42,824 bases of DNA from Lentisphaeria bacterium. Lineage in GTDB: Bacteria > Verrucomicrobiota > Lentisphaeria > Victivallales > Victivallaceae. The notes below the pieces were generated by a model. It searched no databases. It was given only the letters and a program-made list of their open reading frames with translations, and was not told where the DNA came from. The stretch lies in NCBI GenBank assembly GCA_017508555.1, contig JAFVYP010000226.1:1-42824 (forward strand). The letters are read 5' to 3'. A program made the position numbers and the translations under genes. This document shows positions 1-42,824 of the stretch, piece by piece. Each line of letters starts with the position of its first letter. Position 1 is the first letter of the stretch.

Positions 1-79
1 ATCAAAAAATTCTTCGCCGCAGGGTTCCGCACCGGGGGAGGACATTTGTTGCCTTCAGCAACAAATTTCTTCCCCCGGA

Positions 80-324
80 CCCCCATCTTTCCTGTTGGTT
101 GTGCAAGCTGCTGTGGTGACTCTTTTTATTTTTACGGTTGTTTTGTATCGGTTGGCGTACCCTTGTGCTGCCCTGCGGTATGCAAGTTGTCTTGGCTTCG
201 GCCCCCCATCTTTCCTGTTGGTGGCGCAAGCTGCTGTGGTGACTCTTTAGACTTTTAGGGTTGTTTTTTTGTTGGTTGGCGTACAGTTGTGCTGCCATGC
301 GGTATGCTGATTGTTTTGGCTTCG
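80..324. repeat. Tandem duplication of a module of about 122 bp
   Basis: Unit 1 is about 80-202 and unit 2 about 203-324. Both begin with CCCCCATCTTTCCTGTTGGT and both contain CAAGCTGCTGTGGTGACTCT, then GTTGGCGTAC and GCGGTATGC, and end in TTGGCTTCG. A third single copy lies at about 4811-4932. The units differ by scattered substitutions and small indels, so this is an old duplication rather than an assembly artefact. Confidence 0.8.
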
Positions 325-515
325 ATTGTTATACTCTTTGGCTCACTCCCCCCAGTAACTACCGCTAAAGCCTATCTCTGCGGCGCACCAAGCGTCGGAC
401 CTGTCCGACTTGTCCGACAAGTCCGACACAAGCGCCGCCCCTGCGCAGACTGCGCGCCAACGCAGTCATCAAGAGCTTGTACTGCCCAGCGCGTCACACA
501 GACCTGTTTGCAGCT

Positions 516-543
516 CTGTCATGCCCCAACGAGGGCATGACAG
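516..543. other. Hairpin within family A repeat
   Basis: A perfect 11-bp inverted repeat: CTGTCATGCCC at 516-526 pairs with GGGCATGACAG at 533-543 around a 6-nt loop. There is no T-tract, so it is not a standard intrinsic terminator. The same hairpin in a shorter form (TCATGCCC/GGGCATGA) occurs at about 4971-4988 in copy 2, which makes it a structural part of the repeat. Confidence 0.65.
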
Positions 544-651
544 TCATCCCGGTGCCGACGTTCGGCCCCGGTGCCTGATCCTGTCTATGCCATAGAACAT
601 CATTTTTTTATGATATTTGCAAAAAATGCGTGTATATTGTCAAAAATCGCG

Positions 652-680
652 TGGCAAAGAAAAATTTTTCGGCTATATTT
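652..680 (+). promoter_or_regulatory. Possible sigma-70 promoter for the DUF6067-like gene
   Basis: TGGCAA at 652-657 and TATATT at 675-680 are separated by 17 bases, 42 bases before the chosen ATG at 722. The -35 box is poor. The site sits just right of the family A repeat. Confidence 0.3.
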
Positions 681-721
681 TCTTTAGCAGGGAAATTTTT
701 CAACATAAGGAGAAAAGAAAA

Positions 722-3700
722 ATGATGCGTTATTTGTGTATATTATCCCTTTTTTGTACCGGTCTTCTTTTTGGAGCGCCGGAAGATCCCTCGTTGATAT
801 TCGAGGCAGATTTCGATAAATATACGGCTTCTCCGGGGAAAGCTGCGGGTTCAACGGCTGTATCCGGGATCTCGCCTGATCTTTCCTTGCGGATGTTTCC
901 GGGGGCTGCGGGCAAGGGGAATGCAGTCAAGCTCAAAGCGTCGGAACGGATCATTTACAAAGCGCATAAAAATTTCAATTCCCGTCAGGGAACGGTTTCC
1001 TTCTGGCTTGCGCCGCAGGAATGGAATCCGGCCAAAAAAGGATTGAGTGTTTTTTTCAAGACCACCCTTGGTAAATATACGTTTGTCATTTATGAAGAGC
1101 GTCAGTATCAGGTTTTCAGTTTTGTGATCGTTTCCTACAAGCCCAAATACCGTGAGATCGGCAAGGTGCGTCTGGATATGTCCAAGGGGGACTGGAAGCC
1201 GGGCGTCTGGCGCAAGATCGACGCGGTCTGGAATGAGCGGATGATGGCTCTTTACCTTGACGGTTCTCTGGCCAAACCCCGCCGCTGGAACAAAAACCCC
1301 TGTCTTTTTGACAAGGCCATGGATTTCCAGCAGCCCGGACCCGCGACCCCCATGCAGCTGGGCTGGGGAAATAAAAACTGCCAGGATGTGACAGCTTTTG
1401 ATGATTTGAAGATCTATGACCGTGATCTTTCTGCGGATGAGATCAAGTTCAAGTACGAAGAGCGTGTTCCCCGGAGCAGTCTGGCCCGTAATCCGCAGAT
1501 CATGGTGCCGAATGGCAAAGGAGTCCGTCTTGACGGTCAGATTGATGAGGCGGAGTGGCGCGGCAGCTCCTCGCTTGTTCTGCGCAATCCCGGTGCGGGA
1601 GAAAAGGGCAGTTCCCACTCCGGTATCGTCCGGCTGAAAAAAGATCAGACTTATCTTTATCTTGCCGCCGAATTGCAGGGCGGCGAAAAGGCTGACGTCA
1701 CGGGCAATGATATCGTGGATATCTGGCGGGATGACTCCTTTGAATTTCATATTATGACCGCCCGGAAAAAGCGTTATCAGTTCATTCTCAACTCAGCCGG
1801 GGCGCTTTTTGATGCCGTTGTCGATCGGAACGACGGTGTTTATACCCAGAGGCAGCTTAATCCCAAATGGAAATCGGGGGCAAAATATGCCGTCAAAAAG
1901 GGCCGGGGCAAGTGGACTCTTGAAATGCAGATCCCGCGGAAAAATATCGGCGCGGAGGGCAATCGCCTCAAAGTGAATTTTGCTTCGACCCGTTATACGG
2001 ATAGAGGACAATATGTGAACTGGGGAACTGATTGCAAAAAGTTTTATGATGAAACCCGGTTCGGAACGCTGCTGTTCAAAAGTTCAGCGCCTGCGGTGGA
2101 AATGTCCCGCTGCGGCCTGGAGGATGGCGAATTCCGCCTTGAATTGACGCCTGGCGTTTCTGCGCAGCTGGTGACTGCCGACGGCAAGATCATGCCCCGT
2201 CCCTCCGGCAAAAGCTGGCGCGTCGCTCTGCCGGAAGGGGTATATGAATTTTCCGCCCGGGCCAAAGATTTCTTTTACGCTTCACGCATTACGGCCAGCA
2301 AACCTTTTGAGCTGGATTATATCGGCCGTCCCTCTCAAAAAAGAGTGGATGTCCTCATTGATCTTTCCGGTGCAGGTAGCTTGCTCCGGAAGAATATCTC
2401 TGCCGGAAAAGTCCGTTGCAAAGTAGAGCTTGAGGACGGAGATAAAAAAGTCAAAAGCAGCCGTGTTTATGCCGTCAGAAATTTGAAAGGAACGTATCTT
2501 CTGCCTCTGCCTGAAAAACTTGTCAGGGGAACATGGCAGGTGAAGGCCGTCATCATTGAAAACGGCAAAGAGACCCTGAAAGCCGGGAAACGTCTGCGTA
2601 TTCCTGATATGACCCCCTTCAAAGCCAAAGTGGCTGATGACCACACCGTGCCGCCCCCCTGGTTCCCTGTCAAGCAGTTGGGCGCGGGCAAATTCGAGGT
2701 GTGGAACAGGATCTATTCTTTCGGCAAAGGACCTTTCCCGCAGCAGATCACCGTGGGCAAAGAGAAGATGCTTCAGGCGCCGCCGGAATTGTATCTTGCG
2801 GGCAAACCCGTTCTCTGGGAACAGGGAAAGGTTGTCAGCAAATTTGATGACACGATCACTCTTGAGGGCCGCGGTTCCGCGCCGGGACTTGTCTTTTCCT
2901 GGCGTTCCACAGTGGCTTTTGACGGTTTGGTGAGCGTGGAAATACGGATGTCTCCGCGCAGCGGCAAAACAACACTTTCAGATCTCAAACTCAAGTGGCG
3001 TGTCCCTGCTGCTTTTGCCCGTGCCATGCTGGATCCCCAGCTGACGCCCTGGCAGAATAAAGAGAATGAGAAGCACCTCTTCCCCTACGCGCACGGAGAG
3101 GATTTTATGATTTGGACAATGGGGATCAAATACGGCTTCCTCTGGCATCCGGTCTCTCAGGCCAACTGGCGTATTCCGGCGGGCCATAAACAGTTTTCTC
3201 TCAAACGCACCGGAGATCATGTGGATATATCCGCTGATTTCATCACCGTGAAAAGCACCCTTGAGCGTGAGGCTGTTTACAAGATGGTCTTTATGGCCAC
3301 GCCCACCCGCCCGGAACCCGCCAACCGCCGCGATGTCAATGCCGGACATTTTCAGGGAACGATCAAACATGAGTCTTTCCGGGTCCAGTATTATCTGCCC
3401 TCCCGCCGTCCCAGAGACTGCTCCACAGAACCTTGGACCGGATTGACAGCTCTTGATCCTGTCAAATATCAGAGACACATCGACAAGCTCAAGCGCGAAG
3501 GCACACTCTATATGCCCTACTGCCAGCCCATGATGCTTGAATCCATCGACGAAAACTACGATCTGTTTTTCAAGGAGTGGAAACAGATCCCCGGATACTC
3601 CTGCGGACAGGGCATCTCTTTCAAAACAGGAGAACACTATATTCCCGAGTCATGCTGCGGCCATACCGGCGCCGAGGATCTGGGTGTCTGGCGGGCCGAT

Positions 3701-4558
3701 CAGCACTTCAAAGATTTTCCCGATATTCCCGGTATTTATTATGACTGCGCCCAGAGCCGCATGTGCAGCAATGCACTGCACGGATGCGCCGGAACTGATG
3801 CTTTCGGCAAGGTGTATGCCTCTTCCGGCGCTACACGGCACCGTAATTTTTATATCCGCCTTAAACGGGTCATGGCACGGCACGGAAAAGATAAAATGCT
3901 TTATATCCACGCTCACGACCGATTTGTCCCCTTTTCTCACGGACTGGGTGATTTCTACGCCACCGGTGAACAGTATTTTAATGCCATGGTGGTCAATCCA
4001 TTGTATTTTTACGCTGAAAATGTCCCGCAAAAACGTTTCCAGTCCCTCTATTTCACCCCCACCAAGGGAACCGGATTCATCTTTATGACCGCTCATTTTT
4101 ACAATACGGCACACAAGCGGACCAAAGAGGACTGCACCAAACCGGCTTATACTTTCGCTTATATGACCCCATGTCTGCTGCACGATCTGAATATTTCCAG
4201 CCATTATATCCACAATCCATCCCTGGAACCATGGTATGTGATCAAAAATAATCTGAAACTCTCTCAGGCGGAATTTTATGGATACTGGTTTTCTGATGCC
4301 GTTAAGGCTTCGGAAAAAGGCGTTTTTGTCTCCCGTTACACCTGGAAGAAACCCGCCCCCCTGAAACACTTGCTGGTCGTCGGCAATCTGACCAGAAAGG
4401 ATGTGAAAACAGATCTTTCTGTCAACTGGAAGGCATTGAATGTCGATCCCGCCCGGGTCAGCCTGGTGGATATGTGGAGCGGAAAACCGTTGAAATCCCT
4501 TAAAGCGCTTCATGTCGGAAACAACAACTTCCGCTTGATCGGCATTAAACACAAATAG
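722..4558 (+). CDS. Secreted LamG/CBM9-like/DUF6067-like glycoside hydrolase
   Basis: The predicted product is a 1278-residue exported protein, probably acting on polysaccharide or glycan outside the cytoplasm. I chose the ATG at 722 because AAGGAG lies about 10 bases before it and the next residues form a signal peptide (MMRYLCILSLFCTGLLFGA); an upstream in-frame start at 617 would put 35 charged residues ahead of it. Residues about 22-245 look like a concanavalin-type LamG fold (GTVSFWLAP, FDDLKIYDRDLSADEI). Residues about 259-446 resemble a CBM9-like module (VRLDGQIDEAEW, DDSFEFHI). The C-terminal half from about residue 640 resembles the DUF6067 putative TIM-barrel domain frequent in Lentisphaerota. 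Family membership is from recognition only, and I cannot assign catalytic residues or substrate. It stands alone between two repeat copies. Confidence 0.75.
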   Translation: MMRYLCILSLFCTGLLFGAPEDPSLIFEADFDKYTASPGKAAGSTAVSGISPDLSLRMFPGAAGKGNAVKLKASERIIYKAHKNFNSRQGTVSFWLAPQEWNPAKKGLSVFFKTTLGKYTFVIYEERQYQVFSFVIVSYKPKYREIGKVRLDMSKGDWKPGVWRKIDAVWNERMMALYLDGSLAKPRRWNKNPCLFDKAMDFQQPGPATPMQLGWGNKNCQDVTAFDDLKIYDRDLSADEIKFKYEERVPRSSLARNPQIMVPNGKGVRLDGQIDEAEWRGSSSLVLRNPGAGEKGSSHSGIVRLKKDQTYLYLAAELQGGEKADVTGNDIVDIWRDDSFEFHIMTARKKRYQFILNSAGALFDAVVDRNDGVYTQRQLNPKWKSGAKYAVKKGRGKWTLEMQIPRKNIGAEGNRLKVNFASTRYTDRGQYVNWGTDCKKFYDETRFGTLLFKSSAPAVEMSRCGLEDGEFRLELTPGVSAQLVTADGKIMPRPSGKSWRVALPEGVYEFSARAKDFFYASRITASKPFELDYIGRPSQKRVDVLIDLSGAGSLLRKNISAGKVRCKVELEDGDKKVKSSRVYAVRNLKGTYLLPLPEKLVRGTWQVKAVIIENGKETLKAGKRLRIPDMTPFKAKVADDHTVPPPWFPVKQLGAGKFEVWNRIYSFGKGPFPQQITVGKEKMLQAPPELYLAGKPVLWEQGKVVSKFDDTITLEGRGSAPGLVFSWRSTVAFDGLVSVEIRMSPRSGKTTLSDLKLKWRVPAAFARAMLDPQLTPWQNKENEKHLFPYAHGEDFMIWTMGIKYGFLWHPVSQANWRIPAGHKQFSLKRTGDHVDISADFITVKSTLEREAVYKMVFMATPTRPEPANRRDVNAGHFQGTIKHESFRVQYYLPSRRPRDCSTEPWTGLTALDPVKYQRHIDKLKREGTLYMPYCQPMMLESIDENYDLFFKEWKQIPGYSCGQGISFKTGEHYIPESCCGHTGAEDLGVWRADQHFKDFPDIPGIYYDCAQSRMCSNALHGCAGTDAFGKVYASSGATRHRNFYIRLKRVMARHGKDKMLYIHAHDRFVPFSHGLGDFYATGEQYFNAMVVNPLYFYAENVPQKRFQSLYFTPTKGTGFIFMTAHFYNTAHKRTKEDCTKPAYTFAYMTPCLLHDLNISSHYIHNPSLEPWYVIKNNLKLSQAEFYGYWFSDAVKASEKGVFVSRYTWKKPAPLKHLLVVGNLTRKDVKTDLSVNWKALNVDPARVSLVDMWSGKPLKSLKALHVGNNNFRLIGIKHK

Positions 4559-4569
4559 GCTTTCTTTTG

Positions 4570-5020
4570 CAGATCGGCTCCGCGGCTTTGCAGGGGGGCT
4601 TAGCGCCCGCCCCCCTGCACCCCCCGACGCCCGGTGCGACCGGGTGCGGTGGTGTTGCCCGTGGTATGCGGGGCGCGGCGGCAGAAAATTGCGGCGAATT
4701 ATTTTTTGATCTCCCCGCTTTTCTGCGGAAAGATCAAAAAATTCTTCGCCGCAGGGTTCCGCACCGGGGGAGGACATTTGTTGCCTTCAGCAACAAATTT
4801 CTTCCCCCGGACCCCCATCTTTCCTGTTGGTAACGCAAGCTGCGGTGGTGACTCTTTTTATTTTTACGGTTGTTTTGTATCGGTTGGCGTACAGTTGGGC
4901 TGCCCTGCGGTATGCCAGTTTGGTTGGCTCCGGTCGTCATACTCTCTGGTCTGTTTGCCGCTCTGTCATGCCCCAAAAAAGGGCATGAGAGTTATCCCGG
5001 TGCCGACGTTCGGCTGGCAT
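4570..5020. repeat. Family A intergenic repeat, copy 2
   Basis: This fills most of the 565-base gap between the DUF6067-like gene and the aldo/keto reductase. In order it holds a GC-rich hairpin at 4590-4618 (10-bp stem, GCAGGGGGGC/GCCCCCCTGC), a small hairpin at 4630-4644, a long AT-rich hairpin at 4690-4753 (22-bp arms with two mismatches), one copy of the 122-bp module at about 4811-4932, the TCATGCCC hairpin, and the 13-mer GCCGACGTTCGGC at 5002-5014. The stretch 4733-4932 matches 1-202. Frames of 80-134 codons crossing it have no initiation signals and are not called. Confidence 0.8.
4690..4753. other. Long imperfect hairpin in family A repeat
   Basis: The left arm at 4690-4711 (TGCGGCGAA then a T-rich run and GATC) pairs with the right arm at 4732-4753 with 20 of 22 positions complementary. 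A smaller CCGC/GCGG stem can form in the loop. The right arm equals the first 21 bases of the window, so the second copy very probably carries the same hairpin. Confidence 0.65.
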
Positions 5021-5053
5021 CGGCCATCCGGAGCTTGAGCTGTCAAAATGCCC

Positions 5054-5081
5054 TTGACAATGGGGGAATACGGGCTATTTT
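5054..5081 (+). promoter_or_regulatory. Sigma-70-type promoter for aldo/keto reductase
   Basis: A perfect TTGACA at 5054-5059 is followed after 16 bases by TATTTT at 5076-5081, about 42 bases before the ATG at 5124. It lies directly right of family A copy 2. Confidence 0.55.
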
Positions 5082-5123
5082 ATAAGAAAAGAACGTGATT
5101 TTTTGACAAGGAGAAGTTGTACC

Positions 5124-6272
5124 ATGCTTTACAATGATGTTTGCGGAGAGCGTCTTTCTGCGCTGGGATTGGGGATGATGCGTCTGCCCTGTACGGATGA
5201 AAAGATGCTTGTCATCGACGAGGCGAAGACTTGTGAAATGATTGATTTTGCCATTGAAAACGGCGTCAATTATTTTGACAATGCCTGGATTTATCACGGG
5301 GGCAACTCCGAGCGGATCGCGGGGAAATATCTGCGGCGTCATAAGAGAGAGGACTTCAAACTTGCCACAAAATTTCCCGGAATGTTGCCGGAGGCCATCG
5401 GCAATGCCCGGGGAATCTTTGAGACGCAGATGGAAAAATGCGCCTGCGGTTTTTTTGATTTTTATCTGCTCCACAATGTCAATGAGAATAATATAGAGTA
5501 TTATCTGGACGATGAAAAATACCATATCGTTTCCTATTTCCGCGAGCAGCAGAAAAAAGGTTTGATCCGTCATTTGGGATTTTCGTGTCACAGTTCCCCG
5601 GAAACCCTGGCGCGTTTTCTTGAGCGCTACGGGGATATAATGGAATTCGGGCAGCTTCAGCTCAATTATCTGGACTGGCATCTACAGGAGGCCTGTGAAA
5701 AAGCTGCGCTGCTTGATAAATACAATATCCCTGTCTGGATCATGGAGCCTCTACGGGGCGGACGGCTGGCCAATCCGCCGGAGGAGATGAAAAGCTGTTT
5801 GAAGTCTGTGCGCCCGGGAACAGGGTATGTGGAACTGGCTTTCCGTTTTCTGCAGTCCCTTCCCAATGTCAAGATGGTTCTTTCCGGCATGGGGAATATG
5901 GAGCAGCTCAAAGAAAACATCCGTATTTTTTCGGAAAACAGGGCGCTGACGGAAAAAGAGTTTTCCCAACTGCTGAAGATCGCCGATGGATACACTGCTC
6001 AGATGGGGGTTCCCTGTACCGGCTGCCGTTACTGTGTGGAAAAATGTCCTCAGAAACTGGATATCCCCAAATTGCTTACCCAGTACAATGAACAGAAGGT
6101 GAGCAACGGCAGCTGGATCGCCAGGATGGTCATCGGCAAACTGCCTGAAAATGAACGTCCCGGAGCCTGTATCGGCTGCCGGGGATGTGAAAAAGTCTGT
6201 CCGCAGAAGATCAGGATATCAGAAGTGCTGAAGTCCTTTGCGGCGGAGCTAGCGCCGCCTGTATCAGACTGA
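5124..6272 (+). CDS. Aldo/keto reductase with C-terminal double [4Fe-4S] domain
   Basis: A 382-residue cytosolic oxidoreductase of the COG1453 type: a TIM-barrel NADPH-dependent reductase fused to a bacterial ferredoxin-like tail. The barrel shows the expected catalytic positions (FDNAWIYHGG with Asp and Tyr, LATKFPG with Lys, FYLLHNVNE with His). Two cysteine clusters follow: C298-x2-C301-x2-C304-x3-C308 and C349-x2-C352-x2-C355-x3-C359, each CxxCxxCxxxCP, as for two [4Fe-4S] centres. The ATG at 5124 has AAGGAG about 8 bases upstream; the in-frame TTG at 5103 overlaps that site and is rejected. The 3' end overlaps the convergent MBL-fold gene by 9 bases. The substrate is unknown. Confidence 0.9.
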   Translation: MLYNDVCGERLSALGLGMMRLPCTDEKMLVIDEAKTCEMIDFAIENGVNYFDNAWIYHGGNSERIAGKYLRRHKREDFKLATKFPGMLPEAIGNARGIFETQMEKCACGFFDFYLLHNVNENNIEYYLDDEKYHIVSYFREQQKKGLIRHLGFSCHSSPETLARFLERYGDIMEFGQLQLNYLDWHLQEACEKAALLDKYNIPVWIMEPLRGGRLANPPEEMKSCLKSVRPGTGYVELAFRFLQSLPNVKMVLSGMGNMEQLKENIRIFSENRALTEKEFSQLLKIADGYTAQMGVPCTGCRYCVEKCPQKLDIPKLLTQYNEQKVSNGSWIARMVIGKLPENERPGACIGCRGCEKVCPQKIRISEVLKSFAAELAPPVSD

Positions 6273-6974
6273 ATATTCCATGCCGTCATAAGCGGCTGTT
6301 ACGGGGAAGGGGAGTTCCGGCAGTGTCAGGACTCCCTCTTTTTCGTAACGGGGGCCGATGTGGGTGAAGATCATCTGTTTCAGCGGCAGAGACTGCAATT
6401 TTTCTTCAAAGCAGGAACAGGCGGCATGGGTAAGTTCCGAGATGCAGAGATCGGCTTCCTGTGCAGCATGAACGGGGAAATCTGAAATATCCGCTTTCAG
6501 GTCACCGGTATAGAGGATCTTTTTATTTTCTCCGCAGATCAGGTAGGCGAAACTGCGTTTGAAATGTTTTGTGGCAACTGCCCGGATCTCAAGGTTGCTG
6601 TCTTTGAAGATCACACCTTCAGAGACCGTGTTGTAAAATACCGGAGCATTTTTTGCAGGAGGATAAGCCAGACAGAGCAGATCGTGTACCGCCTTTTCAG
6701 CCTGTTCTTCGGGCAGAAAACAGTGGATGTCCTGCTGATGTTTGGCTTTGTGTTTGAGCAGAAAAAGAAGATCTCCCCAGTGATCCAGATGCATGTGGCT
6801 GATAAAGATGTGAGAGAGCCGGCTGAAATCAAAGCCTCTGCGGACAAGCAGAGAGGTGACGGGAGCGCCGCAGTCGAAGAGATAACCGGCTGTGCCGCAT
6901 TCAAGCAGGATCGCTGAACAGAACCTGTCAGGAGCGGGATCTCCGTGGGAGGTTCCGAGAAATGTCAGTTTCAT
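6264..6974 (-). CDS. MBL-fold metallo-hydrolase, RNase Z/PhnP-like
   Basis: A 236-residue protein of the metallo-beta-lactamase superfamily. The N-terminus (MKLTFLGTSHGDP) is typical of the RNase Z/PhnP-like group. The zinc-binding HxHxDH motif is H60-M-H62-L-D64-H65, with further likely ligands H137 (ATKHF), D158 (YTGD) and H205 (FTHIG). It lacks the length and the exosite arm of a canonical tRNase Z, so a phosphodiesterase or a small-molecule hydrolase is more likely than tRNA processing. AAGGAAG lies about 10 bases upstream of the ATG. It is divergent from the HAD phosphatase gene and convergent with the reductase. The substrate cannot be told from sequence. Confidence 0.85.
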   Translation of the reverse strand: MKLTFLGTSHGDPAPDRFCSAILLECGTAGYLFDCGAPVTSLLVRRGFDFSRLSHIFISHMHLDHWGDLLFLLKHKAKHQQDIHCFLPEEQAEKAVHDLLCLAYPPAKNAPVFYNTVSEGVIFKDSNLEIRAVATKHFKRSFAYLICGENKKILYTGDLKADISDFPVHAAQEADLCISELTHAACSCFEEKLQSLPLKQMIFTHIGPRYEKEGVLTLPELPFPVTAAYDGMEYSV

Positions 6975-7012
6975 GGAAAATACTTCCTTTGATATGATTT
7001 TTTATTCCGTAT

Positions 7013-7041
7013 AATATATACAGCCTTTGAAGAAAAATCAA
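7013..7041 (-). promoter_or_regulatory. Possible promoter for MBL-fold gene
   Basis: On the - strand, TTGATT (7036-7041) and TATATT (7013-7018) are 17 bases apart, 39 bases before the ATG at 6974. Confidence 0.4.
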
Positions 7042-7145
7042 AAAATATGCACACGTCTGTGTGAAAAAAAACAGTTCTTTAATCAAATCAATAAGTTGTG
7101 ACTTTTTTTTCTGTGCATGAATGGCTTTCTTTGAAGGGACGCGGT

Positions 7146-7174
7146 TTGACAAGGGGAAAATCGGGATGTAAATT
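7146..7174 (+). promoter_or_regulatory. Promoter for HAD phosphatase
   Basis: A perfect TTGACA at 7146-7151 is followed after 17 bases by TAAATT at 7169-7174. The predicted leader is about 20 bases, which agrees with the start at 7201. Confidence 0.5.
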
Positions 7175-7200
7175 ATAGAAAATTTCTGAGGATGGATGCT

Positions 7201-7845
7201 ATGATGAAAAAACTTGTTATGTTCGATCTGGACGGAACGCTGATCGACTCCGTGGGAGGCATTGCCAACTCTGTCAACGAAACGCGGAAAAAATACGGAT
7301 TTGCCCCGCTGCCGGAAAAGGTGATCGAAAGTTATACCGGGGACGGCGCTCGGTTGCTGCTTGAACGCTCCTTCGCGGGAGAAGAGCTTCCCTGTTCTGT
7401 GGAGGAGGCCGTTAAAACGATGGTGGGCATTTATGCCGCCAATCCGCTGGTGAACACGGGGCTTTATCCGCAGGTGGCAGAGGGGCTCAGAAAGCTCAAA
7501 GACGCCGGATATCTTCTGGCTGTCGTCAGCAACAAACCCGGAGAGGTCAGCGACAGGATCCTGGCCGGTCTGGGCATACGGGATCTGTTTTGTGAAAATA
7601 TCGGCGGCGGCGCATTTCCTCTCAAGCCCGCGCCGGATGCGCTGCTTTACCTGATGGAAAAATACGGCGTTGCCAAAGAAAATGCCTGGATGGCCGGAGA
7701 CAATCATACGGATATCAATGCGGCCCAAGCGGCCGGTATCCGCAGTATTTTCTGCCGTTACGGCTTCGGTGTTCTGAACGATGCCGTTCCCGGATTTTCT
7801 GTGGATACTTTCGGGGAACTGACGGAGCTGATCCTGAGCGCGTAG
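7201..7845 (+). CDS. HAD-family phosphatase, phosphoglycolate phosphatase-like
   Basis: A 214-residue HAD hydrolase, a cytosolic phosphomonoesterase. All four HAD motifs are visible: the nucleophile motif MFDLDGTLIDS (D9, D11), motif II VVSNKP, motif III lysine in LKPAPD, and motif IV MAGDNHTDINAA. An alpha-helical cap of the C1 type lies between motifs I and II, as in Gph. I prefer the ATG at 7201 because GAGGATGG at 7188-7195 is then suitably spaced; the in-frame ATG at 7192 would lie within that site. Phosphoglycolate is the likeliest substrate by similarity, but HAD specificity is hard to predict and there is no pathway neighbour. A strong intrinsic terminator follows. Confidence 0.85.
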   Translation: MMKKLVMFDLDGTLIDSVGGIANSVNETRKKYGFAPLPEKVIESYTGDGARLLLERSFAGEELPCSVEEAVKTMVGIYAANPLVNTGLYPQVAEGLRKLKDAGYLLAVVSNKPGEVSDRILAGLGIRDLFCENIGGGAFPLKPAPDALLYLMEKYGVAKENAWMAGDNHTDINAAQAAGIRSIFCRYGFGVLNDAVPGFSVDTFGELTELILSA

Positions 7846-7863
7846 CTTTCCATGATCTGTGCA

Positions 7864-7906
7864 GAAAAAAAGTCAAATCTTCCCGCCGGGGAGGTTTGAC
7901 TTTTTT
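7864..7906. terminator. Bidirectional intrinsic terminator after HAD gene
   Basis: The 14-base arms 7871-7884 and 7888-7901 pair fully with two G-U pairs around a 3-base loop. An A-run precedes and a run of six T follows (7901-7906), so it can act on both strands. Confidence 0.75.
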
Positions 7907-7964
7907 GTTTGGGATTGTATCTTATAAAAAACGGATATAACACTAACTGAAAGAGTATTGATCT

Positions 7965-9842
7965 ATGCTTCCTGAACATTTTTTTGTCGGCGCCAATTAC
8001 TGGGCGTCCAATGCCGGAACTTTCATGTGGCGCAACTGGGATGAAAAGGTTGTTGAAGAGGATTTCCGCCGTTTGAGTGCCAACGGCCTTGAGGTATTGA
8101 GAGTTTTCCCCCTGTGGAGTGATTTTCAGAAACTGACAGATCATCTGACCTGTGCCGGAGAACACAGAGAGTTCCGCTATGGTGAAGATCCCCTGCCGGA
8201 CACCTTTGAAGGGAAAGCGGCCATGGATCCTGTGATGCTTGAGCGTTTCCACACCATGTGCCGTCTGGCATCGAAATATGGTTTAAAACTGATTGTCGGC
8301 CTGCTGACAGGGTGGATGTCCGGACGTCTTTACGCGCCGCCTGCGCTGGAACACCGGAATCTGCTGACCGATCCTGTGGCCATCAAGTGGGAGGTCCAGT
8401 TTGTCCGCTGCTTCGTCAGGAACCTGAAGGATGAACCGGCTATTGCCGCATGGGATTGGGGCAACGAGTGCAACTGTCTGGCCAAGGCTGAAAATGAGAC
8501 CCGGATGTGGGTCTGGGGGCAGACGATCACCTCTGCCATCCTTCAGGAGGACCGTTCCCGTCTGGTCATCAGCGGTCTGCATACCGCTGTCAGCAAACAG
8601 GTCAAGGCCGTGGGTGAGGTGTGCGACATGCTGACGACCCATCCTTATCCGGCCTTCACGCCCCACTGCGACGTGGACTATATCGACTCTTTCCGCAGCG
8701 CGTTCCATGCGGCGATCCAGACCCGCTGGATGGCGGATATCGGCAGAAAGCCTGCCTTTGTTGAAGAGATCGGTTCCTTCGGTCCCACCATTACCTCTGA
8801 CCGGATCGGCGGTCTTTACGCCCGCAACGCTCTCTGGAACTGTTATGCCCACAGCTGTATCGGTTTCCTTTGGTGGTGCGCCAATGACCAGTATGAGTTG
8901 GAACATACGCCCTATGACTGGAACTCCATGGAGCGGGAACTGGGCGTTATCAAATTGGATGGAACCCCCAAGCCTATTCTGGATGAGATGAATGTTTTCG
9001 GCAAACTGGCTGCGGCCAATCCTCTGCCGCCCCACAGAACGCAGGCCGTTGTGCTGCAGTGTACGGAGGGCGATCACTGGGGTACTGCCTACATGACTGC
9101 CCTTCTTGCCAAACAGGCGGGGATTGATGTCGTGTTTTATGACGGTTTGGATGAACTGCCGGAATCTGACCTTTATATTCTGCCTTCTGTCGTGGGAACG
9201 CAGCTTTTCCCGCGGCACCGTTATCTGGCGATCCTTGAAAAGGTCAAGGCGGGAGCCACGCTTTATTTTTCAAGCGGCTACTGCGGGATCCAGCCCTTCG
9301 GCGGCTTTGGAACGGAAATCGAAACCATTGGCCGCACCTCCACTTGCGGCAGGATCATTTCTGCGGAAAACGGCCTGGATCTGACCGTCGCGCGGACCTT
9401 CGCCATCCGTACAGGGGAAACCTCTGCCCGTGTGCTGGCACGCGATGAAGAGGGGCGTCCGGTCTTTACCTGTGCTGATTACGGCAAAGGGAAAATGATC
9501 TTCCTTTCCATGCCTCTTGAAAGAAGCCTCATGGATCTGACAGGAGCTTTCGGCGAGGGCGCGCCTGACTACGCGCAGATCTACCGCCTGATCGCCCGCG
9601 AAGCAGGAATCAAACGTGTTGTTGAAAGCTGCGATCCCCTCGTGACACTGACGGAGCATCCGCTGGCAAACGGCGGCTGTGCAGTGGTTGCAGTCAACAA
9701 CTCCGGCAAAGACAAGGTTTTTGCACCGGTGATCGCAGAGGGAGCGGTTGTGGAAAAGGTGGTCAACGGTGAAGAGACCGCCGACGGTATCCTTCTTTCG
9801 GCTCACGGAGGCGCCATCCTCTATCTGCGCACGCAAAAATAA
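7965..9842 (+). CDS. GH5-like glycoside hydrolase (beta-mannanase/cellulase superfamily)
   Basis: A 625-residue protein with an N-terminal TIM barrel of clan GH-A. The sequence WDWGNECN places the acid/base at E168, HPYP is at 226-229, and VEEIGSFG gives the likely nucleophile E268; this spacing fits GH5 and its relatives. Residues about 345-500 look like a class I glutamine-amidotransferase-like or beta-galactosidase trimerisation-type fold (VVLQCTEGDHWGT, SDLYILPSV), and the tail is a small beta domain. There is no signal peptide, so it may act on imported oligosaccharides. The start has only a weak purine stretch upstream (GAAAGAG). A family B repeat begins 6 bases after the stop codon. 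Exact family and substrate are uncertain. Confidence 0.8.
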   Translation: MLPEHFFVGANYWASNAGTFMWRNWDEKVVEEDFRRLSANGLEVLRVFPLWSDFQKLTDHLTCAGEHREFRYGEDPLPDTFEGKAAMDPVMLERFHTMCRLASKYGLKLIVGLLTGWMSGRLYAPPALEHRNLLTDPVAIKWEVQFVRCFVRNLKDEPAIAAWDWGNECNCLAKAENETRMWVWGQTITSAILQEDRSRLVISGLHTAVSKQVKAVGEVCDMLTTHPYPAFTPHCDVDYIDSFRSAFHAAIQTRWMADIGRKPAFVEEIGSFGPTITSDRIGGLYARNALWNCYAHSCIGFLWWCANDQYELEHTPYDWNSMERELGVIKLDGTPKPILDEMNVFGKLAAANPLPPHRTQAVVLQCTEGDHWGTAYMTALLAKQAGIDVVFYDGLDELPESDLYILPSVVGTQLFPRHRYLAILEKVKAGATLYFSSGYCGIQPFGGFGTEIETIGRTSTCGRIISAENGLDLTVARTFAIRTGETSARVLARDEEGRPVFTCADYGKGKMIFLSMPLERSLMDLTGAFGEGAPDYAQIYRLIAREAGIKRVVESCDPLVTLTEHPLANGGCAVVAVNNSGKDKVFAPVIAEGAVVEKVVNGEETADGILLSAHGGAILYLRTQK

Positions 9843-9847
9843 ACGCT

Positions 9848-10042
9848 CTGTTTCCTGAAAGGGGCGATGGTATCGCGGGGAGGGGGCCGAACGTCGGCTC
9901 CGTTATCTTTCTTTTCGCGGAAAAAGAGGTTTTCCCCTTCCCCCTTTGTCCTCCATAGCCTTGGGCGAAGGAGGAAACCCTTTTCGGGGAAAGAAAAGTA
10001 TTTTTAGTTTTGTATCATTGTATCTCCCCATATCGGGAACTG
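9848..10042. repeat. Family B MITE-like repeat, copy 1
   Basis: The left end (CTGTTTCCTGAAAGGGGCGATGG) and the reverse complement of the right end (CAGTTCCCGATATGGGGAGATAC) are similar, so the element has imperfect terminal inverted repeats of about 22 bases. The interior shares GATGGTATCGCGGGGAGGGG, the 13-mer GCCGAACGTCGGC (9886-9898) and AAGTATTTTTAGTTTT with the copy at 40423-40592. It shares CTTTGTCCTCCATAGCCTTG with the copy at 40696. No coding capacity is seen. Confidence 0.75.
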
Positions 10043-10045
10043 TTC

Positions 10046-10087
10046 AAAAAAAAGGGGAAGAGAAAACGCTTCAGTTTTCTCTTCCCT
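10046..10087 (-). terminator. Intrinsic terminator for the - strand secreted protein gene
   Basis: A perfect 13-bp stem: GGGAAGAGAAAAC at 10055-10067 pairs with GTTTTCTCTTCCC at 10074-10086 around a 6-base loop. Eight A at 10046-10053 become a U-run when read on the - strand. It lies 22 bases beyond the stop codon of the gene at 10109-10801. Confidence 0.8.
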
Positions 10088-10108
10088 CTGTTTGAAAAGG
10101 GTGTTCAG

Positions 10109-10801
10109 TTATTTGGCATCTTTGATGTCGATGGAAGCAATGGCCATGCGGTTGTTCCAGTTGTCACCGGTTCCCTTATAGACAGGCGTGATGGCGATGG
10201 TGGACCAGCCTCTGGGCGCAGCGGCGGCCTTGGCAAAAGCGGGAGGCAGAGCGCGTTCTTCGACACTCTTGCCGTTGAGGAAAGCGCTGAGGCTGTCGGT
10301 ATTCCAGACCAGTTTGATCGTGTTGAAGGCATCCGGTTTGAAATCTTTGGCAGGGATCTGGATGAGGAACTGCTTGTTGCCGACCTGGATGCCGGTCCGG
10401 CCGTTGCCCTTGTTGTCGATATACATGTAGTAGATGAGGAGCGCCTGGGGATCGTTTTTCTGCGCGGGTGCAAAGACGTGGATCATACGGATCTGGGATT
10501 TTTCTTCGCGCTTGATGACTTTGAAGGTCACTTCCGCACTGCCGGCGGCAAAGGGAAAGTTGACTGCGGCGCTGTACACGGGGGCGACTTTGGCCGCGGC
10601 ATTTTTATCGCTGAGGACAAAGGCGAATTTGTTGCCGGGAATGGGGATGAAGTTGTCATCGGCAATGGCGATTTTGCTGACGATGGTTTTGGATCTTGCC
10701 TGGGGCGCGAATTTTTTCTCTGCAAAAGAGAGTTTGAAGTTGGCTCCGGCAAAGGCGAATACGGCGGAGCAGAGGAGAAGGGCAGTCAATGTACGTTTCA
10801 T
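10109..10801 (-). CDS. Small secreted protein, LamG/ConA-like fold suspected
   Basis: A 230-residue exported protein with a clear signal peptide (MKRTLTALLLCSAVFAFAGA). The mature part is beta-rich. The stretch NTIKLVWNTDSLSAFLNG, followed by an aromatic GW and alternating strands, resembles the second half of LamG or concanavalin-like lectin domains. No catalytic motif is seen. I do not recognise the family with confidence. The gene is monocistronic: AGGAAG lies before the ATG, there is a - strand promoter at 10859-10886, and a strong terminator follows. It is divergent from a LacI regulator, so it may be under that regulator's control. A 273-codon frame on the opposite strand is a shadow. 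Confidence 0.75.
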   Translation of the reverse strand: MKRTLTALLLCSAVFAFAGANFKLSFAEKKFAPQARSKTIVSKIAIADDNFIPIPGNKFAFVLSDKNAAAKVAPVYSAAVNFPFAAGSAEVTFKVIKREEKSQIRMIHVFAPAQKNDPQALLIYYMYIDNKGNGRTGIQVGNKQFLIQIPAKDFKPDAFNTIKLVWNTDSLSAFLNGKSVEERALPPAFAKAAAAPRGWSTIAITPVYKGTGDNWNNRMAIASIDIKDAK

Positions 10802-10858
10802 AAAATGCTTCCTGTTGTAATGTTAGTTTGAAAAAATGGCAAAAGAGCCTCTTGTGAT

Positions 10859-10886
10859 AATTTAGCAGATAATGCCGGAAAAACAA
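10859..10886 (-). promoter_or_regulatory. Possible promoter for the small secreted protein
   Basis: On the - strand, TTGTTT (10881-10886) and TAAATT (10859-10864) are 16 bases apart. This leaves a leader of about 50 bases. The region is shared with the divergent LacI gene, but no clean LacI-type operator palindrome could be identified. Confidence 0.35.
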
Positions 10887-10917
10887 GGTGCGTGTTTGAA
10901 AAAATACAATTAAACAT

Positions 10918-10946
10918 TTGAAACAAAGGCCGGAATGGTATATATT
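10918..10946 (+). promoter_or_regulatory. Promoter giving a leaderless or near-leaderless LacI mRNA
   Basis: TTGAAA at 10918-10923 and TATATT at 10941-10946 are 17 bases apart. Only 8 bases separate the -10 box from the ATG at 10955, and there is no ribosome-binding site between them. Confidence 0.6.
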
Positions 10947-10954
10947 TTGGAATC

Positions 10955-11908
10955 ATGACAAAGAAAATCACATTGCGCAAACTGGCTTCAGATCTTGAGG
11001 TGGCTCCGGCGACGGTGCTGCGGGCGCTTTCAGGACATCCCCATGTGCGTCCTGAATTGCGGCGCAGGATCGTTGCCCATGCGGCGGCGTGCGGTTATGA
11101 GCTGCCGGAACGCCGGACGGGGAATATTGCTGTTATTACGGAAAGTCTTTTTTTCTGTCCCTATTTATCCAGTCTGCTGTCGCGCCTCTGCTGGGAGCTG
11201 CACGAAAACGGCTTCCACTGCTGCATCTGCGACAAGAGTGATATCGAATATCTCAATGACTACATGCTGGACGGCGTGATCTCGACCACCTGGACTGAGG
11301 GGTTTGAAAAAAGCTATCCCAAGCTCCACAGTCTGCCCTTTGTCTCCCTCAACAGCGGAGACAATCTGCAAGATAATGTTTACATGGTCAGCAGCGACAA
11401 TTACGGGGCTGTCACCCGGGCCATGCAGCATCTGTACGACGGCGGCTGCCGCAGAATACTGCTTGTTATGACATTTCCGGTGGAAAACCGCGGAAGCAAT
11501 GAGCGCTTGCAGGCCTTTAACGATTTCTGTACGGAGCGGAACATCCCCGGCGAAAAAGAGGGCTTTCTCCTGCGGATAAGCAATAACTGGAAAGCGGTCC
11601 TGAAGAGGATGGCTGAATTGGAGGCCGATGCCGTCTTTTGCGCCAGTGAACGGGATGTGACAGAACTGTATCACGGGATCAGACAGATGGGTTTGCGGGT
11701 CCCTGAGGATGTTTCGGTCATCTGTTTCAGCAGCGGAGAGTCTGACCGGTATATGGACCCGCCGCTGACTGTACTCAAACAGGATTTTCAGCGTCTGGCG
11801 CAGGAGGCTGTGAAAATGCTCAAAAGCCGTCTGGCCGGAGAACCCATCCACGCCAGCGTGCGTGTACCTCTTGAATTTATTCCCCGCAAAAGCGTGCGGA
11901 GAAATTGA
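10955..11908 (+). CDS. LacI-family transcriptional regulator
   Basis: A 317-residue regulator. The N-terminal helix-turn-helix starts at once (ITLRKLASDLEVAPATVLRA, residues 5-24), followed by the hinge-helix region and GYE, and then a periplasmic-binding-protein-like effector domain. The C-terminal half has the usual VPEDVSVICF and PLTVLKQDFQRLAQEAVKML segments. The HTH begins at residue 5, so the ATG at 10955 must be the start, yet no Shine-Dalgarno sequence precedes it and the -10 box is only 8 bases away. It is 22 bases upstream of the GH36-like gene and probably co-transcribed with it. The likely inducer is a galactoside or related sugar, by context only. Confidence 0.9.
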   Translation: MTKKITLRKLASDLEVAPATVLRALSGHPHVRPELRRRIVAHAAACGYELPERRTGNIAVITESLFFCPYLSSLLSRLCWELHENGFHCCICDKSDIEYLNDYMLDGVISTTWTEGFEKSYPKLHSLPFVSLNSGDNLQDNVYMVSSDNYGAVTRAMQHLYDGGCRRILLVMTFPVENRGSNERLQAFNDFCTERNIPGEKEGFLLRISNNWKAVLKRMAELEADAVFCASERDVTELYHGIRQMGLRVPEDVSVICFSSGESDRYMDPPLTVLKQDFQRLAQEAVKMLKSRLAGEPIHASVRVPLEFIPRKSVRRN

Positions 11909-11930
11909 AATTTTTTTTCGGAGATGAATA

Positions 11931-13928
11931 ATGAAAGAACTTTTCTGGCGTGATATAGCCGTCACATTTGACGGCACCTTCCTTGAGATCAAAAACAGCT
12001 GTTACTGCCGCCGTTTCGACCTGTCGGCCGGTACTTTGCGGACCGTTTCCCTCTCTTCTGCGGCGGGGCGTGTGCTGGCTGTGGAAAATGTCAACTGCAC
12101 CGATCTGGAGTGTTACGGCGGTTATCTGGCCCCCGATCAGCTGGAGTGCCGTGTGCGGCGTGTGGACTTCAAAGCCGTGGAACAGCCTGTCCGTGACGGG
12201 GCGCATGTACTGGTTGAAGTAGAGATGTTTGAACCCTTTTCCAAGACTGTTCTCTGCCGGGATTTCATTCTTTATCCCGGTATTGCGGCCTATGGTGTGC
12301 GCAACCGTGTGACGGCGCAGGTGGCCCCCAACTGCATCGCTCTGAGCCGCAAGAGATTGTCAGAGGAATATGCCGCGTACCGGCGGGGACATTACTCCCG
12401 GGTGAACGAGCCTCTGATGGATGTTTTTCATCCGGCGGAGGGATTCCGTGTGCGGCGCACTGTGGAGTTCCGCGGTCATACGGATATCCACGAAAATCTT
12501 GTGGAGGAACATCTGTGCCGCGGCGATGAAACGGCGTTCTGCGGCAATCTGCTGTACTGCGAGGATGATACCGGCGCCGGGATCGTCATGCTTCAGGAGG
12601 CGCCGCCCTCAACTGAGCGGCGGGAACGGGAAGAATACGACTTCCGTCTGGCGGAAACGGGGGATATCCACAGCATCTGCTGGGGGATCCTTCCGGAGGA
12701 GCTGATGGCCAACTGCGGCAAAGAGCTTGTTTCTTACAGGAACATGGTGGGGATCTATCTGAATGAGACGGAGCGGGAACGCGTGCTGAAGGATTATCTG
12801 CGCTGCCGCTTTGACAACTGCATGCCCCAGAGAAAAGTGGTGGTCAATGCCTGGGGATGCGGCAACTTCGGCGAGCGGCTTTCTCCGGCGTTTCTTGAGG
12901 CGGAGATCCGTGCTGCGGCTGACTGCGGCGGAGAGGTCTATCAGGTGGACGATCAATGGCAGTCCGGCGGCAGTCTGGGACAGTTCACCCTTAAAAATCT
13001 TTATGTTCCCCTGAGTGAATTCTGGCAGGTCAATGAAGAGAAAGTCGGACAGGGCGGCTTTGACCGTCTGAAGCGCCTTGCCGACGAATGCGGCATCGGG
13101 CTGGCCCTGTGGCTGGCGCCCTCCACAAGCATTTACTACCGGGATAGAAGGGAGTTTTCCGATCTTGTCCTTGACTTCCACAGAAAGTACGGTTTCGATC
13201 TTTTCAAGGTGGATAATGCAGGTTTTCCCACCTTTGAAGCTGAATACAATTTTGAAAAGATGCTGGCGGATGTCCGGGATGAGTCTCAGGGGAAGGTTTT
13301 TTTCAATCTGGATATCACCGCAGGTCTCCGGGGCGGATTTTTCCGTCTGCTGGAATACGGCAGTCTCTTTGTGGAAAACCGCTATGCCATGCATCCCTGG
13401 GGTGTCGGCTATCATCCGGAAAGGACTTTGCGGAACATCTGGCGTCTTGCCCGTTATGTCCGGCTGCAGAATTTGCAGATGGAAGTCGCCTCCTTCCTGG
13501 ACGCGAAGCCCGAAGCCTACGGGGAACGCAAGGAGCTTTTCCCCTGTGTGTATCCCTGGTCTTACTGGGCGGCGGTGACGCTTTTCACCAATCCCCTTCT
13601 CTGGTTTGCCCCCTCCTCTGTTCCTGAGGAAAAACGCGGAGAGATCCGGCAGGTGATGGAGCTGCACAAGCAGTACCGCGATCTGATCTTCAGCGGGGAG
13701 ATCTTCCCCCTGGGCGAAGAACCCTCCGGACACGCCTTGACCGGATTTGTTTCAAGGGATGAAAAAGGCGAGGCCCTTGCTGTGCTGCTTCTGCGGGAAT
13801 ATGAGGCCGCCGATGATACGCTTGCTCTTGAGGGTTCTTTCCGCTGCGCCGGCGGCGAGGGACATGTTGACGCTCAGGGCCTGCATGTGGCTGAACCCGG
13901 TTCTTTTGCGCTGTTTGTGCGCGCTTGA
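11931..13928 (+). CDS. GH36-like alpha-galactosidase (clan GH-D)
   Basis: A 665-residue glycosidase with an N-terminal beta-sandwich of about 270 residues and a TIM barrel from about residue 300. The barrel shows clan GH-D landmarks: VVNAWGCGNF, VYQVDDQWQS, LALWLAPS, LVLDFHRKYGFDLFKVDNAG (nucleophile D428 in FKVDN, the counterpart of KWDxN), and a C-terminal beta domain. The acid/base aspartate could not be placed with confidence, so it may be a diverged member rather than a standard raffinose-type enzyme. There is no signal peptide. GGAG precedes the ATG at 11931. It is the second gene of a LacI-GH36 pair, which suggests regulation by the upstream gene. Confidence 0.8.
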   Translation: MKELFWRDIAVTFDGTFLEIKNSCYCRRFDLSAGTLRTVSLSSAAGRVLAVENVNCTDLECYGGYLAPDQLECRVRRVDFKAVEQPVRDGAHVLVEVEMFEPFSKTVLCRDFILYPGIAAYGVRNRVTAQVAPNCIALSRKRLSEEYAAYRRGHYSRVNEPLMDVFHPAEGFRVRRTVEFRGHTDIHENLVEEHLCRGDETAFCGNLLYCEDDTGAGIVMLQEAPPSTERREREEYDFRLAETGDIHSICWGILPEELMANCGKELVSYRNMVGIYLNETERERVLKDYLRCRFDNCMPQRKVVVNAWGCGNFGERLSPAFLEAEIRAAADCGGEVYQVDDQWQSGGSLGQFTLKNLYVPLSEFWQVNEEKVGQGGFDRLKRLADECGIGLALWLAPSTSIYYRDRREFSDLVLDFHRKYGFDLFKVDNAGFPTFEAEYNFEKMLADVRDESQGKVFFNLDITAGLRGGFFRLLEYGSLFVENRYAMHPWGVGYHPERTLRNIWRLARYVRLQNLQMEVASFLDAKPEAYGERKELFPCVYPWSYWAAVTLFTNPLLWFAPSSVPEEKRGEIRQVMELHKQYRDLIFSGEIFPLGEEPSGHALTGFVSRDEKGEALAVLLLREYEAADDTLALEGSFRCAGGEGHVDAQGLHVAEPGSFALFVRA

Positions 13929-14048
13929 CGGCTTGGCGCGCCGGGGGAGGGCCGGCGCAACATGCGCGCCAACGCAGCTTTCCAGAGTATTTTAAGAAGA
14001 AAACAGAAACTTTTTTTGTTGAAAATCGCAAAATTGCATAAAAATAAT

Positions 14049-14077
14049 TTGAAAAAAGAGGCAGAGGGCTGTATAGT
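14049..14077 (+). promoter_or_regulatory. Promoter of the 80-residue protein gene
   Basis: TTGAAA at 14049-14054 and TATAGT at 14072-14077 are exactly 17 bases apart, giving a leader of about 72 bases. The 120 bases between the galactosidase stop and this site hold a GC-rich stretch (13929-13980) with the 15-mer TGCGCGCCAACGCAG also found at 451-465, then an AT-rich run; nothing else is seen there. Confidence 0.55.
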
Positions 14078-14155
14078 AGGGTTTGTCGAGGTGTAAAGAA
14101 GTGTTTTTCAACGGAAAAATGCATCTCAAAAATAAAAACCATAAGGAATAAAAAA

Positions 14156-14398
14156 ATGGAAAACAAAAAAGAAATCTTCGCTGATGGCATCGGTCAGATC
14201 CATTTCGTCGGCGGCATGGTCCGCTTTGATTACGTCACCCTCCAGCCCGGCAAGGACGGCGATGCTCCGACTGCCGAAGGCAACGTCCGTATCGTCATGC
14301 CTCCTCAGGGCTTCCTGGGTGCTTTCAACAGCATGCAGCAGCTGATCGACAAACTGCTGGAAGCCGGTGTGCTCCAGAAGAACGAAGCTGCCAAGTAA
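14156..14398 (+). CDS. Conserved-looking 80-residue small protein beside giant LEPR-XLL gene
   Basis: A soluble 80-residue protein with no signal peptide or membrane segment. AAGGAA lies 7 bases before the ATG. The layout is two beta-strand segments (IGQIHFVGGMVRFDYVTLQP), a variable loop, a third strand with RIVMPPQGF, and a C-terminal amphipathic helix (SMQQLIDKLLEAGVL). The strand-strand-RxVMxPQ-helix layout recalls DUF3467-type small proteins, but that is a weak resemblance by eye. The codons used are uniform and C-ending, like those of highly expressed genes nearby. It has its own promoter and is cut off from the giant gene by a strong terminator at 14744-14803. I infer a cytoplasmic partner, for example a chaperone-like factor for the giant protein. 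This rests on position only. Confidence 0.75.
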   Translation: MENKKEIFADGIGQIHFVGGMVRFDYVTLQPGKDGDAPTAEGNVRIVMPPQGFLGAFNSMQQLIDKLLEAGVLQKNEAAK

Positions 14399-14436
14399 TC
14401 TGCTTTAAGCAGCTTTTCTGCAAGGGATAGAATTGT

Positions 14437-14706
14437 ATGGAAAAACACGGTTACAGCTATATCGCACATGCGCCTGACTGGGCAGTTTCTCTGCCTGGGG
14501 TGGGGTGTGTTCCTGCGGTGGGAGAACCGTGTTTTTCCGTCCCTGCATCCAGACTTTTTGTCGGCAGGATCATTTGGATCGCCGGCATGTTCGAGATTGC
14601 GGTGAAACGTGTTCTGCGTTCAGCGGAGCGTAAGTGTTTCCCGATAGTTAAATATATTTATACGCGCGTGAGCGTGCGCAAAGCGATTTGCTGTTTCAAA
14701 CTGTAA
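14437..14706 (+). CDS. Doubtful 89-codon frame in the gap before the giant gene
   Basis: The gap 14399-14897 holds this frame, a terminator and a promoter. AAGGGAT lies about 9 bases before the ATG, but the translation looks random: five cysteines, no repeated or family-like motif, and a mix of hydrophobic and basic residues. It could equally be a non-coding transcript that runs from the small gene to the terminator at 14744. A short palindrome CTGCTTTAAGCAG at 14400-14412 follows the small gene's stop codon and might be a weak terminator. Confidence 0.2.
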   Translation: MEKHGYSYIAHAPDWAVSLPGVGCVPAVGEPCFSVPASRLFVGRIIWIAGMFEIAVKRVLRSAERKCFPIVKYIYTRVSVRKAICCFKL

Positions 14707-14743
14707 CGGGATTGCCGCAACTATGAAAAAAAACGTGAAAAAC

Positions 14744-14803
14744 ACAGGAACAGACTCCGGTTGTGAGAAAAATGTCACTTCCGGGGTTTGTTCCTGTTTT
14801 TTT
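14744..14803 (+). terminator. Strong intrinsic terminator upstream of the giant gene
   Basis: The arms 14744-14760 (ACAGGAACAGACTCCGG) and 14781-14797 (CCGGGGTTTGTTCCTGT) pair over 17 bases with two G-U pairs. The loop contains a further GTGA/TCAC stem. The 3' arm runs into seven T at 14797-14803. Confidence 0.85.
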
Positions 14804-14822
14804 ACCGGGTTTTGCGAAGTAG

Positions 14823-14851
14823 TTGCCGGTAAGAGATAAAAAGTTTATAAT
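14823..14851 (+). promoter_or_regulatory. Promoter of the giant surface protein gene
   Basis: TTGCCG at 14823-14828 and a perfect TATAAT at 14846-14851 are 17 bases apart, starting 20 bases after the preceding terminator. The leader is about 40 bases, AT-rich, and ends in the strong ribosome site GGGGAGGTGG at 14885-14894. Confidence 0.65.
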
Positions 14852-14897
14852 CAGAAAGTTAATATATATAAAATCCCAAAATACGGGGAGGTGGGCT

Positions 14898-17800
14898 ATG
14901 GCGAAGAAAATGTTGAGAAAACAGCGGATAGCGATCCAGAAGCTGGAAGAGCGCGTGCTTTTCGATGCTGCGGGAGCTGCGGAGATCGTCGATGCGGCGG
15001 CTGAGGCCGAAGCTGCGGCGCAGGAACAGGAGGCTCAGGAGCAGGAAGAATCTGCGGAGGAAGATGAAGAGCTGCCTGTTGAACAGGTTGCTCCCCCGGA
15101 AGAGGCTGCTGTCGGCAATGATGATGCTGAAAATGATGCCGGAAGCGGCGAAGAGGCTGCGGCAGAGGCTGAGGGTGAAGAGGCTGAAGTCCTGACGGAT
15201 ACCACGGAATTTTCCGGTGAAGTTGCCGATGCTTTCGCTGAAGCTGACGGTGAGGATTTTGCCTCTGATGATATTTCTGCCGCTGATGCGGATGATACGG
15301 ATGCAGCGGATTTGATCGAAACAGAAAGCTCTGAAGATGAAGCTGATGCAGAAGCTGATGAAAGTGTTCTGGCTGAAGAGGCTGACGCTGATGTTTCCGG
15401 AGAAGAGGCTGCTGATGACGAGATCGCCTTCACCGATGCTTTTGAAGCCGACAAGATCGAAGTTGAGCAGGAGGAGTCCCGCGAACTTGTGATCCTGAGT
15501 GACTACATCAAGGACAAAGAGACCATCATCTCTCAGCTGGATGAAAATACCGATGTTCTCATTCTTGAAGATGATGTCAATCCTCTGGATCAGATCAATG
15601 AGTATCTGGACAGCAAAGAGGGTGTGAAATACGATGCCATCCATGTTGTAAGTCACGGTAATGCCGGATATTTTCTGCTGAACGATGCCATCGTCGATGC
15701 GGATGCCGTTGCTGCGGATCCTGCCAGCTGGAAAGCCATCGGCGAACATCTGACCGATGACGGCGACATCATGATCTACGGCTGTAATGTGGCTGCCAGT
15801 GATGACGGCAAAGCCATGATCGCCAATATCGCCGAACTCACCGGAGCGGATGTGGCCGCCTCTGTGGATAAAGTCGGTTCTGCCAATGACTGGAGTCTTG
15901 AGTACAGCTACGGCATCGTTGATACGCAGAACGTCGTTATCAACGGCGCTGATTACAGTTTGGAATCCTATACGGTGGTCGAAGCCGGTGCGGCTGTTTT
16001 CGGGCCCGGCCAGACGTATGAGGGATTTACTATTGACGGCTCCGGACAGTTGCTCGACAAAGAAAATAAACTCGTTTCTGGTGTCGGTACTTTGGAGTGG
16101 GTGTTCGGTCAGCTCAGTTCTGCGGAGGATGATGTCGTTATCGTCGACTCCCGATATATTACCGGTGATGATATCGTATTTACCGGAGATTATACTTTCG
16201 GTTCTCTTTGGGGTGAAACGGAATTTGTTTTTAACGCCTTTACTGCAAATGGGATCGATGTGACCTTCAGCGGTAATCTCACCGTCAACAGTGATCTGGT
16301 CTTTTCCGGTGGTGTCGGTAATGTGACTTTTACGAAAGATCTGACCGTTACCGGCAGTTCATTCTCACTGGCTTCCGGCTATGGAACGATCTCTTTCGGA
16401 GGCGATGTCATTATCGGTGATCTGAGTGATAAAGCGCTCGCCGGAGCGGTTGATTTTTCCACCGGCAGCGATGCTGGATTTGACTTTACTGAAACGTATG
16501 GAAATACGCTCAGTGTCGGCATTAATTCCACCTTCAATCTGACGGTCGAGCTTGAGGACGAAGAGTCAACGACGGATCTTTATCGGGTGATCACTGTTGC
16601 CGAGGGCGGTGTCTGGGGACTTTACGGTGATTTGATTATGCGGGTCAACGATGTCGGCACCGGTACTGTTTTTGAGCTTCGTGATGTGTATCAGGGCAAT
16701 ACCCACGTGTACGGCGAAGTCCATGGAGATGCCACGCTGATCTTTGCCAATAATCTTGAAGAGACAGATCTTCAGGGCGGCGGCCGGATCTATATGGAAG
16801 ACGGCGTGGTCCGTTATGAACTTGGCGGTGCAAACGGTTTGAACAATGATACTTTGGCCGCCCGGGTCTATCAGGGTGCTTACGGCACACTGGGCGTGTT
16901 TCTTGGAACTGAAGCCCAGGAAACGTTTACCGTTGAAGATACCTATTTTGATCCTGAAGTCAGAAATGTCGGTGTGTTCCAAATCATTTCAGTCGATCGT
17001 GATTATGATGGAGAAGCTGATTATTTCTCGACGGGTACGATCAACATGGATGGTGCCTTCAACAATGCCATCTTCAGAGGCCGCCACACCACCGTTGATT
17101 TTGAATTCGGTACGACGGTTGATTTTGTCTATGACTCCAACAGTTATCAGGATATTCTCGGCGGTAACTATTACGGATTGACGATCGTGGGAACGGAGAT
17201 CCGTAATCTGACCAATAATCTGACTGTCGGAACGGATTCCGGCAAGGTCGATTTCGCATTGGCATTGAAACTCGGAGATTATTTCGGGTACGATGGCTTT
17301 ATGAAATTGGGAACAGTTCTCAATGTCAACGGCTATAATGTGACGTTTTTCGGAGAGACTCAATACGGCGATTCCGGCGAAGGTGAGATCCGTGCCGACG
17401 GCGGTACCGTTACCTATAATATAAGCGGCAACCATAACAGCAATGTATTCTACAAGGGCAACTACAATAATTTGACTGTCCAGGCTGTGCCCAGTTACTT
17501 CGGTACGGCTTATGAGACCTTTTATAACGCGAATGTCGGATGGGCCCAGATGGCCGGTTATACCTTGCCTGAGCCCGATCTGTACGGAGATGGGACTTTG
17601 ACCTTTGACATGAACCGTGATGTTGATGTCAAAGGAAGGTTTGTGGTCGTTTCTCTTGATGCAGATATTTCCAGCTCCAAATTTGAATCGGTATATCTGG
17701 AGATGGGAGGTCTTGGATCTGTTTCTCTGGGATATCAGAATGCGTTCGATGTGACAGTCAGCGCCACTGTCGGCAACATCGGTGCGCTTCTCCTTCAGGA

Positions 17801-20800
17801 TGCCAATCTGTCATTTACAGGCAATGTTCTTGGCAATATCGGTTCGATCACTGCCGTGAGAAGTGAGACTTTTGAACGGACTGCAGCCGGGGGATATCTT
17901 GCCGGCGCCAATGCCAACGGAACGCCTCAGGGGCTTCCAGACGCTCCTCTTGCGCTTACCTTCAATACGGCTCTTGCCCGTGTGGGAGGGCTTTCCGTTA
18001 CCGGTTATGATGTCTTTTTCAATAACGATGTCGTTCGGATCGGTACAACGGCCGGCAACCCGGCCATTGTGGCCGATGTGGCCCGTGTTCTGAACGGTCC
18101 CAACAGTTATCATTATGTCGTTTCCAATGTGACCTTTGCAAAGGATGTGGAGATCATCGGTCAGATCACCATGAACAACGCGGCTGACCTGAGAAGTGTT
18201 TTGAACTTCAAGGGCAACACTTCAGGAGATGCCCGGGTCGATATCATGCGCGGTCAGGTCAATTACCATTCCACTGTGGATCAGAAGGTCTTTACCGGAA
18301 ACTACGACCAGTTGAACATTCTGGGAGCCGGAACCAAGACTGTTGAGGATGATGTGACTGTCTATGGAGATTTCTTCGGCAGTACCTCTGAGATCGTTCT
18401 GAACGGCGGCACGTTCCAATTTTCCCGTTTCACTGCCAGTACAGGTACAGAGCCCAACCGTCCTGACTTTGTCGTCAACAGCGGAGCGACGCTGCTTTTT
18501 GAGCAGTCGCAGACAGAGGGCGCCATTGATTTCTACGGTTCCATCACCGTCAATGGAACGGCAGCAAATGCCGGTGTCGTCAGTTTTGATGCCAGTGGCA
18601 GATATCACGGTATCGTGACCATTGGCGAGTACGGTTCCATGGCGGTCAATGCGAATGATGTTGTTCTTTCCCATGTGGTCAATCATGGAGAACTTTCCTT
18701 CACCCGTCCTGTGACCATCAGTCTGCTGCACAACTACGGCGAAACGACGATCGGCCATACCCAGGTGAAGATGGATGTCTATAACCACGGTACGGGAAAT
18801 CTTATTTTCAATCTCGTCAATAAACCGGCAAACGGCGCTGCGTTCCTCTATAAGTTTGAACGCGGCGAAGGTGCCGCCTGGAATGCCGGAACCACATACA
18901 ACACCGGTGATGAAGCCACGCTGGGCAGCGGCTGGGTCGCGCAGCAGAATGGCATCACCGGTATCGAACCCGGTGTGGAATATTGGTCGGAACTGGATGA
19001 TACTGTCTGCCCGGCTTATTCCAACGTCCAGACCTACAAAGCCGGTGATCTTGTCAAAGTCGGCGGCAATTACTACGTGGCCGCCGGGGATATCGCTGCC
19101 GGTCAGGAGCCCGGTGTCTCTGCCCTCTGGTCGCAGATCCAGAATTACGATGCCGCAGAGAGCTACGTTGTCGGCAATTATGCTGTCCATAACGGCGAGC
19201 TTTACAGTGCAGTTACTGACAACGGCGGTGCGCATGCTGCGGTCACTCCCGGCGAGACTTACTGGTTAACGCTTGCTGAAACGGCAACAGCCAACCGTCT
19301 TATCAACGGCGGTACGATAACGGTCAGTGACGGTACGCTCGAATTGTCCGCGTTCACCCAGGGGGACAAGTCTGCCGCCAACGGTCAGTGGCATTTTGAC
19401 GATATCAGTTATGTCATCAACCGCAACGCTGTTACCGGACGTTACGGCACACTGATCGTTGAAACCGCTTCCACTGCGCTCAATTCCAATAACGGACTGA
19501 GTGCTGAACAGAGAAGCTTCCTGGGCGATATCAGCAACTACGGATACTTCTTCCTCAACACTGTTGCTGATGACACCTATACTTTTGCCGGTTCTGTCAC
19601 CAATCATAATGGCAGTGAATTTGTTATCCAGAGTGCTGACAAGGTGGTCTTTACCGGCGCTCTGGAACACAACGGACTGCTCTACACGACCATTGAGGGA
19701 GCAGACGGTCCTGAGCTGCGTTTCAGCGGTGCTGTTTCAGGAGACGGCACGATTGCCGGACCCAATGGAGAGGGCTATAACGGTCAGGTGACCTACGATG
19801 CCACTTCCAGCGCCCAGCGCATCATCAACGGCGTTTACAACAATACCGTCAAACTGGAAGGCAACAGCAAGAGTGTCGGCGGTCACGTCGAGTTCAACGA
19901 TACGGTGACTCTCGGCACCACGATCTTTGAAACGGACGGCCGTGACGGAGAGATCTTCTTCAATGCGGCAACAGCCAGTTCTGTCGGACTTTCCGGACGT
20001 TTTGACGGCGGCGTGGATGTGGTCTATACCGATGACGCCCGCACGATCTTTGAAGGCAGTTACGGCAATCTTGAGATCATTTCCACGACGGCCCGGAATA
20101 ATGTTGAAGTCAATCTGACTGTGTTAGAGGATCTGACCCTTTCCGGAACGATCTCCTTCGGCGGCAATACGGCAACGCCTCCGAAACTGGTCGTTGCCGG
20201 AAATATGGCTCTGCTGGCAGGAAGCGTTGTCACCATCGGCGCCAGCCGTGAACTGCGCGATGCGACGATCACAGGCAGCGGCGATTTGACCATCACTTCG
20301 ACCCGGCTTTTCAATGTCAGCTTTGATGCAGAAGGCTATCTGGGACGGGTGACTTACAATGCCGGAGAAGGTGAGCAGAACATCATTGCCAGCACCTATG
20401 TCGGCGGATTGACTCTGACAGGCGGAACCAAGATCATTGAAAAAAATCTGACTGTTTCCGGATTGTTTGCGTCTTCCGCCAGTGATGTGATCATCCGCGG
20501 AGGCGCGACTGTCAATGCGGAACAGATCCAGGTTGATTACATTACCGTCAAATACGGTGCGACGCTGGCTCTCAATCTGGTCGGCAATGATAACCGTTTG
20601 GGCAATGCCACGCCCGCCAACGGCCTTGTCCGCATGGGCGGTACGCTGACTGTCCGCGGTAAAGTCGAGGGAACCGAAGAGCTGCGTATTTACCGCTGGG
20701 AAGATCTTGCCAGACCCGATGAAAACGGCAATGATACGATCACCGATGCAAGCCGGATCGATGTGCTTGCAGCCGGAACGCTCAGTATTTACAGCGGCCG

Positions 20801-23800
20801 GGTGTACTTTGATGGAATGCCCGAAACGAATGGCGGCATTTACGCTTCTGTGATGGATCTGACGGAAGAGACCGGCGCCTGGCAGGGATATGAGGATCCC
20901 AACACCCGTCTGAAAAATTTCTGGATCACGATCTCTGAAAACGTTTCAACGCTGGATCTTACGGGATATGGCATCAACAGCAAATTCCTGATCAAACATG
21001 GTGCGACTCTGACAGTCAACGGATTTGATGAACTCAACGGCAACGCTTTGATCATTTCAGACACGATCCAGGCTGTCCGTATCGAGGATGGCGGTGTGCT
21101 GCGTTTCCTGAACAGCACCTTTACTGCCGGCGGAACAGGGTACACGAAAGATTCCTGGACCGTTACCAATCTGATCGTGGAAGGCGGCGGTACAGTCCTT
21201 GTCGGTTCCACCGATTCTTCCGCAGAGGCTGTGACATTGAATGTGACCAATGCCCATCTTGTCGGCGGCGAGAATGTGATCGAAGCTCTCCGGGGCAACG
21301 GCAGCGTGAACTTCACCGGAACCACCGAAGGCAGCGGCCGTGTCAGCATGCGTGTGGAAGAAGATTCCAACTCACGTGTGACTTATAGCGCAGCTGTGGA
21401 TACCGTTTACGGCGGTACTTACAAGAATCTGACGATCAACGGCTATGATGCTCCCGCAGAGGGTGAGGCTCTTGCCAAGGTCGTTACTGAAGATATCCGT
21501 GTTGACGGCAATTTTGAAGCTGCCGGAAAAGTCACGATGACCAATTCTGTTACTTTCAACGGCACTGTTACAGATGCCGGTAATGATACCCGGTTGTCTT
21601 TGAGCGGCTCTGTTTCCGGTATCGGAAGTTTCAATTTCGATGCTGAAGAAAGTATCGTGTACTACAACAGCGATACGGCTCTTCAGAACGTTCTTCAGGG
21701 AACTTACAGTAACCTGACTCTGGTTGCGGAAAACTATACGGTCGCCAATCCCAAGGTCTTTTCCGTGATCGATGTGGAAGCTGCTGATGAGACCCTGACT
21801 GTCACCGGAAAACTTTCGCTTCCCTCTCAGGTGATCTTCGGCACTGCCGACCGCGCAGAAGCAGAGCAAGTCTCTCTCAACTTCAACGGAGCCAATGAGG
21901 GCGACGGTCTGGTCCGGTTCGGCGCCAATTCTCTTGTGACTTACAATAATGCGGCTTCCCGTGTGTTTGCCGGTGTCTATAATGACTTGACCTTCTCCGG
22001 AACGGGCGGGACGGCTGAAACGCCCAATACCTACAGTTTTGCAGGGAATACCCGGATCGACGGTGAGCTGACGCTGGATACAAATGCCAAGATCACTGCC
22101 ACCGGTACGGTGGATCATCATATTACTGTCACCTTTGCCGGCAGCACGCAGGGCGCGGGAGCGCTTCACTTCAGGGACTATACAACGGCGGTTTACAGAG
22201 AAGGCGTTACGGTTATTTCCGGAACCTATTATAATCTGACCCTTGAAGGGGCTGAGGATGATCTGGGGGCTGTTACGGTCACCGGTGATGCCCACTTTGA
22301 AAAAGAGGTCCACGGAGCCAGCGACTGGATCTTTGCCGGAACCATTTCCGGTGACGGCAGGATCATCCATACGGGAACAGTGACCTATGCAGACGGATTT
22401 TACGGTCCCGGTTTTTCCGGCGATTACAACAACATCGTCATCAATGCCGGCAATAACAGCAGTAAGAATCCGCTGGGTGTGACTTTCAGCGATGTGAACA
22501 TCGGCGGCGATGTTTCCGGTATCGGCAAGGTGACCTTCACCAAACAGGTCGGTCTGGTTTATGATGATGAAAACGATGTCAACGGACACCGCGGCCAGAT
22601 CAACAGTGAGATCCTGACCGTTGTTTACGATTGGGGCGTGGGTGATTCTCTGCCTGAAAACTGCATCATGACAGGTACTTACGGTACTCTGATCCTTGTG
22701 GGACACGGTTTGAACTTTACGCCCGGTTTGAGCGGTCAGCCTTACACACATACCGATCACGGCACCTACCGTCTCGACGGTGATGTCACGGTCGCTGTGA
22801 AGATGGAGATCGGCCGTTATGCCAAACTTTCCTCCAACAACAACAATGAGTTTACCCTGACCATCAACGGTTCTACCAATGCCAGTCTGGGCGACTTTGA
22901 ACTTTTGGAGGATGAAGAAGATCTCTGGTTTGAAGATTACATGCCCAACAACGGTGTTGTTGATATGGGTACCGGCAGTACCATTGTTTACGGCAACTCT
23001 GCCGAGATCTTCGGAGGAAACTATTACAATCTGACTTCCAGCGGCGACAAGGATCTGCAGATCAGAAACATCACTGTCGATGGTCTTGCCAGCTTCTCCA
23101 ACGGCGTTGTCCGCGGTGCCGGACGGTGGGTGTTCAACGGAACGGCTGCTACCGTCAGTGCCTCCTTTGAAAATGTCATGACGGAATATCTCTGGAATAA
23201 TTACTATAATAACGACGATGTGCAGACGCCTGAGTACTCCATTGATTCCGGATTCGACTGGGATACAGAAAGCTACGTCGATATGGAATACCAGTATTAT
23301 GACGATGGTGCATTTGACTGGGATTATGTTGAACCGGCTTATGTGAACGGTTTCCAGTACAATCAGGTGGTGTACGGTGAAAACTTCACCGGAGGCGGCG
23401 CCGCGCTGGATGGTAAATATACCAATCTTGTTGTCAATTCTGCCGCCGGTATCACTTTCGGCAATATAACGCTTTACGGAGAACTTTCCGGAACAGGCAA
23501 TATCAATTTTGCCGGAACAAATACCTTCGGCGTCAATGAGATCAATGGCTGGCGTGATGACTACAGCAGTTCCGCCTCAGCCAACATGAGCGGAGACAGC
23601 ACTGTTGTTTATACGCTGGCCAACAGCAAGATCCTCGGCGGTGTTTATCAGAATCTGACTCTTGAACACTCCCATGTGCTTGACAGCAGTTTTGCTGTCC
23701 ACAAGATGGCGACCCTGAACGCCACCCAGACCCTCGGAACCGATGTGACCATCAGCTTCCTCGGTACGACCAATGGCGCAGAGGGCGGCCGTCTTGAACA

Positions 23801-26800
23801 CCATGAGACGCAGAATACGGTGATCTACGGTGAGGATGCCGCCGTCTTCCGCGGTACTTACTACAACCTTTCCTTTGACAGCGGCGTCATCAAAGACGGC
23901 ATGTTCGGTTACGATACCGCCAAAGGTGCTTACGATGCCACGGCGATCGCCGTTTACGGCGCTCTGGACATCGTCTATACGGATACCAAAGAGCTGCAGG
24001 GTGAGTATGCGTTCACCATGTACGGAACGGCCGGAAGCAATCTCCACAGCTTCAAACATGAGGGCGGCGAGGTCATTTACGGACACGCTTTCGGCAACGA
24101 AGATCCTCTGGTCGGAGCCAATGTGATCGCCGGTGAATACCATGATATCACCTTCAAGGGCGGCGTCGATGCGGATCACAAGATCGTTTATACCGCCTTT
24201 GATGATGTGACCATCAACGGCCACTCCACCATCGAAAGGTACGCCATTTTTGCGGCTCAGGGCTCTTCTGACATCATCGTTGCGGGTGTGACGTTCCATC
24301 AGACTCCCGGAACCAGCGGTTACAACCGCGTCTGGATCAATGAGAGCGGCTCTGAAAGCCTCTACTACAAGGACGGCAGATGGGTGCGTATCAGTGCTGA
24401 CGGTACGATCATCGATCAGACGAACGGTTCCTTTACCGATCCCTTTGCCGCTGAGTGGGAAAACGACACCTCTATTTCCGGCAACATGACGACCATTTCT
24501 TTCCTCGGCACCACCAATGCCAGGGAGGTGGCTTCCGTTCCCGGCGGACCCATGATCGCCGGAGTGGCCATGAGTGAGTATTCCACGACGAAGTATGCGC
24601 CCGGTGCGGATATGTATGAAGGCAGCTACTACCGCTTTGAAGTTGTCGGCGGAACAGATGTGCTTTTCAGCGACCTGCCGGATACCTCCCGCTTTGAGGT
24701 GACCAACGAACTGATCGTGGATATTGCCGATGGTTACTACTTCGTCTTTGATACCTCCGTTTCTGAAAACTTCAAGCTTTCAGTGACTATCCACGGCGAT
24801 ATCTGGTACACCAATGCCTATCTGGGCGGAGATGAGGTCAATCCCGGCCATCAGCCTCTTGGCGGCAGTTTTGCCGGTTCCATCCGTCTGGGCGGTGATT
24901 ATACCGTTGATCACAGCTATTCGGGAACCTATGACGGCGATGTGCTTCTTTCCGGTGTGACCATTACCGGAGACAGCAAATATATCGATGCCGCGGCTCT
25001 GCGCGGCACGCTGACTATCGCCGACAGCAGCTATGACGGTGCCGATTTCAAACTGCTGGTCGATTCTGAATTGACTGAACGTCCGGCGGTCAGGTACAGC
25101 GGAGACTCCTCCATCATGGCTCTGTACACGGTCGATGAGGCCACCGGCAACTTTGTTGCCACAGCTTACGATGAGCTGATCCTCGACGGCAATCTTTCTG
25201 TCGGCAGAGGCAATCTGGTCGAAGTGGCGAACAAACTGACCTTTATGGAAAATGCCACTCTCACCATTGAAGGCGACTTCATCCTCGGCAGTGAGGCGCA
25301 GAAGGCTGTGCTTGAAGCGGCCAAGCCCACCACCAATATGATCGCCGCACAGGGAACCTCTGAAGAGAATGTCAACTTCTACCTGAAGGGCGGCTCCGTA
25401 CTTCCTTATATCGTTAATCAGGGCAATGGACACTTTGATATCGTTGTTGAAAACAATGCCTCTTTCAGCGGTATCTATGTCACCGGCGGAACGACCAATA
25501 TCACTGCCGGAAATAATGCGACCTTCAATGATATCCTTTCCTCCGGCGGTGTTTTGAATCTGACTGCCGGAAAAGATGCTGTTTTCAATTATAATATTCA
25601 AGTTGGCAGCACGCCGGAGGGTGGTGCCGGTATCGTCAATATCCATGCGGATTCCGCCAGACTCAAGGGCTCCGGTATCTATGTTGAGGGCGGTCAGCTC
25701 TATCTTGATCTGGGAACGGCTGACAGTTCTGTCACCAGCACGATCGCCAATGATGTAAAGGTTTCCGGTGCAGGCGCGCTCTTTACCGTCGCCGGTTTCA
25801 ATGTCAGTTTCTCCGGATTTGTCAATGTCATCAACAGCGCTGAGATGCGCATTACCGGCAGCAACATCGCCTTCAGCAACGATGTCCTCAACTACAACGT
25901 TGGCACTATCGGTTACAACACGACAACGGGAAGCGGTTACAAGTGGATCCACGATTATCTCTTCAATGACGCGGAATACTATGAATTCTATCAGAATAAG
26001 CCCCAAAGTGTCATTGTTCCCGCGACAGCCAAAAATCCCGGAACGATCACCATTGATACCACCGGAAAAGTGACCTTCTCTGAACTGGTCGTTTCCGGAG
26101 GCGATTTCAACATCGTCAACGGTGATGTGTATTTCAACGCCCAGTTCGCCATTGCCGACGGAACCTTCAGCATCACCGGCGGAAACGTCTTCTTCAAGAA
26201 TGATGTTTATGTCAGTGCTGTTTACGGTGACGGCGTGGCGTCGTCTGAATACACGCTTTTGAGTATTACCGGCGGTAACGTGACCATGTCCGGCAGCCTC
26301 TACAACTGGGTGCGTATCCCCGTCGGATACTATGGCACATCTATTTCTCCCGTGCTGCAGTACAACGGTCCCTTCTACCTGAGCGATAATAAAATCGTAC
26401 TCCGGGCTTCGTTGAATGTTTCCGAGGTCTATATCGCAGGAGACGCTCATGTCACCATCGTTGAAAATGTGAGCAATATGGGCCTCTGGGGTACGACTGG
26501 TTTTGTGCTTGCCGGCAATGCCGAAGTGACTATCGGCGGTAATCTTGCCAACTACAGCGATGATACAATGCAATTCTGGAGCGGTACCGGTGTGAAGTAT
26601 GATTATCTTACCAATCTGATGGGCTTCAGCTCCGGTTTCGGCGAAGCGGGAACGACCCATTCTCTTCAACCGGCCAGATACTCTACTTCCGCAGCTGCCA
26701 TTTTCCTCGTTGACGAGGCCGCCAGACTGCAGGTCACGGGCGAAACCTGGAACGGTGCCACCTACACCAGGGGAACTGCCTGGGGCAAGACTTCCGGAGC

Positions 26801-29800
26801 TCTCGGATGGAGTCAGTTTACTGTCAACTCCAAGTACAACCAGTTCACCGGGTTCTTCACCAACAGCAGTCATTTCTACATCAACGGCTCTGAAAACTCC
26901 TTCAGCGATATTGAGACCCGTTACTTCATGTATATCAATGACACCAACTCCTTCGGAACCATCACCAACTATCAGGATCTCAAGATCACCAATCCGGGTG
27001 CTGTGGTCCTCTCTCTGGTGAACGAGGGCGGCAAGGTCTGGATCACCGGCGATGCCGACGGATTCGTCTTTGAAAATGAATTGACGGTCAACGGCGGATT
27101 TGTTTCCATCGAAACAGAGCTGGGCGTTCCGATCGCTTCCGATGTGACGATCACACGCGAAGGTGAACTGACCTTCTCCGCAACGAACGATATCGACGGA
27201 AATGTGGAGATCACTTCCGGTTCCCTCACCTTTGCCGGTGAAGCGGGCAACTCCAATATCCGCGGAGAGGTCTCCATCGGTGCTGCGGGTACGCTGAATG
27301 TCTCCACCAAAGAGAATTCCGTCAACTTCTTTGCCAACATCGACAATGCCGGCAAGTTCGTCGTTGACGGCAGCATCACTGTCGATGATGCTGCCCGGAT
27401 CACCAACAGCGGCAGCATCACCATTGCCAAACAGTCCGAAATCGCCGGAGATCTGGCCAATGAGACTACCGGTAATATCATCGTTGCCGCCGGTGCTGCG
27501 GGAACTGTGTTCAATACCGTGAGCAATGTCGGCTCCTTCACCAATGCCGCCAACAACGTCACCTACAAAGGCAAATTTGAGAACAAGGGTACGTTCATCA
27601 ACAATAACGGTATCACTGGCGTCCTCTTTGAGAACGAGTTTGTCAATGACGGCTTGATGAAGATCGACGGCGAGATCACCGTTCAGGGTCTCTTTACCAA
27701 TACTGCCTCCGCAGAGGGAACCGGTCTCTATGTTTACGGTCTGGCCGATTTCAACGAAACGGTCAATACCGGAAGCATCTATCTTGAACCCATCACCGGC
27801 AAACATGCGGCTACGGTCAAATTTGGAGATATCACCAATGACGGCCTTATCACCTCTCTGAATGACAGCCGCAACGCAGGCGATATCTACTTCAAGGGTC
27901 TCACCCTCGGCAACGGTACCATCGAAGGTTTCACCGGTACACTCTACTATGTCTATACCGGAACGGAAGAGATCAAACAGACCTTCTATGAAAACAGCAA
28001 GTACGGTGAAGTGACCGTTTATGTGGGCAACAACTCCGTTAATCCTGATGCTGATTACAGCAAGGGCCTGGTGACCATCGACCGCGACGGTCTCACCTTC
28101 AAGGCGCTGATCCTTGACGGCGGCAACCTGGCTATCGGTGATGAGGATACGCACATCAATGTCGATGCGTCCAGCTTCATCGAAAAAACACCCGGTACCA
28201 TCACCGTCAATGCCGGTTCCACTTTGAGCTTCAGTAATGAAGAGGGAACGGAATTCACAAGCAGTCTTCACAACTACGGTCTGGTGACCAGCGTGGGAGA
28301 TCTGGTCCTCATGGGAACCACCGAAGGCAACGGTCTGGTCTATATCGGTGAAGGCAAGTCCATCACCTACGGCTATGACGGAGAGGGTGAACAAGTTTTG
28401 TTTGCCTTTGCCGAAGGCAGCGCCACCAATCTGATCATCCAGGGCAGCGACAAGGCCATCGCAACGGATATGACCATTGCCAAACTGACCAACAACGGTT
28501 CAGATATCAATGTCCGCGCCGGCGCCAGCCTCACCCTCGGCGAAATCGACGGAACCGCTGCCGGTGTGGACGGATTCACCATCACCACACAGGCCGCCGT
28601 TGCCGATGATCCCGAAACGGAAGCTGATGAAACTCGGGCTGCCGGTATCCTCAATGTGACTGCCGGAACGCTCAACGCCGCTGTTGAAAACTACGGTTCT
28701 TTCAACGTCGCGGCGGCAGGCCTTGCAGTTGCTCTCGGCGGAACCGTCAACAATTACGGTGTGCTCAATGCCTCCGCTTCCGCCGTTGAAGGCGAAAACG
28801 GTGTGGTCAACGGTTCCATCAGCTTCAACGGCAAAGTGACCAATAAGGCCGAAGGAACATTTGTCCTCTCCGGAACGGAAAAGGATACCATCTTCTTTGC
28901 CGATCTTGTCAACGAAGGCAATATCGAACTGGGCGTGGGTATCAGCTGGGAAAAACTTGCCAATGCCGGAACCATCACGATCGTTTCCGATCAGATCTTC
29001 AACGCCGGTTTGAGCAATACGGAAACGGGTATCATCAAGATCGCAGAAAACGTCACCGTGACTATCGCAGAAGCTGTCACGCTTGACGGAACTGTTGAGG
29101 TCAGTGCCAATGCGGTCCTCAAAGTCTCTGTCAGCGGCGTACTTGATGATCCCAACGCAGAAATGCCCAACATCACTTCCGGCGGAGCCAGACTCAATGC
29201 CGTCATCAATAACGGCTTGATCGATGTGACCGGAGAAGGCGCTGACAAACGCGCTGTTCTGAGCATCAATACCATTGATAATGCCAACGGCAGGATCAAT
29301 GTGGGCGGTTTCGGTGATCTCCTTGTCACTGATAAAGAGATCGACGTCATTCAGGGCGAGGTCGAACTGGATGCCGACGGCCGGATCTATACCTACGGTA
29401 AACTGGAGCATGTCAGCATCGTTGTCACCACCAGCAAAAAACTCTCTGAAATGGGCAACGGCATTTATCCTGCCGATCAGGATAAATACAACCACATCGG
29501 TTTTACCGCCAAAGGTGAGGAAGTCGTTTTCACCATTGATGTTGACAGCGGCGATGTTTACTCCTTCAAGGCGATCGACGGTGCGGAACTTGCCTTCACC
29601 GGAAATGATCTTCAGATCGACGGTATCGTCAGTGTTGCTGAAGATGCCTCCATAACCGTCAGCGAGGGCAGCTCTGTCACCTTTACCGACACAGTGACCG
29701 TTGACAGCACTCTGGAAAACAAAGGCACTGTCACCATTGATTCTGCCGACAGCAGCATCAATGCGCTGGACAACAGCGGTACGCTGACCACTGCCGGCAA

Positions 29801-31355
29801 TATCGGCGATGTGATTGCCAACAGCGGCAGCATCACCGCCGACGGCAATATCGGCGATGTGGCTGCCAACAGCGGCAGCATCACCGCCGACGGCAATATC
29901 GGCAATGTGGCTGACAACAGCGGCAGCATCACCGCCGACGGCAATATCGGCGATGTGGCTTTCAACAGCGGCAGCATCACCGCCGACGGCTCTGTGGGCA
30001 ATGTGGGCGGCAACGTTGAAGGCGGTCAGATCACCGCATCTGTCATCGGTGACGTGACCGATAACGCCGGAACCATCACTGCCGGAACGGTCGATCCTGC
30101 TACCGGCGAGTTCATCACCGATCCTGAAACCGGCATGATCGTTGCTGACGGAACCATCGGCAATATCGGCAGCAATGCCGGAAATATCGCAGCCGGAACC
30201 ATCGGCAATGTGACCGACAACAGCGGTACGCTGACCCAGAACGGCGATAACGGCAGCATCGGAGATATCACAGTCAACAGCGGCACTATCACCGTCAACG
30301 GCGATGATACCGTCATGGGCAATATCAGCAGCAATGAGGGTCAAATCACCGTCAACGGCGACGGCGTGACCGCAGGTTCCGTTATCAACGGTGAAGAGGG
30401 AACGCTCAGCGTCAACGGCGGTCTGGCGGTGGATACGCTTGAAAACTACGGCAAGACTGAAATCGCAGAAGATGCTTCTCTCGGCGCTCTGGTCATCAGC
30501 AATACCGGTGTCATCGACAATAAGGGTCTCCTCGGCACTGAGAACGAAGACGGTACCGTTGATCCCATTGATGTTGTGAGCAACACCGGAACGCTGAACA
30601 ATGACGGAGAATTCCATACCGATGTCCTTAACAATGCAGGAACTCTGACCAACAACGGTTCTCTGGCTGCTGAAGTTGTGGATAACTCCGGTTCCTTTAC
30701 GGATAATGGAGAAGTGGCCATCAGCATCTTCAACAATTCCGGAGATGCTGAACTCAACGGCAGCGGCAAGGTCGGCACCCTGATCAACTCCGGCAATGTC
30801 AGTGTCGGCGGCAGCGGATACAGCATCACCTCCGCCACGAACAGCGGCAGCTTCGATCTGGGCGGCTCCGGCAACAGCATCAGTCAGATGAACAACACCG
30901 GAACGCTGAACTTCAACTCCGGCAACAACATCGGCAGTCTGAACAACTACGGTGCCGGTTTTGTCAGCAAGGACGGTGTGATCTGGATGATGGCGACCGA
31001 TGAGGGAATGAGTCCTGAATTCTTCTCCGACGGCAAGAATCTTAACTTCAGTGTTCTCTCTCTGCTGACGGCCCGGGATCTGGATGCTATGAGTCTGGAT
31101 GACAGCTTCAGCTCCAAACTCTTCCGTCTTGCGCCCGGACGTTACGGCACTTTGGCTGATTCCGGCGCCCGGGTCGTTGATCTGGGCTTCCTCGGCGGAG
31201 ATACCGATATGATCGATATTGATGCCGCCGTTGATGAAATGCTCCACGGCAGCGCACCGGCCATCGACGATGAAGAGATCATGGACGTGCTGGCTGAAAG
31301 CAGCGGTTTTGAAGATGACTTCGATACCGCTCTGGATGAGATCATCAACGACTGA
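14898..31355 (+). CDS. Giant LEPR-XLL/DUF4347-type beta-repeat surface protein, 5485 aa
   Basis: The start at 14898 has GGGGAGGTGG before it; a TTG start at 14823 would overlap the promoter. Order of parts: a basic N-terminus with an LEPR-XLL-like motif (residues 16-26, LEERVLFDAAG); an acidic Glu/Asp/Ala linker (27-195); a DUF4347 domain (about 196-350) with IHVVSHG (H253) and IMIYGCNVAA (C296); about 5000 residues of Gly/Asn/Thr-rich beta-repeat sequence with recurring VxY...GxYxNLTxxG; three chitin-binding-like modules (1326-1456); a Tyr/Asp-rich insert (about 2761-2824); 16-residue NSG repeats near the end; and an acidic C-terminus ending in DDFDTALDEIIND. There is no classical signal peptide, autotransporter barrel, LPXTG, PEP-CTERM or terminal membrane helix, so export must use another route. 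I infer adhesion or glycan binding. It is followed by two export-type membrane protein genes. Confidence 0.9.
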   Translation: MAKKMLRKQRIAIQKLEERVLFDAAGAAEIVDAAAEAEAAAQEQEAQEQEESAEEDEELPVEQVAPPEEAAVGNDDAENDAGSGEEAAAEAEGEEAEVLTDTTEFSGEVADAFAEADGEDFASDDISAADADDTDAADLIETESSEDEADAEADESVLAEEADADVSGEEAADDEIAFTDAFEADKIEVEQEESRELVILSDYIKDKETIISQLDENTDVLILEDDVNPLDQINEYLDSKEGVKYDAIHVVSHGNAGYFLLNDAIVDADAVAADPASWKAIGEHLTDDGDIMIYGCNVAASDDGKAMIANIAELTGADVAASVDKVGSANDWSLEYSYGIVDTQNVVINGADYSLESYTVVEAGAAVFGPGQTYEGFTIDGSGQLLDKENKLVSGVGTLEWVFGQLSSAEDDVVIVDSRYITGDDIVFTGDYTFGSLWGETEFVFNAFTANGIDVTFSGNLTVNSDLVFSGGVGNVTFTKDLTVTGSSFSLASGYGTISFGGDVIIGDLSDKALAGAVDFSTGSDAGFDFTETYGNTLSVGINSTFNLTVELEDEESTTDLYRVITVAEGGVWGLYGDLIMRVNDVGTGTVFELRDVYQGNTHVYGEVHGDATLIFANNLEETDLQGGGRIYMEDGVVRYELGGANGLNNDTLAARVYQGAYGTLGVFLGTEAQETFTVEDTYFDPEVRNVGVFQIISVDRDYDGEADYFSTGTINMDGAFNNAIFRGRHTTVDFEFGTTVDFVYDSNSYQDILGGNYYGLTIVGTEIRNLTNNLTVGTDSGKVDFALALKLGDYFGYDGFMKLGTVLNVNGYNVTFFGETQYGDSGEGEIRADGGTVTYNISGNHNSNVFYKGNYNNLTVQAVPSYFGTAYETFYNANVGWAQMAGYTLPEPDLYGDGTLTFDMNRDVDVKGRFVVVSLDADISSSKFESVYLEMGGLGSVSLGYQNAFDVTVSATVGNIGALLLQDANLSFTGNVLGNIGSITAVRSETFERTAAGGYLAGANANGTPQGLPDAPLALTFNTALARVGGLSVTGYDVFFNNDVVRIGTTAGNPAIVADVARVLNGPNSYHYVVSNVTFAKDVEIIGQITMNNAADLRSVLNFKGNTSGDARVDIMRGQVNYHSTVDQKVFTGNYDQLNILGAGTKTVEDDVTVYGDFFGSTSEIVLNGGTFQFSRFTASTGTEPNRPDFVVNSGATLLFEQSQTEGAIDFYGSITVNGTAANAGVVSFDASGRYHGIVTIGEYGSMAVNANDVVLSHVVNHGELSFTRPVTISLLHNYGETTIGHTQVKMDVYNHGTGNLIFNLVNKPANGAAFLYKFERGEGAAWNAGTTYNTGDEATLGSGWVAQQNGITGIEPGVEYWSELDDTVCPAYSNVQTYKAGDLVKVGGNYYVAAGDIAAGQEPGVSALWSQIQNYDAAESYVVGNYAVHNGELYSAVTDNGGAHAAVTPGETYWLTLAETATANRLINGGTITVSDGTLELSAFTQGDKSAANGQWHFDDISYVINRNAVTGRYGTLIVETASTALNSNNGLSAEQRSFLGDISNYGYFFLNTVADDTYTFAGSVTNHNGSEFVIQSADKVVFTGALEHNGLLYTTIEGADGPELRFSGAVSGDGTIAGPNGEGYNGQVTYDATSSAQRIINGVYNNTVKLEGNSKSVGGHVEFNDTVTLGTTIFETDGRDGEIFFNAATASSVGLSGRFDGGVDVVYTDDARTIFEGSYGNLEIISTTARNNVEVNLTVLEDLTLSGTISFGGNTATPPKLVVAGNMALLAGSVVTIGASRELRDATITGSGDLTITSTRLFNVSFDAEGYLGRVTYNAGEGEQNIIASTYVGGLTLTGGTKIIEKNLTVSGLFASSASDVIIRGGATVNAEQIQVDYITVKYGATLALNLVGNDNRLGNATPANGLVRMGGTLTVRGKVEGTEELRIYRWEDLARPDENGNDTITDASRIDVLAAGTLSIYSGRVYFDGMPETNGGIYASVMDLTEETGAWQGYEDPNTRLKNFWITISENVSTLDLTGYGINSKFLIKHGATLTVNGFDELNGNALIISDTIQAVRIEDGGVLRFLNSTFTAGGTGYTKDSWTVTNLIVEGGGTVLVGSTDSSAEAVTLNVTNAHLVGGENVIEALRGNGSVNFTGTTEGSGRVSMRVEEDSNSRVTYSAAVDTVYGGTYKNLTINGYDAPAEGEALAKVVTEDIRVDGNFEAAGKVTMTNSVTFNGTVTDAGNDTRLSLSGSVSGIGSFNFDAEESIVYYNSDTALQNVLQGTYSNLTLVAENYTVANPKVFSVIDVEAADETLTVTGKLSLPSQVIFGTADRAEAEQVSLNFNGANEGDGLVRFGANSLVTYNNAASRVFAGVYNDLTFSGTGGTAETPNTYSFAGNTRIDGELTLDTNAKITATGTVDHHITVTFAGSTQGAGALHFRDYTTAVYREGVTVISGTYYNLTLEGAEDDLGAVTVTGDAHFEKEVHGASDWIFAGTISGDGRIIHTGTVTYADGFYGPGFSGDYNNIVINAGNNSSKNPLGVTFSDVNIGGDVSGIGKVTFTKQVGLVYDDENDVNGHRGQINSEILTVVYDWGVGDSLPENCIMTGTYGTLILVGHGLNFTPGLSGQPYTHTDHGTYRLDGDVTVAVKMEIGRYAKLSSNNNNEFTLTINGSTNASLGDFELLEDEEDLWFEDYMPNNGVVDMGTGSTIVYGNSAEIFGGNYYNLTSSGDKDLQIRNITVDGLASFSNGVVRGAGRWVFNGTAATVSASFENVMTEYLWNNYYNNDDVQTPEYSIDSGFDWDTESYVDMEYQYYDDGAFDWDYVEPAYVNGFQYNQVVYGENFTGGGAALDGKYTNLVVNSAAGITFGNITLYGELSGTGNINFAGTNTFGVNEINGWRDDYSSSASANMSGDSTVVYTLANSKILGGVYQNLTLEHSHVLDSSFAVHKMATLNATQTLGTDVTISFLGTTNGAEGGRLEHHETQNTVIYGEDAAVFRGTYYNLSFDSGVIKDGMFGYDTAKGAYDATAIAVYGALDIVYTDTKELQGEYAFTMYGTAGSNLHSFKHEGGEVIYGHAFGNEDPLVGANVIAGEYHDITFKGGVDADHKIVYTAFDDVTINGHSTIERYAIFAAQGSSDIIVAGVTFHQTPGTSGYNRVWINESGSESLYYKDGRWVRISADGTIIDQTNGSFTDPFAAEWENDTSISGNMTTISFLGTTNAREVASVPGGPMIAGVAMSEYSTTKYAPGADMYEGSYYRFEVVGGTDVLFSDLPDTSRFEVTNELIVDIADGYYFVFDTSVSENFKLSVTIHGDIWYTNAYLGGDEVNPGHQPLGGSFAGSIRLGGDYTVDHSYSGTYDGDVLLSGVTITGDSKYIDAAALRGTLTIADSSYDGADFKLLVDSELTERPAVRYSGDSSIMALYTVDEATGNFVATAYDELILDGNLSVGRGNLVEVANKLTFMENATLTIEGDFILGSEAQKAVLEAAKPTTNMIAAQGTSEENVNFYLKGGSVLPYIVNQGNGHFDIVVENNASFSGIYVTGGTTNITAGNNATFNDILSSGGVLNLTAGKDAVFNYNIQVGSTPEGGAGIVNIHADSARLKGSGIYVEGGQLYLDLGTADSSVTSTIANDVKVSGAGALFTVAGFNVSFSGFVNVINSAEMRITGSNIAFSNDVLNYNVGTIGYNTTTGSGYKWIHDYLFNDAEYYEFYQNKPQSVIVPATAKNPGTITIDTTGKVTFSELVVSGGDFNIVNGDVYFNAQFAIADGTFSITGGNVFFKNDVYVSAVYGDGVASSEYTLLSITGGNVTMSGSLYNWVRIPVGYYGTSISPVLQYNGPFYLSDNKIVLRASLNVSEVYIAGDAHVTIVENVSNMGLWGTTGFVLAGNAEVTIGGNLANYSDDTMQFWSGTGVKYDYLTNLMGFSSGFGEAGTTHSLQPARYSTSAAAIFLVDEAARLQVTGETWNGATYTRGTAWGKTSGALGWSQFTVNSKYNQFTGFFTNSSHFYINGSENSFSDIETRYFMYINDTNSFGTITNYQDLKITNPGAVVLSLVNEGGKVWITGDADGFVFENELTVNGGFVSIETELGVPIASDVTITREGELTFSATNDIDGNVEITSGSLTFAGEAGNSNIRGEVSIGAAGTLNVSTKENSVNFFANIDNAGKFVVDGSITVDDAARITNSGSITIAKQSEIAGDLANETTGNIIVAAGAAGTVFNTVSNVGSFTNAANNVTYKGKFENKGTFINNNGITGVLFENEFVNDGLMKIDGEITVQGLFTNTASAEGTGLYVYGLADFNETVNTGSIYLEPITGKHAATVKFGDITNDGLITSLNDSRNAGDIYFKGLTLGNGTIEGFTGTLYYVYTGTEEIKQTFYENSKYGEVTVYVGNNSVNPDADYSKGLVTIDRDGLTFKALILDGGNLAIGDEDTHINVDASSFIEKTPGTITVNAGSTLSFSNEEGTEFTSSLHNYGLVTSVGDLVLMGTTEGNGLVYIGEGKSITYGYDGEGEQVLFAFAEGSATNLIIQGSDKAIATDMTIAKLTNNGSDINVRAGASLTLGEIDGTAAGVDGFTITTQAAVADDPETEADETRAAGILNVTAGTLNAAVENYGSFNVAAAGLAVALGGTVNNYGVLNASASAVEGENGVVNGSISFNGKVTNKAEGTFVLSGTEKDTIFFADLVNEGNIELGVGISWEKLANAGTITIVSDQIFNAGLSNTETGIIKIAENVTVTIAEAVTLDGTVEVSANAVLKVSVSGVLDDPNAEMPNITSGGARLNAVINNGLIDVTGEGADKRAVLSINTIDNANGRINVGGFGDLLVTDKEIDVIQGEVELDADGRIYTYGKLEHVSIVVTTSKKLSEMGNGIYPADQDKYNHIGFTAKGEEVVFTIDVDSGDVYSFKAIDGAELAFTGNDLQIDGIVSVAEDASITVSEGSSVTFTDTVTVDSTLENKGTVTIDSADSSINALDNSGTLTTAGNIGDVIANSGSITADGNIGDVAANSGSITADGNIGNVADNSGSITADGNIGDVAFNSGSITADGSVGNVGGNVEGGQITASVIGDVTDNAGTITAGTVDPATGEFITDPETGMIVADGTIGNIGSNAGNIAAGTIGNVTDNSGTLTQNGDNGSIGDITVNSGTITVNGDDTVMGNISSNEGQITVNGDGVTAGSVINGEEGTLSVNGGLAVDTLENYGKTEIAEDASLGALVISNTGVIDNKGLLGTENEDGTVDPIDVVSNTGTLNNDGEFHTDVLNNAGTLTNNGSLAAEVVDNSGSFTDNGEVAISIFNNSGDAELNGSGKVGTLINSGNVSVGGSGYSITSATNSGSFDLGGSGNSISQMNNTGTLNFNSGNNIGSLNNYGAGFVSKDGVIWMMATDEGMSPEFFSDGKNLNFSVLSLLTARDLDAMSLDDSFSSKLFRLAPGRYGTLADSGARVVDLGFLGGDTDMIDIDAAVDEMLHGSAPAIDDEEIMDVLAESSGFEDDFDTALDEIIND
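15486..15950 (+). other. DUF4347 domain-coding segment with possible His/Cys dyad
   Basis: Residues about 196-350 of the giant protein match the DUF4347 pattern: a hydrophobic strand ending in SHG (H253, codon 15654-15656), a spacer of 42 residues, then a strand ending in YGC (C296, codon 15783-15785), TGADVAAS, and DWSLEY. The strand-HG then strand-GC layout is that of caspase-like clan CD peptidases. Activity is an inference. Confidence 0.7.
16800..28450 (+). repeat. About 20 copies of a VxY-GxYxNLTxxG protein repeat
   Basis: A degenerate motif recurs at irregular spacing, typically about 80-130 residues but sometimes far longer: a strand with VTY or VVY, 8-15 variable residues, then an aliphatic-x-GxYxNL-x-[LIV]-x-G strand pair. 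Clear examples are FYKGNYNNLTV (about 17445), VFTGNYDQLNI (18290), IFEGSYGNLEI (20050), VYGGTYKNLTI (21410), VLQGTYSNLTL (21690), VFAGVYNDLTF (21965), VISGTYYNLTL (22210), ILGGVYQNLTL (23635) and VFRGTYYNLSF (23845). It is diverged at DNA level. This is the type of repeat seen in long beta-helical surface proteins. Confidence 0.75.
18870..19275 (+). other. Three tandem chitin-binding-like (CBM5/12, ChtBD3) modules
   Basis: Residues about 1326-1456 of the giant protein break the beta-repeat pattern with three units of about 42 residues: AWNAGTTYNTGD...PGVEYWSEL, AYSNVQTYKAGDLV...PGVSALWSQI, and NYDAAESYVVGNYA...PGETYWLTL. Each has an aromatic start, TY or SY plus [AV]G, a GxxYxA-like middle, and a terminal P-G-x-x-x-W, as in CBM5/12 domains of chitinases. 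Binding is inferred from this pattern. Confidence 0.6.
29772..30011 (+). repeat. Five tandem 48-bp repeats inside the giant gene
   Basis: Units start at 29772, 29820, 29868, 29916 and 29964. The core of units 2-4 is nearly identical (AACAGCGGCAGCATCACCGC, then GACGGCAATATCGGC) and encodes NSGSITADGNIGDVAA-type 16-residue repeats. Units 1 and 5 are more diverged. The near-identity at DNA level points to recent expansion. Confidence 0.9.
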
Positions 31356-31369
31356 TACAGGTAACAGGG

Positions 31370-31401
31370 AAAGACAGGGAACAGGGTTTCCCTGTCTTTT
31401 T
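31370..31401 (+). terminator. Intrinsic terminator/attenuator between giant gene and hlyD-like gene
   Basis: A perfect 12-bp stem: AAAGACAGGGAA at 31370-31381 pairs with TTCCCTGTCTTT at 31388-31399, followed by T at 31400-31401 and a CCTG interruption. No separate promoter is evident before the next gene, so partial read-through is likely to feed it. Confidence 0.7.
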
Positions 31402-31429
31402 CCTGCTGTCTTTCTGACGGGGTCCGGAT

Positions 31430-32821
31430 ATGGAAAAACAACCTGATATCAGAGAAGTTTCCGCAAGGCTCAAGGCGCTGGGGGTGATCCTCAAGATCGG
31501 CCGCGAGATGAGCGATGCCGCAGATTTTACTTCTGCTGCCGCTATCGCCGCCAACAGTCCGGAGGTTTTGCTGCACTTCAAACGCTCCGCGATTTTTGAA
31601 TCCGCTGACGGCAAGATCCGTCTGGCCGGAGAGTACGGTCTTTTTGAGCCCAATCCCCACAGCGATACAGCCGCGGCTCTGACAACAGTCTGCCGCAGTC
31701 TTGATTTTATCGAACGGGGCAAAGGGGTCATTCTCAAAGTTGCAGAAGAGAACGAACAGCTTTCAGATGCAGCTCAGGAGGCGCTGGCCTCTCTGCTGGG
31801 CGAAGAGGGGGAAATGCTGGCTGTCAGGCTGCCTGTTCCCGGATTTGCTCAAAACGCCTCTTACGATCTCTTTTGGCTCATTGAATTTCCCGGAGCCGTG
31901 CCGGGATATGTGCCTCCCTCCGTCAATCTGCTGGCGGCGGGGATCAGCTCCGCTTTGTTTTCGCAAAAGTTCTGCCGCAGTGCATCGGCGGCTCAGAAGA
32001 TCCGGCATCATATATCCAAATGGAAAGCGGCCTTGATCTTTGCTGCGGTGCTGCTTGTTGTCATGTTCATTCCTGTCCGTGAGCAGACCAATGCTGAGTT
32101 TGTTCTGCGGGCTCCGGAAATAACGGGCGCCTATGCTCTTTTTGACGGTCCTGTGGCCAACTGTTTCAAACAGGATGGCGAATTTGTCAAAAAGGGCGAG
32201 ACCGTTGTGGAATACGACACCAGTCAGCTCCGTTTCCGTCTGGATTCCGCCCGCAATAAACTGGCGGAGATCCAGAAAGAGTATGATCTGGAAAACAGTG
32301 CCTCCTTTTCAGACCGGGAGCGTCTGGGACGTGTCCCTCTGCTTGCCGCCCGTCTTGACAGCGCCAAAGTGGATGTGAAAGAGGCGCAATGGTATCTGGA
32401 TCATGCCCGCATCACAGCTCCCGCCACAGGGATCCTTGCGCTGGCTGACGGCCGGGCTGAACTGCTCAAAAACCGCGTTCTCCGTACCGGAGACAGGATC
32501 TTTGATATCTACGGCGGCAAAGGGATGACAGCCGAGATCCGCGTCAATGAACGGGACAGCTCCATTCTGCTGGATAAGATCACCGCCTCCTGTTTCCTCT
32601 ACACCCAGCCGGAGCTGGAGATCAAAACAAAGATCATCGACATCCGCAGTTATCCGGAAAAGACCGAACAGAATGTCTGGTGCTACAAAGTTCTTGCCGG
32701 GCTTGAAAGCAGTCTGCCCCTGCGTTACGGCATGCGCGGCGTTGCCAAGATCCGCGGCAAACGGATCGCCCTCGGATACATGCTCTTCAAAAATGCAGTC
32801 CTCTATCTGAGGTGGCTCTAA
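31430..32821 (+). CDS. HlyD-type membrane adaptor with GAF-like cytoplasmic N-domain
   Basis: A 463-residue inner-membrane protein. Residues 1-195 are cytoplasmic and look like a GAF-type fold (HFKRSAIFE, IERGKGVILKV, LFWLIEFPG). One transmembrane helix spans about 199-216 (KAALIFAAVLLVVMFIP). The periplasmic part has two lipoyl half-motifs (about 231-262, FVKKGETVVEYD, and 327-336, ARITAPATGI) around a coiled coil (about 263-325), then a beta-barrel. This is the membrane fusion protein layout of type I and related exporters, but a 195-residue cytoplasmic domain is unusual. The start at 31430 has only a weak GGGG upstream, so translation may be poor. The next gene begins directly after its stop codon. 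The role is inferred as export of the giant protein. Confidence 0.8.
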   Translation: MEKQPDIREVSARLKALGVILKIGREMSDAADFTSAAAIAANSPEVLLHFKRSAIFESADGKIRLAGEYGLFEPNPHSDTAAALTTVCRSLDFIERGKGVILKVAEENEQLSDAAQEALASLLGEEGEMLAVRLPVPGFAQNASYDLFWLIEFPGAVPGYVPPSVNLLAAGISSALFSQKFCRSASAAQKIRHHISKWKAALIFAAVLLVVMFIPVREQTNAEFVLRAPEITGAYALFDGPVANCFKQDGEFVKKGETVVEYDTSQLRFRLDSARNKLAEIQKEYDLENSASFSDRERLGRVPLLAARLDSAKVDVKEAQWYLDHARITAPATGILALADGRAELLKNRVLRTGDRIFDIYGGKGMTAEIRVNERDSSILLDKITASCFLYTQPELEIKTKIIDIRSYPEKTEQNVWCYKVLAGLESSLPLRYGMRGVAKIRGKRIALGYMLFKNAVLYLRWL

Positions 32822-34912
32822 GTGGCAGCTCCCGGCGATATCTCTCAGATCAGAACGGGAACGCTGCGCAGGGATATTGAGATCATTCCCCCCGGGCGTC
32901 ACGGGGCTTATCCCATGATCTTCGATCCCGCCGCGGAGAGCTATTATAAACTGACTGTTCCCGCGTGGAAAATGCTTTCCCGCTACGGCAGGGATTGTAC
33001 GGTTTTGGAAATGTGCCGGCGTCTCCAGCGGGCCGGACTGCCTGCCGAACCGGAAGAGGTCCTTATCCTCAAACAGTTTCTTTTGCAGAACAATCTTCTG
33101 ACGCCCGATGCGGATACTTTTGCGCAGCAGGCAGACAACCGGCGCAATATGAAATCCAAAGGTTTGTGGCTCAAAGTGGCTTCGGCTTATTTGTATTTCA
33201 AACTGCCGCCGATCCATCCTCAGCCCTTCATCGACCGGGTGAAACCCTATATCGGATTTATCGGATCCAAATATTTTTTCCGTCTGCTGCTGATCCCTGC
33301 CGTGATCGGTTATATTCTTGTTTTCCGTCAGCTGCCCGCCGTGACCGCTGCACTGGCGGCCTCTTTCACCTGGGCCGGACTGGTCAAATATTTTTTCGCC
33401 ATCATTTTGCTTAAAATCATCCACGAAGGCGGACATCTGGCAGGCAATATGCGCTTCAACTGCCGGGTGAGAGCCATCGGTATCAGTGTGATCTTCCTTT
33501 ATCCGCGTTTTTTCAGTGATACCACAGACAGCTGGCGTCTGCCCCGCAGGCAGCGTTTGCTGATCGACGCAGGCGGCCTGCTCAGTGAAATGCTCTGCGG
33601 CGGTCTGGCGGCTCTGGCCTGGTGTTATCTGCCGCCGGGCAATCTGCAATCCACCATGTTCTTTATTTTTGCCGTTTCCACAGCCAGTACCATTCTGGTC
33701 AACGGGAATCCTCTGATCCGTTTTGACGGTTACTATATCCTTTGCGATATCCTCGGCGTGGAAAACCTGATGCAGCGCTCGGGAGAGTACATCAAGCAGC
33801 TCAACCGCCATTACCTTTTCGGTCTGGGAGCCAAACCCGAAGAGGAACGGCCGTTTCTCATGTTTGCTTTCGGTATTGCCGCCTTTATTTACCGTTTTCT
33901 GCTCTACACCTCCATTATCCTTGTGATCTACAACAGCATGGTCAAGGTGGTAGGGATCTTTCTGCTTTTCATGGAGGTACTGACCATTTTCATCCTGCCC
34001 CTTTACCATGAGGTGCGTGTGGTGGGGATGCTTTCCAAACGGGCGGGGCGCCGGGCGAATCTCACCTTTGTTTTTGTGCTGCTTGCGGCGGGGGCCTTTG
34101 TGCTGTTTTTTCCTCTTTCCTGGCGCAGCACTCTGCCGGGAGAGATCCGGAGCGCCTCAAGCGTGCTTGCGGCTCTTCCCGAAGCCGGTTATGTGACAGA
34201 GAATATGACCGGTCAGCCTGTTCCTGTCAAAAAGGGCGGTGTTCTGCTGGCTCTTGAGTCTCCGCTTCTGGAAATGGAACTTTTGAGGTGCCGGACAAAG
34301 CTGGAGGAGGAACTGCTTCTTTTTGACCAGCAGCGCGCCTCTGAAAAGACGATGGGCGACAGTATGCTGACGCTCAAGCGGATCCAGACGCTCCGGCGTT
34401 CAGTGGATGAACTTGTCAGCCGCCGGAAACAGCTGACGTTCCGCTCGGGAACCGACGGTGTGTTTGTGCCTGTCTTCAGTCATTTGTCCCGGGGCGCTTT
34501 TCTGCCCCGGGGGATGTTGGCAGGGGTCATCCACGCCGGCAGGATGCGGGTGGATGCTTATGCGCAGGATCACCAGCTCAAACGTCTCCGCCCCGGCATG
34601 AAAGTCCGTATAAAACTCAAGGATACGCTGGCCGATGCTGCCGGAACCATTGAGCGGATCAATCCGGTCCCCGTTACTTTTACCGACTCGCCGCTGCTGA
34701 ATGTTTCAGGCGGCGATATCCCCGTCTTTCCCGTTCCCGGCAAGAAGGGGGAGTTCACGCCGGAACACCCTGTGTTCAGAGTTGAGATCCGTCCCGATGA
34801 GCCGCTGCCCTTCCAGAGCGGCCGGACACTCCGCGTGACCGTTGAAAACCGCGAGGTGCTTCTGGATAAACTTGTTTCTTCAGTCCTCTATTTCTTCAGA
34901 AGCGAGTTTTAA
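32822..34912 (+). CDS. PqqD-M50 peptidase-HlyD fusion membrane protein
   Basis: A 696-residue polytopic protein. Residues about 10-100 resemble a PqqD-like peptide-binding domain (YKLTVPAWKMLSRYG). The M50 site-2-protease-like core carries HEGGH at 201-205 and NPLIRFDGYYILCD (D302-G303), with several membrane helices between about 150 and 440. The C-terminal 250 residues are a periplasmic HlyD-like arm: a half lipoyl segment (VPVKKGGVLLALESPLLEME), a short coiled coil, and a beta-barrel (LKRLRPGMKVRIKL). The start is GTG at 32822, directly behind the hlyD-like stop codon, with GAGGTGG at 32808-32814 inside that gene, so the two are translationally coupled. Known relatives sit beside HlyD adaptors. 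The substrate is probably the giant protein; whether it cleaves or only transports cannot be told. Confidence 0.85.
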   Translation: MAAPGDISQIRTGTLRRDIEIIPPGRHGAYPMIFDPAAESYYKLTVPAWKMLSRYGRDCTVLEMCRRLQRAGLPAEPEEVLILKQFLLQNNLLTPDADTFAQQADNRRNMKSKGLWLKVASAYLYFKLPPIHPQPFIDRVKPYIGFIGSKYFFRLLLIPAVIGYILVFRQLPAVTAALAASFTWAGLVKYFFAIILLKIIHEGGHLAGNMRFNCRVRAIGISVIFLYPRFFSDTTDSWRLPRRQRLLIDAGGLLSEMLCGGLAALAWCYLPPGNLQSTMFFIFAVSTASTILVNGNPLIRFDGYYILCDILGVENLMQRSGEYIKQLNRHYLFGLGAKPEEERPFLMFAFGIAAFIYRFLLYTSIILVIYNSMVKVVGIFLLFMEVLTIFILPLYHEVRVVGMLSKRAGRRANLTFVFVLLAAGAFVLFFPLSWRSTLPGEIRSASSVLAALPEAGYVTENMTGQPVPVKKGGVLLALESPLLEMELLRCRTKLEEELLLFDQQRASEKTMGDSMLTLKRIQTLRRSVDELVSRRKQLTFRSGTDGVFVPVFSHLSRGAFLPRGMLAGVIHAGRMRVDAYAQDHQLKRLRPGMKVRIKLKDTLADAAGTIERINPVPVTFTDSPLLNVSGGDIPVFPVPGKKGEFTPEHPVFRVEIRPDEPLPFQSGRTLRVTVENREVLLDKLVSSVLYFFRSEF

Positions 34913-34969
34913 GTGGAAATTTTAACGGGCAGGGACTATATTATGCTAAATACAACAGGAGGATCAACC

Positions 34970-35563
34970 ATGAGCGAACGTATTGCACACATCACCAGAA
35001 CCACTGCTGAAACTGATATTTCCGTCAAAATCGATCTGGACGGCAAGGGAAAGAGCGCCGTTTCCACCGGGATCCCCTTTATGGATCATATGCTCACCCT
35101 TTTTGCCAAACACGGTTTTTTTGATCTTGAAATCACCGCCCGGGGAGATATCGACGTGGATTGCCATCACACCATGGAGGATCTGGGGATCGTTCTCGGT
35201 GATGCCATTGCCAAAGCTGCCGGAGACAAGGCCGGGATCAAACGCTACGGCAATATGATCCTGCCCATGGATGAGACCCTTGTCCTGGTGGCGCTGGATC
35301 TTTCCGGCAGACCGGGCCTGTATTACGATGTGACGCCCGTGGCGGAGCTTGTTTCCAATTTCGATGCCCGGCTGTTCCACGAATTTTTCCAGTCTCTCTG
35401 CACCCGCTGCGGTATGAATCTGCATATCAAACAGCTGGCTGCCGGAGAAAACCACCATCTCTTTGAAGGCATTTTCAAGGCCTTCGCCAAAGCCCTTGAT
35501 GCGGCCACAAGTTATGATCCCCGGATCACGGGTGTTCTTTCCACCAAAGGTCAATTTGACTGA
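34970..35563 (+). CDS. hisB: Imidazoleglycerol-phosphate dehydratase HisB
   Basis: A 197-residue enzyme of histidine biosynthesis, converting imidazole glycerol phosphate to imidazole acetol phosphate in the cytosol. Both metal-binding signatures are present: DVDCHHTMEDLGIVLG (H66, H67, E70) and GENHHLFEGIFKAFA (H162, H163, E166), and the length is standard for the monofunctional enzyme. The ATG at 34970 follows AGGAGG at 34957-34962 by 7 bases; upstream in-frame codons have no function. No other his gene is in the window, so the pathway is dispersed. Its stop codon lies within the hairpin of a downstream terminator. Confidence 0.97.
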   Translation: MSERIAHITRTTAETDISVKIDLDGKGKSAVSTGIPFMDHMLTLFAKHGFFDLEITARGDIDVDCHHTMEDLGIVLGDAIAKAAGDKAGIKRYGNMILPMDETLVLVALDLSGRPGLYYDVTPVAELVSNFDARLFHEFFQSLCTRCGMNLHIKQLAAGENHHLFEGIFKAFAKALDAATSYDPRITGVLSTKGQFD

Positions 35564-35588
35564 TCTGCCGCCGCAGATCATTTTCTCT
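35561..35588 (+). terminator. Intrinsic terminator after hisB
   Basis: A perfect 8-bp stem, TGATCTGC at 35561-35568 and GCAGATCA at 35573-35580, is followed by TTTTCTCT. It includes the hisB stop codon. The next gene starts 25 bases later without a recognised promoter, so read-through is likely. Confidence 0.6.
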
Positions 35589-35605
35589 ATAAAAAGGTGA
35601 ATGAT

Positions 35606-36580
35606 ATGAAAAAAATCCTCGTTACCGGAGGCGCAGGGTATATCGGCAGCGCTTGTTCTGAATATCTCCTTGATATGGGGTATGACGTCACTGTTTTCGA
35701 TGCGCTTATTACCGGACACAGAGACGCCGTGGATCCCCGCGCCCGCTTTATCGAAGGCAATCTGGCCGACCGTGAACTTATCATGGATGTCTGCCGTCAG
35801 GGCAGCTTTGATGCCATTATGCACTTTGCGGCCTTTTCTCTTGTGGGGGAATCCATGAAAGATCCCGGCAAGTATTTCGGCAACAATCTGGCAAACGGCA
35901 TCAATCTGGCTGATGCGGCCATTGCCGGAAACGTCAAGACTTTTGTGTTTTCCAGTACCGCCGCCACCTTCGGGCAGCCTGAAAAAACGCCGATCTCTGA
36001 AGACGATCAGCAGATCCCCATCAATCCTTACGGGGAATCCAAACTCTGTTTTGAGAAGGTCCTCAAGTGGTACAGCCGCATTTACGGCATGAAATACGCT
36101 GCTCTGCGCTACTTCAATGCCGCCGGTGCCACGGCTCTCCACGGAGAAGATCACCGTCCGGAAAGCCACTTGATCCCCATTATTCTTGAGACGATCCGCG
36201 GCAAACGCGAAAAGCTGATGCTTTTCGGAGACGATTATGATACGCCCGACGGCAGCTGTATCCGTGATTACATCCATATCCTCGATCTGGCCCAGGCCCA
36301 TGAGCTGGCGCTTTCCGCGCCGGAAAGCGGTCATTACAATTTGGGAACGGGCAACGGACTTTCGGTCTTTGAGATCATCAAAGCCGCCGAAGAGGTCACG
36401 GGGAAAAAGGTCAATTTTGAGATTGCGCCCCGCCGTCCGGGAGACCCGGCCCGCCTGATCGCCTGCAGCGATAAAGCCCGCCGGATGCTCAACTGGAAAC
36501 CCCGTTATGAATCGGCTCACGCTATTATTGAATCAGCCTGGAAATGGCAGCTCAAATATCCGGAGGGATATGCCAAATGA
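35606..36580 (+). CDS. galE: UDP-glucose 4-epimerase GalE
   Basis: A 324-residue extended short-chain dehydrogenase that interconverts UDP-glucose and UDP-galactose using bound NAD. The Rossmann motif TGGAGYIGS lies at residues 7-15, SST at 116-118, the catalytic YGESK at 142-146, and the typical ALRYFNAAGA and RDYIHILDLAQAH segments follow. The ATG at 35606 has AGGTG 6 bases upstream; the GTG at 35597 is inside that site. It overlaps the following exonuclease gene by 4 bases (ATGA). It connects galactose released by enzymes such as the GH36-like protein with central metabolism or with glycan synthesis. Confidence 0.93.
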   Translation: MKKILVTGGAGYIGSACSEYLLDMGYDVTVFDALITGHRDAVDPRARFIEGNLADRELIMDVCRQGSFDAIMHFAAFSLVGESMKDPGKYFGNNLANGINLADAAIAGNVKTFVFSSTAATFGQPEKTPISEDDQQIPINPYGESKLCFEKVLKWYSRIYGMKYAALRYFNAAGATALHGEDHRPESHLIPIILETIRGKREKLMLFGDDYDTPDGSCIRDYIHILDLAQAHELALSAPESGHYNLGTGNGLSVFEIIKAAEEVTGKKVNFEIAPRRPGDPARLIACSDKARRMLNWKPRYESAHAIIESAWKWQLKYPEGYAK

Positions 36581-37128
36581 CCTGGTGTGAACTGGGCCCC
36601 TTTACCGTTTTTGACGTTGAGACGACGGGCATGAGTCCCGTTTACGACCGTATTGTGGAAATCGCCGCTCTGCGGATCGACAAGGACGGGCGCAAATCCC
36701 GTTTTTCAGCGCTGGTCAATCCCGGGCGCAGGATCCCGGCGGCGGCAGTCCGGGTGCATCATATTACAGAGCAGATGGTGGCGGATGCGCCCTTTTTCGA
36801 TCGTGTTGGCGCGGATTTTCTCAGCTTTGCCGCCGGAACGACTCTGGTGGCCCACAATGCGAAATTCGATCTGGGTTTCCTGCAGGAAAGCTGTGTCCGC
36901 AGCGGATTGGATATCTGGGAGGGCAAAGTGCTGGATACACTGCGTCTTGTGCGTTCGACCCATCCGGGACTGCCCTCCTACAAATTGCAGGATCTGCGTA
37001 TAACGTTGGATTTGAAATGCGGCAACGGGGTTGCCCACCGGGCCGGAAGCGATGTGGAGTGGACTGCTGTCCTGCTTGAAAAAACATTGACAGCTTTGAT
37101 TGCGGCAAATACGAAAGTAACCTGTTAA
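36577..37128 (+). CDS. DnaQ-like 3'-5' exonuclease (DEDDh)
   Basis: A 183-residue exonuclease of the DNA polymerase III epsilon family. The DEDDh residues are visible: D13 and E15 in VFDVETTG, an Asp in HNAKFDLGFL, and H plus D in HRAGSDVEWT. The translation start overlaps the galE stop codon in ATGA, with GGAGGG 9 bases upstream, so the pair is coupled. There is no C-terminal extension for polymerase alpha-subunit binding, so it may be a free-standing proofreading or RNA/DNA trimming nuclease rather than the replicative epsilon subunit. Confidence 0.85.
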   Translation: MTWCELGPFTVFDVETTGMSPVYDRIVEIAALRIDKDGRKSRFSALVNPGRRIPAAAVRVHHITEQMVADAPFFDRVGADFLSFAAGTTLVAHNAKFDLGFLQESCVRSGLDIWEGKVLDTLRLVRSTHPGLPSYKLQDLRITLDLKCGNGVAHRAGSDVEWTAVLLEKTLTALIAANTKVTC

Positions 37129-37144
37129 AAAGGAGGAAACTGTT

Positions 37145-38365
37145 ATGGCAGTTGCAAGAAAATGGCGTGAACCCGGCAGCAGAACTTTTTCTGCTGTGAT
37201 TGCCGGAGATGTTTGTCCCCGGGACGAAAATTGTGCTTATGTGGCTGAAAATGCAACCCGGATCGTTGAGGGGATCAAACCCTTTTTCAAAGCAGAAGCG
37301 CTGAAGATCCTTCAGTGGGAGTGTGCCGTGACAACGGGCGGGGAACCGATCGTCAAAACCGGTCCCAATCTCCGCTGTCCTGAAAACGTGCTGAATTTTG
37401 CCAGTGCGCTGGATATTGATGTGGCGCTTCTTGCCAACAATCATACGGGCGATTTCGGACCTTCTGAAATCGCGCCCACCATGGAAGCCATCCGGAAGCG
37501 GGGTATCCTGACCGTCGGCGCCGGGGCAAATGCCGCAGAGGCGGCCCGTCCGCTTTTTATTGAGAAAAACGGCGTGCGCCTGGCCATTCTGAACATTTGT
37601 GAAAACGAGTTCGGCTGCGCCCGGAAGAATACCGCCGGAACCAACGGCATGGATGAACTGGCCAATATCCGTCAGATCAAAGAGGCCAAAGAGCAGGCTG
37701 ATGTGGTTCTTGTGACCCTCCACGGCGGACATGAATACGACCCCTATCCCTCTTTGCGCATGGTGGATACTTTCCGCGCCTTTGCCGAAGCGGGGGCCGA
37801 TGCCGTCTGGAACTGTCACACCCACTGTCCCCAGGGCTTTGAGGTGTGGAACGGCGTCCCGATCGTCTATTCTCCCGGCAACTTCTATTTTCCGCCGCGT
37901 CCCACGAGTCTCCCCTCCTGGAGCATCGGTTATCTGACGGAGTTTTTCTTTGATGAAAAAGGGGTTTACGGATATGAACTGGTTCCTTACAGGTTCAGCC
38001 TTGAAGGGATCTTCCCCATCGAACAACCCTATCTCACGCCGGCGGATATTTATCTTCAGGATCTGTGTAAACCTCTTACGGACCGGGATGAACTGCAATC
38101 CCTGTTTGACTCCTGGTGTACCCGTTCCGGTGTCGGCTATATGGGGGTGATCAACTGCGTGAAAAGTGACCCTTATCCGCCGGATTGGAACGATCCGGCA
38201 GAGAAGGCCAAATGGATCTCTGTCCGCAACCTCTTTACCTGCGAGTCCCACCGCTATCTGCTGCGGCAGCTGGGATATCTGATCGAAGAGGGCCGTGTGG
38301 ATGAGGCTGCCGCCGGATTTGACCGCATTGAAAAAATGCAGAAACCGGACTTCATCAAGTGGTAA
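37145..38365 (+). CDS. CapA-family (PGA_cap) putative metallophosphatase-like protein
   Basis: A 406-residue protein with the CapA/PGA_cap layout: an N-terminal GD (residues 21-22), LANNHTGDFG at 96-105, LHGGHEYDPY at 192-201, and NCHTHCPQGFEVWNGVPIVY followed by SPGNF. The family is calcineurin-like and includes poly-gamma-glutamate synthesis proteins, though most members are of unknown role. No signal peptide or membrane anchor is seen here, unlike CapA itself, so a cytosolic function is likely. AGGAGG lies 8 bases before the ATG. It is 16 bases from the exonuclease gene and overlaps tcdA by 7 bases, so it is part of a galE-exonuclease-capA-tcdA run. Confidence 0.8.
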   Translation: MAVARKWREPGSRTFSAVIAGDVCPRDENCAYVAENATRIVEGIKPFFKAEALKILQWECAVTTGGEPIVKTGPNLRCPENVLNFASALDIDVALLANNHTGDFGPSEIAPTMEAIRKRGILTVGAGANAAEAARPLFIEKNGVRLAILNICENEFGCARKNTAGTNGMDELANIRQIKEAKEQADVVLVTLHGGHEYDPYPSLRMVDTFRAFAEAGADAVWNCHTHCPQGFEVWNGVPIVYSPGNFYFPPRPTSLPSWSIGYLTEFFFDEKGVYGYELVPYRFSLEGIFPIEQPYLTPADIYLQDLCKPLTDRDELQSLFDSWCTRSGVGYMGVINCVKSDPYPPDWNDPAEKAKWISVRNLFTCESHRYLLRQLGYLIEEGRVDEAAAGFDRIEKMQKPDFIKW

Positions 38366-39048
38366 ACGATACCCGTACACGTCTTTTGATCGGGGACCGG
38401 GGCGCTGAAAAGCTGGCCGGTTCCCGTATTCTCTGTCTGGGCCTGGGCGGTGTCGGCGGCGCAGCCGCAGAGACTCTTGCCCGCATCGGTGTCGGTCATC
38501 TGACCCTTGCAGACGGCGATGTTTTTTCAGAAAGCAACATCAACCGTCAGCTGGGCGCTCTTGTTTCCACCGTCGGCCGGAGCAAGGCCCTCGTCTGGCA
38601 GGAGCGCTGCCGGGATATCAATCCTCACGGCGACTTTGTTGCCGTTGACCGCTTTATCCGGAGCAGTGAAGATATCGACGCGCTGCTTGACTCCCCTTTT
38701 GATGTGGTCATCGACGCCATCGACGAACTCAAACCCAAGGTGGATTTTCTTGTTTCCTGTAAAGAGCGGGGACTTTTCGTCATCAGTTCCATGGGGGCGG
38801 GCGGGAGGCGGGATATTTCCCGGATCCGGTGTGCGGATATCAGCAAGACCTGCGGCTGTCCGCTGGCCCGGGCTGTCCGCAGTGCTTTGCGGGCGCGGGG
38901 GATCAGCAAAGGGATCCCCGCCGTCTTTACGCCCGAAGAGGCGGCGCCCCGCCTGCCGGGACAGCCTGTGGGCAGTATCAGCTATATTGTAGCCGCTTTC
39001 GGTCTTTATCTGGCTCAGCTGGCCGTTGACCATCTGCTGGAAAACTGA
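38359..39048 (+). CDS. tcdA: tRNA threonylcarbamoyladenosine dehydratase TcdA (E1-like)
   Basis: A 229-residue E1/ThiF-type enzyme that would activate and cyclise the t6A base at tRNA position 37 to ct6A with ATP. It has RTRLLIGDRGAEKL near the start, the nucleotide-binding GLGGVGG at 28-34, LADGDVFSESNINRQL at 50-65, VIDAIDE, and CGCPLARAVRSALRARGISKG, all in the arrangement of TcdA (CsdL/YgdL). The start is GTG at 38359, overlapping the end of the CapA-like gene by 7 bases; no clear Shine-Dalgarno sequence is seen, so coupling is likely. Its end lies 10 bases from the convergent esterase gene. Confidence 0.88.
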   Translation: MVNDTRTRLLIGDRGAEKLAGSRILCLGLGGVGGAAAETLARIGVGHLTLADGDVFSESNINRQLGALVSTVGRSKALVWQERCRDINPHGDFVAVDRFIRSSEDIDALLDSPFDVVIDAIDELKPKVDFLVSCKERGLFVISSMGAGGRRDISRIRCADISKTCGCPLARAVRSALRARGISKGIPAVFTPEEAAPRLPGQPVGSISYIVAAFGLYLAQLAVDHLLEN

Positions 39049-39058
39049 TGCCGGATGG

Positions 39059-40396
39059 TTATTTTTCGGTATAATTGAAAACAGTGATCGAATTGACCAG
39101 TTTTTCCAGACGCTGGATGCCTTTGACGTTTTTTGTCGTCCCGAAATGTCCCGTCCGCGGATTGGTGCTGAGGGTCTTTCTGCATTTGGGATTCAGCGCG
39201 TTGTAAAAGGCGATGACGTTGGAGGGGGGACAGAGCTGATCTGTAAATCCGGTGCAGACGAAGATCTCGCAGGTGATGTACCGTGCCAGATGGATCAAAT
39301 CATAATAGGCGGCCGCCTCTAAAGGTTTGGTATCCCCCTTGAGGACAGCCGGGGCTGTTCTGTGAGGGATGGATTTGATCCGTCCGGATTTGCGGGTATC
39401 GAATTCCGCAAAACAGGGAACGCCGACGAGGGCGATGGTCACATCCTTATCCAGCGCTGCGGCTGCGGCGGCCTGGGCTCCTCCGAGACTTCCGCCGGCG
39501 GCGACAAGGGTCTTATGATCCCATTCGGGACGGGATTTGATGAAATCCAGCGCGCGCATGACTCTCAAATAGACCTCTCCCATGACCCATTTATCTCTGT
39601 CATCAATAAACTTGCGTCCGCCCCGGATGACAGGGGGGATGCTTTTCTTATAAAAACTTTTCGGTTTGCCCACAGGAAAACCGTGCCAGGTGGCATGGAT
39701 ACTCAAAAATCCCTGTTTGGCTTTGTTGACAGCACTCTTTCTGCTGGCATCGACACTGCTCCAGCTGAGAAATTCCACGATCGCAGGCGTACTTCCTTTT
39801 TTGGCATTGGCGGGCACGGCCAGATAGCCCGTAGCGGGGCGGCTGATGCCGCAGGGGATCTCCATGGCATACAATTTGACATTTTTATCTCCGGAAGGGA
39901 GAGGGGTAAGTTTTGCCTTCAGGGGAATTTTATCCAGAGCGGCGCGTTTCTGCTGCCAGAAGCTGTCGAAATCGGCTGGTTTGTCAGCCGTTCCCCGGAT
40001 TTTTCCGGCGTCAAAGATGGCACCGATCTCCGTGATGATGGTGGGGTTGAGGCGGTGTTTCCGGATGCCTTTGCCACTGCGGGGATTTCCGTTTTCATCC
40101 AGAAGCTCGACGCCGAAATAAAGCCATCCGGGATGCGTGAGGGTATGGGAGATGGAAACGGGTTTACCATCGGTCTTGAAATCTTTTTTAAGGATGATTT
40201 TGCCTTCATCTTTCAGAATGACACGAAGGGTATCTCCGGCAAGGGGTTTGCCGTCCTTTTTGATGAGGATTTTGCAGACGGCCTTTTCGCCGCACTTGTA
40301 AAAGCCGTCAGCTTTATTGAGAGATATGTCAGCTTTGAAGGCTCCGGAAAGGGAAAATACCGTCAAAAACAACAGGGCCAAAAAAAGATTTTTCAT
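39059..40396 (-). CDS. Secreted CE7-type acetyl xylan esterase/carbohydrate esterase
   Basis: A 445-residue exported alpha/beta-hydrolase that probably removes acetyl groups from polysaccharide. A signal peptide (MKNLFLALLFLTVFSLSGA) starts at the ATG at 40394-40396; an earlier frame start would put 13 charged residues ahead of it. Residues about 20-115 form a beta-sandwich pre-domain, followed by the AXE1-type domain. The nucleophile S303 is in GGSLGG (301-306), D386 in CTGFTDQLCP, and H417 in RTGHFGT. A consensus-like promoter at 40630-40658 implies a leader of over 200 bases that contains the family B element at 40423-40592. The ribosome site is weak. Confidence 0.88.
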   Translation of the reverse strand: MKNLFLALLFLTVFSLSGAFKADISLNKADGFYKCGEKAVCKILIKKDGKPLAGDTLRVILKDEGKIILKKDFKTDGKPVSISHTLTHPGWLYFGVELLDENGNPRSGKGIRKHRLNPTIITEIGAIFDAGKIRGTADKPADFDSFWQQKRAALDKIPLKAKLTPLPSGDKNVKLYAMEIPCGISRPATGYLAVPANAKKGSTPAIVEFLSWSSVDASRKSAVNKAKQGFLSIHATWHGFPVGKPKSFYKKSIPPVIRGGRKFIDDRDKWVMGEVYLRVMRALDFIKSRPEWDHKTLVAAGGSLGGAQAAAAAALDKDVTIALVGVPCFAEFDTRKSGRIKSIPHRTAPAVLKGDTKPLEAAAYYDLIHLARYITCEIFVCTGFTDQLCPPSNVIAFYNALNPKCRKTLSTNPRTGHFGTTKNVKGIQRLEKLVNSITVFNYTEK

Positions 40397-40422
40397 AGCA
40401 GGACTTTCTTTTTTGATTCGCG

Positions 40423-40592
40423 CTGTTCCCGACAAGGGTCGATGGTATCGCGGGGAGGGGGCCGAACGTCGGCTCCGTTATCTTTCTTTTCGCGGGAAAC
40501 GCGGTTTTTCCCCTCCCCACCCCCCACCCTTTTTCGAGAAAAGCGAAGTATTTTTAGTTTTATATCATTGTATCTACCCGTATCGGGAACAG
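40423..40592. repeat. Family B MITE-like repeat, copy 2 (complete, 170 bp)
   Basis: The left terminus CTGTTCCCGACAAGGGTCGA (40423) and the reverse complement of the right terminus, CTGTTCCCGATACGGGTAGA, match at 16 of 20 positions, so the element has terminal inverted repeats. It shares its interior with the copy at 9848-10042, including GCCGAACGTCGGC at 40461-40473 and AAGTATTTTTAGTTTT near the right end. It is non-coding and would lie within the leader of the esterase transcript. Confidence 0.8.
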
Positions 40593-40629
40593 AGCCTTTT
40601 GATTTGAAACTGTACGGGAAATCAGTTGT

Positions 40630-40658
40630 AAAATAACACCGTTTACAGTTTTTGTCAA
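40630..40658 (-). promoter_or_regulatory. Consensus-like promoter for the esterase
   Basis: On the - strand, TTGACA (40653-40658) and TATTTT (40630-40635) are exactly 17 bases apart. The nearest gene in that direction is the esterase, with its start at 40396, and the family B copy 2 lies between. Confidence 0.5.
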
Positions 40659-40722
40659 GATATGATCGTTTCGAAGCAGGCAATCCCGTAACGCTCTGTT
40701 CCCAATAAAGGCAGATGGCATC

Positions 40723-40774
40723 GGGGGAAGAGGAAAACTTCTTTTCACGTGAAAAGAAGTTTTCCTCTTCCCCC
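40723..40774. other. Perfect 52-nt palindrome
   Basis: Every base from 40723 to 40748 pairs with its mirror base from 40749 to 40774, with CACGTG at the centre and GGGGGAAGAGG/CCTCTTCCCCC at the ends. It would form a 26-bp stem with essentially no loop. It lies past the end of the - strand DUF4434 gene and could help terminate it, though no strong T-run follows. Confidence 0.85.
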
Positions 40775-40821
40775 CCTTTGTCCTCCATAGCCTTGGGCGA
40801 AGGCGGACAAGGGGTAAAGAG

Positions 40822-40839
40822 AAGCCGACATTCCGGCTT
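40822..40839 (-). terminator. Weak terminator-like hairpin after the DUF4434 gene
   Basis: AAGCCG (40822-40827) and CGGCTT (40834-40839) form a 6-bp stem, followed on the - strand by CTCTTTA. It is short and the U-tract is interrupted. Confidence 0.3.
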
Positions 40840-40881
40840 TTGGGCCGTAAGAAAACATCCGGATCCGGTGAAAAATTGTGT

Positions 40882-41820
40882 TTACTCTTCTTCGCGCAGA
40901 TATTCCTTGTACCGGTTGTAAAGGTGATGCGCTGAGGGATACATGCTGTTGGGACTCATAAAGTGTGAAAATTCAAAAGTAAGAGCCCGGGTGACACCGG
41001 CTTCTTCAGCCTTTTTGAGTTTATAACGCAGTTTTTCCCACTTGATAGGCAGAAAACGGATGGGCATATCGCGATCAAAAGTTTCGCTGTTGGTCCAGAG
41101 TTCGATGCCGTATTTATCCGCCAGACGCTTATTGAGTTTCATGGCAGGACCGAGTTCCTCGTAGGTAACATGACCATCCTGGAACGCGATGATATCCACA
41201 TAACCCGAAACAGCCTTCATAATGGTATCCCAGGTGCGTTCGTGGTGTTCAAAGTCAAGATCATGTGCGCCGGGTTCGTTGGGCATCCATGCCTTTCTGC
41301 CCAGCATTCCGGGGGAGATCAGGGTGGGGAGATTGCCGGAAATCTTTTTGCAGTAGCTGCTGTAATTGATAAATTCGCGGACAATACTTTCGTCATTGCC
41401 GGAAATCTCTTTGGCAAGATACCAGCCTTTGAAAGCCTTGCGGTGACCGTAACGCTCCCAGACTTCGTCGATCAGACGTTTTTCGACGCTCCAGCGGGCA
41501 TCGATATCCACATCTTTGTAGTGACCGTTGTGGCGCAGGCAGTAGGTGCCGAAAAAGTAGCGCATATCATACTTTTCCGCAAGATCCAGAAACATATCGA
41601 CCAGATCGACAGGCGGTTCGTAACACCCGAATTCCTCGATCAGGATCTTGGAGGGGTAGGTGATGAACTTTTCCAGTCCAGAACGGATCATAATGACCGT
41701 ATCGATACCGACGGCTTTCATGGCGGCGAAATCCTTGTCCCATTCTTCTTTACCCCAGTTCTGATGGGGAATATCTGCGGTGATCTCGTCCAGAAATGTT
41801 GCTTTGATTTTGATACTCAT
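40882..41820 (-). CDS. DUF4434-type putative glycoside hydrolase (TIM barrel)
   Basis: A 312-residue protein that starts directly with ATFLDEITADIPHQNWG, followed by DFAAMKAVGIDTVIMIRSG, the typical opening of DUF4434 proteins, which are regarded as glycoside-hydrolase-like barrels. Conserved acidic positions include E49 in SGLEKF and the Glu in the segments WYLAKEISG and LWTNSETFD. I cannot assign catalytic residues. There is no signal peptide. AGGATT precedes the ATG by about 8 bases. It lies 57 bases downstream of the truncated gene on the same strand and is probably in one operon with it. Confidence 0.75.
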   Translation of the reverse strand: MSIKIKATFLDEITADIPHQNWGKEEWDKDFAAMKAVGIDTVIMIRSGLEKFITYPSKILIEEFGCYEPPVDLVDMFLDLAEKYDMRYFFGTYCLRHNGHYKDVDIDARWSVEKRLIDEVWERYGHRKAFKGWYLAKEISGNDESIVREFINYSSYCKKISGNLPTLISPGMLGRKAWMPNEPGAHDLDFEHHERTWDTIMKAVSGYVDIIAFQDGHVTYEELGPAMKLNKRLADKYGIELWTNSETFDRDMPIRFLPIKWEKLRYKLKKAEEAGVTRALTFEFSHFMSPNSMYPSAHHLYNRYKEYLREEE

Positions 41821-41877
41821 GTTAAAAATCCTGAAAAAAAATACTTTTGTGCAGATGTCTCTGCTGAGTTGGATTTC

Positions 41878-42824
41878 TCACTTGACTTTTTTGATGCCAA
41901 GATAATTCACAGATTGACGGATGACCACCTTTTTTCCGTGAGGAATATTGAAATGGTACAACGGCTCAACCGTAAGGATTCCATTGTTTTCGCGCCAGAA
42001 GTGGACACCGCTGCAGCCCTTGTCAAACGAGAACTCCATCGCCTCTTCTTCGCCGAATGCTCTGACGTTGAAACGGATCTTTCCGCCGTCCCATATTTCA
42101 CGCTTGGCATTGTAAAATGAAAGTTTTGCCCCCTTCTTGTGCCAGATGGTGGAAACAGGGGAACCGACGGGAGAAATGAGTTTTCCGGAAGAAATTTCAA
42201 CAGCGCCGCCGGGGAGTTTTCCTTCGGGGATCAGTGAACCCATCATCGGAATATTGCGGATACGGGCAAAGAACTCAATGGCATTGCCGTTGTGATTTTT
42301 GTTATTGATCTCCCATTCGCAGTTGATGGTATTGCCGCCGTTGGCAAGTGAGATCCTCTTGATGATTTCAACGCCGGTATATTTTTCCGCTTCAGGATTG
42401 GCATCTTCAGGAGCGGGGACAACGTAATTGAATTCAATGCCGCTGCCCTTTTTCTTCGCGGTGAACTTTTCACGTCCTTTGAGGAAGGGGACGACCAATT
42501 CTCCGAGATTTCCCCGGATCCCGCGCAGATTCAAAATATCATTGAGCGCAGAAGATGCTGAACGCCAGCCCATGACAAGAGCCTGATTCTCAGCGTTGAT
42601 ATAAATACTGCGTTTGCTGCCGGCAAGTTTGAGCATGGCACGCTTTTCAGGACGCAGAAGCCCGTAATTCAAATTGTTGTCAACTTTTTTACCTGAAGAA
42701 GATTTGAGGAATTTCTGCAGTTCTTTTGAGATTTTTCCTGCAGCAATAACTTTATTATGAACAGAAAACTCCCAGATACCCGCATCAGTTGCCTTGATTT
42801 TAACCAGATATTTGCCGTTGGCAC
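41878..42824 (-). CDS. Partial protein of unknown function, 5' end beyond window
   Basis: The frame stays open to the window edge, so at least 315 residues are encoded and the true start lies outside. A TTG at 42672 is only an internal leucine: the frame continues upstream with ANGKYLVKIKATDAGIWEFS and further sequence without a stop. The visible part is beta-rich, with a long stretch resembling a carbohydrate-mutarotase-like or beta-sandwich fold (IEFFARIRNIPMMG, AMEFSFDKGCSGVHFW, HGKKVVIRQSVNYLG). I do not recognise the family. The neighbour is a DUF4434 protein, so a role in glycan processing is plausible. Confidence 0.75.
   Translation of the reverse strand, partial: ANGKYLVKIKATDAGIWEFSVHNKVIAAGKISKELQKFLKSSSGKKVDNNLNYGLLRPEKRAMLKLAGSKRSIYINAENQALVMGWRSASSALNDILNLRGIRGNLGELVVPFLKGREKFTAKKKGSGIEFNYVVPAPEDANPEAEKYTGVEIIKRISLANGGNTINCEWEINNKNHNGNAIEFFARIRNIPMMGSLIPEGKLPGGAVEISSGKLISPVGSPVSTIWHKKGAKLSFYNAKREIWDGGKIRFNVRAFGEEEAMEFSFDKGCSGVHFWRENNGILTVEPLYHFNIPHGKKVVIRQSVNYLGIKKVK

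Follow-up and report, generated by a model that had tools for sequence, protein, structure and literature searches.

The window, a 42,824-nucleotide stretch of DNA from a Lentisphaeria bacterium, probably carries a cargo gene together with the inner-membrane components of an HlyD/TolC-type module, about half of the whole, that is dedicated to exporting giant LEPR-XLL-like proteins. The initial annotation had placed four genes within about 21 kb, and all of them were recovered as reading frames at the expected positions: an 80-residue protein (SP80), a giant of 5485 residues, an HlyD adaptor of 463 residues (GAF-HlyD) and a PqqD-M50-HlyD fusion of 696 residues (Table 1). These genes are not a chance neighborhood. 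A gene set centered on the fusion recurs across phyla.

Table 1. Features of the four-gene locus, in window coordinates.
Feature	Position	Strand	Basis
SP80, 80-aa protein	14156..14398	+	ORF
Giant, putative cargo protein, 5485 aa from ATG 14898	14898..31355	+	ORF
Codons for N-terminal tag LEERVLFDAAG (LEPR-XLL-like, LF-D type)	14943..14975	+	Motif
DUF4347 domain	15486..15938	+	Pfam match
Tandem repeats of 48 bp (16 aa) close to the giant's C-terminal end	29769..30006	+	Repeat
C-terminal acidic amphipathic tail of the giant, FEDDFDTALDEIIND	31308..31352	+	Sequence
HlyD/MacA-type adaptor, probable N-terminal GAF-like domain, one long membrane-spanning helix region	31430..32821	+	ORF, Pfam, model
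Fusion of PqqD, M50 metalloprotease and HlyD parts; central protein of the proposed module	32822..34912	+	ORF, profiles
Codons for HEGGH (HExxH), M50 domain	33422..33436	+	Motif

The listed reading frame of the giant begins with a TTG codon at 14823, and the ATG that yields the 5485-residue product is preceded by GGGGAGGTGGGCT. DUF4347 (PF14252) is its sole Pfam domain above cut-off (E 1e-38; 133 bits against a cut-off of 24.6), and Pfam detected no RTX domain. Inspection and the Pfam scan bore out the description of the giant as lacking a signal peptide or known anchor: by eye, a basic N-terminus leads into LEERVLFDAAG and then into a long acidic stretch without a hydrophobic segment, and no anchor was recognised. 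Its designation as a LEPR-XLL/DUF4347 protein is sound for DUF4347 but finds no echo in the NCBIfam LEPR-XLL model NF012209, which matched neither the window giant nor any protein of the window's genome. Its tag, LEERVLFDAAG, is a variant. Across systems the cargo is mostly between 900 and more than 10,000 residues long. Tails like FEDDFDTALDEIIND terminate most complete giants of the window's order; the idea that every LEPR-XLL giant shares a C-terminal signal was rejected, since the tail was not seen in the distant giants inspected and is confined to this order.

The fusion displays the HExxH and NPxxxxD catalytic motifs and the multi-helix membrane domain of an M50 protein, and its motifs are strongly conserved, with HExxH found in all 143 fusion homologues longer than 650 residues and the second M50 motif in 142 of them. 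Residues 69-401 match NCBIfam daptide_HExxH (E 6e-44) with a score of 150.7, below the cut-off of 300. Among 35 aligned homologues, Pfam Peptidase_M50 was matched by 30 and PqqD (PF05402) by 17, the window protein itself being matched by neither model, and searches of solved structures with the fusion and with SP80 returned no matches. The HlyD identity of the neighboring adaptor is confirmed by Pfam HlyD_3 (E 2.4e-4) and by an AlphaFold model that matches MacA/MexA. That it bears a GAF-like domain is suggested by its homologues, 24 of 28 of which match Pfam GAF, and by the succession of helices and strands that the model shows.

SP80, which had been proposed as a partner of the system, does recur beside the module and other export genes, and a divergent copy lies directly upstream of the ABC exporter in the window's genome. 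An order-wide search nevertheless ruled out a dedicated partner, since 71 of the order's 90 genomes encode SP80 and many of these lack the fusion; the proposal is thus only partly right, and what remains is the recurrent linkage. SP80 is possibly a distant relative of DUF3467, to which one homologue matches at E 7e-4 and for which profile-profile comparison gave a probability of 10%.

Beyond the window, the gene set comprises a LEPR-XLL giant, the fusion, GAF-HlyD, a short HlyD and a TolC-like OEP, often joined by a truncated SecA, and it is hosted by at least seven phyla, including Verrucomicrobiota, Planctomycetota, Proteobacteria, Fibrobacterota and Omnitrophota. Across 80 named loci, truncated SecA and GAF-HlyD were each present in 72, the short HlyD in 59 and the OEP in 31. 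The earlier statement that no ABC ATPase or TolC-like gene lies within reach holds for the window but not for the genome: the OEP and short HlyD are on a separate contig, C110 (C40 in the nearest sister genome), and an HlyB-type ABC exporter (TIGR01846, E 2e-185) is on contig C88 together with a type I HlyD (TIGR01843, E 3e-70).

The co-occurrence of fusion and tagged giants that the initial annotation proposed to look for is strong in two phyla. Within the Verrucomicrobiota the fusion is present in 63 of 289 genomes overall, in 35 of the 42 with DUF4347 (Fisher 5e-21) and in 18 of the 19 with LEPR-XLL (LEPR-8K; Fisher 2e-12), p-values that overstate independence because the genomes are related. 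The same reservation attaches to the Gammaproteobacteria, where 17 of 19 LEPR-8K genomes carry the fusion compared with 37 of 274 overall (p 5e-15). The latter count was made by hand and admits only matches spanning the M50 domain; a figure of 260 of 274 was discarded, as most of those hits were HlyD-only matches to the C-terminal third. The association of fusion and tag persists within the window's genus alone (5/6 vs 1/15, p 0.002, again among related genomes), LEPR-8K is found in 27 of 29 named fusion-bearing genomes, and a tagged ORF lies no more than 6.5 kb from the fusion in at least 39 of 144 loci, many of the remaining loci reaching the end of the available DNA. Co-occurrence and repeated gene adjacency thus support a module that is dedicated to the tagged giant, and the original reading as a whole is partly supported.

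The fusion tree resolves into two clades, the larger of which (A) combines LLSA-type tags with SecA, while the window's clade (B) has LF(D/E)-type tags and no SecA. Tag type covaries with the M50 clade rather than with the host: LF(D/E) was found in 18 of 18 cases in clade B and L(S/A) in 24 of 25 in clade A, with two phyla each represented in both clades.

The truncated SecA, which is invisible from the window, is found with the fusion in the majority of relatives that fall outside the window's clade, and lies in the operon of many. Like SecA and accessory SecA2, this likely motor of the sister clade contains NBD1, PPXD and NBD2, aligning to residues 13-612 of B. subtilis SecA; unlike them it is shorter, lacking the helical wing, the two-helix finger and the C-terminal parts, and its scores of 383-465 bits fall under every SecA equivalog cut-off, SecA2 included (725-1100). 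No motor linked to the fusion was found in the window's clade, and the window's genome has one SecA only. With the truncated SecA missing from this clade, energy would therefore have to be supplied by the HlyB-type ABC exporter, by the housekeeping SecA or by some component that was not seen. We did not accept the ABC exporter as the proven source, because it is equally common in fusion-less congeners (all 16 genus genomes searched carry it, with or without the fusion) and because in one congener, G153, it follows another giant that is tag-less.

These same observations bear on an alternative in which the giants leave by type I secretion, C-terminus first by way of their tails, through the OEP and a HlyB-type ABC with its type I HlyD, while the fusion and GAF-HlyD would only hold the tagged N-terminus at the inner membrane and cut it later, as a functional analogue of LapA retention and LapG release. 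In four congeners (G058, G097, G153 and G201) the order ABC-HlyD-OEP-giant-short HlyD-GAF-HlyD-fusion forms one gene run, and the fusion could therefore be accessory to type I secretion. The related exporter pair on C88, the tail common to giants of the window's order and a reported Vibrio LEPR-XLL giant with a C-terminal RTX (PMC10868602) are consistent with this arrangement. We nevertheless consider it unlikely, given the indifference of the ABC exporter to the presence of the fusion within the genus and the untagged giant of G153; moreover, no HlyB-type ABC was seen near the gammaproteobacterial loci, an ABC-like ORF accompanies only 14 of 156 loci, and six genomes with fusion and DUF4347 (G043, G049, G147, G150, G230 and G239) gave no such ABC match among the ten candidates scored per genome. 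The window protein resembles LapA in being a giant, repetitive, putative surface protein with an N-terminus that may first be retained and later cleaved, but the protease here is a membrane M50, and no LapG/LapD-type gene was found among the window genes scanned.

Compared with type I and tripartite pumps (HlyB-HlyD-TolC, MacAB-TolC), the system shares HlyD/MacA-type adaptors, a TolC-like OEP (on C110, and in the congeners' operon), large cargo without a signal peptide and co-operonic genes. It differs in having a PqqD-M50-HlyD protein as its core, often a truncated SecA, three adaptors and a conserved N-terminal tag. The inner-membrane engines reviewed for such pumps are ABC, RND or MFS transporters (PMC8277102); here an ABC is missing from the window and occurs on C88 and in the operon of the four congeners, yet also in fusion-less relatives.

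Among named proteins, the fusion is most closely related to the daptide and YydH/LiaK RiPP intramembrane metalloproteases (NF041824, NF058609), with which it has in common a PqqD-like N-terminus and an M50 core with HExxH; it differs from them by an added C-terminal HlyD domain. This kinship would fit a RiPP-like maturation in which tagged polypeptides are modified or processed by the fusion and its adaptors, LEPR serves as the leader and the giants exit otherwise. Four genomes of one family (f19) indeed pair two LESRELFAAA proteins of 110-176 residues with a radical SAM/SPASM enzyme, a free PqqD-like protein, the fusion and HlyDs. Outside this family no modifying enzyme is conserved beside the fusion, whereas HlyD adaptors and the OEP are, and the apparent cargo is mostly giants, not short peptides, which together make this reading very improbable. 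That surface-protein and efflux genes merely cluster in shared genomic islands or by lineage, as kinship within clades and the frequency of giants, adaptors and OEPs in large genomes might allow, is harder still to credit given the same gene set in at least seven phyla, an association that persists inside one genus and in two phyla, and tags that track the fusion clade and not the host.

For the export module that we favor, GAF-HlyD and the PqqD-M50-HlyD fusion would form an inner-membrane platform; the short HlyD and TolC-like OEP encoded on C110 would extend it into a conduit that spans the envelope. In RiPP pathways, leader peptides are bound by PqqD-like domains, and we infer that the unfolded giant reaches the platform through its N-terminal LE(D/E)RVLF(D/E)AA tag, bound by the PqqD domain, after which the M50 site may cut or release the N-terminal region. 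The likely motor of the larger sister clade is the truncated SecA beside the fusion. Points against this model are the lack of a linked motor in the window's clade, the co-operonic ABC type I genes of the four congeners and the unmatched NF012209. A further one is that site-2 proteases cut inside the membrane, and no transmembrane helix is evident in the tag region.

Searches of open-licence papers found no description of the system. We tentatively suggest, with less confidence than we attach to the module itself, that it may represent an undescribed Gram-negative secretion class, in which an HlyD/TolC conduit is built on a PqqD-M50-HlyD gatekeeper that binds and cuts the N-terminal LEPR-XLL tag of the giants to which the system is dedicated, and in which a motor-domain-only SecA replaces the ABC, RND or MFS engine in most lineages, the window belonging to a branch that lacks SecA and has a tag variant of its own.

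Planctomycetota, Verrucomicrobiota and Lentisphaerae frequently encode giant proteins 5,000 to 20,000 residues long, whose exit from the cell is, to our knowledge, largely unstudied. LEPR-XLL, a widespread but unexplained N-terminal tag, is now tied to a specific gene set that offers a testable exporter for its cargo. The gene set also points to a SecA motor that appears to operate together with HlyD/TolC components, an arrangement not described in the searchable open literature. Named isolates carry the complete set, and cultured strains with the set include Neptuniibacter caesariensis MED92, Massilia sp. Leaf139 and Dyella sp. OK004, making direct tests possible.

The four genes grouped by the initial annotation, which encode an 80-aa protein (SP80), a 5485-aa giant with the N-terminal LEPR-XLL-like tag LEERVLFDAAG, an adaptor (GAF-HlyD) and a PqqD-M50-HlyD fusion, all sit where it had located them on C170, the contig whose full length makes up the window, from a 2.46 Mb genome assembly that is 77% complete. 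The best start of the giant is ATG 14898; DUF4347 is its sole Pfam domain above cut-off, and 48-bp tandem repeats lie close to its end. Giants of the window's order share an amphipathic tail, ~F(K/S)xD(F/L)(E/D)xxL(E/D)E(L/M)(L/V)xA, at the extreme C-terminus. The genes downstream of the module (hisB, galE, an exonuclease, PGA_cap and ThiF families) do not look related to it, and carbohydrate-related genes flank it on both sides.

Coordinates of the module and of related features (G, genome; C, contig; L, fetched locus; G000, the window's genome)
Feature	Position	Also in
SP80	window 14156-14398	
Tagged giant	window 14898-31355	
GAF-HlyD adaptor	window 31430-32821	
PqqD-M50-HlyD fusion	window 32822-34912	
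C-terminal amphipathic tail	window 31308-31352	giants of L075, L090, L093-L098, L100, L102, L105
1313-aa protein (GH123_N, CBM9_1, laminin-G-like matches) and DUF4434 protein	window 617-4558 and 40882-41820	
OEP, short HlyD, copy of fusion's HlyD part	G000:C110 (L069 7556-10876)	G094:C40
ABC exporter and type I HlyD	G000:C88 (L294 5858-9941)	
Divergent SP80-like gene upstream of ABC exporter	G000:C88 (L294 5533-8539)	G092:C119, G332:C384, G025:C10, G089:C95, G061:C6
Four tandem SP80 genes	G014:C10 (L304 8579-9756)	
Two short LESRELFAAA proteins	L077 2932-3763	L122, L134, L136
DUF3467 gene directly upstream of GAF-HlyD, clade A		L182, L187, L189, L192, L194, L195, L198, L201, L205, L206, L209, L210, L214 and others

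The NCBIfam model daptide_HExxH aligns to residues 69-401 of the 696-aa fusion (E 6e-44), and homologues of the fusion carry Peptidase_M50 (30/35), HlyD_3 (22/35) and PqqD (17/35) in Pfam searches. HExxH is invariant in 143 homologues, and 142 of these have the second M50 motif as well. In an AlphaFold model of the fusion (mean pLDDT 84), a membrane part of several helices is joined to a C-terminal adaptor whose fold matches MacA, ZneB and MexA. The 463-aa GAF-HlyD likewise matches MacA and MexA in fold, and 24 of its 28 homologues have a Pfam GAF domain.

From Verrucomicrobiota genomes we took ~20 kb of DNA surrounding the fusion genes and added 80 named loci from other genomes, which their record titles place in Verrucomicrobiota, Planctomycetota, alpha-, beta- and gammaproteobacteria, Desulfobacterota, Fibrobacterota, Omnitrophota and Nitrospirota; profiles built from genes neighbouring the fusion were mapped across them. 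The recurring set consists of a TolC-like outer-membrane protein (OEP), a short HlyD (~250 aa), GAF-HlyD (~450 or ~610 aa), the fusion, a SecA-like protein (~660 aa) and a giant with an N-terminal LExR-x-[LMF]-[LF]-[SD]. The named loci hold the SecA-like gene in 72/80, GAF-HlyD in 72/80, short HlyD in 59/80 and OEP in 31/80, many being cut by contig ends; the SecA-like gene lies immediately 3' of the fusion in 58 of the 72. Four genomes (G042, G054, G072, G152) encode two short proteins (110-176 aa) with the motif LESRELFAAA; the fusion, both adaptors (GAF-HlyD and short HlyD), a radical SAM/SPASM enzyme and a separate PqqD-like protein are encoded next to them, in what looks like a cluster for peptide modification that draws on the same tag.

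Matches of the SecA-like protein to SecA families (TIGR00963, E 1e-163) fall under every curated cut-off. Its alignment covers residues 13-612 of B. subtilis SecA; Pfam recognises both nucleotide-binding domains as well as the preprotein cross-linking domain, but the protein stops short of the helical wing and the two-helix finger. Of 83 such proteins, 80 retain the Walker A and Walker B motifs.

Fusion and tagged giants co-occur. Among 289 Verrucomicrobiota genomes the fusion is present in 63; DUF4347 occurs in 42, 35 of them with the fusion (Fisher 5e-21), and the LEPR-XLL profile LEPR-8K in 19, 18 with it (2e-12). Among 274 Gammaproteobacteria LEPR-8K occurs in 19, the fusion in 37 (hand-counted from the listed matches as those covering the M50 domain) and both in 17 (5e-15). 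The DUF4347 link also holds within the window's genus (p 0.002); these tests disregard the kinship of genomes, so that the exact p values are not to be trusted, and more weight lies in the recurrence of the association across two phyla and inside one genus. LEPR-8K matched 27/29 named fusion genomes against 0/14 controls, and at fusion loci the tag motif occurs in 34/66 ORFs of at least 900 aa against 9/857 shorter ones.

A quick maximum-likelihood tree of 161 fusion sequences has two clades, A with 108 rows and B with 53 (the window among them), and SH-aLRT is 98% on either side of the split. LF(D/E)-type tags fall in clade B (18/18 rows), L(S/A)-type tags in clade A (24/25), and rows with the SecA-like gene in clade A. 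Because each clade spans Verrucomicrobiota and Gammaproteobacteria (for example LEPRLLFDGAA in G569 and LEPRMMFDGAV in G507), tag type goes with the fusion rather than with the host. Since the basal split is a single evolutionary event, this match is good evidence, not many independent pieces.

The window's order is without the SecA-like gene, G000 and nearly all order members having one SecA_DEAD match each. OEP, short HlyD and a copy of the fusion's HlyD part lie on another contig of the window's genome, and its nearest sister, G094, likewise has this trio. In four congeners (G058, G097, G153, G201) the run of genes begins with an ABC exporter and a type I HlyD, both genuine members of type I families by sequence, and continues with OEP, the giant (tag LE(D/E)RVLFEAA), short HlyD, GAF-HlyD and the fusion. 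The ABC exporter may, however, serve giants other than the tagged one, since it occurs in 16/16 genus genomes searched, fusion present or not, and follows an untagged giant in G153. There (C45, L281/L306) that second giant, preceded by SP80, is directly upstream of the exporter, and one ABC-HlyD-OEP set is flanked by two giants.

SP80, proposed initially as a partner of the system, recurs beside the module, adjoining it in nine loci of several families and preceding a giant both in the window and in G153, but a profile built from nine of these proteins has matches in 71/90 genomes of the order, many of them fusion-less. A DUF3467 protein of similar size directly precedes GAF-HlyD in ~18 clade A loci; on a profile comparison SP80 is only a possible distant relative of DUF3467. 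Divergent SP80-like genes precede HlyB-type ABC exporters by ~20 to 120 bp in the window's genome and five others, the distance on C88 of the window's genome being ~20 bp; the tandem SP80 genes of G014 are near-identical.

In the dedicated route that we favor, an inner-membrane platform of fusion and GAF-HlyD would receive the tagged giant, which would be exported via a conduit that includes short HlyD and OEP, with PqqD binding and M50 cutting its N-terminus. What the sequences establish is gene content, conservation and covariation; export, binding and cutting are the proposed best reading of these. Among the rivals, the most serious is type I secretion in which an accessory tethers and cuts the giant. 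We found no paper describing this gene combination in the open-licence literature, and the only engines named in a review that treats tripartite and type I systems are ABC, RND and MFS (PMC8277102). Because export function and motor are only predicted, we group the module with HlyD/TolC-type secretion as a candidate variant and not as a new class. Should the SecA-like motor be shown to power it, the module would represent a new class of secretion system.
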